In this document: piece after piece, positions 1 through 64,000 of the stretch
How positions within the stretch are numbered: the stretch's first letter is position 1
Layout of the letters: each line of letters starts with the position of its first letter
DNA from: Aquilaria yunnanensis
Lineage: Eukaryota; Streptophyta; Magnoliopsida; Malvales; Thymelaeaceae
Assembly (NCBI GenBank): GCA_039654915.1
Contig: CM077594.1
Location: 18,661,001 to 18,725,000 of the forward strand
Direction: 5' to 3'
DNA length: 64,000 nucleotides
Program-made: the position numbers and the translations under genes
Notes under the pieces: generated by a model
Databases searched by the model: none
Told to the model about the DNA's origin: nothing
The model's input: only the letters and a program-made list of their open reading frames with translations

Positions 1-2140
1 TAATTTTGAGGTTAAGGGTCCTACCTTAGAACCTCGACGATAGGAACTCTCCTATCGTTTGAAGTAAAATTGATTGTTTTGAGGTTAAGGTCCTACCTTA
101 GAACCTCGACGATAGGAACTCTTCTATCGTTTGAAGTAAAATTGATGATTTTGAGGTTAAGGGTCCTACCTTAGAATCTCGACGACAGGAACTCTCCTAT
201 CGTTTGAAGGAAAATTGTTTGAATGAGGTTAAGGGTCCTACCTTAGAACCTCGACGATAGGAACTCTCCTATCGTTTGAAGGAAAATTGATGATTTTGAG
301 GTTAAGGGCCCTACCTTAGAACTTCGACGATAGGAACTCTCCTATCGTTTGAAGAAAAATTGATTGTTTTGAGGTTAAGGGTCCTACCCTAGAACCTCGA
401 CGATAGGAACTCTCCTATCGTTTGAAGGAAAATTGATGATTTTGAGGTTAAGAGTCCTACCTTAGAACCTCGACGATAGGAACTCTCCTATCGTTTGAAG
501 GAAAATTGATGATTTTGAGGTTAAGGGTCCTACCTTAGAACCTCGACGACAGGAACTCTCCTATCGTTTGAAGGAAAATTGTTTGAATGAGGTTAAGGGT
601 CCCACCTTAGAACCTCGACGATAGGAACTCTCCTATCGTTTGAAGGAAAATTGATGATTTTGAGGTTAAGGGTCCTACCTTAGAACCTCGACGATAGGAA
701 CTCTCCTATCGTTTGAAGGAAAATTGATGATTTTGAGGTTAAGGGTCCTACCTTAGAACCTCGACGACAGGAACTCTCCTATCGTTTGAAGGAAAATTGT
801 TTGAATGAGGTTAAGGGTCCCACCTTAGAACCTCGACGATAGGAACTCTCCTATCGTTTGAAGGAAAATTGATGATTTTGAGGTTAAGGGTCCTACCTTA
901 GAACCTCGACGATAGGAACTCTTCTATCATTTGAAGGAAAATTGTTTGAATGAGGTTAAGGGTCCTACCTTAGAACCTCGACGATAGGAACTCTCCTATC
1001 GTTTGAAGGAAAATTGATGATTTTGAGGTTAAGGGCCCTACCTTAGAACCTCGACGATAGGAACTCTCCTATCGTTTGAAGGAAAATTGTTTGAATGAGG
1101 TTAAGGGTCCTACCTTAGAACCTCGACGATAGGAACTCTCCTATCGTTTGAAGGAAAATTGATGATTTTGAGGTTAAGGGCCCTACCTTAGAACCTCGAC
1201 GATAGGAACTCTCCTATCGTTTGAAGGAAAATTGATGATTTTGAGGTTAAGGGTCCTACCTTAGAACCTCGACAATAGGAACTCTCCTATCGTTTGAAGG
1301 AAAATTTATGATTTTGAGGTTAAGGGCCCTACCTTAGAACCTCGACGATAGGAACTCTCCTATCGTTTGAAGGAAAATTGTTTGAATGAGGTTAAGGGTC
1401 CCACCTTAGAACCTCGACGATAGGAACTCTCCTATCGTTTGAAGGAAAATTGATGATTTTGAGGTTAAGGGTCCTACCTTAGAACCTCGACGATAGGAAC
1501 TCTTCTATCATTTGAAGGAAAATTGTTTGAATGAGGTTAAGGGTCCTACCTTAGAACCTCGACGATAGGAACTCTCCTATCGTTTGAAGGAAAATTGATG
1601 ATTTTGAGGTTAAGGGCCCTACCTTAGAACCTCGACGATAGGAACTCTCCTATCGTTTGAAGGAAAATTGTTTGAATGAGGTTAAGGGTCCTACCTTAGA
1701 ACCTCGACGATAGGAACTCTCCTATCGTTTGAAGGAAAATTGATGATTTTGAGGTTAAGGGCCCTACCTTAGAACCTCGACGATAGGAACTCTCCTATCG
1801 TTTGAAGGAAAATTGATGATTTTGAGGTTAAGGGTCCTACCTTAGAACCTCGACGATAGGAACTCTCCTATCGCTTGAAGTAAAATTGATTGAATGAGGT
1901 TAAGGGTCCTACCTTAGAACCTCGACGATAGGAACTCTCCTATCGTTTGAAGGAAAATTGATGATTTTGAGGTTAAGGGCCCTACCTTAGAACCTCGACG
2001 ATAGGAACTCTCCTATCGTTTGAAGAAAAATTGATGATTTGAGGTTAAGGGCCCTTCCTTAGAACCTCGACGATAGGAACTCTCCTATCGTTTGAAGGAA
2101 AATTGATGGAATGAGGTTAAGGAAATCTCCTTGAACCTCG
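1..2140. repeat. 73-bp minisatellite array, about 29 copies, cut by window edge
   Basis: The unit of 72-73 bp begins GAGGTTAAGGGTCCTACC and repeats head to tail from base 1 until a last degenerate half unit near 2110-2140. Two versions mix: one ends in TTGATGATTTT, the other in TTGTTTGAAT. Each unit holds two inverted repeats: CGATAGGA-ACTC-TCCTATCG (8-bp perfect stem, 4-base loop) and GAGGTT-AAGG...CCTT-AG-AACCTC. Copies differ mostly by single bases. The array continues to the left of the window. Repeats of this kind are known from the region just before the 3' LTR of Ogre-type retrotransposons, which fits the element to its right, but that link is inference. Confidence 0.97.
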
Positions 2141-2658
2141 AGCGAAATTTATATGAAAGCAATTAGAATTGGAATAATCTTCTTCGAAAGTGTGAATTTG
2201 CATAATAGGCGAGTGCGAAATTTTAGACTTCGATAAAATGAGTGAATCTTGATGATGACAATATCGCTAACAAATTATGTAAAGGGAACGGATGTTTGGA
2301 ATCAATATCCAAGGTTCATCTAATATTTTCTTTAGTAAATATAGATTCGCTTGAGAGATATGTCATCCAAATAAGGTTGAAGCTTAACTATCCTAAAATG
2401 TTATGCCTAGTAGACCTAATAGGATGCGTCTCAAGAGCAATAAAAATTACTCTTTACTCAGCCATTCCAACCTAAAGTCATTGTCCTATGGTTTTAATAT
2501 CAGCATGGACGAGACTATCTTATAAGATAAAAAAAGAAATTCCCTGAAAGAAAAACTAAAACACGAAAGAAAATGCTGATAATAAAACTAAAGGACAAGC
2601 AAAACGGATCGGATCACTTCTTCTTCCACAATATTTCAACAGGGTTAGTAGAGGACTA
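2141..2658. other. spacer between minisatellite and LOG-like gene
   Basis: No convincing gene. A 77-codon open frame at 2242-2475 has no recognisable domain and looks like chance. The stretch probably includes the 3' untranslated region of the minus-strand LOG-like gene. Confidence 0.5.
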
Positions 2659-3288
2659 TTATGGGATCGAACTGTTCGGGAAAGACTGTCGCGTCCAGTC
2701 TATCTGAATCATTGCTGGATCTGGTTCAGGAACAAAAGCTTGTATTTTATCTAGCAATTCTTCAGCAGTTGTTGCGGATATTATGATTCGCCGTGCCACT
2801 CTTGATATAAAATTCTTCTGCATAGCATAATCCATAAAAGCTATCAGACCTGTAAAGAAATTGTTAACATTTAAAAGCCCAATGGGTTTCTTATGCAAAT
2901 TAAGTTGGGCCATGGAAGCAATTTGAAAGACTTCTCCCAATGTGCCAAAACCACCTGGTAGAGCGATAAAAGCATCAGCATTTAAAAGCATTTGTAACAC
3001 ACGCTCTTGTAAATTTTTAACCACTAATTCTTCTCCAATCGTGCCCCCAGAAATAAATTTCAGAGGTCCAGGGATAATGCCCAGAACTTGACTTCCTCCT
3101 AGAGATGCTGCTGATGCTACACCTCCCATTAATCCGACACTACCTCCTCCATAAACTAAATGTATTTTTCGCTCAGCTAATACTCTACCCAAATGGTTGG
3201 CTGCTTTTAAATACTCTTCATCTTTTCCTGGAAAAGCCCCAGAAAATACACAAATACTTCGGGATTTACGAGTTGGGGTTTTCTCCAT
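2659..3288 (-). CDS. LOG-type cytokinin riboside 5'-monophosphate phosphoribohydrolase, intronless
   Basis: LOG enzymes release active free-base cytokinin from its riboside monophosphate in one step, in cytosol and nucleus. The protein is a complete Rossmann-fold family member of 209 residues from the chosen start. It has YGGGSVGLMG (about residue 46) and PGGFGTLGE (about 111), which fits the family signature PGGxGTxxE. The Arg of the preceding helix (about residue 96) and the last Glu of the motif, the expected catalytic pair, are both kept. The family's usual CVFCG is CVFSG here, and the Lys after the catalytic Arg is Val, so this is a divergent copy. The start is the Met just before the conserved RSICVF segment; the frame is open 20 codons further upstream (to 3348). 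Plant LOG genes normally have several introns and this one has none, which suggests an RNA-derived copy. It lies on the same strand as the zinc-finger genes and the retrotransposon to its right. Confidence 0.85.
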   Translation of the reverse strand: MEKTPTRKSRSICVFSGAFPGKDEEYLKAANHLGRVLAERKIHLVYGGGSVGLMGGVASAASLGGSQVLGIIPGPLKFISGGTIGEELVVKNLQERVLQMLLNADAFIALPGGFGTLGEVFQIASMAQLNLHKKPIGLLNVNNFFTGLIAFMDYAMQKNFISRVARRIIISATTAEELLDKIQAFVPEPDPAMIQIDWTRQSFPNSSIP

Positions 3289-3389
3289 TCCTATCCTTAC
3301 CCTTGTGAGAAAAGAGGATATATTTATAGAGATGAAGAGATAAGGCAATAATTTTATTTTTCAAGAATGGATACATTATTGCCAGCTAT

Positions 3390-3830
3390 TCATAGTAGTC
3401 ACGGGTATGACTCTGGTCAGGTATGGGTACACTATCGTTAAAAGAGGAGGAAAATTTTCAAAATAGCTGCTAGCATGTACAGTAGTCGCGATTGTAGCTT
3501 ATGTCAGGAGTAGGTACATGATTGTCGGATGAGAAGGAAAATTTCAAAAGTGGCAGGTATATACAGTAGTCATAATTATAGCTCATGTCAGGAGTGGGTA
3601 CATTATGGGAGGAAAATTTCAAAAGCGTCAGCTAGCATGTACAGTATCGTGACTATGGCTTATGTCAAGAGTGGATACATTATTGCTGAAAGAGGAGGAA
3701 AATTTCAAAAGCGACAGCTAGCACGTACAGTAATCGTGACTTTGGTTCATGTCAGGAGTGGATACATTATTACCAAAAGGGGAGGAAAATTTCAAAAGCG
3801 ACAGCTAGCACGTACAGTAATCGTGACCTT
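3390..3830. repeat. about five degenerate tandem copies of an 80-90-bp unit
   Basis: A unit containing GAGGAAAATTTCAAAAG, then GCTAGCATGTACAGTA and GTCAGGAGTGGATACATTATT recurs about five times. Single related copies lie in the spacers downstream of the two other zinc-finger genes (near 4585-4660 and 5405-5490). The block is therefore a local expansion of the 3' flank of the duplicated gene unit. A 120-codon plus-strand frame across it is a by-product of the repeat. Confidence 0.85.
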
Positions 3831-3877
3831 GTTCCGTCTTCTACTGGCTTTGCGTCCAGTAACGGCTTCAATGCTTT

Positions 3878-4426
3878 CTATGAATCAGTGATTTGCATCT
3901 CATCTAGCTTTTTCACAAACTGGCAAACAGGGTCGTTTAGGGTCAGATTCCCAAGACTGTAACGTTCTCGTTCTTTTTGGAGAATTATCCATAATCCAAC
4001 AACCTCAAATTGCACTATTCCGCAAGAATGCGCTTCAAGAACCTCTCGGATATCTTCCAGAGATTCCTTACGCAAGCCATTCTTGATGAATTTTATTCTA
4101 TCATTACGATTTCTGGTGATCACTCCTGGAGAACGACATTTATTGCCGCAAATCCACCATCCACAATTGTGACAGACGCCTAGCCTCTTTGCTCTTCTCT
4201 TTTTGGCATAAACGCTTTTACCAAAGCCGGGCATACGGGGAAAGAACGCATCTGGAACTTCACCAGCCGAACGAACTTTAGCTTCGATTAGCCATCGCAC
4301 ATTATCAGGAATGCCTTTGTGCATAAATAGTCGGAATCGTTCACATCTAGCTTGATAAACCTTTTTAAGAACATTTATTGGGAAAGAAGGGAAATATTTT
4401 CGTAGAGCGGAAAGAGAAGGCTCCAT
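3878..4426 (-). CDS. Cys4 zinc-finger basic protein, copy 1 (flexivirus nucleic-acid-binding-protein-like)
   Basis: A 182-residue protein, intronless, with the same layout as its two neighbours. It has a helical N-terminal half (about residues 1-60), a basic box (YAKKRRAKRLG, about 74-84), a C-x2-C-x4-C-x3-C finger (Cys 85, 88, 93, 97) and a charged C-terminal half with the shared end motif LNDPVCQFV. The basic box could serve as nuclear localisation and RNA-binding signal. The order of basic box, finger and following Asn/basic segment recalls the cysteine-rich nucleic-acid-binding proteins of carla- and allexiviruses, though the spacing between Cys pairs is shorter here. The start is placed at the Met matching the other copies; an in-frame ATG five codons upstream (4441) would add MPHSS. 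Function is not established. An unrelated plant zinc-knuckle protein is the alternative. Confidence 0.7.
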   Translation of the reverse strand: MEPSLSALRKYFPSFPINVLKKVYQARCERFRLFMHKGIPDNVRWLIEAKVRSAGEVPDAFFPRMPGFGKSVYAKKRRAKRLGVCHNCGWWICGNKCRSPGVITRNRNDRIKFIKNGLRKESLEDIREVLEAHSCGIVQFEVVGLWIILQKERERYSLGNLTLNDPVCQFVKKLDEMQITDS

Positions 4427-4534
4427 TGATGAATGAGGCATTTAAGAGAAAAAGAAAGAAATTAGTGATTGTAGGAAATGGAAATAACTGAATTTGGGAG
4501 TTATGGAGTACCGTATCCAGAAGGAAGAACACGC

Positions 4535-4542
4535 ATTTATAG
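4535..4542 (-). promoter_or_regulatory. TATA box of zinc-finger gene copy 1
   Basis: On the minus strand the bases read CTATAAAT inside CACTATAAATGCGTG, about 110 bp before the ATG. The same block lies at the same relative place upstream of copy 2, so it was duplicated with the gene. Confidence 0.6.
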
Positions 4543-4690
4543 TGATGAAAGGATAATGCGTTTATTACACTTACGGAAGTAAGTACATTATTGCCAAAAG
4601 AAAAGACAAATGACAGCTTATATGTACAGCAATCATGACTGTGGCTCTCATCTTCCACTAATTCATGTCCAGTAATGGCTTCAATGCCTT

Positions 4691-5239
4691 CTATAAGTCG
4701 GGGATTTGCTTCCCATCTAGTTTTCTTACAAACTGACAAACGGGGTCGTTTAAAATCACATTCCCAAGACTGTAACGGTTTCGTTCTTTATGGTAAGTCC
4801 TCCATAAACCGATAATTTCACCTTGCACTTTTCCACAAGAATGCGTTTCAAGAGTCTCTCGGATATCTTTCAGAGACTCCTTACGCAGGCCATTCTTAAT
4901 GAATTTTCTTTTATCTTCACGATTTATGGAGATGTATCCTAAAGAGCGACATTTAGTATTACAATTCCATCGCCCACATTTATAACACACGCCTAGTCTC
5001 TTTGCTCTTCGCCTTTTGGCATAACGGCTTTTACCTAAACCGGGCATGCGGGGCATAAATGCATCTGGAACTTCACCCGCCAAACGGACCTTAGCTTCAA
5101 TTATCCACTGCACATTGTCGGGAATGCCTTTGCGTGTAAAAACTCTGATTCTTTCACATCTAGCAAGGTAGATCTTTTTAAGGACTTTTTGTGGGAGGGA
5201 AGGAAAGTATTTTCGCAGTACAGAAAGAGTAGAATCCAT
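4691..5239 (-). CDS. Cys4 zinc-finger basic protein, copy 2
   Basis: The 182-residue protein has no intron or frame break. The finger is Cys 85, 88, 93, 97 (CYKCGRWNCNTKC). The basic box SRYAKRRRAKRLG precedes it at about 71-83. After the finger comes a segment starting SLGYISINREDK and an amphipathic tail ending KLDGKQIPDL. Compared with copies 1 and 3, the finger Cys residues, the basic box, the IPDN/IPED turn (about 39-42) and the LNDPVC motif are unchanged while linker residues differ. That pattern suggests selection on the protein, although no substitution rates were computed. It has its own TATA box (5360-5367), so the copies are probably separate transcription units. Confidence 0.7.
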   Translation of the reverse strand: MDSTLSVLRKYFPSLPQKVLKKIYLARCERIRVFTRKGIPDNVQWIIEAKVRLAGEVPDAFMPRMPGLGKSRYAKRRRAKRLGVCYKCGRWNCNTKCRSLGYISINREDKRKFIKNGLRKESLKDIRETLETHSCGKVQGEIIGLWRTYHKERNRYSLGNVILNDPVCQFVRKLDGKQIPDL

Positions 5240-5359
5240 TGATGAGAGAAGAATTTGAGAGAAGAGGGAAATGAATCAGTTATTGCAGGAAACTGGAATA
5301 ATCGACTTTAGAAGTCACGGGGTATCTTATCTGTTGTTTAATCAGAAGGAAGAACACGC

Positions 5360-5367
5360 ATTTATAG
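5360..5367 (-). promoter_or_regulatory. TATA box of zinc-finger gene copy 2
   Basis: Minus-strand CTATAAAT in the same context as upstream of copy 1, about 120 bp before the ATG of copy 2. Confidence 0.6.
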
Positions 5368-5528
5368 TGATGAAAAGGGATAACGTGTCGATTACACTTA
5401 GGGGAGCATGTACATCTGTCAAAAGAAAATGCAAATTTTTCCAAATATAACAAACTGTATGTACAGTAATTGTGACTGTGGCTTACATCTTCCACTGGTT
5501 TTACGTCCAGTAACGGCATTAACGGCTT

Positions 5529-6077
5529 CTATGAGTCGAGGATCTGCTTCCCATCCAGCTTTCTTACAAACCGGCAAACAGGGTCGTTTAAAGTCAGATT
5601 CCCGGGACTGTAACGGTCTCGTTCTTCATGAAAAATACTCCATAAATCAAGAATTTCACGTTGCACAGATCCACAAGAATGCGTCTCAAGAGTCAATTGG
5701 ATATCATCCAATGAGTCCTTACTCAAGCCATTCTTGATGAACCGTATTTTATCTTCTCGATTATTGGAGATCATTCCTAAAGAACGACACCTAGTCTTAC
5801 AAGTCCACCTACCACATTTATGGCAGACTTGTAATCTTTTCGCTCTTCTTTTTCTGGCATAAGAACTTTTGCCAACACCAGGCATGTAAGACACAAATGC
5901 CTCTGGGATTTCACCTGCCAGACGAACCTTAGCTTCAATTAACCACCGCATATCTTCAGGGATTCCTTTATGCATCAGAGCTCTTAATCGTTCACAGCGA
6001 ACTTGGTAGATCTTTTTTAGGATGTTCATTGGGAGAGAAGGAAAATACTTTCGCAAGGCGGAAAAAGTAGGATCCAT
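5529..6077 (-). CDS. Cys4 zinc-finger basic protein, copy 3
   Basis: This 182-residue protein is the copy nearest the retrotransposon pol gene. It keeps the four finger Cys (CHKCGRWTCKTRC, about 85-97) and the basic box (SYARKRRAKRLQ, about 71-82). The finger is followed by SLGMISNNREDK. The N-terminal segment (MDPTFSALRKYFPSLP) matches the other copies closely. Upstream homology with copies 1 and 2 stops near 6184, before the place of their TATA box, so this copy must use a different promoter. No function can be assigned from sequence alone. Silencing suppression or transcription control, known for carlavirus relatives, is only a lead. Confidence 0.7.
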   Translation of the reverse strand: MDPTFSALRKYFPSLPMNILKKIYQVRCERLRALMHKGIPEDMRWLIEAKVRLAGEIPEAFVSYMPGVGKSSYARKRRAKRLQVCHKCGRWTCKTRCRSLGMISNNREDKIRFIKNGLSKDSLDDIQLTLETHSCGSVQREILDLWSIFHEERDRYSPGNLTLNDPVCRFVRKLDGKQILDS

Positions 6078-6184
6078 TTTCTAGGAGGAAGTAAAAGAAA
6101 GAAGGGGTGAAAGAATCAGTTATTATGGGCAACTGAGAGAACCGACTTGAGAGTCACGGAGTACCGTATCCGCCGTTTAACCGG

Positions 6185-7443
6185 AAAAGTGGATCCTACT
6201 TTATTTTAGTATCATAGATATTTCTTATCTTTGATATCTCATCAGGCATGACATTGATCCAGTCCTTGATTATTGAATCCATTGTCTGCTTTCGACGACA
6301 ATATTTCTCGATATCCACGCTTATCTTTGACCATAGCTATTTCTTATCTTGGATACTGCTAAGCTGGCGTCAATTCTGTCCATCCCGGTGTAGCCTCGAT
6401 TATTGAATTGATTACCAGGATTTTGACAATATTGTCTACTTTATCCTTGAATTGCTGATGGGGCTGGGTCCACTATATCAGCTGTGCATCCAGCGGTAGA
6501 TTGGTAAAAACGGATGTCACTGAGACGTCAGCTTATACTGCTGTGACTGTGCGGTGGATACGCTTCCCATTTGATCCTTGTTCTGTATGCCATGCATGCA
6601 TGATGTGAAATGCATGAATGCAGAGCATGTGTAACTGATGGATTTATTATTTTTTTATATCTTTGCTTTACTGGATCCTCTTTGTAATTGCCTTCTATCG
6701 TTGAATCTCTTTATGCTTTCCAACTGTTGTCCATTGTTTCACTTTCCAGCTGTTGTTCATTGTCTTGCTTTCCAGCTGTTGTTCATTGTCTCGCTTTCCA
6801 GCTATTGTCCATTGTCTCAAAAGCCTAACTCTTTTCAAAAATCTTCTTTCCTTGATTTGTTCTTAAATTTTGGCTTCAATTTCCTTAATGTCCGCCTCGT
6901 ACTTTATGCCTCTCTGGATAATTGTCCCTGTTGAGATATTCGTGAGTATGATTCTTTCTTGCTGACATGGACGTGTTAAGACTTCTGAAGCGATCATTCA
7001 GGCTACCACCAAGGCTATCTCCCAAAGATTTGTTACTTCTTCTTCTTTGTTAGCCTATGTTCTGTGCCGCTCGCAAAGCAGGACCTCAATCTTACCTGTT
7101 TTAATTCATAAAGCTTATCAAAGTAATCTACGGTCTTTGTTTTTTCTAAGTTTTAATTATTACTATTCTTCCTTCAAAAGTCATAATTTATTGCACACTT
7201 AAGGCTAGTAAGAATGTGAGATTTGAAGGAAAAGAACTGGATAGAAGCGACTTTAGCATTTTGAACGTGAGAATCTAAGGTAAGTTAAAGAAAATTGGCT
7301 TTTTATTTATGAGTAATATGAAAATCTTGGGTACAGATAGATAATGAAAGTGTAAGAGAAGAAAGCTCTCTTTGACAACTTTGATCAAATAAACTTTGGT
7401 AACCCTGTATCCACTTCTCCCCTTCTGTTTGAAAATTTCTTCA
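6185..7443. other. non-coding stretch between zinc-finger genes and pol
   Basis: No gene is supported. The 98-codon plus-strand frame at 6638-6934 spans a simple tandem repeat and has no domain. A loose duplication of about 130 bp (6200-6420, both halves containing TATTTCTTATCTT and GATTATTGAAT) is visible. If the retrotransposon continues leftwards, this is the start of its 3' untranslated region. No LTR start (GGGTGTCAACA on the plus strand) was found here or further left. Confidence 0.5.
6717..6820. repeat. 26-bp tandem repeat, four copies
   Basis: The unit TTTCCAGCTGTTGTTCATTG plus six bases is repeated four times with few changes. It is another short array in the region downstream of pol. 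Confidence 0.85.
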
Positions 7444-10400
7444 TTATGCAAAGTATTTCTTTACTGCATCCGAATTTACTGGCTTCGGTAATTCTCGTCC
7501 ATCCATTTCTGTCAGAATTAGTGCCCCTCCTGAAAATGCTTTCTTCACGACATATGGCCCGTCATAATTTGGTGTCCATTTTCCTCTTGAATCATGTTGC
7601 ATGGGTAAAATTTTCTTGAGCACTATGTCACCCTCGTGAAATTGTCGTGGGCGAACCTTTTTGTTGTAAGAACGAATCATCCTTCTTTGATAAAGTTGCC
7701 CATGGCAGAGGGCTATCATTCTTCTTTCATCAATTAGATTTAATTGCTCGTATCTAGCTTTGACCCATTCTGCTTCTCTTAATTGAGTATCCATTAGTAC
7801 CCTTAATGAAGGTATTTCAACTTCGATGGGCAATACAGCCTCCATACCGTATACCAGAGAAAAAGGTGTTGCTCCAGTAGAAGTACGGGTAGAAGTTCTA
7901 TAAGCATGTAGTGCAAAAGGTAACATCTCATGCCAGTCCTTGTAAGTGACGATCATCTTTTCAACAATTCTCTTGATATTTTTATTGGCCGCTTCTACTG
8001 CACCATTCATCATTGGTCGATAAGGTGCCGAATTGAGATGTTTGATTTTGAACTGCCGGCACAAAGTCTGCATCATTGCATTGTTCAGGTTCGTGGCATT
8101 GTCTGAGATGATACATTCCGGCGGCCCATAACGACAAATGATTTCTTTCTTAATGAACCGGCATACCACCTTTTGAGTCACACTTGCATATGACATAGCT
8201 TCTACCCATTTAGTGAAGTAGTCAATTGCCACTAGGATGAATTTGTGACCATTGGAAGCTTTAGGGGTAATGGCTCCAATGACGTCAATTCCCCACATGG
8301 CAAAAGGCCAAGGTATTGCTGTTACATTAAGAGGGGTGGGTGGAGCTTGGATCTTGTTGGCATATATTTGACATTTGTGACATTTTCTCACGTGATTAAT
8401 ACAATCACTTTCCAATGTGAGCCAATAGTAGCCAGCCCTCATTATTTGTCTTGCCATGGTATGACCACTAGTGTGTGCTCCACATATTCCAGAATGAACT
8501 TCTTCCATGATCTTTCGTGCTTCATGAGTATCTACACAGCGAAGTAGCATCGAGTCTGGGGTTTTCTTGTAGAGTATGTCTAGGTTTAAAAGAAAACCCA
8601 TTGACAATCTTCGTAGAAATTTCTTGTCATTTTCTGATGCTTCTAGTGGATATGTTCGTTCTTGGAGGTATTTCTTGATATCATGATACCAAGGCTTTCC
8701 ATCCAATTCTTCTTCGATGCTCATGCAATAAGCTGGAGAATCTATTATTTTCATCTCGAACACAGGAGTATGCTCAGGGTCGCTTATCTTGTACATAGCA
8801 GCCAAAGTAGCTAAAGCGTCTGGGATTTGATTATCTTCCCTTGGAAGATGATGGAAACTTATACTGTTAAATCTTCGACTCATGTCTAGTATAAGCTTTT
8901 GGTAAGGGATTAATTTTGAATCTCTTGTCTCCCATTCTCCATTGATTTGATATATGACTAATGCGGAATCCCCATAGACTCGGAGATCTCGCACTTTCAA
9001 ATCCAATGCCATTTGGAGTCCCATAGCACATGCTTCATACTCTACTATATTGTTGGTACAAGGAAATGTAATTTTTGCTGTGAGGGGAAACTGCTCTCCG
9101 CTTGGAGAGATGAGTATAGCTCCGATCCATTGTCCCAAAGCATTAGATGCTCCATCGAATGCCATTTTCCATGTTTCATTTTCTTCATCGACTTCCTGTT
9201 CTATAGTCATTATATCTCCATCAGGAAAGTCCATTCTCATGGGCTCGTAATCCTCCAATGCTCTATCAGCCAGATATTCAGCGATCACACTTCCTTTTAC
9301 GGCTTTTTGGGTGACATACTGTATGTCGTATTCAGATAACAGCATTTGCCATTTTGCAATCCTGCCTGATAAAGCGGGTTTCTCGAAAATGTACTTAATG
9401 GGGTCAGTCTTGGAGATCAGTAATGTTGTGTTGTTGAGCATGTAGTGTCGTAGTCGATGTGCTACCCATGCAAGGGCACAACAGGACTTTTCTACTATTG
9501 AGTATTTAGCTTCATATGTGGTAAGCTTTTTGCTCAAATAGTAAATTGCATGCTCCTTCTTGCTTGTCTCATCATGTTGACCCAATACGGATCCTAATGA
9601 AGAATCCTGTATGGATAAATATAGAATCAACGGTTCTCCGGATCGAGGTGGTATCAAGACTGGTGGATTTGATAAATATCGTTTGATTTTCTCGAACGCT
9701 TCTTGGCATTCGTTATTCCACTCAATCGGATTGTTCTTCTTTAGTGATTTGAAAAGCGGTTCACACTTGGACGTCAATTGTGATATGAACCTTGCTATGA
9801 AGTTGATTCTACCCAGAAAACTTCTTACTTGTTTTGGAGTCTTCGGGGGTTGCATTTCTTGTATCGCTTTGACTTTACTCGGGTCAACTCGAATCCCGTC
9901 CTTGCTGACTATGAAACCCAATAACTTTCCTGAAGAGGCTCCAAAAGTACATTTGGCAGGATTCAACTTCAATTGATATTTGCGAAGTCTATCGAATAGT
10001 TTTCTTAGCACTTTTAGATGCCCCCCAGCAGTGAAAGTTTTGGCGATCATGTCGTCCACATATACTTCAATTTCTTTATGAATCATGTCATGGAACAACG
10101 TGACCATGGCTCTTTGATATGTAGCACCAGTATTCTTTAACCCGAAAGGCATCACCTTATAGTAGAAGGTACCCCAAAGGGTAATAAAAGCAGTTTTTAT
10201 CATGTCATCTGGATCAAGTTTGATTTGATTGTATCCAGAAAAACCATCCATGAAGGAAAAGTAGGAGTTTCCTGCGGTATTATCCACCAGTGTATCAATA
10301 TGAGGAAGTGGGAAGTTATCTTTAGGACTGGCTTCGTTCAAAGGCCGGTAGTCCTGACAAACTCTTAGTTTCCCACTTTCTTTCTTTTCGACTGGGACAA

Positions 10401-10842
10401 TGTTAACCACCCATTCTGTATATTCAGCGACCCCAAGAAATCCTGCATCCCACAGCTTTCGAATCTCGTCTTTTACTCTTAAGATTAACTCCGGCTTTAA
10501 TCTTCGTAACTTCTGTCTGACAGGCTTCGCCCCAGGCTTCAAAGGTATTTTGTGTAGTACTATGTCTGAGCTTAAGCCAGGCATATCTTGGTATGACCAA
10601 GCGAATACATCCACATATTCTTTTAATAAATGGACTAATTCTTCTTTTTCTTCAGGAGGGAATAAAGTGCCAATCTTGACTTCTTTTACATCCTGACTGT
10701 CTCCCAGGTTGAATACCTCAGTTGGTTCTTGACTTGTTGCTCTTTCTTTTTCATCTCGCTCAATCATTTTTAATAGCTCAGGAGATACTTGAAGATCTTC
10801 GTCATCCGAGTCGGTAGTGTTTACAGGATTATCAAAGTTCAT
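7444..10842 (-). CDS. pol: Ogre-type pol: reverse transcriptase, two RNase H domains, integrase
   Basis: 1132 residues, uninterrupted. Reverse transcriptase is at about 120-310, with the first Asp in FMDG (199) and YVDD at 261-264. A gypsy-type RNase H follows (about 400-480, largely decayed in catalytic residues). A second, archaeal-type RNase H lies at about 558-690 (Asp 563 in FDGAS, Glu 603, Asp 625 in YGDS, Asp 675). Integrase has an HHCC finger (His 790, His 794, Cys 821, Cys 824) and the catalytic triad Asp 853, Asp 914, Glu 950 with the usual 35-residue gap between the last two. The annotated ATG may not be used for translation. The upstream intron puts this frame in line with gag-pro, so the natural product is probably a spliced gag-pro-pol polyprotein. 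Confidence 0.95.
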   Translation of the reverse strand: MNFDNPVNTTDSDDEDLQVSPELLKMIERDEKERATSQEPTEVFNLGDSQDVKEVKIGTLFPPEEKEELVHLLKEYVDVFAWSYQDMPGLSSDIVLHKIPLKPGAKPVRQKLRRLKPELILRVKDEIRKLWDAGFLGVAEYTEWVVNIVPVEKKESGKLRVCQDYRPLNEASPKDNFPLPHIDTLVDNTAGNSYFSFMDGFSGYNQIKLDPDDMIKTAFITLWGTFYYKVMPFGLKNTGATYQRAMVTLFHDMIHKEIEVYVDDMIAKTFTAGGHLKVLRKLFDRLRKYQLKLNPAKCTFGASSGKLLGFIVSKDGIRVDPSKVKAIQEMQPPKTPKQVRSFLGRINFIARFISQLTSKCEPLFKSLKKNNPIEWNNECQEAFEKIKRYLSNPPVLIPPRSGEPLILYLSIQDSSLGSVLGQHDETSKKEHAIYYLSKKLTTYEAKYSIVEKSCCALAWVAHRLRHYMLNNTTLLISKTDPIKYIFEKPALSGRIAKWQMLLSEYDIQYVTQKAVKGSVIAEYLADRALEDYEPMRMDFPDGDIMTIEQEVDEENETWKMAFDGASNALGQWIGAILISPSGEQFPLTAKITFPCTNNIVEYEACAMGLQMALDLKVRDLRVYGDSALVIYQINGEWETRDSKLIPYQKLILDMSRRFNSISFHHLPREDNQIPDALATLAAMYKISDPEHTPVFEMKIIDSPAYCMSIEEELDGKPWYHDIKKYLQERTYPLEASENDKKFLRRLSMGFLLNLDILYKKTPDSMLLRCVDTHEARKIMEEVHSGICGAHTSGHTMARQIMRAGYYWLTLESDCINHVRKCHKCQIYANKIQAPPTPLNVTAIPWPFAMWGIDVIGAITPKASNGHKFILVAIDYFTKWVEAMSYASVTQKVVCRFIKKEIICRYGPPECIISDNATNLNNAMMQTLCRQFKIKHLNSAPYRPMMNGAVEAANKNIKRIVEKMIVTYKDWHEMLPFALHAYRTSTRTSTGATPFSLVYGMEAVLPIEVEIPSLRVLMDTQLREAEWVKARYEQLNLIDERRMIALCHGQLYQRRMIRSYNKKVRPRQFHEGDIVLKKILPMQHDSRGKWTPNYDGPYVVKKAFSGGALILTEMDGRELPKPVNSDAVKKYFA

Positions 10843-10873
10843 TCTTTCATTGTCATCAAAGAGAGTTTTGGGT

Positions 10874-11080
10874 CTGCATTATCCAGAGAGAAAAGAAAGA
10901 GAAGAGAGAAAAAAAAAAAAAATGGCACGAATGAGATGGATGCAAACTGGTACTTTATTTACAATGTGCATAAATCACAACTTTATTGGAATAAAAAGCA
11001 ATAACTAAAAGGTTCACTTAAACAAAGACTACACCCTATTGATTGAACCTTTCTTTAGGAGGTTTTTACTATTAGATTAC
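10874..11080 (-). other. predicted 207-nt GT-AG intron between gag-pro and pol
   Basis: On the minus strand the donor (AAA|GTAATC) overlaps the gag-pro stop codon: the TAA is bases 2-4 of the intron. The acceptor TAATGCAG|ACC follows a long T/C tract (plus-strand purines 10880-10921). Exon 1 ends two bases into a codon. From the acceptor there are 31 bases to the pol ATG, so joining restores the frame through 11 extra codons without a stop. Splicing between gag-pro and pol is known in Ogre elements. No transcript was examined. Confidence 0.8.
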
Positions 11081-14000
11081 TTTGGAAAGCTTTCGATTAT
11101 AACAGGCAGTTCTATCGCCTCCCAATTGTTCAGCACATCCCGTGGGCCACAAGGTTGAATGAGCTCCTCCTCTTCAGGTGAATCGCTGATGATTGCCTGA
11201 ATAGAAAGACTTTCAAAAGACTTGTTGATGTTGATAGTCAGCTTGCCTTCATTGTCATTTTTCGGAATGAGACCACCACTCACGAACGTTTCGGTGATTT
11301 CAGGGATATCCAGATTTCTTTCCTGGAGAGGATGCCCTGTTAATCGTGCAATCCTCTTTTCTCTCTTTTCAGCTATTGCCTTCATTTTATCATGTCTTGT
11401 CGGTGTGAAGCCTAGGCCGTATTTCCCTTCATTTGCGGATATTTTCAATGGCTCTGGGATTCCTTGTAAATCTTGTCCCAAACCTAACCCTGGTGAGTAT
11501 CCTCCTTTTATCATGAGTTTGGCGACCATGCGACTTGTTTTAGAGATGTTAGGAACGGGTTCTTCTCCATATTCACTGACATAAGCAGCATTGACAATCT
11601 CAAAAGACCTGAAGGAGCAATCAGGTATATTTTCATTGACCTCAACATATTGAGCATCCGCAGGTCTAGATAGCAGAATGTCTTCTTCAGCAAAGACTGT
11701 GATTATCTTTCCTTCAATGATGAATTTCATTTTTTGATGTAATGAGGAAGGAATTGCTCCAGCCATATGGATCCATGGTCTTCCCAGCAGACAAGTATAA
11801 GATGGAGAAATGTCCATGACTTGGAATGTGATATGGAAAAGACAGGGACCAATCCCAATTGGTAGCTCTATTTCTCCAACCACATCTCTCTTTGTTCCGT
11901 CAAATGCTCGAACAACAATATGACTGTTGTTGAGGTGTGATGGGTCTAAACCGATCTTATGTAAAGTTTCTAATGGCATTACATTTAGAGCTGATCCATT
12001 GTCGATCAGAACTCTAGCCATAATCCGATCTTTGTATTTAATCGAAATATGTAGAGCCTTAGAGTGACCCCTTCCTTCTGCTGGTATCTCATCGTCAGTG
12101 AATGTGATGAGATTTTGTGCCGTGATGTTGTTGACAAGGTGGTCAAAGTTGTTCACGGAGATATCTTGTTCAACATAAGCCTTATTCAGGACTTTGAGAA
12201 GAGCTTCTCGATGGGCATCAGAACTTAAGAGCAATGAAAGTATGGAGATCTTTGCTGGCAGACGGTTCAACTGCTCCACGATGCTGTATTCACTTTGCTT
12301 TATGAGTTTGAGAAACTCAGTAGCTTGTTCATCTGTTACTGCTTGAGGCATCTCTTGCTCTTTAGATGTGTTAATAGGTCCATTTGCTGGATCCGTAACA
12401 TTCTTCTCTTGTTGGAGCTTGTTCATTTGCTCGGGAGAATAACACCGACCACTTCTAGTCATGCCCCCAACTTCTAACGGAGTTGATGTGATGTTAGAAG
12501 TATAGCCATAGTTCCATGGAACAGTTTTGTCTGATTTGTACGGGAATGGCTTTGGAACTTGAATTCTTAAAGGCTTGAGAGCAGATTTTGAGATTGGAAT
12601 GACTAGTGGCCTTGGCATGATATTGACTTCTTGTTCTTTAATTATCACATTCACGTCATCCTCTTTATCTGACATAAAAACGATGATTTGGGAGGAGTCC
12701 ATGAGACTTTGTAGACTTTTACGGAATTCTGGGCATTCTTGGATAGAATGACTCTTACTGTTATGAAAGTTGCACCATTCCTCATGCTCGACTTCTTTAT
12801 TTCCAGAAGACTTTCCTGTGATAATCCCTTCTTTCACAAGGCATGAATATACATGCTTAAAAGGGGTTATGATATCATTGACTGTTTTCTTCATCGGCCA
12901 GTATTCTTCCATCATATTGACTGGTTTGGCTTGATGAGGAGGCAATGGATTATGAGTGACGTTTGGTTCATCGGAAAAGTCCAACCACTTTGACTCAATT
13001 AATTGTTGGACTATACGCTTCAATGCTATGCAATTTTCGAGTCCGTGGCCCACGGCACCATCATGATATGGGCAATTTAGTTTAGGGTCATACCATGTTG
13101 GATATGGGGGTTCGAATGGCCTTGTGGGAATTGGGTGAATGAGTTGGCTCTGGATGAGTTTTGGATATAACTCAGTATAAGTCATGGGAATCGGTGCGAA
13201 AATTTCTCTTGGTCTTGGTGCAGGCATTGGAGGAGTCGGAACAGGTGGCCGTAACTGATTAGGCCTGTTGAGAGGATAATTGTTGGGTCTATTGGGAAGA
13301 TAATCACTGGGCCTATTTGGAGGATAATCATTGGGCCTATTGGTAGGATAATAATTGGGCCTGTTGGCAGAATAGGATAGGCGAGGTCCGGTAGCCACGG
13401 TACCCACGAGGGGAATCCCTCTTCCTCGTCCGATTTGTTGTATTTCTTCATCTTTTCTTCTGGATGGTCCTCCTCTTTTCATAGGATCACTAAAGGACTC
13501 AGTAATCTTCCCGGTTCTGATACCATGCTCGATCCTTTCTCCAGACATGACTACGTCGGAGAAGTTAGTTGCCGCATTGCCAATAAGTTTGTCATAATAT
13601 GGGTATTTCAATGTCTGGACAAACAAAGTGACCATTTCTCTTTCTGTCATGGGTGGCTGTACTTGTGCAGCTAAGTCCCTCCATCGTTGGGCGTATTCCT
13701 TAAAAGTTTCTGTTTTTTTCTTCTCCATGTTTTGGAGAGTTTGGCGATCCGGAGCTAAGTCCATAACATGTTTATAGTTGCCGATGAAGGCCTGAGCAAG
13801 GTCATTCCAAGTTTTTATGTTTCTTGGACCTTGGCTTAGATACCACTGTAATGCTGATTTTGTGAGACTTTCCTGAAAAAGTGCGATCCACACCTTCTCA
13901 TCTTTAGTAAGTGGTTGTAGTCTTCTGAGAAACAAAGTGATGTGAGTGATGGGATCACTCGTTCCATCGTATTTTACGAAATCTGGCACCTTAAAATCTG

Positions 14001-14388
14001 AAGGGATTACGACGTCTGGCACTAAGCAGAGGTCATCCACTGAAAGGGATCCGAATATAGTGCCTCCTTCAATGGCTCTCAGTCTTTTCTCTATTGTCTC
14101 GATTTTTTGAGATTCTGCTTCATCTTTTGGTAATGTCTTCTTCTCTTCCTGTACAGTGTCTTGTTTCAGGTGAACACTAGCAGAGGGTCCTGATTCTTGA
14201 AACAGGTTTTCTTGGACTGAGACTCGTTGCGGGGTGAATCCCGGGGGATAAGTGGGATCTTGTACTTCTTTGATGGGGACTTGAGTTGCTTTCCCTTTGA
14301 TTAATTCCATCAATTGTTTCATCTGTTCTGACATACTTTCAATCTTGGACTCCATCTCCATGAGACGTCCTTCGGCTTGTTCTGCCAT
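11077..14388 (-). CDS. gag-pro: Ogre-type gag-protease with C-terminal G-patch
   Basis: 1103 residues. A short coiled coil at the N-terminus is followed by the retrotransposon gag capsid domain (about 130-290). Next is a Pro/Asn-rich repeat (341-378, NRPNxYPP units). Two variant zinc knuckles come next: CPYH...GHGLENC (about 439-453) and CNFHNSKSHSIQEC (539-552). The aspartic protease has its active site at Asp 796 in LIDNGS, with the DNG form in place of the usual DTG/DSG, and ends with LLGRPWI. A G-patch domain lies at about 950-995 (Gly-rich, GGYSPGLGLG), placed after the protease as in some retroviruses. The stop codon lies inside the donor site of the 207-nt intron, so unspliced RNA makes gag-pro only. 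Confidence 0.93.
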   Translation of the reverse strand: MAEQAEGRLMEMESKIESMSEQMKQLMELIKGKATQVPIKEVQDPTYPPGFTPQRVSVQENLFQESGPSASVHLKQDTVQEEKKTLPKDEAESQKIETIEKRLRAIEGGTIFGSLSVDDLCLVPDVVIPSDFKVPDFVKYDGTSDPITHITLFLRRLQPLTKDEKVWIALFQESLTKSALQWYLSQGPRNIKTWNDLAQAFIGNYKHVMDLAPDRQTLQNMEKKKTETFKEYAQRWRDLAAQVQPPMTEREMVTLFVQTLKYPYYDKLIGNAATNFSDVVMSGERIEHGIRTGKITESFSDPMKRGGPSRRKDEEIQQIGRGRGIPLVGTVATGPRLSYSANRPNYYPTNRPNDYPPNRPSDYLPNRPNNYPLNRPNQLRPPVPTPPMPAPRPREIFAPIPMTYTELYPKLIQSQLIHPIPTRPFEPPYPTWYDPKLNCPYHDGAVGHGLENCIALKRIVQQLIESKWLDFSDEPNVTHNPLPPHQAKPVNMMEEYWPMKKTVNDIITPFKHVYSCLVKEGIITGKSSGNKEVEHEEWCNFHNSKSHSIQECPEFRKSLQSLMDSSQIIVFMSDKEDDVNVIIKEQEVNIMPRPLVIPISKSALKPLRIQVPKPFPYKSDKTVPWNYGYTSNITSTPLEVGGMTRSGRCYSPEQMNKLQQEKNVTDPANGPINTSKEQEMPQAVTDEQATEFLKLIKQSEYSIVEQLNRLPAKISILSLLLSSDAHREALLKVLNKAYVEQDISVNNFDHLVNNITAQNLITFTDDEIPAEGRGHSKALHISIKYKDRIMARVLIDNGSALNVMPLETLHKIGLDPSHLNNSHIVVRAFDGTKRDVVGEIELPIGIGPCLFHITFQVMDISPSYTCLLGRPWIHMAGAIPSSLHQKMKFIIEGKIITVFAEEDILLSRPADAQYVEVNENIPDCSFRSFEIVNAAYVSEYGEEPVPNISKTSRMVAKLMIKGGYSPGLGLGQDLQGIPEPLKISANEGKYGLGFTPTRHDKMKAIAEKREKRIARLTGHPLQERNLDIPEITETFVSGGLIPKNDNEGKLTININKSFESLSIQAIISDSPEEEELIQPCGPRDVLNNWEAIELPVIIESFPK
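13255..13368 (-). repeat. 24-bp coding repeat in gag
   Basis: Five in-frame units encode variants of NRPN-D/N-YPP. The segment links capsid and zinc-knuckle parts and is probably a flexible, length-variable linker. Confidence 0.8.
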
Positions 14389-14581
14389 TAATCTTGTTTG
14401 GAGTCGAGTTGAATATCGGTGTTGAGGTCCAATTTTACCCTTTTAAAGGAAATATTTATTTTATTAGATTCTATGTGTGTATGATTGATGTGATGGATGC
14501 ATGCATGAATATTGTAAATACTTGGTGAAAGAAGAATTATAGTGGAATTTCTCAATTACATTCACCAAAAGCTTATTATTT

Positions 14582-16276
14582 TCAAAAGAAACGGCCCAAA
14601 GTACAGTATTGCTTTCTGGCCTTTGAAATAAACTCCATCATTTTTTGAATATTCACCGATGGAGTAGGGCAGCTCAATTCTTCTAACTCCTTGGCTTCTT
14701 CGCCCATTAGTTGGGCTTGCTCAGTCACTTTTCTGACTTCTGCCAAAAATATTTGAAGCTGTTCTTGAGAAAATCTGTATTGATCTTCCCAATATCTTGC
14801 TCTCATCTCTGTTTGATCGGTTTCATCAACTAATTCGGTGATGACTTGTTTTTGGCTTTCGATCTTTTCTTCGAGGAGTTGTGTTTTGTGACTGAGCTGT
14901 TGTATGTCGAAGAGCATCTTTTTGTTCTTCTCCTTTTCTTCCTCTAGCTCTTTCTCCAACTCTCTTTTTGCCAATTTTCTGATGACCTCTTCGGGAAGAA
15001 CTATTCCTTCTTTCCGATTATTTCTCCATTCATAATACGCAGTAGGAGAAATAATAGGGCCTGACTTTAATATGAAAAGTCTTTTCCATGCAACTGAAAT
15101 ACCCATTGCAAGCTTATTTGAATTTGGATCTTCATGTGAAAACTCCAACTTGCTCAGGTTATGTGTCATGGGTATAAATTGCATGGACCCAAATTGTTTA
15201 CGTACTTGGGCTGGAGCATAGCTTGTTCCTCCCCATATGCCTAAGAGAGGAACCCACGGGCAATTGCCGCAACGGTAAACTATGCGGGTGGTGGTGGACC
15301 AGGGTGCTCTCCATTCAATTTGGAATTCGCTGATGTTCTTGAAGTAGTCAACCCATGCTTCCTTGCTATCATGATTAGTGGTTTCACTTTTCAAAAAGGC
15401 TTCGATTGGGATGAAGTCCTTTGAAAAGCGATTTCCAAAATGTTGCTTCTCACAAGGAAGGTGGCTTTTGATCCAAACGTTGAGGAGATGTGAACATCCT
15501 ATGAATTTGCCTCCTCTTTGGCGACAAAAGTTTAATGCCCTGATAGTTTCACATAATATCACTGAGGTCGGATTTACTTGGGCATTGCAGACTTGCTCAA
15601 ATAATGTGATGACGTCTCCTTCAATAAATCCGACAATTCTTGGGAAGACTACCAGGCCATATATTGCCAAGGCGAACAACTTACGTCGTTGATTCTTCTG
15701 AGGGAGGGTGTGACCTAGTTGTTTTAGATCGGTCCAGCTGATAAATTTCCGACACCCTTTTGTTGCAAATTTGGGTTGAAGACTGGAAGCTGGCATGTCC
15801 AATAATTTTGCTAGGGCTCGATGAGGCTCCGTTCTTCTATCATATTGATACGTCTCAATTGGATAGTTGGAGGACCAACCCAAGAGGTTATTGTATTCTT
15901 CAATGGTTGGAACCAGATCCATCTTATCGAAAGAAAAGCATCGATAAAATGGATCCCAAAATTGTGTTAGAGCCCGGACAAGTGATGCATCAACGGTAAC
16001 CTTTAGTAGGCAAGCGATGTGACCATATTTTGCCGTAAAAGCTTCCCGATCAGCAGAGTTCCAACTATTCCAGACTTGTAATAATTCCATGGTGTCATTA
16101 TGGTTTATCCGAACCGATACCTGGTCCTTAAGCTGTATGTGAGAGTGGGATGTCAGAGCATCTCCGTGAAGCTTTTGAGCTGTTTCGGAATATTCCATAG
16201 CTTCAGGCTGAGTTTCGATTACAGTGTCATTCCATGATGCAGTAACAGCCGTGGGAAGATAATCGAGAATATCCAT
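14582..16276 (-). CDS. Ogre ORF1: DUF7745-like domain plus coiled coil
   Basis: 564 residues, uninterrupted, located between the primer site and gag. The first 400 residues resemble the plant-specific DUF7745 / plant-mobile-domain type, with the core FTAKYGHIACLLKV (about 82) and the following FWDP...VPTIEEYNNLL. Residues about 430-545 are a long charged coiled coil (KRELEKELEEEKEKNKK and onwards). The function of Ogre ORF1 is unknown; a structural or chaperone role beside gag is only inferred from position. The family assignment is from memory of such proteins in other dicots, not from a search. The spacer to gag (14389-14581) has no feature. Confidence 0.8.
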   Translation of the reverse strand: MDILDYLPTAVTASWNDTVIETQPEAMEYSETAQKLHGDALTSHSHIQLKDQVSVRINHNDTMELLQVWNSWNSADREAFTAKYGHIACLLKVTVDASLVRALTQFWDPFYRCFSFDKMDLVPTIEEYNNLLGWSSNYPIETYQYDRRTEPHRALAKLLDMPASSLQPKFATKGCRKFISWTDLKQLGHTLPQKNQRRKLFALAIYGLVVFPRIVGFIEGDVITLFEQVCNAQVNPTSVILCETIRALNFCRQRGGKFIGCSHLLNVWIKSHLPCEKQHFGNRFSKDFIPIEAFLKSETTNHDSKEAWVDYFKNISEFQIEWRAPWSTTTRIVYRCGNCPWVPLLGIWGGTSYAPAQVRKQFGSMQFIPMTHNLSKLEFSHEDPNSNKLAMGISVAWKRLFILKSGPIISPTAYYEWRNNRKEGIVLPEEVIRKLAKRELEKELEEEKEKNKKMLFDIQQLSHKTQLLEEKIESQKQVITELVDETDQTEMRARYWEDQYRFSQEQLQIFLAEVRKVTEQAQLMGEEAKELEELSCPTPSVNIQKMMEFISKARKQYCTLGRFF

Positions 16277-16879
16277 GATAATGGTTCTTTCACCAAATAT
16301 TTATCTTTAATGATGAAATGTGTATGCCGGAAAAATAAGGAAAAACAGAGTTAGTAAAAAGGTAACACATAAGATCATACAAACATATAGATAAAACAAA
16401 ACCTATGGAAATGGGAACCGAGGTATAGAAAATTCTTAATGGCTGGTTCTAAGGTAGAGTAAGGAATTCTATATGCAGAAGGTGGTTTATCAAAAAGGCA
16501 AGGGATAGTTCCCGAATCCCGTCACTAAATCATAGTGACGGCCCGATTCCTTACCCTCTAGGGTTTATGTAAGGAATGGATTAATTCGAGTCGTAGCTTT
16601 TCGTGGGCCCATGCAGAGACTAACCGTCTCAGAAGGCAATACACTACTTTGCTACTTTGAAACCGGTGAAGGCTTGGAGACCGTGGCCTCACAAGGACAG
16701 CAACACCAATTCCGCTTAGAAAGAATCGTGTTTGATTTAAGGAAGCTCGGGTATAGAGCTTCATTTTGTGAATGCATTATGCATGTTTACTTAAGTAAAT
16801 ATAATATATAAATCCACATAATAGTAAAGCAAAGTAAATCAAAACAAATCAACTTTAAGCTCGACTCACTAATATTGAC
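16277..16879 (-). other. retrotransposon leader between primer site and ORF1
   Basis: About 600 nt of untranslated leader. Open frames here (such as 16558-16764, minus) have no recognisable domain. Packaging signals would be expected here but none can be named. Confidence 0.6.
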
Positions 16880-16897
16880 TCCCCAGTGGAGTCGCCA
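16880..16897 (-). other. primer binding site, tRNA-Arg type
   Basis: Minus-strand TGGCGACTCCACTGGGGA lies three bases downstream of the 5' LTR end. It begins with TGG, matching a CCA tail, and its complement ends in GGAGTCGCCA as expected for a tRNA-Arg acceptor end, the primer known for Ogre elements. The exact tRNA was not checked. Confidence 0.85.
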
Positions 16898-17175
16898 AGC
16901 TGTGGCAACGTCGGGTTTTCGGGAGTCGCCACCAATCTGTTTCACCTAGGTCGATTGGACACCTTAAAATTGGTCTGCGAGAGTTCGGGGATCGGGAGTA
17001 CGGTTACGCTAAAACAACTTTGTTATAGCGCCCAAAATTGGCACCTTAGTTGATTTTAATTTTGTTTTGCTTTGCTTTTAGAAAATATTCAGTTAATTTT
17101 CAAACTAGAAATTTTAACTGAATTAATCGGATGCGGATTTTTAAATTAATTTATATAAAATTTGATACTTCCGAA

Positions 17176-17254
17176 CCATGGACTCTGCCGAGTCATTTGG
17201 ACACGGAAGATTTTGATTCCGAACCATGGACTCTGCCGAGTCATTTGGACACGG
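17176..17254 (-). other. two adjacent copies of a covarying two-stem hairpin in the LTR leader
   Basis: Copies at 17176-17206 and 17224-17254, 48 bp apart. In the RNA sense (minus) each reads CCGTG-TCCAAAT-GACTC-GGCA-GAGTC-CATGG: outer stem CCGTG/CATGG, inner stem GACTC/GAGTC, loop GGCA and a 7-base bulge. Two further copies at 17358-17388 and 18982-19012 preserve the fold with changed pairs. Confidence 0.8.
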
Positions 17255-17357
17255 AATTTGGTGAAATTTTAAACAATTTTATCCATATTGTATAAAAATA
17301 TGGATTTTTATCTTTTTATTTAATTTATTTATTTTAAAAAGTTTGATATTTTCCAAA

Positions 17358-17388
17358 CCGTAGATCCTGCCGGATCATCCGGATATGG
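17358..17388 (-). other. third copy of the covarying hairpin
   Basis: RNA-sense CCATA-TCCGGAT-GATCC-GGCA-GGATC-TACGG. Compared with the first copies, inner-stem pairs C-G/T-A became T-A/C-G on both sides and the last outer pair G-C became A-T. The central outer pair is an A-C mismatch. Confidence 0.75.
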
Positions 17389-17499
17389 AAATTGATTTAT
17401 CGTAATTATTTAATTCTTATTATTATGAAATTAATTTTTAAATGGTAATTCTTTTTGTTTATGAATGATTTTTAATACTAACTAAAAATTTATCTTTAT

Positions 17500-17865
17500 A
17501 TTTTTACTTCTTTTTTTTTCTTCTTTTTTACTTATTTTTACCCTTTTTTTTTCTTTTCTTTCTTTTTTATTCTTTTCTTTCTTTCTTTTCTTTTTCTTTT
17601 TCTTTCTTTTATCTTTCTTTTCTTTTTCTTATCTTTCCTTTCTTTTCTTTATCTTATCTTTCTTTTATTTTTCTTTCTTATCTTTCTTTTATTTTTCTTC
17701 TCTTTTCTTTCTTTCTTTTCTTTTTCTTATCTTTTTTTTTATTTTTTTTATCTTTCTTTTCTTTCTTATCTTTCTTTTATTTTTCTTTCTTATCTTTCTT
17801 TTATTTTTCTTATCTTTCTTTTTTTTTTCTTGTTTACTTTTTTTGTTTTCTTGTTTAATGAAAGA
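17500..17865. repeat. polypyrimidine tract (purine-rich in the element RNA)
   Basis: About 360 bp built of TTTC, TTTTC and TTATC units. In the minus-strand transcript it is an A/G-rich tract within R-U5. It is likely length-variable. Confidence 0.95.
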
Positions 17866-17983
17866 TATTTATTATTTTAAAGGATTACTCAATTTATAAA
17901 AGAATTAAAAAAATAATAATTAATTTTTATTTAATAAGAAGTTAATTTAAAAGAATTAAAGAGTTTAAAAATAAAAATTTTGA

Positions 17984-18079
17984 TCATGGTACGGGGCGTT
18001 GTTACTCAGCCAGACCCTCTTCACCAGGTGAAGCAGCTCAAAAGCGGGCACGAGACAGTTTCCAGCCAATATACCATGA
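17984..18079 (-). other. 96-nt element bounded by an 8-bp perfect inverted repeat
   Basis: TCATGGTA (17984-17991) pairs with TACCATGA (18072-18079). Inside lies a second near-palindrome, CTTCACC-A-GGTGAAG (18019-18033). The block is G/C-rich within surrounding A/T, which suggests a folded RNA module in the LTR leader. Confidence 0.6.
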
Positions 18080-18981
18080 ACTAAAAATTTTTTATTTTTT
18101 TTATTATTTTTTATTATTTTTTTATTATTTTTTTTTTTATAAAAGATTAACCAAAAGTAATTGTTTTATTAAGAGAATCAAAAATTTATATGTATATTTT
18201 AAACAAAAGAAGAAAAGTTTTGATATTTATTTAATTTATTTTGGAATAAAAGATTATTTAACCGAAAACTTATATGTATTTTAAAACAAAAGTCTTGATA
18301 TTTTTATTTTTTATATTCTTCTTTGTTTGATGAAATATTTTTTTTTAATTTTAATTTATATTTCTGAAAATATATCTAATCAATAAGTCAAAAATATTTA
18401 AGAGAAAATTCAATTATTTTTGTTTTATTTTGTATTATTTTGAAATTATTTGATTAAGATTTTTATAAAGGAAAACAAAAAAGTTATATCTTTTAATAAG
18501 TAAAATATTACTGAATAAAATATTAACCCAAAATTTTTATTCTTTTCATTCTTTTTATTAATAAAGAAAACTAAAAAAAATTATATTTTAAAAGAAATAT
18601 ATAAAATATTATTGAAAAATATTAACTCAAAATTTACTCTTTTTATTCTTTTTATTAATAAAGAAAACTAAAAAAAGCTATATTTTAAAAGAAATAAATA
18701 AAATATTACTGAAAAATATTAACCCAAAATTTACTCTTTTTATTCTTTTTAATAAAGAAAACTAAAAAAAGTTATATTTTATTATTTTAAAAGAAATAAA
18801 TAAAATATTACTGAAAAATATTAACCCAAAAATTTTACGCTTTTTATTCTTTTTATTAATAAAGAAAACTAAAAAAAAAATTATATATTAATAGATAATT
18901 AATATATTAGTCTAAAGTTTTTTTTTATTTTTTTATAAAGAAAAAATTTATTTATATATTTTATTTAAAAATATTTCCGAG

Positions 18982-19012
18982 CCATGGATCCTGGCGGATC
19001 ATTTGGTCATGG
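18982..19012 (-). other. fourth copy of the covarying hairpin
   Basis: RNA-sense CCATG-ACCAAAT-GATCC-GCCA-GGATC-CATGG. Both stems pair perfectly. The outer G-U of the first copies is an A-U here. It lies about 1.6 kb from the other copies. Confidence 0.8.
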
Positions 19013-19839
19013 AGTTTTAAATTTTTTTTATATTTCATTAATTATTAATTTTAAAGATGTATTAAAAGAATGATTTTATGTTTATTTATTTATTTATTTT
19101 ATTTTTTGAATTATTTCATTATGTTTGTTTATTAAAAGGAATAAAAACTTTGTTTCAAAATTAAAAAAAAGTAATTTTTATTAGCCTTTAGAAAATTATT
19201 CACATAAAATTCCTTTTTTTATCTTTTAATCATAAAAAAAAAATTCAATTAATAAAGTGGGGCTTTTTGGCCATCCACTTTAATAACACAATAATAATAA
19301 AAGTTAGCACAATTAATATAGTTAGATTAGTTGGATTAGTTAGTTAATAACAATAAAAAAGGTTAGTAAAAAGTTAGATTAAATTAATTAACAACAATAA
19401 TAAAAATTAGCCAAGTTTAATTAAATTAATTGTTAACAACAATAATAAAAAGTTAGTCAAGTTAATTAAATTAATTAATTAACAACAATAATAAAATTTA
19501 GCCAAATTAATTAATTGTTAATTAACCAAGTTGATTAAATTAATTAACAATAATAAAAGTTAGTAATAATGCAAAAATTAAAAGGTTAGTAACAATAATA
19601 ATGTTAAAAGTTAGTTGTTAGTAAGTTAGTTAACAAGTTAATAATAACAAAAAAAAAAAAAAAGGTTAGTAACAATAACAATAATAAACAAATAAATACA
19701 CAAGTAAAAAAATAAAGTTAGTAATTAATTCTGAAAAAAAAAACAAAATAAAAAGATTAGTGACCAAAATGAAAAGAATTGAAAAGATGAAGGACTGAAA
19801 GGAGGTTTTACCCTTGGGAAATGAATTTGAAATTCTGTT

Positions 19840-20116
19840 TTGCTGGGAAAACAGAAAACGCGACGAAGCGCAGCTGGCACGGCAGGGAGGCGAGCACGGG
19901 CGTGGGGCGGCGAGGCGTGGGCGGAGGGGCGACGGCGGCGTGGGCGGAGGGGCGACGGCGGCGTGGGCGGAGGGCGGCGGAGGAGCCGCAGGCAGCAGCC
20001 GGCGGAGGGAGAGAAGAAACGCGGCGGAAGGAAAACGGAAAGGAGAAAAAGACGGCGGCGGGACGGCGTGGGAGCAAACGGCGACCGGCGACGGCGTCGG
20101 CAGCGGGACAGCGTGA
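19840..20116. repeat. GC-rich island with 23-bp direct repeats inside the AT-rich LTR
   Basis: A roughly 280-bp CpG-rich block contains about three 23-bp repeats (GCGTGGGCGGAGGGGCGACG plus three bases, from 19915, 19938 and 19961). It lies roughly 200-470 bp downstream of the LTR TATA box. The overlapping open frames on both strands are caused by its composition and are not taken as genes. Confidence 0.85.
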
Positions 20117-20339
20117 CGGCAGAAGGAGAAAGAGAGAGAAAATGAGAGGAGAGAGAGAGAGAACAACGAAGGAGATTAAACGAAAGAGATGGTCAAATCG
20201 TAGAAAAATAAAATTTTGAGACTTTCTGGCAGAAGGAGGAGAGGCTAGGGAATAAGGCTGTAATTTTCTCTATTTTTAAAACGGAGCTCTGAACTTTTTT
20301 CTCTGATTTTCTGTGTGTTCAGCACTGAATTTGGGGGGG

Positions 20340-20348
20340 TATTTATAG
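20340..20348 (-). promoter_or_regulatory. TATA box of the Ogre-like LTR
   Basis: Minus-strand CTATAAATA followed by a C-run and a pyrimidine/A-rich start region, with transcription expected near 20305-20315. It is the only strong TATA in the U3 side of the LTR. Confidence 0.7.
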
Positions 20349-22779
20349 AAGGAGCTTAGCTGAACTGTGGACGGATAAATTAATAAAAAATATCAAGCTT
20401 ATCTTTTAAATTGGTAAAATGACAGTTTCAGTCCTTTACGTTACTCCAGCTCTGGATAAGCTCAGAAGCTTCTGATTTTGACAATTTTAACGTTTTCTGT
20501 CAATTTGGGCTAGAAACGTCCGTTTAGGCCCAAAATTGACGCGAAAAATTACCCAAAGCTCCTGAAACTTTCAGAATTTGTCAATTTTATCCGAAACTTC
20601 TCAATTTTGTCATTTTTACCTCAAACTTTTAATTTTTTTGTCATTTTTTTCTGAAATTTTATTTTTATTCCAAACACATACATATTCACACATATATTAT
20701 TTTAAATGAAATCTTCTCAAAATAAAAATATATTTTAAACTAATTAACATAATTAAAATTTTTTAGCAATAATAATAATAATAATAATAATTTTTTTAAT
20801 TAGTTTTTTTTTTTTTTAATTTTTTTTTTTTTTTTTTTTTAAAAAAGGCCGGACGAAATTGGGTGTCAACAATGTCCATGATGTTGGTGTTTGGAGTCAT
20901 ATTCTTGTTGTTTGTAATCATTTTCGTTTGTTGTTGTGTTTGTGTTTTGGTGATGTTTGTGGTTCATGTCTATGATTGTGATCGTGCATTCATAATGGCA
21001 CTTTTTGTGTTGTTGTTCGTAGTGTTTATGTTCATGGTAAAGAATATGAGCCAAGGTGGAGATTTTTTTCTTTGTGAGCTCAAATTCAAGAAACTTAAGA
21101 ATTTTGATTTTGTTTAGGGTTTAGTTTTAGTTTTCCTATTTTGTTTAAGGTTTATGTGTAACCTATAAAAAGACATGTTGTGATATGGTTTTGAATGTGT
21201 TAGAAAACCAATATGATGAAGAGACAAGATGTGAGAATTTTCAAAAGATAGATAGGTATGAAATTGGTAACTAGTAGAATCAGAAGTCTTTCTATGATCA
21301 TCATATATTGTAATTGTGTGAGAGCAAGAATCTATAGGTTAATGTAATCACCAATAAGGCGTACTTCTATTGTAATCTCTATAATTTGTTTGAGTGAATT
21401 TCTCTCATCTATAGATGTAAGCTAATTAAGAGCCAAATCATATTAAATTTATATATGCTTGTTTGATCATATTCCTATTGCACGCAATGGGTGATTGAGA
21501 ATTTTTTTGTCCAACAGCCACAAATTCTGTTCTATTTTCATTCTTTTTTCTTTTTAAAAATTGCCAAAACTATTATTTTTTTGATAAAACGGGAAAACAA
21601 AATGAAAATTAGAACCTCTTTGAGCTGCAATATATTTCTTTTATCATTTTATTTGCATAAACAATTTTTTCATAAAATCAGTTATATATTAAATCTTAGA
21701 GATATGAAAAATTATAAATAAAATTTTGTAGAACCCCCCTCCTTAATCCTTAGAAAACTATGAAGGTTGTGGTTGTGATATTGTCTCTTTTTGTGTCACC
21801 AACAATTACGTACAAGCATTGAATGAAGATGTTGTAAATAATAGTATTAAACTAATCTCGTGATGGGGAATGGAGGTGGGCCACCAAGTGTACATACACC
21901 TTACAATTTTCATTTATTAACCAGAGTTCAAATTAGAAAAGGAAGCATGAAGATTGAGGCTAGATTTTAGGACTTACTTGATTATAGACCATTTCTATAC
22001 AAACTCTTCCACAATCTTTCCCATATCTCTAATACATTAAAACCATGATCAAAAGTACACTTCTTACTCAGATTCTATGATCACCACTGCTTTTTTTTTT
22101 CCCTTTTCCCTAAATGATGATCAACATCATATTTTTATCCATTCCCTCATCTAAGAAGGACAATTGGTGCTAATTCTGACCCTAAAACCCAAAAATCCAT
22201 CACATTCATCAAATACAGTGATTTGGTGTGAAGAGGATTTGCAAACTCAACAATGGTGATTCCGAAAAGGAAGAAACTCAATTCAGAGGAAAAAGAAAAC
22301 AATTTAAAGGTTAAGTTCATGAGAAAAACATACATTGATTATATTTTTATTGTGAAATAACATAGGTTTGTGAAAAACTTGTTTGAAATTTGAGATTTAT
22401 GTTCCAAATTGAAGCTTTATATGTTTGATTAGGATTTCTTAGCGTATTTATGCTTCTCAATTTTATATGTATTTTTTGGGTTTGTAAAGACCACATATAT
22501 GTATATGTATATGCTTTTGGATTTTATATGCATACATATGTATATATGTTTCTAGGTTTACAAAAAACACAGATATACATGTATGCTTCTAGATTGTTTA
22601 TATATATATGATATTATTGATCATGCTAACCTTGGTATGGAAGTTATGCATGAACATAATGCTTATAACTTCCCCCTTGACCTAGCTGCTATTAAAGCTC
22701 CATCTACAAATGAATAAAACTTTTGTCTTAGTATATATGATTTTTTGAAAGGAAAAACATAAAGGGGAAATAACTTATG

Positions 22780-22900
22780 CTTTTAGATTGTGTGTACATG
22801 TGTGTGTATGAAATTGAAAATGAGTTGTGTGAAACAGTGCTTCTTCTCAGATGTGGTTTGAGTTTTGATATTGTACAAAACTAAAAATAAATTGTATAAG

Positions 22901-22935
<35 letters not shown>

Positions 22936-23560
22936 TACACACATATTACTATTGCAGGAAATTGAGTTAGTATAGTATGAAACTGTTTTCCAATTTTATG
23001 AGTTTTGAGTTTTGATAATGTATGAATCTAGGAATTCAATGTATGAGACTACAAATTTTTTGTATAAAGCTAGGAATGCAATACGAGTTTTGAGTTTGTA
23101 AATTAATTGTATGAAATTGGGATTTATTTGTATGAAACTATGAATTATTTGTGTTAAACTAGGGAAATTTTTTGGAATATAATGTGTAAATACAACAAGG
23201 AAATGTAAGGATACACCTAGTATTTCAATTGATGAGAAAATAGAGCTTAAAAACAATTCACAAATGTGATTGAGTTCTTAATATGCAAAATTGATATCAT
23301 ATTGTATCAAACTGTTTACATATTATACGAAACTAAGATCATATTATAAAAAGTGAGAAACTCTTACTTTATAAAATTGGATTCTTTTTATATGAAATTG
23401 AGTTCTCATTTTATGAAGTTGAGTTACATCCATACAAAACTGGATACTTGATGTATCAAATTATATTTCTATTTTACGAAATTGATAGAATAATGAGTGA
23501 AACTGAATTTTATTGTACCACAAAAAAAATACATGAAATTACCATATATGATAGTTACCA
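22780..23560. repeat. degenerate short repeats around GTATGAAACTGAGTT
   Basis: Variants of TGTATGAAACTRGRWTTT recur at irregular distances of 20-60 bp in both the start and the end of this stretch. It is probably an old, decayed minisatellite. Confidence 0.5.
22900..22944. repeat. (AT)n-(AC)n microsatellite
   Basis: An AT run is followed directly by an AC run broken once by T. Confidence 0.95.
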
Positions 23561-23834
23561 TATTTAATGTTCTAAAAAAAGTTACATGAAACAAAACAAA
23601 TCAGAATGAGAGAAAACTCTTTTGACACTTTGCACAAAAGTAGAAAAGGGAAATAACTTTGATATCATTTTCATTTATTTCCTTAAAATTATTTCTTAGA
23701 AAGGTTAATTCCATAGTGGATCATTTTTTTTTAAGGTCCCAAACGGATTATATAACTTCATTTTATCTTAGCAAGATTTTGTGACTAATATTTCTTGTCC
23801 TTTTTTAGTCCTGCCATCATTTTCATCATTAATT

Positions 23835-25012
23835 TTTACGGGAAATAGGTAAGAAAATACCTACTCGAGTCCTTATATTTTTTTCAATCAACTCTAAGCA
23901 CCCTAAAACTTATAGATCAAACATTGCAACTACCCTCTTCACATGACTCACCCTTTCTCCCCCAACCCACCAGACGCTTCCTCTGTTACATTCTCACCAA
24001 CACCAGACTCTTGTCTCCCTCCATTTCTTCTCCCGAAACAAATTCGACAGCTCCTTACAAGACCTCAAGTCCCAATCTCATAAAACAGATCCAAATGTAC
24101 AGTAGCCAATCTCCACAATCCTCTACCGTTGAGCATTTAAGCCCTTAAACTTTGGTTCAGATCCGGGAACGACGGAGCTTCGTGTTCATCGACTCTTCGC
24201 CTCCGACCATCCACTCACTCCAAGTCCCGTACTCTAGTCGAATCCTTGCATTTTATCTCCTGATTCTCTTCATCTAGCTCTTCACCATCAGCGCCGTCAT
24301 CTCTACAATGGACTCACTTGCGACGCTTTCCCACCAAAGCTAGATTTTGAAGCCAGTGATCTAATTCGTGGTTTTATTAGCTGCCGTGAGCCTCCCTAGG
24401 CTAGATTTTGAAGCCGGTGATCTGATTCCCTTCATCTGATTCGGACTCCATCAGCCACCGTTCTCTACACTGATTGCTATCACCACCGTTGCCTTCCTAC
24501 TGTGTTGGTGTGTTTTCAAATTCTAGAAAATTGCTTCTGAAATCGTTGAGAATATCAATTTCTTGCTATTTTTTTGTGTTGAAATTGAAATTTTGGTAGC
24601 AATTAACCATGGGGTTTGGGCAATCGGGCAAGTGGTAACAATTCGGACGCCGTCTACAAGCCGACCCATACTGGGCGCGCGTCACGAGGACCGTCTTGTT
24701 CTTATCCAGTGAGACGGTTGGGGTTGGCGGAGGCTTACGATGGAATTGGATTGGAGGGCGAAGGGTTGCGATGGCGATGGTAGTGGCGGAGGATAGGGCT
24801 TGGAGCGAGATCGGCGGTGGCACGGTGGAGACGAGGGGTTTCGTTTCTTTCATTTCGTTTTTTTTTTTTTTGTCATTAGGGGTCTTTTTTCCTTTCCTAA
24901 TTTGAGTTGATTTATTATATTTATAACTTTTAGGGTGGTAGAAGTAGGATGAATAAAGTTAGGAGAAAAATGAATGAATTTTTTGTACTGGAGTTGTCAT
25001 TTTTATTATGAT
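23835..25012. mobile_element. possible degenerate long-TIR element with GC-rich interior
   Basis: The left end (AAAATACCTACTCGAGTCC ... CACCCTAAAACTTATA) and the right end read in reverse (AAAATGACAACTCCAGTAC ... CACCCTAAAAGTTATA) resemble each other over roughly 75 bp. No target duplication could be fixed. The interior 23930-24870 is richer in GC than its surroundings, which suggests captured exons, but no protein family was recognised. A 30-bp direct repeat (GCTAGATTTTGAAGCC...) occurs near 24338 and 24399. Confidence 0.35.
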
Positions 25013-25026
25013 TTCATTAAAATAAA

Positions 25027-26127
25027 GGCCTAAAGTCATTTTTAGCCCTTAAACTTGGATGGCTCTGACACTTAACCCCCTTAACATTAAATCGGTCCAA
25101 CTCATTCCCTGAACTTGCAAAAACAGTACACTGTAGCCCTTTGGGCCTTGTAAGTATCACATGACCTCTTAACCTCGAACGGCATGTGCTCGCGTTTATT
25201 CTTCTGTTCAATTACCTCTTGCAGTTCCCAAACAAGAAGCTTCTCCTCTCTGATATCTTAATAAGCTCCAAGTCTAACAAATGTTGAGCCGCTTCACGGC
25301 TAACGGGGAGCCGTCGTTGAAGACCGCCTTATACATTGTCCCCAAGCTTCCTTTCTCCAACATCTCCGCCGAAGCTCACAGCAAATCCTCCATTTTGAAT
25401 TGCTTCTGCCACTCGAAGAACACCAGTTTGCTCCAATCCATCGCATGGGTCCCGTTGATATGTACAAAAAAGGGAACACAATCTGTTACTCCAATTTCCA
25501 GACTTTTCCAAGAAGACTTCCCAAACCAACCATCTATGCAATTTCAAATAAGTGATTGCTAGCCATGATCTACGCCAGCAATCATCATGCATAATTGAAT
25601 CAACATAGCAAAATGCTTATAAAACATTAATAAATGTAAACGTGTAATAGAATTGTCCTACAAGAATCATTCCCAAAGGTTGATTCTTGGTTGAATCATC
25701 TGGTATGCTTTTGAAATTCATTTATCACAGGTAAGAAAACCTGAGCATAACCAAAACTAGAAAGCTCTATCACTCCAAGCTCATAGTTTTATATTCAAAA
25801 AATCAAAAACTAAATTCACACCTTCAACTAAGTATTCAAATTATGAGTAATGCTAGAAACAAAAATCTCTAAAATTGAATCAAAATTCAGTAGGCACAGA
25901 CTGAGCTAATATAATCGAGAAGTGTTGCGTTGGCTTCTCAACCTAGACTCCAACAACGTCTTTGCTAACATCTGCTTTGAGCACAACAAATGAGAAAGAC
26001 AACACCCAGAATTTTTTTTTTTTTTGAGAAACTGATAAAACACGAAGGCAATGTTGGACCGAGTCAATGTTGAGGGGGATAAGTATCCAAGTCATCCAAG
26101 TTTGAAGGCAAAAAATGACTTTAAGCC
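25027..26127. mobile_element. Pack-MULE-like element, long TIRs and 9-bp target duplication
   Basis: Terminal inverted repeats of about 75 bp begin GGCCTAAAGTCATTTTTAG on the left and GGCTTAAAGTCATTTTTTG on the right in reverse. A perfect 9-bp duplication TAAAATAAA flanks the element (25018-25026 and 26128-26136). There is no transposase, so it is non-autonomous. It carries a receptor-kinase exon fragment near its left end. Confidence 0.88.
25274..25412 (-). pseudogene. captured receptor-like-kinase fragment (glycine loop to ATP-binding Lys)
   Basis: In one minus-strand frame the translation reads FKMEDLL-stop-ASAEMLEKGSLGT and then MYKAVFNDGSPLAVKRL. This is the start of the kinase domain of an LRR receptor kinase. 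The stop (TGA, 25376-25378) stands where the family normally has Arg, as a CGA-to-TGA change would give. The frame ends at a second stop at 25274-25276, soon after the ATP-binding Lys, so nothing functional remains. Confidence 0.75.
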
Positions 26128-26136
26128 TAAAATAAA

Positions 26137-26905
26137 CAGTCCAACAGATAGAAAATGATTTAAATAGGATGCGAAATATAAGTTAAAGGACCTCACTAGA
26201 ACAAAAAAAAGTTTTGTAACCTGGTTGGGATAAAAAAAAAATAAGAAAGGGAGCCTATCATAGAGTTTACCCTTTCTTCAAATGAATTGAAATTCAAACT
26301 TCTCAGATTAAAATATATATATTATCTTTGGTAGTTTCCTTAAATCTTGTTGAATTTAATTAACTTATACTTTCCTAAAAATGTGAAAACCATAACTGTT
26401 GTCATTTAGCTGCTAGACATTCACCAGGTACACCTTAGAAATTCGTTCTCAGATGAGGCTTTACCTGGGTCGCAAACTTGCAAATTCGTCAGCTTATGGT
26501 TACTTTAGACCCGGGTTTGAAGCTGTTTGGAGGCACTTCATTGGCTTTAAATATTAAATCGTTAAAGGAATCAATTACAAATAGTATAACATGTTCCAGG
26601 CCAAGTTGAAGAAATGCATAATAGATCCAAACAAACGGCAATTACTTCTTGCAAGTTGTTGCAACTTGCAACAGAACCAACGTATTAATCCAGAAATGGC
26701 CTAATCAATAAGTCAGCCTTTTAATCACTTCAATTCTTTATGTAGTCATATCATACCTCGTCATTCTCCCTTTTTCTTTTTTTTTTTTAATTGCCTCGAT
26801 TCTAGGGCTCGGCCAATCGATACAACCCCGAACAAAAAAGTGTAGTACTAGTCTTCTACTAGATATAATACGGACATCGAAGAGAATTTCATAAAACGCT
26901 GCAGC
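26137..26905. other. intergenic stretch between two MULE-like elements
   Basis: No gene, repeat or RNA was recognised. It lies between the target duplications of the neighbouring elements. Confidence 0.5.
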
Positions 26906-26914
26906 AGAACTTTA

Positions 26915-28283
26915 TGCCTAAATACCCCCTGGGTCCCTTCACTTTAGTCTTTTAACTTAAACTCGGCTATATTCATCCTCCAACTTTGTAACTCATCACA
27001 AGTTAGTCCCTAAGGTAAAGGAGAAACAACTTGTGGTGGCACGTGACATGATGCTGGCAAGCTTTTTTCCGAATGAAGTGAGCAGGGGTGGATCTGACTC
27101 TTCTCCGCTGCTAGTAATTGAGGATGCAGTCCACACGACATAAGCATTTGAGGCCCTACTTTTTCCTTGTTATCCCTCCACTTTCCATTCTCTTTGTTTT
27201 TATTTTTTTTCGATGAAAATCCCTTTGCTTTCATTTCCTCTCTTAACTCTCATCTTTTTGTTTATCATCTTATTTCTCCTTTTCCTCCATATTTTACAAA
27301 GTTAATTTTATCTTTATTTCAAATAATTTCTAGTCAAATTTCAATTATTTGCCCAAAATCAAAATTTTCACATTAAAAAAATTCCCCATAGTAAATTTTT
27401 ACCTTGCCCTCTAGTTTTATTAAAATAAAACACTGAAAGTATCGAAATTAGTAAAAGGAGAAGTAGCCTAAAAAAATGAACTAGATTTGTTGATGGTCTA
27501 TGTGAAAAAATAATATTTATCTAACTAAATAATAATATTTTACTTTAGATAGTAAATTTTTTTCTTTATTAAGGTTGACATTTAGCAAAACAAACCATTA
27601 AACAGAACAATGAAAATCAATTAGAAGTAGCAGCTCCCTTGCAGACTGTATCCTCCATTAACAATATAGAATTCAGATCCCTGGTGAGCTTTTTGATAAG
27701 AGAAATTACTACCTCTAACCAATCATGCCCATTTTCAAATCTTCAAACTGATCCCCCCAAAACAACATCGAAGAATCATCCTCCTCCCTGTTAGTCTCAT
27801 CTTCATACCCAAACTCAACATCACCATGGTATCTAGCCTGGCTTCCATAACCCGATTCATTTCCCTGACCATCAAAGTCTCTGAATTGGCCACTACTGCA
27901 GCCCACATTAATCACACTTTAACTCTCCATGCTTCCACCATTTCTACCACCATCGCACCAATTATCCAACCGAGAATTGTATACCCTGCTGATTTCGGAT
28001 GACCAAGACGAGTAATCTGTGAGGGTTCTAGAAAGCTAGTCACAGGAGTCTAGAATTTGTTGTATGCCTAATTTGGGGAAGCTGAACAACATGTCTTCCG
28101 TTTTGATTATGAGGGACGGCGGACAGAGTTATCCCACATGAGACCACATGTCAATCTAACTCACTTTAGGTACTAAGTCATCACGTTTTGCCAAGTTTGG
28201 GGATTAATTTAGACTAATGTCCAATTGAGGGACCAACTCGTTTGAGTTGATCAAGTTGAGAGACTGGTGGGGTACTTTGGCCC
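26915..28283. mobile_element. second MULE-like element, 9-bp target duplication
   Basis: The ends match as inverted repeats (TGCCTAAATACCCC on the left; GGGCCAAAGTACCCC from the right in reverse, followed by similar CCCTTCACTTT / TCTCTCAACTT). The perfect 9-bp duplication AGAACTTTA is at 26906-26914 and 28284-28292. No transposase was seen. A minus-strand open segment at 27715-27915, rich in Asp/Glu and ending ...LFWGDQFEDLKMGMIG, may be the end of a captured host gene; its family was not recognised. Confidence 0.8.
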
Positions 28284-28310
28284 AGAACTTTAAAACACCC
28301 TGCATCGAAC

Positions 28311-28777
28311 TAGGGGTGATTATTCGGTTTAAACCGAACCGAATTAGTCATTTTATTCTGTTTTCAATTTTGGATGCTTAAAAAACCGAATTAACCGAAT
28401 TAGTCTATAAAATCGAATTCAAACGAATTAACCGAAAAAATGGTAATTAAATTCTATAAAAGATGAAATGAGATAAAAATATTGTTTTTCTTTTCAAATT
28501 CCATTCAATATAAAAGATTCATTGTCCATGGAAAGGGAAAAAAAATTCAAGCTATTTTGGGTTACTTGGTAGCATTATTGTTCATGAAACAAATTAAAAA
28601 AATTTAGTATAAAAAATTTTAATTACTGAATTAACCGAATTCTAAAACCGAAACCGAAATTTTTGTTATTCGGTTTCAACCGAAACCAAACTGAATTACC
28701 GAATTAGCCGAACCAAAATTTAAAATTATTTCAATTTTTTAATTTTTTTAGTTTGAACCGAATACTGGTCACCCCTA
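28311..28777. mobile_element. 467-bp hAT-type MITE
   Basis: Ends TAGGGGTGATTATTCGGTT and, from the right in reverse, TAGGGGTGACCAGTATTCGG. The perfect 8-bp target duplication CATCGAAC is at 28303-28310 and 28778-28785. The subterminal regions are full of AACCGAATT-type repeats. There is no coding capacity. The left end lies 18 bp beyond the second MULE's target duplication. Confidence 0.92.
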
Positions 28778-28785
28778 CATCGAAC

Positions 28786-29681
28786 AATCTGGCTGACTTC
28801 TCGAAAAACAAGTGCCGCTATTCGACTTTTATTTTTTGTTTTTTTTCTCCATACAGTTATGTACAGACATCTAGAATTTAATGAAGATTTTACACATTGG
28901 TTTTTGTAGTTTAACATTTTCAAACAATAAGTCAGGCAAAAGATTCTTGAGAACTTGATCACCGACAGCGAGACAGATAAAATATTAGCAAACAAGAAAA
29001 GAAACTAAAAAGAAAAAGAAAAGAATGCGATCTGACCAAGTAATCAATGATTTTCAGAGCAACGGAATAAGAAAACAGCCAAGTGAGGTCCAAATGAGAA
29101 ACGTTAAATCTCATCCCGAATATGACAACCTAACAACCATCGCCAACACCAAAGTGTCATTTTCACGTGACCATTTAGGAAGACGGATAATTTCTGGAGA
29201 CGGTTCTGAGTTCTAACTTCAAACCTCTGAATGGAAAATGATAGTGCCACTGCCCATGACTCGAATTCAGAGTTACGAAATGCGTGACAACCATCTAATC
29301 AACGGGCGCCACGACACCCCCACCCCCGAAAAAAAAAAAATTGTTAACGTGCAAATTTGAAGTTATTAGTCACTTCTATGCATGTTGAAACGTTTGTAGG
29401 AAAATGAATAAGAAAAATTGGGTAGCTCAGCAGGGTTTAAGAACGATGCTATCCGTCAGGGATTTATGAGGTTTCATAGCACGATCGCTTGCAACACTGA
29501 TTTATCTTCCATTTTTCATTAAGAAATGGACGCGAGAGTCGCATTAAGATGCAAGATAAGAACCTACAAATTACTTACATGAAATAAACAGGCGTTACAA
29601 GGCTGCGGAACAAAACTTGCAAAGATGTGCAAAACTAACTTCAATTTGCGTCCCACAGGGTTGATGGCATTCCAGAAATGC
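28786..29681. other. downstream region of the SCAR gene
   Basis: It probably contains the 3' untranslated region of the minus-strand SCAR gene in its right part. The open frames here (28726-28995 minus, 29025-29216 plus) show no domain. Confidence 0.55.
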
Positions 29682-32600
29682 TCAGGAGGAGTCACTCCAA
29701 GTATCGTCTTCTTCACCATCATCACTCCCAGTGGCCTGAAATTTCCTCATTTCTAAATTCCATTGTCTGACAGTAGAAAATATAAAAGCAAATGGAAGCA
29801 AAAGAAATTCACAGGCGCTGTTTACCTGGCGAATTGCACTAGCTTTCTCTAAAATTGCTGTGACTTTCACATTTGCAGCAGCACCTGATCCAGCTGTTTG
29901 TTTCTCTGTGACCGTAGGTCGCAGGCTGAATGACTATCGAAAAAAGAAATATCAAAAGTCAAGTAACATCAATACTATTCAGAGTCCCAAAAATAAATAA
30001 ATAAATAAAATAAGCATAAATGCTATTCTCTGACTGTTATTTCAGATGAATTCCACTGGTCATGAAACCACAGAGTGAAACAAATTTGAGTAGGAAGTAA
30101 AATCACGAGCAGAACATAGACATACTAAAACAACAACGAGAGGCATTATCTTCAATCAGCTTTATATACTTTATCCCTTTTCAGATGAGGAAGAATCCCC
30201 TGCCCCGGATAAGAGACATTACATTATACCTAAAAGATAACAAATTAGAGGACAAGGGATCCAAATAGATTACAGAACCACAACTGGAAAACCATGATGC
30301 AAAAGAATGGAGATCCCATGAAACAACCAATGGTTAAAGCATGTAAATGGATATAGGGAGAACTAAACCTTGTCCCAGAACAAGCATCTACATTAGCCAT
30401 CCAACCGTGAAAATCAGTGTTCCTTTCCTCCCATATAACCCAAGTAACAAAGATACTTTTCTACCACATAAAAGCACATTATTTTGCCGCCCAAAAACAT
30501 TAATTTTGTATTGCAACGCTCTTTTGTTTTCTACATTTTTATATTCTTCGATGAAACAAATGCTCTTTTATTGTTTTTATAAATGGTGCTACCACAGAGC
30601 ATGTATAAAACTTGTTACAGAAAACAGATACTGTTAATAGCAATTTTATTTATTACCTTTACTATTATCAATTTGCTTGGTGAAAATGGAACAGCACAGA
30701 CTGTATATTTATGACACATGATAGCTCTAATAACACATAAAACAGGTAGTTCTTGCCACAAGACTAGCAACTTTCAACGTCCCTTGAAATTTATATAAAC
30801 GATCATCCAAAAACAGAAGAAAAATCACTCACTTTTGATCTTATTTGCTGTAAGAAGTCGCCCTTCCTGTCCATTTTCATGCTCTGGCTAGCTTCTTTCA
30901 GTTTACGCAAATTTGGCTTCTCAATCCGCTGCATCCATAAATGATTATTTATACATAGAGCCACAAAGTTCAATCTATATTATATCTTTTTCTTTTCCTT
31001 GAATTATTTCCTCACAATGTACAACAATTTCCAAGTCTACCTTTTTCTCCGGCCTAAACATAATTGCCTCATCAATGATTTGAGGCTGATCAGCTGCTGC
31101 TATCTGATGCTTCTGCAACATGGTAGATGGCATAACTTTCATATCAAACTCAAGCTTGGAGGATTCTGAAGGCTTTTCTTCTACCAAACTTGAGAATGAC
31201 TTTGAAATTCGCCACTGTTCAGGAGGAAGAGGTGGTGTGAGAGGAGTTGGCTCCCGAGCATTTTGCAGTTGAAGCTGATTATTTTGAGTAGCATCAGTTT
31301 CAATACTTTCCTGTATTCTAGGGTTGGAGGAATCAAAACTAGGGAAATCAACCAAAGGATCAGAAACATTAGTTTCGGCACCATTATTATGACCATCTTT
31401 ACATCCCAGGGCAATGTGGATGCTCTCACTGGTTTCTCTCTGATCCTGCAAAAGGTTTGAGACAGAGTCCATGGACGACATTCTTCTGAAAGCTTCATAC
31501 AGCTCAGGATCCTTCCCTTCTGGTGATTCACCAGATTCCCATTCCTCAGAATTTGAATCAGAACAATGGCTTCGGCAATCATCAGACATATATGGTGATG
31601 ATCTACAAAATGTATCATCATCAGAATCTGAATCAACGTCCTGAAGTATGAAACCAGGGGATGGAACCAACTGAAACAAAGCAAACATATCTGCAACACT
31701 CTCCTGTATATGATTTTGATCAGGGAACTTTAGTTTCAGTTTGGATGTCTCAAATCCATTCACAGGGTTGAAAGATATCTTCATATGTTGAAGTGGCGGT
31801 GAAGAAATATAAGAACTTGCAGGTAATCCACTTCCAAGCTGATTGTCAAATGCTTTCTCTAAAATTCTATTAAATCCTGCACTTGGTTCTCTACTTCCCT
31901 GCTCCACCTCCATGCCAGTTTTTACAGAGGAAACATCTTCTGACTTACGGAAACCATTGGCAAGCAACCTATTCCCAAGTCCAAACATTCTTACTAAGTC
32001 ACCATCATTTACTTGACCAGATTGTATTGATGTAGCTTTTGTATCTGGACTAACCACATTTTGGTCAATACTTCTTTTGGGAAAAGAATCACTGGATGGC
32101 TCATTCTTACCGTCTAAATCAGCAAGAAGAGTTGAAGCTTTCACATTATCAGAACTATGACCATTTTCCACCCAACTGGGATTACCAGCAAATGAAACAG
32201 GCTTTTCTGTAGAATTATTGGGTTTAATCACATTTGTATGATTTGAACTACGATGTACCCCACTGTCTCTGGCTTCATGATCACTAACTCTAAAGTTTGG
32301 TGCGGCAAAAACAGGAGGTTTAGAAGGCTCAAGCCCCAAAAGTCCACCATTTGTCCAGAATCCAACTGAATGAGTGCTGGAAGATTCAGAATGAGAAGTT
32401 GTGGATTCACAAATCCTATCAATGACCCTATCAGTCAGTGGATCTTGCAAGTTGACAACGCCAGTGCCATTGGATGATGGAACAGTAACAACAGAATCCA
32501 TCTTCGGCCTTTGAAGTGAGTTATCATGAGTGCTTGATGGATCTGGTGAGTTGAAAACTCTAGAGCCAGTGGATGATGGAACACTGATGACAGATTCCAT

Positions 32601-35600
32601 CTCCGGCCTTTCGAGGACTTCACCACAATCATTGCCAGATAGAGTAACCAAATCAGAACTATGAGCAATCTGCTTATCTGTAACATCCACTGAAGTTAAG
32701 GAGTCACGTAAGCTCTCCTGCTTTAAGACTTCTGATGAGATGTTTGATGTTGCATGGCATTCAGCTATCTGCTTATCTGTAACATCCTCTGAAGCTAAGG
32801 AGTCAAACAAGCTCTCCTGCTTTACTACTTCTGATGACATGTTCAAGGTGACATGGCATTTAGCTAAGAATGGATCATGGTTGGCATCATTTACTGTTTG
32901 CACATGCATCTTAGCTACTTGAGTTTCATCCTTAACATCAGGGGATAACTGGCCCCTTCCACTTGTCAGAACATCTGCTCTATTGTCTGAACAAAGATGC
33001 ATTCCATTTTCTTCATTGGCATTAACATCTCCGGAGTATTGCTCCAATTCTCGTTTTGTTTGGCAGTCAATGTAACCTTCAGATTCAGAATCAATAGTAT
33101 TAAGTGCATCCATAAAACTGTCTGTCTCACTTTCAACTTCTTCAACCTCATTCCTGCTAGAGATTGCTTGAGTGCTGTCATCATTTGAAAGCATATCAAC
33201 TTGATCACCATTTGCCTGATGGATGGCTTGATAGACCTGACTGGCTGAGTTCACGTGCATCTCTGGAACTTCTTCTATATCACACGATTCCAATGCGAAC
33301 TCCACTATTTCTGCCTTTTCATCCCAAGTAACACAAGATGAACCTGAAGCAACTTCTTCATGTGATGAACCATGTGAAAAATTATTCTCCACAGCATGAG
33401 TCTCTACATTAGGCAGTCCTGAGGTGTCCCTACAGTTCATCAAACTGGGTAACTTTTCCTTGGATTCTTGTTCTTCGTGTTGCATAGAAGCACTTAAATC
33501 GAACAATTCAATATAGCCAGACTCTGTCCTCGAGATAAGAGAATCTGTATTATCTCCCATGTCAAGTCTTGGCATCGTATCATCAACCACCATAGAGGAT
33601 GTTTGAGGATGAGAAGTTTGTGCAACAAAGGTTGCAGGGGGATCTTGAGGAGGAGGTTGAGTATCAGACAAATTGGAAGCAGCCTGAGAAGATGGCTGCT
33701 CATTAGCTACTGTGGAGTCAGTTTGAGAAGGAGAAGGCTGCTCATTGACAACTGTGGAAGCACTCTGAGATGGAGATGATCGCCCATTTACAATTGGAGA
33801 AGTAAATTCCACCCTGCATAATGAGAAGTTGCACAAATTTGAGTTAAATAAATCAGATCTCAATTTTGCCCTCTCTGTCTCCAAGATCTTTGTTCTTCTG
33901 TCAATATCATATTCATGAATATGAACGCAAATTTACCTTCCTCTGTGATTGGATAAAGCACGTGGTAGCCCTCTTTTTTGGCTGGATGACTTCCTCTGTC
34001 AATTCAATGATTAAGCCAAAAGATAACTTTAGATCCCATGCAAGTTATTTCAAAACACATGCATAAATATAGGTATTACCAAAATTTTTCTCAAGCATGA
34101 CATGAACAACCAGCTGCAAATAAATTACAGGAGCCCATGCCTAACCAATGTACAATTTATGGCTACCTATGACATTGTTAAGATTCCACATATCGCTAAA
34201 CAGATAGCTTAAATCCATACCTTGCTTTTACGGGTTTTCTTGTCTTTCCGCACTTGTTCAGAATTAACATCTTCAATAGACTCACCCAAAACTCTTCTGA
34301 AAAAGGTAGGGTCAGAATATCTCTTCAGACAGGATCCCGGGCCACCTGCATCAAATCTGATCAGGAATGAGAAAGAATCAGTACGCAGAACAAAATTATC
34401 AAACTTTGTTCAGTTACAATCATTAGTAAGGAGACTTGACATAGTTAACCATACTTGTCAAGTAAGTGTAAGCAAGGTGGATCACGGCAACCTTCATAAG
34501 AATCCATGATAAACCGCGGCAAGTCATTGTAGATAAAATGATTATTTTCATTTTGAAGACGAGGATGCCACTCAGAACCTGCATGCGAACTGCTTTATAA
34601 AATAATCTGAATGAAAAGATTAATGATGAAAATAACACTGTAAGAACAAGATGAAAACAAAACTTTCTGAATGGCTAAGCACTAAAAGTTCCTTGGGAGC
34701 AACTTCAATTAGTACAAAATATATTTTCCATGCCTTATGGACAAGTAGTAGACAGGTTATCATTTGAAAAAGAAAACCTAAAGAAGATTAATATATTATC
34801 AATGGATCAAACAATTAGGAATCTCAAAGTTTATATTAGTTGTCTCCAATATCCATGAAACTGCTCCAGCACAACACTAAAATTGTAAATAGTATGCTTT
34901 TTCTTTAAGCAACATAACAGTTAACAGATCTCATTCTCACCAAAACAACCTCGGTAAAAATCTACCCTGGCAAGTCCTAGGAATTCCAAGATCAACTGTT
35001 CTGGACGAATGCACAATTTCTTTACTATCTCCAAACAAGAAACCAAAGCAATGGTTGCCTGGCCCAAATTTCACATATTTATTGAAATTTTCCTTCACTG
35101 TAACTGCTAAATTTCCCATCATCCATTAGTTTCCAGTTTGCTCCTTTGAATAAAAAAATCTTATATCCTATCCAGTTATAAAATGAGTTAGTGGGACATA
35201 AAGATGTAGTGATGGATGAGTTAACATGCAGTAAAGGACAAAACAAATGAATTTTTAAGGAAATAGGTAAAGGTAAACCTGAATGGGGTTAAAATTAGGG
35301 AGGGCTTGTTCTTAAAAAGTTAGGGAGGTTTTGCATATCGGACATAAAAGAATAGATAGGCATTTGCATGAGATAAGCTAGGCATGGGTAGACCAGTGAG
35401 GACAGAATTTTACTTTGATAAAATTTCAGTTATATTTACTGATGCTCTCAAATTATTTCTTGCCTACGTATCTTGGCTGAATGACCAGATGATAAAATTA
35501 GAAGAAACAATCATACACCCCAACTTTCAATGACCAAATGATAGTACAGAGATATAAATACATCTTACAAAATACACAATTGACATATGTCCATAGATGC

Positions 35601-36482
35601 ATAGCAATGGATGTCATAGAATCACTGACTTAAAAAATCATATATGAGCATCGGAAAAAGAACTTGGTTGAAAGTCACACCAGCTGTGTAGGCAAAATGT
35701 ATGTGGCTTGTCTGTGCAAGAACAGCCTTCTCAAGTGGAGGAAGTGCAGCTTCAATGCGTCGCACACGTAACTGTAATTTATGACTTCTAGAAGCTGTAG
35801 TCATCACTTGCTCCTGTAAGCCATGGAAAACTTCAGCAGCAAACCTGAAGCAGTTGGACGTCACTTCTTAGTTGACCACAAAAACACCAAGCTTCAAATT
35901 GTAAGCAAACGAACAAGCAGAACATCTGACAAGTGGCAACTGAACACAAATATAAGGATCTTGAAAACCAAATTTCACATTCCAATTTCTGAATACACAT
36001 TATGTTTCTCCCTTAGTTTCCTAATCACACAGAAATACCAAATTTGTATGTTTTCACATGGAACAAACTTACGGCCTGAAGCCTAGCAAAACACAGAAAG
36101 AAAAGATAAGCATGCCTCTCACTTATAATCTGCTTGAGAAGCCCTTCTTGATAATTGCATTTTAAGTAACAAATCTTCAGTTGCTCTCAAGCACCAAAAA
36201 AAACACATAAATGCACCAAACAAACTAAGCAAAATCTGAAACAAGCAGAAGCTCACAAATTCTAGAAACGAATCATAAATGCACAACCACTAAGAAGCTC
36301 AACAGCAGACAGGAAAATAGAACATACTCAGCAAGATCGCCTAATTGGCGCAAGATCCCGACGAGACCAGCAACGGCGACGCCGTCAAGCACCGCCTTGG
36401 GATCCTCTATGTCTGTTGCCTTGTGGAGCTCCGGCCGGCCCAAGGCGAACTCATTCCGCAGCGGAAACCTCACCAGCGGCAT
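29682..36482 (-). CDS. SCAR: SCAR/WAVE complex subunit, nine exons, 1222 residues
   Basis: SCAR proteins activate ARP2/3 actin nucleation in the SCAR/WAVE complex and shape trichomes and pavement cells. Exons in transcript order: 36482-36328, 35844-35681, 34578-34455, 34356-34221, 33995-33937, 33813-31041, 30928-30833, 29933-29826, 29735-29682. All introns are GT-AG and all phases fit. Exons 1-4 form the SCAR homology domain, beginning [12 protein letters not shown] and including [36 protein letters not shown] and [16 protein letters not shown]. Exon 5 is a basic linker. Exon 6 is the long Ser/Asp/Glu-rich region. Exon 7 carries the WH2 motif (DFLQQIRSK), exon 8 the connector ([13 protein letters not shown]) and exon 9 the acidic end ([14 protein letters not shown]). 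The length is within the plant SCAR range. The exon 6 start was chosen at 33813 because a start near 33897 would leave an intron of only about 39 nt. Confidence 0.93.
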
Positions 36483-37618
36483 CCCTCTCCAGCTCTCGAA
36501 CTCGCCGAGCTTCACCGGAAGCTACAGAGACGAGAGGAATGCGAGAGAATGACCTACAACGAAGAGTGAAATTGAGGAATCCGTGAGGAAGGAGGAGGGT
36601 TGTTGGAGTGATTGCAGCAGCTTAACCGCTGGGATGGAGAATTTTTTTCTTTTCGTTTTTGGGTGTGAAGCGAAGAGTTGTTGCCAAAACTGCAAGCCAT
36701 TCCTTCCTGCTATGAAAATCGTGGTGCGTGCATTTAATGAGGTAGTGAAATGACGAGAATGGCCTCTCTGTTTGACCGTATTGACTTGGTTAGTTGGGTG
36801 TCTTCGGGGTTATGTGGGCTGAAACGCCTGAAGGTACGGGTTAGACATTCTGTTCATTGTCGGCTTCCACTTGACTTCCATAATTCATTTATTCCAACTC
36901 CTACTTTTATTTATTTGATTTAAAAAAGTGATATTTTCATACACCTGCTGAGGGTGCTTAGGTCTGCTTCCCTTTTAAGGGTGTCCATGATTTTTTGGTT
37001 GGTTCAGTTTCAACTCAAAGTTAAATTGAAGAAAAAAAAAATTGGATTTTTATAGTTTAAATGGGAGAAATGCACCACTTATGTGAGACTCACACCACAA
37101 ACAAGCCATTAATCTAATGAGTCTAGGCAAATATGATACAACATTTAAAAAAGTAACAGAAAGCATTTTAATCCTAAAACACTTTGCATGTTTCTAGATA
37201 AGTCCTTAATGTTATTCACTTGTCAAATCAACCTTAAATTTTGTCCATCATTTATTATGCTCATCCTAAAAATCAAAGAGCTTGTCCCCTACTTTGATTC
37301 CACGATTAGCCTTAAGATTGACAACGATGAGGAGAAGGTCTCCATCTCACAATTGCTTTAAGTTTGAGATGGGGTGTAAGGTAACTTGAGCGTAGTTTTG
37401 AATTTCATACTATATCAAAGCCAATATAGGCGATACATATTGGTACCAGCTTGAAAATAGTACAGAACAATAAAAGAAAGGTTGTCCTCTATATCCAAAA
37501 TGTGCTGGTTGGTATTAGGTGACCAACCATCTCGCATTTTTCTAGCCATAATGCCTTGGTACTGGCCAAATAATTTTTTTATTTTCTTTTAATTTTGATA
37601 TTTTTAGGTAAAATATAT
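36483..37618. other. SCAR promoter and 5' leader region, then intergenic DNA
   Basis: The first roughly 200 bp (to about 36700) are GC-richer and purine-rich, as expected for a leader. An in-frame ATG 11 codons upstream (36515) is less likely as start because the family begins MPL. No TATA box could be chosen with confidence. Nothing was recognised in the rest. Confidence 0.5.
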
Positions 37619-37627
37619 TATAAATAT

Positions 37628-38487
37628 GGGAAAAAATAATAAATAAACTACAAATATTTTGAGACTGGTTCGAATTGGCCGCTAATGTTTTTCTAGGCCA
37701 AATAAACCACTAACATTATTTAAAATGGCTGAATAAATCGCTAATGTAATCCAAATTGCCGAATTTCCCACTCAACTTTGAAATATTATAAAACTCCAAC
37801 ACTATCTTTTTAAAATTGACAAAATAGATTTATTTAATTTAAAATAATGCAAATATGACATTGTCGTCCAGCCCCCATCAGATCTCGTGGTAGCCTCCCT
37901 TGCCCGAGCTCGTAAGTAGCATCATCCTCCCCTTTACCATTCTCGCTGCCATTAGAGGTTTGTCATTGCTGCTTATTGCTGCTTTTAGGGTTCTTGCAGT
38001 AACTCAAGCCCTCCATGAGCACATCATCACCATTATTGCTGTGAATTGAAGAGAGGAACTTAAGATTGTGGCTAGTGAAAGGCTGTGAAAATTGTGATTA
38101 TGGTGGCATTAAAGTGAAAATATGAGCCCGTAGGCAGTATTGGCACTGGCAATGATTTAAGAGTTATGAGCTGATGAACGTTGTGATTGTGGCAATAATG
38201 GCTCGAAACGTGAGTTCTTTGGCTTTGATGGAAAGGCGCTAGGAGAATAAAGTGGAAATGGTGGTTGAAATGTTGGGTCCACAAGCTTCAAAGGCGCTAG
38301 GAATGAAAGGAGAAAACATAGGGATTAAACTTAACATTTTACGCTAAGATTCCATTAATGATTAAAGTTACAAGAGTGACCGATTTAAGTCAACTTACAA
38401 ACATTAGTGGTTTATTTGGCCGAAAAAAATATTAGTAGATGAATCGACCAACTCGAAAATATTAGTGGTTTATTAGTTATTTTTTTC
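37628..38487. mobile_element. third MULE-like element, 860 bp, near-perfect 9-bp target duplication
   Basis: Long inverted repeats of roughly 100 bp share GGCCAAATAAACCACTAA in both ends. The duplication is TATAAATAT (37619-37627) / TATAAGTAT (38488-38496), one mismatch. The GC-richer interior (37860-38290) may be captured DNA; no family was recognised. Confidence 0.78.
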
Positions 38488-38728
38488 TATAAGTATGTGT
38501 AATTGATTAATTTCATAACAAATATTTATTGATATTTGAAAGAAAACATGTAGTTTTATTTTTTTTCGGTCATACCTTAAAAATTATAGTTGTATTATAT
38601 ATAGTGAAATATTTATATGTGAAAAACTTTAAATTAATTTGCTTACATGTGACCTACACTCCACACCCTTACAGTTTCAAATTTTATTATCTATTATATG
38701 TTGATATGCTATATATAAATACATATAT

Positions 38729-38730
<2 letters not shown>

Positions 38731-38774
<44 letters not shown>
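38731..38774. repeat. (AC)22 microsatellite
   Basis: Uninterrupted AC dinucleotide run. Confidence 0.98.
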
Positions 38775-38777
<3 letters not shown>

Positions 38778-39787
38778 ATTTTGATATATGGATATATGCC
38801 TAAAATATTTATAATTGGTACATCCAAGATGGTGCAATATGATACTAATACTGTACCGTACTAACAAAAACTGGTACATCATCTCATACGAGATTCAAAA
38901 CCTTAAAGTTGAGGCACGACGATAGTGGACTTTGGGTTCTAGAGTGACAGTAATTTTGGGTTTAAATAATTCTTTTCCAAGATTCATGACAATGAAGTTA
39001 TTTTTTACATGCACATTGTAGCGAGTATTTTTTTTATAAATTTAGAATTAAAAAATATCAATAATAAATAACTAAAAAAAATTTCACCCATAAATTTATT
39101 TACTTAATTAAAATTTCACTTTATTTTAATTTTGAGTTTGGCTTTCTTTATGTTAAGTTCTTTTCATTAAAATGATTAGTTATGATAAAAAAAAAATACG
39201 ATGAAACATAACATTGTACATGCTTCATAATGATGGATAATTTACCAAAATATATGATCTCTTATCTACTCAAATTATAAATTTTTATATCAATAAGATA
39301 TTTATTTACAGAAACTCAGTTTCAACCTCAGCAATTATGAACCAAATTATATTTTTTAAATCATAGAGCTTTTGAATTAAATAACTCATGTTATGAAACT
39401 CAATCATTAATAATGAAATGATATGACTAAAATATAAAATTATTTTTAATTTATATTATTCAATTAATGGTTTAACCATTAACTTAATAAATATTAAAAG
39501 AAAAGAAAAGTTGATGCAGGCTCCTGGTCCAAGTGATGTAAGTGTCACTAGGCTTTTTGTGATTAATGAAGTGTGCACCCATCGTGGGTGTGCACCTAAA
39601 AAAAAAAGAAAAAAATATTGGTCAAAAAGTTTGGGAGCATGGAAAAAGTTTATATATTAAGAGTTTAACAATCAATGGTGATCAATATTTTTATTTAGAA
39701 AATAGTAAATAAAATAACAAAAAGAATTTAGGGAGCAAGACAACAAATGGCAATAATTTAGTTAAGTAGTTATTAAGTTCAGGAACT
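38775..39787. other. AT-rich intergenic stretch
   Basis: No gene. At 39510-39612 a short segment with a GTGCACCCA-type hairpin ends in an A-rich tail, which could be the 3' end of a retroposed sequence. The evidence is too thin for a call. Confidence 0.4.
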
Positions 39788-39792
39788 AAAAC

Positions 39793-41207
39793 TGTTGGGT
39801 TTCGGGAGCCAAACAGCGCAGCGGAATTTAACCGAAACCCTCCAGGATCCAAGTGAAACGGGGTAAACCGGGTGTTCAAAAATTTCATACCTAATTTTCG
39901 GTTGAGATCTTTCACTCAACTGTAGAGTCGAATCACAAAACCTGAACAGTTGACGTGTTCAGGCTCTTTATGGTATCCACACGAGCCTCTCGGGATCACC
40001 ACGCTTCCACCACGTCCCGGCAGATGCGTTTCTTTTGCGCTCGCAGTGCTAGCTTGCGTCCTCCAAGGAATTGCAAAAGAAGAGTGCGGCTGTCCTTTTG
40101 GGAGGCTAGGGCAAGGAGACCTACGAATTTCTCACTTAAAAGTTGTATTTATAGTGAGACTCAACTTCCAGGCCTAATGGGTTTCAAAGCCCTAATCCAA
40201 TTAGGATTTAATTTCGGGCTTAATAATGGCTCAACTCCTTGGCCCATTATTAATACGAAATTAAAGTGAAACCATAACCCAAATAATTAGCCCATGCACT
40301 CTAATGATCCAAATAGCTCTATGTGTGAGACCCAATAGGCTTTTGCCATGTTGGCAATGATCATAAATCACATTTATGATCATAAGCAATGAGCGGTGTC
40401 TAGCAACACATCATTGCTACCCAAGTGACAAGATTGTCGGTGAATCGATTAAACCTTTATGATCATCATCGATATATGTCATTGTCCATTTGTCCAAGAT
40501 ATCAAGACTGAGCACAAGACATGGAATGTGTCACTCTCGTATAGCCCAATCTTTGGTTCTTGATTACCGAGTAGACCAACTTAAACTGACGACATTGATA
40601 TCATATATCAACTCATCGGAGCATGGCCATGCATTTTCTAAGTCATACTCTATCAAGGGGTCCAAAGATATCACTCCCGTTACATAGGAGGGACAAATCC
40701 CATCTTGATCATACAAATCCCTCCGCATGATATGTGACATACCCAATGACCTCCTTCAAGTTCACTCAGTTACGAGCAACAAAGGAAAGTATTAAAGTAT
40801 GTGACTCACATGTAGGGAACCTTGATGATCTTAGGTCGAAGGACTACATATACCATGATCACTATGAGAATCACTTATGACACTCATATAACGATCCATG
40901 AAGTGTTCTCATGGTGGGTCGGTCCAGTACACAAGTTCTCCAACTTGTACCCATATGTAGACTACATATCTCATATTAGTCTCCACATATGCTAGTCATT
41001 ATGTATTATTGCAACCCGCTCCACAATAATACTAGACTATGGACGTTTAAGAATATCATTATTCTAGGGTTACAATTATGTTTATTACGTTACGCAGAAA
41101 CAAAACAACAAACAAAATTGCTGGATTAATGCCTCAATAAAATATCATGACTCAATATGCAAAAATACAATCATCTCATGATTGGCTTTTTGGGCACAAC
41201 ACTAACA
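39793..41207 (-). mobile_element. solo LTR, 1415 bp, with 5-bp target duplication
   Basis: It begins TGTTAGTGTTGTGCCC on the minus strand (at 41207) and ends ...CCCAACA at 39793. The duplication AAAAC is at 39788-39792 and 41208-41212. No internal retrotransposon sequence adjoins either end, so it is a recombination product. A TATA box at 40146-40154 sets the minus orientation. I recall this LTR type as common in dicots, but the family was not confirmed. Confidence 0.88.
40146..40154 (-). promoter_or_regulatory. TATA box of the solo LTR
   Basis: Minus-strand CTATAAATA, followed by an A/C-rich start region. It defines U3 as 41207 down to about 40120. Confidence 0.55.
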
Positions 41208-41599
41208 AAAACACCATAGTGGTCAAACTTAGGGACTAAAATGAAAAAGGGAAGAAATTCAAGTACTAAAAACCAAGAGGAAATGTGAAACAGAATGAAA
41301 CTAGGAAAATAGAAAAATATGCTCTCAAAATGTGATTTCCTTTCAGAAAGGAGACTGCACCTTAAAAAGAGTCAATTGTATCAGGAGACAAGGGGAAAAA
41401 TTGCATTGTTCATGAACAATGATTTTCACTATTCATAAATAGTGCGCTTTCCACGAGTTTTTAAACATATTGATAAATAGAGTTATATGTCCCACGTGTT
41501 GCAATTGTTCAATATATGGTAACAATTTATGTAAATATAACAAAATAATTATTAAATAATAAAGTTTAAAGATGAAAAAGGGAAAAAGTGGTAAGATAC

Positions 41600-43270
41600 T
41601 AGTTAGTATTGCTAGGTAATAAATAGGAAAACTGAGGTGACACATAACAGATGTTTAAATGTTGACTTATTAACTCTTATTAGCTGTTTGGTAACTTTGG
41701 GGATTTAATTGCTCAAAATGAAAAACAAGAGTGATCAAAACACTCATTTCCCTATTCACTATCTTCTTCAACCCACTTGTCACCATAACCACCTTCATCC
41801 CCCTCTAATCGCTTTTGTCGTCCATTATCGCTAAAGAGAGATAAAAGAGACCGATGTTTCAATTGACTATTCTTCATTATCACTACCTTTATGTTTCCAA
41901 TCATTTTTTTTTAAAAAGAAACCTTCAAGGATTTTGCTTTAGGAAAACAATCCTCTTCACAAGATCATGAGCAAATCAACAAATAACAGAATGAGAACTT
42001 TAAACAAAAATGGTAACTTATCATGTCCTTCTAAATGAATAAAAAAATGCACTTAAAAAGATAAAAGAAAAAACTTGCACAAAATCGTTGAGAATCATAA
42101 AAATTTGATTCAGCAGCCAAAGTTATTTCAAATCCAATGTATGAATCATACTAGGTGGGCCTAAAGAGGGACTAAATCCAATTGGTATCTTGAAATTAGT
42201 AAAAAAACTTAAACTTGAAACTAATTCACTTGATCTCTTACAAAAGACACGCATTTTACAAGAAGAAGAAAAAATCTATAAGCTTTTGGAACTAGAAGTT
42301 GTAAATCAAAAGATGCAATAGTAAAGGAAGTGATTTTGGTTCAGGGAAATGACTAAAACAAAAAGAGAGAAACATGAGATTTAGTAGGAGAAAATGAGGT
42401 TTAGAAAAGAAGGGCGAGAAATGTCTATTCATATGCTTTGTTTGGATAATTCATTAAGAGAATTGAAGTGAAAGGGAGGGGAGAGTGGAGCATAAAAAAT
42501 AGATAGGAGTCCATCATCCTCTCAATTTGAGAAGGATTAGAAAATTATATGTGAGGAGGCATGTAGAGGGATAACAGTAGTCTCCCCTCCTCATTTCCTT
42601 CAATTTTTTATCTAACTAAACAAGATATGGAAGATAATTACCCTTCCTATTCCCCCCATTCCTCTTAATCCAAACAGGCGGTTAGAACATTAAATCTTTG
42701 AGAAGAAGAGGGAAGAAGGAAGAAATTACAATCAGCCTCACATACATGAAGACAAATTTAAAGACTATAGCTCATAATGAATTGAGCGATCACAAAGGAT
42801 TTAGGATCAATTGAGGCTGGCATCACTGTGTCTTTTTCCATAATTCATTATCATTCTCCATTTTTGACCTTTATGTGCCCATTTGTAAGCCTTATGCCAT
42901 GTCACTGTCTCCAAACGAGGGGAGGAGATTCCATCGGTGATGAGCATAGGCCCGATGTGGAGTTGGGTCCCGCCATGGACGACGACCAACTTGACACCAA
43001 GGTTGTCCTCGAAGTTTTGATCATGATCTGGAAAGGACAAGTTAATTAGAGATTCAAATAAGAACAAATGAGAAAAGAGAATTGAGAAGAATGGAAGAGA
43101 ACAATGGGAAATAAGTATTTTACTCATTTTTGTTTTTGGTTTTGAGCAATTTAATCCTCAAAATTACCAAATAAATAAAAAGAGTTAACAAGTTAGCACT
43201 TAAACATTCGTCATTTACCACCTTAACTTTTTTGTCTGTCATTTAGCTAAACATCTAAATTATGACTAAT
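41600..43270. mobile_element. long-TIR MULE-like element, ends approximate
   Basis: The left arm (about 41600-41770) and right arm (about 43100-43270) are inverted repeats over more than 130 bp, sharing for example GATTTAATTGCTCAAAA and AAACACTCATTTCCC-like stretches. The exact ends and target duplication were not resolved. A minus-strand open segment (42807-43127) includes GVKLVVVHGG, which recalls amino-acid-kinase-type proteins. That match is weak; it may be captured exon DNA. Confidence 0.65.
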
Positions 43271-46200
43271 AGGGCTAACGTTTTGATAGGTTTAGGACGA
43301 CTTTAGCAACGTGGTGAGTTTTATGACTAAGTTGGCAAAATATGAAAACTTTTAAGACTGACTAATGTCTTATCTCGAGGGAAAATTTTGAGTTTTAGCA
43401 ATTAAAAGTGGGTTTAACCATTGATGAGAAAGAATCACATGAAAATTAAAAAACTCTAAGATTTGGAGTTGACATAAAATTAGGATTTAAAATATTTATA
43501 CAATAAAGTTTTGTGATTAATAGGATAAGGAGTAGGGCTTTTAGCAATTAAAAGTAGTGTTTAACCATTGACCAAAAAGCAATAAAAATTGGCATGAATT
43601 GGGTGGTTTAAACCCAAAATTCCAAGCAAAATTTCTGAAGTAATGGCAAAAATTATACAAATCATAGTGATCAAAGTTTTTTTCTTAGGAGATAGAAATA
43701 TCTTTCCAATAAAAAATAAGTAATGTTTAAGTATTGACACAAAAGTTAAAGTAAAGTTTTTGGATCAATAAAGCAAATAGAAATACTATAATTAGTGAAA
43801 GTTTAACATTGATTTAATAAGCACAAAAACAAAAACAAAAAAAAGAAGGAAAAAGGGGGAAAATGATCAAAATGGCAAATAGATAAAGTTTAGGGACTGA
43901 AATGAGAAAAAATTAATAGCTTAGGAACTGAAACAGATTTAAATAAAAAAAGTTGACAAGACAAAAACTAAATAAAGTGCTTGTAGATTTTATCTTTGAC
44001 AACTATAGTCCCCAAACTTGCATATTTATTGACCTCACCACTGACCTTACTTTTTCTCAAGGCCTGATCGTCAGATGAAATAGTTTAAAACCAAAGCAGA
44101 AGAAAGGAAACCTGTGGAGGGCTAAAAAGGGGTTAAACCATTACTTAGGAAAAATGGGAAAATATGTACTGATTAAGAACAGTAGCCCATGTCGACAACT
44201 AATATAGTTATAATAACATCATCTCAATTCTCAATGTTGAGCAAACGAGAAACTGAGCGACTTGAGGGGGATTGCTTGCTCTACAAAACACATAACCTAA
44301 GTAACATTATTGTTGCATGATAAAAGTTCAGTGGCTTATATAAAATTTAATCTTAAAAAGTAAAACAAAATATTGATGACGGTAATAAACTATTTACCTA
44401 TGTCAAGAAAATCGTAGCAAATTTGCCTATTTCAAAAAGATTAAGTGGGCGATTTTTCAATAAAAATATGAGTGCCTAATTTGTCAGGTAAACCTAAGAT
44501 TAGTGCCATCTTTACCTATTTTATCTTTATGATTATTAGACTTTAATAAAACTATGAACTTAATATAGGACTTCAAATAAAAACTGAATCACCTCTAGAC
44601 TTGGCTTAAGTTGAGGAATACTCCACATAGTTTACATTTGTTGAATAAAATGACACTGGTTCAATTCGAATTGTGGTTTTAAAATGTTTTTAAAATGTTA
44701 AAAGAAATTTTTAAACATTGTAAATACTAGAACCACTATATCTCCATTCTACTCTTTTATCAAAAACTAATATCTAATGATTACAATATCTTGATATATT
44801 AGTTATTAGATGTAAAATGAAGAATTATAACCATTAGAGAAGGTAACAATCGGTGCATTGTTGCGGCATTGTCTTGATAAATTGTTTAATCATTTCTATA
44901 TACTTATTGTTTTCAATGATATTAAGACACCTATTATTGGTGTTAGACTTAGAGAGGATGGTTGAAATGCCTATATGAGGTAAACGAAATATTTTTACCA
45001 CTTTTTAGCTTTTACCTAATCATGTGTTTATGTTACAAATTTAGCCTTTTCTTTCTCAATTTTTCTTTTACATCTACAAAACTTTTTATTTTCAGCATTG
45101 TTTACTAGACTTTTTATTTTCAATCCACTGTCTGTCATTTTGACTCACCCATGAAAGAAAAAATAACAAATCTTTTGATCATTATAAGAAGCCTTGGGTT
45201 GAAAGGTTGGAGAAGCATCAAAGAAGAAAGAAGGCAAATTTGTCCTTAAAAAGAGAAACAAATATCACCATTGTCTTAGATAAACTTGCCATTTACCATG
45301 GTAATTAATGCATTTAAATGCACATATTAGATAAGCCCTTGTTACAATTAGGCTACTAGTTTGAAGTTAAACATATACAAGCATAATAACATCCTTTGTC
45401 ACATTTACAACTTTTTGTTAGGCTTTATGATTAAGGAGAAGGTCATGACTATTTTCAAAATCTACTTCTAATAATGATGTTGCACTTGAAGATGTAAAAA
45501 ATTATTAGACTTTTATGTTTGGTGAAAACATATTTTCATATCTATTCTTTGTGGTACTCATAATCTATTACAAGTGTGATGATGTGAGTGAATTATCATA
45601 AACTTATGAAGTGAAGGGGTTTCCTGCACAAAATCTGGAGGACTTCAGGGCCAATTAACTCACTTTTTGGGTGCCCAGTTTATGTTGAATGTAGCGTCAC
45701 TCCTCGAATCCAAGTTTTGCTTGTGGGTATCCTTTTGCATTGCCATTAGGCTAGCTAATGCAGGACATTTTCATATCTATTGTTTGTGGCATATTGATAT
45801 TATAAACTTAAACAACAAAAGTCAATATTAGAATGTTGAACGTTAGATGTTATATTTTTTTTATACTAAGAATCATTTTTATAAGTTTACATGATATCTG
45901 TTTTTTTAGAATCCGAAAGACAATTAAATTAATATATGTAGCATTTAGTGAAGGTAGGATTTGAACACTGACTTTCGTTCAATGTCGCTAAGGCTTAGAT
46001 CTAAGCCTCAAATAAACTAATCATGCACAAGGATGATGTTGAATGTTGAAATTCAGGTGATTAAACATTGTTTAGTTATTTTCACTAGGCCAAATACAAT
46101 GCATATTTATGGAGAAGTAACTCAAACAAGTATAGCTACTCTCCATGTAGTGGGGGAGCTAGTAAGGGTTGGAGTTGATCGCATAATTCACCCTAATTCA

Positions 46201-46822
46201 TGTACTAGTAGTGATGTAAAAATTTATTATATATATATTTATCAAATGAAAATATTTAAATATACTTAAATTAGGTTAGAAAAACTTAACGTTTGAATTT
46301 TTGTAGTACAAAATGAATGTTATTACTTTCACAATATAACTATTGTATCTATTTATGTCTAATTTAATAACTAGAGTAATAAGAATTTGTATATTAATTA
46401 CATTTATATATTTTTTAAAAATTTAAATTTCTTTTTTCTACTTCTTCATTCTTAAAATGATGTATAACTAATTGGTTTTAGATTTCTATGTAAAGTAAAA
46501 ACAACAAACATTTAAATCTTAGTATCTCTTGAAGTTTTCATTTTTGCCACCTCCTTTATACTGTTCCCCCTTAACTACACAAATTTTGAAATTCCAAAGA
46601 GAGCATTAAAAAGTTTCTCTTTGAATCGATTTTCTTGCTTGATTACCATTTTTCATAAACAATAATTATATATTTTTTTGGCACAAATGGTAGGATTTTA
46701 TTTCCTTTGGTTTTAAGTTAGGCTTTGTCAATTTTATAATGTAGACTCCCTAACCCTTGATTGTTACTGCTAATGAGCATTTTCTGATAATATAAAATTT
46801 GCACCCAGAGAGGTATTTTACA

Positions 46823-46855
<33 letters not shown>

Positions 46856-47242
46856 CATTTCCCACATACATATATGCTAACAAATTTATTATATTTTCAC
46901 TATTCCAAAAAATTTATTAAAAGTCATTTGAACATAGTGCAATTTTGTGTTTTTTCATGCATGTGAAATCTTTTGGTCTTCCCAAAATCCACATAAATAA
47001 TAACTATACTGAATTTCTTACAAAATCTAAATGCTTCTTTAGTGTTATCTTACTACCAACTATTTAAATCTTGCCAATCAATTTGAATCCCAATTTAATC
47101 TTACTTTAATGTCTTTGATATGTATATAGTTTGTTTTCCACTTCCATGCTTTTAATGCATGAGAGTCTTTTTCTTCTTCTTCTTTCCTTTCATGATTAAC
47201 CTTTTTTTTTACTATATAAATAACCAATTCAAGCATGAAGAC
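43271..47242. other. intergenic DNA with decayed repeats
   Basis: No gene is supported. Loose direct repeats containing TTTAGCAATTAAAAGT and GTTTAACCATTGA occur near 43390 and 43535, with weaker relatives further right. The 78-codon frame at 46033-46269 has no domain. Confidence 0.5.
46826..46855. repeat. (CA)n microsatellite
   Basis: A CA run with one interruption near its start. Confidence 0.95.
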
Positions 47243-48630
47243 TGTTGGGGATTTGTAGCTCAAATTAAAGAATTAAGAAATTGTGGCTAAAACTAATGGG
47301 TTGGAGGAGTTGGGGTGTGAATTGGCCACTTTTTACATGAAGAACAGGGAAATGCGTCAGTGAATAATAAGCTGTGTTGTTGAATAGTAAAATATGGTGA
47401 AATCCTTATAATATCCACTCTTGCTCATTTGGTTAGTATGTTTGCCTTCAAGTATTACCAAGCAAAAAAAGTGTATACATTGTGTGACAGTTTACCACCA
47501 ATGAGAGGCAAAACAAAACATACTTGTTTCGAGGAAAATATTATAAGTAATAGAAATTTGTCTTGAGGTGTGAAAAAATAATCAAACATCTATTTAGGGT
47601 GTTTGGAAATGCTATTATTTTGGGCTTATCTTAGTTAGTACTTAACCTCTAGAATTTGTGTCTATAGAATTTTTTCTTTTTGTAAGCTTGCTATTTTAAT
47701 GGTGGAGGAAAATCTTAAAGGTTGTCCAATAGATGTAGCCCAAAATTAAAGTAAACACCATTAAGTTTCTAGTATAATTTTTATTGATCATCTTGTAATC
47801 AAAGTTCTTATTTGCTGTGCCCACCAACTAGTATCAGAGTTGAAGGTTGTTCTAAGTGATACAAAAGAGGTTTGTTGGAAACTATGATGTTGTATTTGTT
47901 AAAAATCAAACCATTGATGATATTGAAAAAGTTAGGAAGAATACTTATGGATTTGATGGTAGTATAATAGACTTACAGTTGATTTCTTTAAAGTCCAATA
48001 ATAATATAGAGACAGGCTGGAAATGATGTACAAGGTGACCAATTAGAAAAGGTGGATCTTGGTGGGTATAGTCGATGTCGATTTTTCTGGTAGGGAGTGT
48101 TGCATGCTTGCTAGTTATTCTTGGCAAATGTTGAGCATGACATGAGGAGTCTTTGACCATTGTTAATCCTGTTAAGATAGACCTAATTTCATCCGTGGCA
48201 ATTACTTGGCACGATGGAATGTAGAACAAAGATTCTTTATTAAGGTGGAGAGTGAAAACAAGACAAGGTGATGTGAATCAATCGATCATAAGGGGGTTAA
48301 CTATGCATAAATAGTGATGTGACCGGAAGATCACTCTTTATGAAACTCGAGATGGACTAGTGAAAAGAGAAGTTCAATTTAAGGTGGAGCTGACTTTATG
48401 GGGAATTTCATCATTTGTAAAGTAGCGGGTGCTTGTGTGCAACGGTGAATTTAAGCAAGGTGAAGAATGTGTAAGGATTTGTGGCTTAAATTAAAGAATT
48501 TAGTAGTTGTGGCTAAAATTAAAGAACTAAAGGGCATGAAGTGTAATTTGGTCATTTTTATGAAGTGAATAGTAAAATGAGTAGGTGAACAATAAAACAG
48601 GTGAATACTACAATGCGGTGGAATCCTTAT
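47243..48630 (+). mobile_element. remnant of a small LTR element, second LTR cut by the gypsy element
   Basis: Two direct repeats, from 47243 (TGTTGGGGATTTGTAGC) and from 48468 (TGTGTAAGGATTTGTGGC), align loosely over about 165 bp. After the first, near 47828, a TAGTATCAGAG motif resembles a tRNA-Met primer site. The inside has no coding capacity. The second copy stops where the LTR of the next element begins. It could be a TRIM-like or deleted copia element. Confidence 0.5.
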
Positions 48631-50657
48631 TGTCACCCTCCCTTAAACACATGTGTGAAATATAAGCCTAAGCTTAAGCCCAAGCACTTGGAAGGCTTTT
48701 GGGGCACTGTGGGCCTAGGCATAGACATTTGTGCTCAGGCACCTAGGAGGGCCTCTGGGGCACATAAGGTACAAGCACAGGCATATGCATTATAGGGGCG
48801 TCGGGTTTTGGGCACATGCATCAGGCCTTATGCACCTACAGACACACTTAATTGGCATCACTAGTCTAAGTGACAAGAACGGTGATGCTAGGAAAAGGAC
48901 TAATGCTATTTTAAGCCTTAAGTTTGATTAAGAAAAACATTTTCATGGTACATTAACAAACATGCTCAGAAAATGAACCAAACTTAGAAAAATCAAATTC
49001 ATCTTCACTGGTTTACTTGCTTAATTTTATTAACCAGGGTTAGATTAGGAACCATGATATTTTGATGGTTGTAGCGGTGTCTAACAAGCTTAATTATGTT
49101 AAAAAACAAGTTTAAACAAGATTCCAAGGGTCTGGATCAGTAGAACCAAGTTTCATACTCAAAATCAAAACTAAGAAAAACAACCATAACACTAATCTTT
49201 GACCAAAGAGTTGGCTTTGTAGAAAACACATATTTTGAAGGAAAGACATATATCCATAGCTCCAAATACATAAAAATAAGTTGTTCAAACCATCCTCGCC
49301 TACAAACTAGACCAGAACCCATCCCAAACCTCTTACATACAGAACACAGAAACTAGGAGTAAGAACTTGTATTTCCACCAAGACTACATTCTAATTACAA
49401 CTTCAGAATTACAAAATCATACTTTGTCTTATGCTCTTGAGTCAAGTACTTTCTTCTCTTAAGTACACCAATATGTCTAATACACTGGACATGCTCAAAA
49501 CCAAGTACATGAGTTCTTTGTTTAAGATGCTGCAACTATATACATTCAATAAATATTTCACAGTATTACTTGCATTCATAAAACCTTAAACCAAACCATA
49601 GTTCAATCTACTCTAGGTTTAGTATCTTCAAAGAAGAAGCAAGGATAAGTTTTATTGAAACTTAATAACAAAACTGAAGCTAAGGCGCATAACATCACAA
49701 CAAAGCAAGTGCAAAATCAAAATATGGACAATAAAAGCTCCTGGAAACCAAGTCTTAAGCATAATTAATCAATCAACCAAGCTCATGAGGCCTTAAGTTT
49801 TCTATCTGCTTGTTTTTTCTAGAATTAATTTGGTAACACTTGATTTTCATCGAAATCAAGCTAAACAATCAATGTGCTAAAACCAAGATCATCCAATCCT
49901 TGTCTATCCCTCTGGTTTCTAATACCTCATTCTGTGATTAATGTTTTAGCAACAAATCCTTCATGCATATCATAATATCTCTAATTACTAAAAGGAATTT
50001 GTGTTTTTTTACCAAAATTTAAAATTCTTACTTTAAAGCTCCCAGAACTCATAGTTTAAGCCATTTGCCTTCTGCTTCAAGATTTCTTTCCATCTCTGCA
50101 AATAAACCAATTCTTCTTTAATCCAAAAGCAAATCTTTTACAAGTATTAATTCTAAATGAAGATTAAGTTTTCTCAGTAAAGGTTGTGGCTTGCGAGCAA
50201 GAAAAAAATAAGAAGATGGTTGGAACTCTCAGAGCTCAATAACTCAGACTTTCAAACTGTGAATGGGTGGCAAAATACAGCTTCATCCTGAGACTATTTT
50301 GAGTGATGTACTCTAGTCTTCAGGTTTTAACTCGATACTACTTCCACGACTAAAACCACTTTATAACAATTCCTTTGTTTCACTTAAGTTCTCAGCTCTT
50401 CAGCACTTTTCAAAACAATCCCCTATACTGATCTTGGTGCACAATTAGCTCCATCAACATAGTTTTACCTTCAATAATTTTAATTTAAACCATGTCTTTA
50501 ATTCTTGTCAACTTGATCACCTGAAACAACTCTTACCTCTTTAAAATGACTAAGTCTACACATTTACTCCCAAATAGTAATTACTTAAAAACAAAATAAC
50601 AATAATAGAAACAAAATCTCATTATCTATGTTAGGGCAGGGGTTGTAGTTCTTCACA
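48631..50657 (-). repeat. 3' LTR of a decayed Ty3-gypsy element, right end approximate
   Basis: From TGTCACCC (48631) the sequence parallels 61297 onwards over about 700 bp. In both copies this includes GGCACCTAGGAGGGCC, CACTAGTCTAAGT and CTAGGAGTAAGAACTT. The other end is placed near CTTCACA at 50657, where pol coding similarity stops. That end is uncertain. Confidence 0.7.
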
Positions 50658-50659
50658 CC

Positions 50660-53600
50660 TTCATTAATTTGGTCCTTCAAATTGTGCATCAATTCTAAGA
50701 ATCTTTTAGGATACTGAGCATATATATCTGCTTCTATTTCCTAGGTTGCTTTGTTTATGCCATGGTTTGTCCACTAAATTTTCTCCATAGGGATTAGTTT
50801 ATTTCTAAGCTTATTGGTCTGTCTATCCAACGCTTAGGCTGCTTATTCTTCATATGTCAAGTCTGCTTCAAGGATTACTAATTCCACAGGTGGTACATGT
50901 TTATGATCCATTATGTATTTCTTAAGCACACTAATGTGGAACACATTATGGATATATGGTAAAAAATGTGGTAAAGTCAGTCTATATGTTACTTTTCCAA
51001 CTTTCTCTAGTATCTCAATTGGCCCAACAAATTTTAGTGCTAACTTCCCTTTCATTCCAAATATCATCACACCTTTTGTAGGTGAAACTTTCAGCCATAC
51101 TTTATTACAAATTTCAAACTCCTGATCTCTTCTTCTCATATTTGCATACCTTTTATTCCTATGATTTATAGCTTTGAGTCTTTCTTGTATAATTTTTATC
51201 TTCTCTGTAATGTCATGAATTATTTTAAACATAAGCTCTAATCTATCAACTGGATCTACCCCAACAATGTAGGGTTATGCACTTTCTCCTATATAAGGCT
51301 TCAAAAGGGTGCCATTTTGAAGGTAGTTTGGTAGTTGTTGTTGTAAGAAAACTCTACTAGAGGCAAATGTTTATCCCACCATGCTTTGAAGCCACGACAC
51401 ATCCCCTCAACATATCTCCAAGTGTTTGAATGACTTTTTCTATTTCCTGTCTGATGGGGGATGGTATGCAAAACTCAAATTCATTTGGGTTCCTAAGGCT
51501 TTGTGAAAACCTATCCAAAACCTAGACCAATATCTAGGGTCCCTATTTGATTCTATACAATCAGGGATACTATGAAGCCTAAAAATCTCTTAAATGTATA
51601 GGTGTGCCAATTTATTTACCGAATTAGTCATTCTAGCAGGCAGAAAATGGGAAATTTTAATTAATCTATTAATAATCACCAAAATAGCATCATGTTGCCT
51701 TTTAGTCAGTTGCATTCCAGTGAAAAATTCTGTAGTGATTAATCCTTTTTTTTCACTAGAATGGGCAAAGGTTCAAGCTTCCCAATTGGCTTATGATGTT
51801 CAACCTTTACTACTTGGCAAGTTAAGCATCTTGCCATAAACATGTGCACATTTTTCTTCATTCCAGGCCACCATAAATGAAGCTTTAAGTCACGATACAG
51901 TTTATCTTCTTTAGGGTGCATGCTCAACTTACTATGATGTACTTTTGTGAGTATCTTATCCTTTAGTTATTCCAGGTCAGGCACATACAATCTTTCTTTG
52001 AAGTACAACATCCTATCTTTGTAGTTGAAGAATTGGTGTAGGTTTCTATGTCTAGCCTATTTTGAGACTTTTGTAGTTTTGGATCCTTCATTTGAGCTTT
52101 TTTAACCTACTGGAGCCGACCAGTTTCAATCACCAAAGCATATACTTGCTATTATTCCCAATGTTTCCACCTGGCATATAGATGTATGAAAGAATTGACT
52201 TCTATTTTAGTGGCTAGATCTCTAGAGTTAACTACTTCAGTATATTTTTTTGCTTAAAGCATTTATAACTAAACTTTTTTTTTTTTTTTTACAAAATATT
52301 GAATTAAGCAATCACAGTCCTTTATGAATTCTAACCATATTCTTTACCTCATGTTGAGGTCTTTCTAAGTGGAAAGGTAATGTAGGCTCTTGTGATCAGT
52401 GTATATTTGAAAGGACATCCCAAGTAAATAGTGTCTCTATACCTTTAATGCATATATTTCTACTGCTAGTTCTAAATCATGAACTGGGTACTTCACTTTA
52501 TGAGGTCTTAATTGCCTAGAGCCATAAGCTATTATTTATGATTCTTGTATTAACACAACCCCTAATCTTAAACTTGAAGCATCTATGTATACAATAAAGT
52601 TATTTTTTGGATCAAGTAGAGTGAGTATGCTAGCTATGGTAAGTCTCATTTTTAGTTCTTAAAAGCTAGCTTCATAAGCTTCTGACCATTCAAACTTATT
52701 AGTAAGTTTCATTTTTAGTTCTTAAAACCTAGCTTCACAAGCTTCTGGCCATTCAAACTTACAAGCCTTATTGGTCAAATGAGTCAAAGGTGTAGCCAAA
52801 ATAGAAAATCTTTCTACAAATCTTCTGTAATATCCTGTCATTCCCAAAAAAATTCCAATCTCGGCCATATTTGTAAGCATTTTCCATTTTAGAAATGCTT
52901 ACACCTTACTTGGATCTATTGACAACCCTTGGTTGTTGATGATATGTCCTAAGAAAAAGATTTTAGACAACCAAAATTGACTCTTTGACAACTTGGCATA
53001 GAATTGAATTGATTCTATCTAAGCACATCCAATACAATCCTAAAATGTTTATCATGTTCTTCTTCTATTTTGGAGTATATAAGGATATCATCTACAAAGA
53101 CTTCTACAAACAGATCCAAGTAAGGTGTAAATACTTTATTCATAATGTCCATGAAAGTCGCTAGGGCATTTGTTAGCTCAAATGGTATGACCACAAACTC
53201 AAAATGTCCATACCTAGTACTAAATGCAGTTTTAGGTATATCTTCTTCTCTAACTTTGAGGTGAAAGTACCCTGACCTCAAATCTATTTTGGAAAATATT
53301 TTGGTTCCTGATCAAATAGGCACTCAATTTTAGGCAAGTGGTACATATTCTTTACACTGACTGAATTTAACTTTCTATAAATTATACAGTGCTTCAAAAT
53401 TCCATCTTTCTTTTTTATAGTCAAAACTAGAGCTCTCTAAGGTAAAGTACTTGGTCTTATAAACCCTTTGTTCAATAATTCATCTAGCTATTTGTTTAAC
53501 TTAGCCATTTCAGGGGTAAAAACTCTATATAGGGGAATTGATATGGGAATTGCTCTTGGTTATGAGTGAATAACAAATTTCACTTCCCTTTGAGGTGGTA

Positions 53601-53810
53601 AACTAGATAAATCTATGGAAAACACTTCTGGGACTCTTTTACTACTTGTATTCCCTCTAGGTTAGCTTTTACATTACTTTTGTTCAAGGCATAGTACTCT
53701 TCTTCCTCTATTACAAGCACTTTTCCTTTAACTATACACTGCATACTATACATGCCATCTACTAACTCATTGAAATTAACTGGATTAAAGTTCTCACACC
53801 AACTTCTTTG
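50660..53810 (-). pseudogene. Ty3-gypsy pol remnant (reverse transcriptase, integrase)
   Basis: Readable pieces: reverse transcriptase with [10 protein letters not shown] (53015-53281), integrase finger region with LTCQV (51739-51927), and integrase C-terminal part with KVWLKVSPTKG and HNVFHISVLKKY (50843-51232). Between them are stops, frameshifts and a local duplication near 52640-52760 (CTTAAAA-CTAGCTTCA-AGCTTCTG). Not functional. Confidence 0.9.
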
Positions 53811-53869
53811 ATTGACAAGAGAAATGGAGTCACTCTAATGTCTTGAATTATGAAGGAGAAAAAGTACAT

Positions 53870-54830
53870 TTCCATGGACATTGAAGGTGGTGCTTGCAAG
53901 ATGATTGAAGAGGAAGACCATGTCAAAATAAGTACAAAGAAAATTAAATCTACAACTACTGATCTATAGATTGTTCATGATGTTGTATTTCCTTTGGTAT
54001 CATTTAAGGATAAATTAATAGGTTGGAGGAATGGTAGTGCCTAATCTGATGCAACAACCATGGATTTATATGATGAGGAACTCGATAACCTGATTAAGGT
54101 AGTTGGTAGGACTGTGTTAAGAGTTAGATTTCCAAATAAAGTGAGAGCCATAATGGGGCGACGTTGGTAGATGGTGGTGGTTAGAAAGCCTGTTGGTTGT
54201 AATATCAATTATCATATCCTGTGTGCCAAGATTACATCTCTCTAGGAAATGCAAGGGGTTTCAAAACCATTGATTTAGGATTTGGCTACTTCATTTTTCA
54301 TTTTGATAAGAGGGATGATTATATTAAAGTCCTCTTGAGAGGCCCTTGGATGATCATGGGGCACTATTTGGTAGTTCAATCTTCGAAGCCTAGGTTTCGT
54401 CCATTAATGACAATGATAAATTCCATGATTGCTTGGATCCAATCACCTGAGTTACCTTTAAGCCATTACAAGGAGAGCTGCCTGCTGAAAATTGCTAGTG
54501 TTGTCAGAAAGCCAATAAGAGTAGACACGATGTTTGTGTTATAGCTTAAAGAAGGTTTGCTTATATGTGTATAGATTTTGATCTCTCCAAACCACTGGTT
54601 TCAAAAATTGAGCTTGGTAGTATAATACAAAGGGTGGAGTATGAAGGTTTGTATACCATTTGCTTTGGGTGTGTATGTTTTGGGCATCGTATCGAAAGTT
54701 ATTAAAAAAATGTGGCAATGGCCCAGGTTTTGTTAAGACAGGGTTCACTGGGGAATGTTGCTTCTAAAAAAACTATGGTGTCAAAGACCTCGCAAAATCC
54801 TGCAAGTTAGGGAAAATGCGGTGGAAACAT
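53870..54830 (+). pseudogene. LINE ORF1 remnant (DUF4283)
   Basis: The longest open piece (54221-54544) reads GFGYFIFHFDKRDDY then VLLRGPWMIMGHYLVVQ, the core of the DUF4283 domain found in plant L1 ORF1 and relatives. Stops and frame changes lie before and after it. Confidence 0.8.
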
Positions 54831-55479
54831 GACTGAATAATTCGGAAGAACTTGACCTCTATGGGCCGGTGATGCTAGTGGCACATCGACAACCACATGC
54901 TAGGCAAGGGTGTAATGTCAATGTGAAATCCAAACGATCTTTTTAAAAAAATCTAGGGGAAATCAATTTTTTTCCTTATTTGACCAGGTTGAAGATATGG
55001 AAACAAATTTTCAGACATACGTGATTGAGACTCAGAAGGAAATCATCTAACCTAAAAACAAGTATCAAGGCACAAATAGAGGGGATAAATCTATGGGTTT
55101 GAACCGTGCAGGCCCAAGTGGGTCAAGCTAAAGAGTGGCATTAAAAGAAATGAATAAAAATAGTGCGACTAGAATGCGCTTGGGCTAGGTTAAGGGGAAG
55201 TGCCAAAGCCCACAACCGTGAGGCTTAAAGATGTAGAAAAACATGTAACGTGGTAGCTTGAAGTTTTGTAGTTGAGTAATGGACACCACATATAATCCTC
55301 CTTACTGAGACGATGAGAACTTTGATGAGCATATGAACCCTTACTTTGAAAGGGATGGCATTAATGCAAAAGAGTTGTCTCCAAGCTCTCTAGAATGTTC
55401 GAAGATGAGGATGAGATGGTTGTAGAGACTTATTCTTCCCTGACCTAGTTAAGGTCATCTCTTACTTTTTATCATTTTT

Positions 55480-58400
55480 TTCATGAAGATAATTGGTTGG
55501 AATTGCAGGGGAGTTGGCAATGATCATTTTATTGGAGCTTGTTATGAATTGTGTTAGGAATACAAGCTAAATATTGTCTATATTCTTAAGACCAAGTCAG
55601 ATAGCATGGACTTAGGGGATAAGAAGAAAAATATTGGATTCACAGATGATTGTGTGGTGCCCGCCACTGGCTTTGTTGGGGGGCTCTGGATTCTTTGAAA
55701 TTTGGCTTATGTGGATGTCCGGATCTTAGCGACTAGCGCTCAAACAATCCATACAATGGTCATGATTTTGGATATTTCATCTGTCATTTCCTTTGCGTAT
55801 GTCCAGCCTTCTCATCCGCGTAAGGATGCATTCTGTGGGAGTCTTAAAAATTTTTCTATCCAAATTTCCTAGCCTTGGTTTTTGTTAGGTGAGTTTAATG
55901 ACTTTACTTTAGTTTTAAAGCAATTTGGTGGTGAAGCGTGGGCAATGAGGTTTAGGAATTGTATGGATGCTTGCTCATTAATGGATGTTAGAGTCCTTGG
56001 TGCGAAATTCACATGGGTTGGGAAGATTCAAAAGTATGTTATGATAGTTGAATGTTTAGTACGTGTTCTTTAAAATTCAGAAGCTTTGGTTCGCTTCCTA
56101 AAGGCTAACTTTTCAACCTTTCCCATATTCATTCTGATTATAGTCCAGTCATGTTTGTGCCTTTTTGCTTGCTACCCTCTAAAAAAGATCACAAAATCTT
56201 TAGGTGTGAGGTTGCTTTACTCACCCATGAGGAGTTTCCTTTAGTCTTTGAAACAACATGGAAAAGATACAATGACAACCTAGCTCTTTTGGTGGAAAAT
56301 TTTAAATAAGAATTTAAGCACTCGAATTTTCATGTCTTCAGAAACATTTTTACTTGCAAGAAGAAGCTTACAGCTTGTCTTAGAGGTATTTAGTAGGTGC
56401 ATAATTACAACTCATCGAGCTTTCTTTAAGACTTGAGGTCCAAGCTTTTAGTGGAGTACAAGGAAGTTTTAAGGCAGGAAGAGTTTTTTTGGTTCCAAAA
56501 GTCTAGAAAGGACTACATTGCCAAATAGGATAGGAACACCAAATTTTTTCATGTGTCAACGCTGGGATAACTATCTCTAAACAAAATCCCTACCCCCAAG
56601 ATTGTTTATATTTGGGTTATAGATCAATTTCACCTGAAGTAACATGTTGCCCAATTTTCCATTCTTTGTTTCAGGAAGAGAGAGTTAGTACGTTGAATGT
56701 TCTTCCTCAAATGAATTACCCAGTTGTTTTGGAAACTGAAGGGACTACTCTCTGCTATCCGATAACAGAATAGGAGGTTTGGTTAGCTCTCTTCTCCATG
56801 AAAGGTATGAACGTGCTTAGCCCAGATGGGTTTCAGCCTATTTTTTATTAGAAATTTTGGAATGTAGTGAAGGCAGACCTTGTGAGTTTTGTTCGAAATG
56901 CTTTGCACACCCATTCTTTCCTAACAGATTTAGCTCAAGGCCTGGTGGTCCTAATTTTGAAGGCTAAGTGCCCATAGGCGATCCAAATCTTTAATCCCAT
57001 CACTTTGTTAAATACCTGCTTTAAGCTTGTTATGAAAGTTTTGGTTAATCATCTTTGGCTTATTATCTCTAACTTGGTTGGTCATTTCCAATCTATTTTC
57101 TTCATAGCAGGGGTACTCAGGATAATATTCTTATAGTGCAGGAAGCTGTTCATTCAATGAAAAAATCTCGAGCCAAGGAGGGGTTTTGGTGGCTAAAATT
57201 GATCTTAGGTAGGCCTATGATACTATTCGTTAGAGTTTTGTTAGGGAAGTCCTCATTGATTTCAATTTTCCTCAAGAAGTCGTTGAGCTAATCATGTTTT
57301 CAATTTATATTATCCGTCAATCTATTTACTGGAGCGGGGAGAAGCTTGATTGTTTTCAACCTGAACGAGGGCTTAATCAGGGGGACCCCCTCTCCCCATA
57401 TCTCTTGATCCCAGTCATGGAGAAGCTATCATATGTTTTTGAAAGGCATATTCACATCAAGGATCGGAAGCTTGTTAAAATTGGCATGAATGGCCCAAAG
57501 CTCTCCCACATATTTTTTGTGAATGATTTGGTTTTGTTTGGTGAAGCTTCAGTCAAATAGGTGGATGTGATGGTTGTTTGCCTTTACACTTTTGCTTTAG
57601 TGTCAAGAAGTTATTTGTTTCTCCCAATAGTCCAAGTAGGACAGCTGACCTATTAAGTGCTAGGTCAGGTGTCCTGTTCCCGTTGACAAAAGACCTTGGT
57701 AGGTATCTGGGAGTCCCGATTCTTTATGGTTGAGTTACTAAGGAGACTTATAACTACATTATCAAGTAGTTAGAGAATAAGTTATTGGGTTGGAGATAGA
57801 AGTTATTGAGTTTAGTAGGCAGGTCTGTCTCAGTTAAAGTGATGATTTAGTCGATTCCCATTTATACCATGTCTACTACTAGGATTCCCAGTCTCCAAAT
57901 GCAACATAATTGAGCCTATTTGTGGGGACTTTTTTGTTGGGGAGTTCCTCATCATCTCGCTGCATAGATCTTGTCAATTGGGATGCAATTTATCTTGGCA
58001 AAAATAAAGGCGGGCCCAACTTAAAAAAGAAGAGAGATGTGAATAAGTCCTTTCTTACTAAGGTTATTCGGAGATTGCTGAATCAGGAAAATGCCTTGTA
58101 ATGCCAAGTGTTCCAAAATAAAAATCTTGTTAATTTTACTATGTTATCTTACCACCAGAAACCAACCAACTCCTACACTTGGAAAAGTATCTTAAACAAT
58201 AGTTTGGTGCTTAAGCGGTGTATAATATGGCGAGTAAGGGATGGTTCTTGAATCTTTTAACGGTATAACATTTGGCTAGGCCAAGAGTCATTGTGAGTGG
58301 ACTTGTTTTACCATCTCTCAACGGAGATAAATAATCTTCGTGTATCATATGTTATTATGGATGATGGTAGTTGGAACACGAGATTACTTCGTGACTATTT

Positions 58401-59560
58401 GCCTAAAATGAGAATTTTGGAGATTCTGAGGACTCCTCTCCTAATTACTTCAAGGGTCTAGGATAAATTCTTTTGGAGTGCTGCTAGTGATGAAAATTTC
58501 TTTATCTATTACGCATAGGAAGTTATCACAGCAAGCAGGCATGTTTAGGTTATAGTGGATGAGGTTATTTAGATTTGGTCTCTACACACCCTTGAGTGGG
58601 TAAAACACTTTATTTGGCTTTGTGGCTCTGGGTAAGCTAATAACAAATTGAAATCATGCTAAATGGGGCTTTTTCTCATCGAGTGCATGTAAGCACTTGT
58701 GGTGCTAAGGTCAAGGAGTTAACTATATATTCAGGCAGTGTATTATTATGGAAACAATTTGGGCTATGATTATCCATTCACACCAATTACCTCGGTTTCT
58801 TTTGAAGCATTTTGGTACTTGGCTCCAGGAAAATTGCAGGTCTCGATAGGTTCTTAGTTCAGGTCGCACATCTGCTAGTTGGTTTTCTGTTATTTTATGG
58901 GAGTTGTGTAAAGTTAGGAACCTTTATGGGAGCTGTGTAAAGTTAGGAACCAAATTGTATTCATTGGTGTTTGTGCTACTACCTTCAAGATAGTTGATTG
59001 TAGCCTTCAGCTTGAGTAGGAGAGAGTTACAGTGGTTAGAAGGGATGATATTCTTTGCCACGAAGATGCTAGGTGAATTTTATGGCATCCTCCTTCTTAT
59101 GGGTGCTTCAAGTTGGACGTGGATAGCTTAGTGTGCTAGTAAGGTTTTTCAGTAGCAACGAGAGGCATTATTAGAAACAGTGCGGGGTGCTGGTATGTGA
59201 CTTTACATTTTGCATGAGGGCAGTGAATTCTTTAATGGCAAAGCTTCTTGGCCTAAGGGAAGGTTTATGTTTGGTACAAGAGTTAGGGATTTAAGAAGCT
59301 GAGGTAGACATGGATGCAGAGCAAGTAGTCAACTTGGTAAATAATAAGAAAATTGAGCACTCATATGGAGTGCCTATCCAAGATTGTATCTTTTTTTATG
59401 GAGGCTTGTGCTACCACTCATATTAACCATATCCTGAGAGGATGGAATAAATATGCCGATGTTTTAGTAAATATGGGCGATCACTTGATTTAGCTTGGTC
59501 GCATGACATTCTCTAAACCTCCAAGTGCTTTGGGTTACCATTTGATGATGGACATGCAAG
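55480..59560 (+). pseudogene. LINE ORF2 remnant (endonuclease, reverse transcriptase, RNase H)
   Basis: Endonuclease begins IIGWNCRGVGND near 55490 and has FLLGEFNDF near 55880. Reverse transcriptase shows GLNQGDPLSPYL near 57370, and the catalytic FxDD is altered to FVND near 57520. A weak RNase H segment (GCFKLDVDS) lies near 59100. There are many stops. A 29-bp tandem duplication (TTTATGGGAG...TTAGGAACC) lies near 58895-58952. Confidence 0.85.
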
Positions 59561-59639
59561 GGGTCAGATGGCTTCAGTTTTAGCTTGCTTTTGCTTTAAT
59601 TATTCTTTTATGCCAAAAAAATATTTGAATTGGCTAGTC

Positions 59640-61260
59640 TTAATCTTTGTGTTCTAGAAATTATCACTTCCCTATTGGTATAATCAATATGGACTTGGTT
59701 CTATGACAACCAAGGGCACATCTAATTCAGATGTCCCTATTTGTAACTTATGGTTCCTAACCATTGAGTTAGAAATCATTAGCTGTTTTCCTGGTGTTCT
59801 ATTAAAAGCACTACATTCCAACTGTAATATAGCTACTATTTGACTTAATACTGTTGAAATTATGGCTCTTGCATAAAATAAAACTAAAATTGAGTGCCCA
59901 TTTAAAGTAAAGGCACTTTTTAGTGCTGGCATTGGTTGGGATGCTTCATTGGTCTGTGCAAAAACCCTTCCTAGCACTGCTCCCCTTATTGCTGGAAATG
60001 GTGGCATACTTAGTCCTCCATTAGTCTTTGTTTTGTTTGGGCAGTCCATCACCTAATGGTCATTTGCTCCACATTGTAAACAAGTGTTTGTATCCCAATA
60101 ACATGGTTTCTCTCCATGGTGTTTGTGGAACTTGTCACACTGAGGTCCTGTAGGCTTCCATGGTCCATTTCCCTTGTTACTTCTATTGGTTCCCATTTTT
60201 GTTTCTTGGCTTTTATTGTTTCCTGTCCTTCAACTTGTGGTGCAGACCTAATCAAAGAATTGAGCTTTTACTCATACTCCAAAATTGTCATGTTTGATTG
60301 AGAGAGTGAGTCAAACTCCAACTATTTCTAAACTTTCACTACTTTACTTATGTGTGATTTTGGAACTGTTCCATAAAATTCCCTTCACTTCATTTGCCTT
60401 TTTCTCTGTCCAGGCCTCCTATCTTGTTCTGCCTCAAAAGCCTCTTTTATAGCTCTCTACTATGTTTCAATTCTTCATACTAAATTATAAATTATAAGCA
60501 CCACTCTCTGTGTTAATGTAACTATGAACCTGTCAAAGACCTTTTCTATCTAGTTTAACCAAAATTCTAGCTCTTCAACATCCTTTTTTCCATCAAATGT
60601 TGGTGGTTTAAAGCCCTAGAATCTTCAAACTACTCATTGTTTCTATTTTATTTTCTTGACTATGTTTATTTCCTTTCTTTATGATCACTAATGACAGATT
60701 CTTACTCAGTTTGTTGTTGCTGATTTAAATTCTTATGTCGATTAACTTCTACATTCACACTTAGCCTATGTGCAGTTCTGATGATACATGCCTCATAGGG
60801 TTTGGAACCCTATTGGTCTTAGCCTGATGTTCTGCTAAGCCCTCGGCAACAGATTGTTCTCTAGCAACAATTTTTCTTTGGACATTTTATGCATTCTGGT
60901 CATTTTCATTTTATTGTCCTCTATTAGCATTGCCCTTAATAGCATTTTGTGCATTGGCCTCTACATTGGCATTTTGCATTGGTGCATTTCCCTCCAAGGC
61001 ATTTTTTTCTAGGATTTTGAGGTTGTTGGTAATGAATCAAGTTTTGGATATTGGTGTTCAGGAGTTGTAGGGCTACATTCATACCCATCAACAAATTTGT
61101 CAAACCAAATCTAATAGCTGATCCCTGCCTTTGACTTTATGCCCAATTAGCTTTTTTGTGTTGTCATCTGGTGTCAACCATATTATCTATCGTTCTTGCA
61201 TAAAACATTGGTTAACTTACTAAGTTAGTCTATCTAAGTTTACTGTGGACAATACTAGTT
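59640..61260 (-). pseudogene. Ty3-gypsy gag and protease remnant
   Basis: Minus-strand pieces show a zinc knuckle (CLQCGANDH...DCP, about 60020-60090, with a stop inside) and a protease strand LNGHSILVLF with the active-site Asp-Ser-Gly lost (59684-60052). Upstream gag is too decayed to outline. Confidence 0.75.
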
Positions 61261-61296
61261 TTATATCTTGGAAGAAACTTGCTCTAATACCAAAAC

Positions 61297-62009
61297 TGTC
61301 ACACCTTCCCCTAAAACATTAGGAAGGCCCAAGCACTAGGAAGGCTTCTGGGGCACTATGGCCCAAGGTGCAGACATGTGCACTTGGGCACCTAGGAGGG
61401 CCTTGAGGCACATAAAGCAAAGGCACATGCACATGCATTTAGAGGGCACCTGGTAGGGCTCCTGGGCATATGCAACAAGACTTATGCACCTACACACCCA
61501 CTCAATTAGCACCACTAGTCTAAGTAACAAGAAAGGTGATGCCAAGGAAGGACTAATGCTATTATAAACCTCAAGTTTAATTAAGAAATGTACTTTTATG
61601 GTAGATTAATAGACATGTTTAGAAAAAGGAACAAAACTTAGAAAAATCAAATTCATCTTCATCAGTTTACCTACTCGATTCCACTAGCCAAGGTCAAATA
61701 AGGAACCATAATATTTTGATGGTTGCAGTGGGCTTAATTAGGTAAAAGAAACATGTTTAAACCAGATTCCAAGGATCTGGATCAGTAGAACCAAGTTTCA
61801 TACTCAAAATCAAAACTAATAGAACAAAAATAACACTGATCTTCAACCAAAGAGTTGACTTTGCAGAAAACACATCTTTTAAAGGAAAGACATATATACG
61901 TAGCTCTAAATATATTAAAGTAAATTGTTCAAACCATCATTGCCCTACAAACCAGGCTAGAAACCATCTTGAACCTCTTACATATTGAACACCAGAACTA
62001 GGAGTAAGA
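61297..62009 (-). repeat. 5' LTR remnant of the decayed gypsy element, truncated
   Basis: It matches 48631-49360 in order and orientation up to CTAGGAGTAAGAACTT, where similarity ends abruptly at about 62009 and Helitron sequence begins. Confidence 0.8.
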
Positions 62010-62029
62010 ACTTTTCTTTAAGAAGCAGC

Positions 62030-62655
62030 ACCTGGGGGAGAGGGTAATACTTTCACCAAAAAATGATACGGTTGATGTTGTCAACAACAATATCATGAGT
62101 CTATTGTTACGGGACTTGACAACATACTTGAGTGTAGATCGTATATCTCCTATGTCTGAAAATGCTGATTCCTACTCTTTGTTATATCCGGTTGACTACC
62201 TTAACACGTTAAAGTTCTCTGGTCTTCCAAATCATATACTATCACTAATGGTTGTGGTTCTAATTATTCTAATGAGGAACATCAACCAAACATATGGCCT
62301 GTGTAATTGGACACTACTTATTGTTACAAAATTGGCTGAATGTGTTATCGAGGCAGAGGTTCTGACTGGAAGAAATGTAGGGATGCATTGCTTTATTCCA
62401 TGTATTAAAATGGTGCCGTCAGACATATAATTAACTTTTAATTTATCACGTCGGCAATTCCCCTGTCAAATCATGTTTTGCGATGACAGTAAATAAGAGT
62501 CAGGACCAAATATTCAGTCATGTTGGCTTGTACTTTTCTAAATCGGTTTTTGGCCATAGCCAACTATATGTTGCTGCTTCAAGTGTCACTTCTCCTAATG
62601 GATTTAAGGTGTTGATATGTAATAGCAGTACAACTAATATTTGTTTGACATAAAA
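62030..62655 (+). pseudogene. Helitron PIF1-like helicase C-terminal remnant
   Basis: The open piece 62095-62430 includes YPVDYLNTLKFSGLPNHIL and then GLCNWTLLIV and VIEAEVLTGRNVG, typical of the end of Helitron helicases. Beyond the stop at about 62430 similarity continues in shifted frames (for example RRQFPCQ and TICCCFKCH-like pieces) to about 62655. Confidence 0.88.
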
Positions 62656-62919
62656 TATTGTATACACTGAAATAGTTGATAAACTAAATAGATGTTAGAT
62701 TAAGTGAGAACCATTTCATTACCAGGTATGTCAACTTAATTTTAATTTTATCAATTATTACTAAAAAATTCCCCTAACAAATGATTTATTATGACTTTTT
62801 TTTTGCTTCCATTCCTTACGTTCATATAACTATGTGTTATTTTCTTTCATAGGTATAATTAGTCCAAATAAGGTAACAAAATCACCTCATTCATCACCTT
62901 ACGATAGTTAGGTTTAATT

Positions 62920-63360
62920 GGTCATTGAAGGCTCACATTACCTGAATTTGGGATTCTATTAGATCATCTGATTGAACCTACCTTGGTATTGATATGATAC
63001 TTTTATATGCACATGTAAGTGTTTTAATATTTACATTTATACATAGACAACAAATTCTAAGTTTTATTTATGCATGTTTTGTTAAATGATCATATTTGTG
63101 TAAGGGTGCCACAAGTGGAAGTTGATAAGGTTCATGTTATACTTCTAGAAAGAGGTGTTTATACCATTAAAAATTTTATAATTGCACATACCCCACCTAG
63201 CTTTAATCTAGCGATGTCATCATACAAAATTTATTTCTCCTGATTTATATATGTGACTATTGTCTTGGGTGATTGCATCAAGATTGCTCAACATAGGTTT
63301 TAATTGTTAATTACTCAGAAATCCCATCAAGGTGTCCGGGTAGCAAGATTTGCACAGGTG
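62920..63360 (+). pseudogene. RPA70-like OB-fold remnant carried by the Helitron
   Basis: Two pieces are visible. WSLKAHIT and TYLGIDMILLYAH (62925-63015) are followed by a GTAAGT donor-like site, then RGVYTIKNFIIAHTPP and SYKIYFS (63110-63240). This is the order seen in the DNA-binding domain of plant replication protein A large subunit. Stops in the first piece show decay. Confidence 0.7.
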
Positions 63361-64000
63361 TTTTAACCCTAACCTTATCAATCTTTTGCAAGTTTTTTAT
63401 TCACTATTTATAAATAAAATACAAATATAATAACTTTATGATCATTCTATAACTAAAGCAACAGATATCATTGGAAAATTGTTTGTGTGTGAACCCGCTC
63501 ATGACAAAAAAAAAGTGATGGTGTTCTTACACCAATGCGCAATATTTGGTTGAAGAATAACATGTATGTTTTAATTTATTCTCACTTTCATATATTTCAT
63601 ATACTTAATATATTAGTATTGATTTTTTACATTTCTTGTTCTTCTAGAGGAGCTGAAATATAGGCTATGTTGTAGTACACCTTATCCTTTTTAATGAATT
63701 TTATGACCATCAAGATCATGTAGTCTTAATTGTTACATGCACATACGTGAAGGTGTATGATGGTATGTCAATCAACCATATATCGTGTGAAATAATGTGA
63801 TACACTACACTATACTCGTGCCTCATATTATCATCCATTTACATATATATGCTTCAAATAATATGCAAGAAGATATTATGTTACGTCTACATGTGGAACT
63901 AAGCTTTATGCTAATTTGGACTTACTTGAAGCTACCACTTTATTGAAATCGTAAGCTTTTTTCAATTCCTTTCTTACATTGCTATTAACATAATATACAT

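Follow-up and report, generated by a model that had tools for sequence, protein, structure and literature searches.

Tandem arrays lie just before the 3' LTR in Ogre elements, which Macas and Neumann are said to have treated in 2007; the primer-binding site of Ogre elements is for tRNA-Arg. These elements, a subclade of Tat Ty3/gypsy retrotransposons, resemble the element described here in size, in their long LTRs, in an ORF1 placed 5' of gag, which in Ogre often has a plant mobile domain, in a second RNase H and in having an intron between two ORFs, gag-pro and RT-RH-INT (PMC6317226). Published Ogre elements measure 16-25 kb and their LTRs 1.9-6.5 kb (PMC6431247). The extra RNase H domain, which in Ogre sits after RH and before INT, is found in Retand as well (PMC6317226).

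Retrotransposons that carry genes beyond gag and pol have been described in several lineages. An orchid relative, sister to Ogre and of a similar 25-kb size, carries an AlkB RNA demethylase, active in vitro, that possibly counters host RNA control, and LTR retrotransposons of Citrus and Populus share a LOG-type (YgdH) domain with the present element, a report that is credited to Steinbauerova 2011 (PMC9289625). Retand elements likewise have an extra ORF, TRP28, in the interval between pol and the 3' LTR, with tandem arrays in about half of them; 10 of 63 clusters are without at least one gag-pol domain and keep TRP28 according to the published table (PMC11963269). In insects, retrotransposons have been found with superfamily 1 RNA helicases of RNA-virus origin that have weak silencing-suppressor activity (PMC6338049). 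Among viruses themselves, flexivirus cysteine-rich proteins combine a basic, nuclear-signal-like stretch with zinc-finger cysteines; such proteins act as silencing suppressors, and one, p12 of chrysanthemum virus B, is a hyperplasia-inducing transcription factor (PMC12172455).

The window analysed here is a stretch of 64,000 nt of Aquilaria yunnanensis (GCA_039654915.1, CM077594.1:18,661,001-18,725,000, forward strand). It contains most of a 25-kb, recent Ogre-type element that carries a module of three flexivirus-related Cys4 genes and an intron-less LOG gene, in sense orientation downstream of pol and upstream of the 3' LTR (Table 1). An initial annotation had proposed that these genes are cargo inside the element, and had looked to the sequence left of base 1 for the 3' LTR; it is there, with the 73-bp array beside it and ATGTC at its outer end, so that all four genes lie between pol and the 3' LTR with a target-site duplication (TSD) on both ends. 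The complete element measures 25,014 bp, and its LTRs (the 5' copy, anticipated at almost 4 kb, is 3,971 bp) differ by three substitutions and two gap columns. A search at E 1e-10 returned no LTR match inside the window other than the 5' LTR itself, which leaves the interval 6185-7443, where remains of a 3' LTR had been named as evidence against cargo, free of any. These results support the view that the genes are the cargo of one complete, recently inserted element.

Table 1. Features of the Aquilaria yunnanensis element (window positions unless given with the prefix C2).
Feature	Position	Strand	Remarks
TSD ATGTC, 5' side	20872..20876		twin at C2:18656853-18656857
5' LTR, 3,971 bp	16901..20871	-	99.9% identity to 3' LTR
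Primer-binding site (PBS) TGGCGACTCCACTGGGG	16881..16897	-	3 nt inward of 5' LTR
ORF1, 564 aa, DUF7745 / plant mobile domain-like	14582..16276	-	DUF7745 E 7.9e-55
gag-pro ORF with G-patch, 1,103 aa	11077..14388	-	Retrotrans_gag E 5.3e-12; G-patch 9.5e-8
Predicted 207-bp intron, gag-pro/pol in-frame join	10874..11080	-	GTAATC...polypyrimidine tract...ATGCAG
pol ORF, RT - RNase H - second RNase H - integrase	7444..10842	-	Pfam order RVT_1, RT_RNaseH, RVT_3, H2C2, rve
C4_3, 182 aa, Cys4 protein of flexivirus nucleic-acid-binding type	5529..6077	-	PF05515 and PF01623 above curated cut-offs
TATAAA, 127 bp 5' of C4_2 ATG	5361..5366	-	distance equal in own, c5, f2
C4_2, 182 aa, second Cys4 paralogue	4691..5239	-	PF05515 E 2.5e-7
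TATAAA, 115 bp 5' of C4_1 ATG	4536..4541	-	66 bp in f2
C4_1, 182 aa, third Cys4 paralogue	3878..4426	-	PF05515 E 7e-6
87-bp tandem array, LOG/C4_1 interval	3441..3827		full length, 99.2-99.5% in 6 other copies (c1, c5, c6, c8, c3, c4)
TATAAA, ~40 bp 5' of LOG ATG	3324..3329	-	position shared in own, c5, f2
LOG, cytokinin riboside 5'-monophosphate phosphoribohydrolase-like, 209 aa, single open frame	2659..3288	-	PF03641 E 1.6e-30
73-bp tandem array, LOG to 3' LTR interval	1..2122		leftward extent ~C2:18660952
3' LTR, 3,970 bp	C2:18656858-18660827, just left of window base 1		adjoins 73-bp array, bordered by ATGTC

As judged from sequence, the layout is that of an Ogre-type Ty3/gypsy element. 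Its total length and its LTRs (3,970 and 3,971 bp) fall within Ogre dimensions, and the order of domains within pol (RT_RNaseH at 403-505, RVT_3 at 573-680, H2C2/rve at 770-943) shows a second RNase H lying after RH and before INT, as in Ogre. The gag-pro and pol ORFs are separated by 234 bp, and a predicted GT-AG intron, picked from 25 frame-restoring GT-AG pairs by its pyrimidine tract and position, restores the frame, in keeping with the two-ORF arrangement of Ogre. ORF1 also resembles the PMD profile (E 2e-7, 31 bits, under the curated cut-off of 34.9). The analysis confirms the annotated arrangement: every one of the frames, from ORF1, gag-pro and pol to the three Cys4 genes and LOG, is open on the minus strand. 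For LOG the open minus-strand frame stands, but its annotated start, a TTG at 3348, gives way to the natural ATG at 3288, and C4_1, whose open frame begins at 4441, is taken to start at the ATG that aligns with the other Cys4 paralogues.

The module is not confined to this locus. Stop-free copies of C4_3 and of LOG each number at least 150 in the genome, and 23 of the first 50 C4_3 matches have a LOG on the same strand 2,725-2,733 bp downstream, a lower bound, as the partners come from the 150 LOG matches listed. The order C4_3-C4_2-C4_1-LOG was found in nine copies (own, c1, c5, c6, c8, c3, c4, f2 and L041); L004, L006 and L007 have C4_3 and C4_2, with a LOG match at the usual distance in L004 and L006. 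Further copies with cargo between pol and the 3' LTR, for which the initial annotation had proposed to search, are represented by four additional full elements that repeat the gene order with coding regions 98-100% identical. In each of the eight copies that were read completely, the 5-bp TSDs are perfect and the LTRs diverge by 0-0.13%; all eight carry an array in the interval between LOG and the 3' LTR, whose unit length is 73 bp (or a multiple), 86 bp or 47 bp. Because the cargo copies are spread across chromosomes, and eight have TSDs of their own, a fixed host locus does not account for the cargo. A chance neighbourhood of host LOG and Cys4 genes beside a truncated retrotransposon would fit the window taken alone, where no 3' LTR is seen; the 3' LTR and TSD, together with a module repeated in the same order in nine copies, led us to reject it, and we consider its probability negligible. 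The module might instead be kept by host selection, for example for flexivirus resistance or growth. Virus-type genes in many copies could serve as decoys or siRNA sources, and a host benefit has already been proposed for the viral helicases of insect retrotransposons (PMC6338049), but the copies are dispersed, the eight dated ones are young and a single functional gene would suffice; we hold this to be very unlikely.

The LOG protein passes the broad-family profile TIGR00730 (149 against a cut-off of 96) and misses the equivalog cut-off of NF058542 (NCBIfam; 98.3 bits against 300), and its closest solved structure is that of At2g37210 (2A33). The Glu of the PGGxGTxxE motif and a conserved Arg, the catalytic residues of LOG enzymes, are present in 35 of 35 aligned sequences, the window's included, and in 5ZBK the position of this Glu is occupied by Ala. 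Relative to enzymes of known structure, the window LOG has V in place of the Lys that follows the conserved Arg, and G in place of the first Glu of PGGxGTLEE. Members of the LOG family in other eudicots possess a C-terminal nuclear-signal-like stretch and an LxLxL tail of the EAR type, a putative TOPLESS-binding motif. The window LOG is a candidate cytokinin-activating enzyme.

By profile, and weakly by fold, the Cys4 proteins match a family of flexivirus nucleic-acid-binding proteins and silencing suppressors. All three window proteins pass the cut-offs of both PF05515 and PF01623, and across an alignment of 62 Cys4 members that includes them, 60 match PF05515 and 59 match PF01623 (E 0.01). 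Their motif consists of a KRRAKRL-type basic stretch followed by C-x2-C-x4-C-x3-C, which resembles the published description of the viral proteins. When a structure model of C4_2 was searched against viral folds (Foldseek, BFVD), mostly flexivirus proteins were among its neighbours, at weak E-values: the best 26 of 48 matches comprise 21 from named flexiviruses, one citrus tristeza virus p23 and four nameless entries, with a best E of 3.3e-3 and none at or below 1e-3. A PDB fold search with the Cys4 model returned nothing useful, and two scans of viral contigs, one with a single Cys4 protein and one with alignment A1, found no relatives, so the viral link of the Cys4 proteins rests on Pfam and BFVD. 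Conceivably the Cys4 proteins function within the retrotransposition cycle itself, in RNA packaging, as chaperones or in nuclear import of element RNA, with LOG selected separately. The basic stretch beside the Cys4 motif, the presence of three diverged paralogues per element and their retention in elements that need packaging would all suit such a role, which nevertheless leaves the LOG of the same module unexplained and sits poorly with viral fold neighbours, many of them named silencing suppressors or nucleic-acid-binding proteins; we rate it as unlikely.

Outside Aquilaria, a linkage between Cys4 and LOG is suggested by contigs of 8,723, 4,511, 2,425 and 2,128 that occur in both the Cys4 and the LOG lists, matched by size alone. 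In Rhamnella P0094, precomputed domains place a Cys4 part before a LOG domain, of which our own scan recovered the LOG domain alone. Two fused gene models from other genomes, compared with gag-pro and pol of the window, were set aside as weak evidence of linkage: Rhamnella P0082 has a weak integrase-end match before its Cys4 part (E 1e-4, in a single comparison), and Orobanche P0112 a short, non-significant resemblance to the protease (E 0.31).

Patterns of substitution support the conclusion that the cargo proteins evolved under purifying selection, as estimated from sequence comparisons. Where divergence permits testing, dN/dS for LOG is 0.03-0.07; it is 0.24-0.29 between Cys4 paralogues and 0.07-0.29 between the window and f2, and the LOGs of two pol-less elements differ by 31 synonymous and 3 non-synonymous changes. 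Pol is missing from five of the 12 copies checked, at the position where the others carry it, which the initial annotation had not anticipated, and the three of these five that were read completely have neither ORF1 nor pol. These smaller elements have LTR termini, PBS and PPT in common with the full elements, up to single-base differences (the PBS position is identical across eight complete copies with and without pol, c4 and c5 differing by one base), and carry 5-bp TSDs; they could thus be moved in trans.

Such elements also bear on whether the cargo is merely a passenger, captured long ago and intact only because all copies descend from a few recent masters. In favour of this, the LTRs of all eight complete copies have hardly diverged, and most of the sampled copies, a set picked largely for high identity, have near-identical cargo. 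Yet silent changes far outnumber replacements where divergence exists, Cys4 relatives of ~182 aa occur in several eudicot genera, and in c1 and c5 a broken gag remnant stands beside four intact cargo genes; a passenger origin therefore strikes us as improbable. The Cys4 genes of c1 and c5 are 99.3-99.8% identical to those of the window (c5 LOG, 94%), so that recent recombination, rather than selection on pol-less forms, may have given these elements their present module, or the greater part of it. Of old pol-less copies one, L041, was examined, and each of its three Cys4 genes contains stops; a second Cys4 group has stops in 8 of 150 listed rows.

How could such a module benefit its carrier? 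The Cys4 proteins would bind nucleic acid, RNA or DNA, and weaken RNA silencing or, alternatively, act on host transcription in the manner of a carlavirus cysteine-rich protein, while LOG would free active cytokinin from its nucleotide and drive cells toward division; in dividing cells the element would be more readily expressed and passed on to cells that form the germline. Elements with this kit could persist without gag-pol because autonomous relatives would supply the enzymes while the kit acts in the very cell where its element is transcribed. The reading as a whole, in which a module carried by the element has evolved under purifying selection and would serve host manipulation, seems to us moderately probable. 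A bolder version is possible, though we regard it as doubtful: an infection kit of three virus-type suppressors or regulators and a cytokinin enzyme would be the true unit of selection, turning the cells that transcribe it into dividing, silencing-poor ones and swapping between LTR backbones to yield cargo-only elements that live on autonomous kin, with the LxLxL-tailed LOG of other eudicots tying cytokinin activation to transcriptional repression.

Additional ORFs in plant retrotransposons are mostly of obscure role, whereas the cargo of this element is recognisable, and its genes, present in many near-identical copies and assayable singly, would, provided that they function like their relatives, act on two host systems, cytokinin and RNA silencing. 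Should the mechanism be true, plant retrotransposons would manipulate hormones and silencing much as viruses do, and cargo could sustain an element that lacks pol. The finding is relevant, too, to the exchange of genes between RNA viruses and retrotransposons, and it is a caution that plant genome annotations may list retrotransposon genes among their single-exon LOG genes.

The initial annotation had considered the combination of a cytokinin enzyme and virus-like proteins in a mobile element to be new. For LOG this calls for a qualification, since the YgdH domain in LTR retrotransposons was already published (PMC9289625); of the virus-type genes, or of cargo-only elements, we found no report among retrotransposons in the open-access literature searched. 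In Citrus and Populus the likeness is a domain match only, and section 12 of PMC9289625 gives no Cys4 genes, selection or pol-less carriers. The orchid element encodes a single enzyme near plant and human RNA demethylases, was found only in Phalaenopsis in that screen, and has gag-pol in one ORF; the relevant parts of the same paper report neither LOG nor Cys4 genes in it (PMC9289625). TRP28 of Retand is antisense and a different protein, and in the table no cluster has lost gag, protease, RNase H and integrase together (PMC11963269), while the insect elements carry a helicase domain, in an account whose relevant parts mention no hormone gene (PMC6338049). The cysteine-rich proteins of Alpha- and Betaflexiviridae are like Cys4 in their basic stretch and Cys4 motif, in PF05515/PF01623 and as fold neighbours, but the viral fold matches span 62-225 aa, in contrast to window proteins of ~182 aa that are retrotransposon-encoded and occur as three paralogues. 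Against the Ogre plan, what is distinctive here is a set of four cargo genes in sense orientation, placed after pol and before the 3' LTR, and the existence of relatives that keep the cargo without pol.

The element at the left edge of the window is a real retrotransposon with cargo genes, and the case for it is stronger than first proposed. Sequence extending 10 kb to the left of window base 1 was read to seek the 3' LTR predicted there by the initial annotation, and this LTR was found next to the 73-bp array, differing from the 5' LTR by 3 substitutions and 2 gap columns, with the expected duplication ATGTC at either end of an element of 25,014 bp. The window covers C2:18661001-18725000, and on its minus strand the gene order is ORF1, gag-pro, pol, three Cys4 paralogues (C4_3, C4_2 and C4_1) and LOG, a cytokinin riboside 5'-monophosphate phosphoribohydrolase-like gene. 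The four cargo genes are placed in sense between pol and the 3' LTR, inside the element as had been suggested. Assignment to the Ogre type is also supported, by gene layout and LTR size: Pfam domains in pol run RT, RNase H, second RNase H and integrase, ORF1 lies 5' of gag, the LTRs are ~4 kb, and a predicted GT-AG intron of 207 bp, which has a long pyrimidine tract and is the best looking among 25 frame-restoring GT-AG pairs scanned, would bring gag-pro and pol into one frame, features that match those described for Ogre elements in excerpts of PMC6317226 and PMC6431247. Among the other features tabulated, the SCAR3-like exon has its best named relatives in Malvaceae (about 37-49% identity), and one further protein reaches 61%; the host is likely to belong to Malvales but not to Malvaceae.

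Coordinates of features in the window and of the nearby element f2
Feature	Position	Strand	Remark
LOG	2659-3288	-	209 aa
Cys4 paralogues	3878-6077	-	182 aa
5' LTR	16901-20871
Perfect 23-bp GC-rich tandem repeat	19914-19974		within otherwise AT-rich LTR
SCAR3-like host gene exon	30975-33932	-	985-aa open frame, near element
Integrase C-terminus-like, another gypsy element	50843-51274	-	143-aa open frame, judged by eye
f2	C2:18596841-18614324		element without ORF1 or pol

Eight elements were read end to end, a sample selected, f2 excepted, for high cargo identity. The window's own element and copies on C6, C8, C3 and C4 have ORF1, gag-pro and pol, with a one-base gap in gag-pro of the C4 copy and the frames of the other full copies judged by gap-free alignment; c1 (on C1), c5 (on C5) and f2 do not. 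Each of the eight is flanked by a perfect 5-bp duplication, and within each LTR pair there are 0-5 substitutions (K 0-0.0013) and 0-49 gap columns. At 1.3e-8 substitutions per site per year, a rate in common use for plants though not calibrated for this one, the insertion ages come to between 0 and about 50,000 years. Coding regions of the full copies are 98-100% identical despite strongly differing LTRs, the window's 5' LTR having 70-96% identity, with gaps, to L027-L038 in longer matching blocks; both LTRs of any one full copy agree, unlike those of different copies, and LTR turnover or swapping may have occurred. The spacer between LOG and the 3' LTR is hypervariable: in the eight elements it holds tandem arrays whose unit is 47 bp, 86 bp, or 73 bp or a multiple of it, repeated up to about 40 times, that could seed satellites.

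Protein searches of the 842-Mb assembly with C4_3 and LOG gave at least 150 matches each, and the 300 listed, which as best-scoring candidates are biased toward intact, young copies, were all free of stops, with identities of 98-100% for C4_3 and 100% throughout for LOG. A loose first pass yielded 8,323 (C4_3) and 3,690 (LOG) candidate places, the best 150 of each being scored, so that the true copy numbers might run into the thousands. For at least 23 of the first 50 C4_3 matches a listed LOG lies 2,725-2,733 bp downstream. A second Cys4 group, queried with P0003 from another plant, has at least 150 matches, and among those listed 142 are stop-free and 8 carry TGA stops.

Neither ORF1 nor pol was found by tblastn (E 0.01) in the completely read c1, c5 and f2. 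With the full elements they share the outer ends of the LTRs, the primer-binding site and the polypurine tract, bar single bases (the primer-binding site in c5 and in the C4 full copy; one LTR end in c5). What is left of gag in c1 and c5 is fragments spread over three frames with four stops, while each of the four cargo genes has kept its open frame. The f2 remnant of gag reads as one open frame that has lost an internal segment, and the f2 cargo is intact and clearly diverged from that of the window. When loci of 3.5 kb around C4_3 and another of 5.5 kb are added to the eight complete elements, the copies checked for pol number 12. Seven have it, though for L004 and L006 this verdict rests on the final 131 bp of pol. 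The 5 without it are the completely read c1, c5 and f2 together with L007 and the decayed L041; for these last two, 1.5 and 2.2 kb of sequence upstream of C4_3 were available, and in the other copies pol ends ~1.4 kb upstream of that gene. Upstream of C4_3, c1 and c5 share 79-90% identity with the window in longer matching blocks, whereas their Cys4 genes are 99.3-99.8% alike; thus the cargo module has apparently moved from one backbone to another, and the argument from selection is weakened for c1 and c5, not for f2.

By pairwise Nei-Gojobori counting, which does not separate selection before the loss of pol from selection after it, dN/dS is 0.24-0.29 among the window's three Cys4 paralogues and, between window and f2, 0.15 for C4_3, 0.29 for C4_2, 0.15 for C4_1 and 0.07 for LOG. 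LOG differs by 31 synonymous and 3 non-synonymous changes (0.026) between c5 and f2, both pol-less, and by 34 and 4 (0.031) between c5 and the window. The old, pol-less L041 has stops in C4_3 (1), C4_2 (2) and C4_1 (2), and its Cys4 genes give 0.17-0.38 against f2 and the window; most remaining copies are too similar for the test. In the window's element, c5 and f2 alike, a TATAAA lies about 40 bp 5' of the LOG ATG and others lie upstream of C4_1 and C4_2; none occurs within 330 bp upstream of C4_3, whose ATG directly follows a pyrimidine-rich stretch ending in TAG. Because the surrounding sequence is itself conserved, these sites only hint at expression signals.

Each of the three Cys4 proteins scores above the curated Pfam cut-off for both Viral_NABP and Carla_C4, and in an alignment of 62 that includes them, 60 match the former and 59 the latter at E 0.01, with a KRRAKRL-type basic stretch and the motif C-x2-C-x4-C-x3-C. 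A search with C4_2 found 146 relatives (120 listed), the named ones including Xanthoceras, Acer, Rhamnella and Orobanche. The C4_2 structure model (mean pLDDT 74.5, pTM 0.50) had no match at E 1e-3 or better among predicted viral structures; the best 26 of 48 weaker matches comprise 21 from named flexiviruses, mostly called nucleic-acid-binding, RNA-binding or silencing suppressor, along with citrus tristeza virus p23 and 4 nameless proteins.

LOG matches PF03641, TIGR00730 and Arabidopsis structures of the LOG family, and with 30 relatives forms a clade (support 0.95) that excludes the two proteins each from Arabidopsis and from bacteria, two host LOGs being in the tree. The conserved Arg and motif Glu are kept in all 35 sequences; in 30 of them the Lys after that Arg has given way to I, M, L or V, and in the window LOG a Gly takes the place of the first residue of the Glu pair. 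An LxLxL at the C-terminal end, an EAR-type motif mostly preceded by a basic stretch, occurs in 99 of 110 relatives of 205-235 aa (P0124-P0240; 120 listed), where shuffled sequences would give 1.3; the window LOG lacks this tail, which is possibly a TOPLESS-binding motif on a hormone enzyme. Many copies per genome, as in Reevesia, and the published YgdH matches in Citrus and Populus retrotransposons (PMC9289625) point to the relatives being retrotransposon genes.

The mobile element was initially thought new. LOG in plant retrotransposons is already known; virus-type Cys4 genes, the joint Cys4-LOG module and cargo-only elements were not found reported in the open literature searched. According to excerpts of PMC12172455, viral proteins of Cys4 type act as suppressors of RNA silencing, and the one from chrysanthemum virus B doubles as a transcription factor that induces hyperplasia. 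The best inference is that the cargo serves the element: the Cys4 proteins would suppress silencing and LOG would activate cytokinin, both to the element's benefit.
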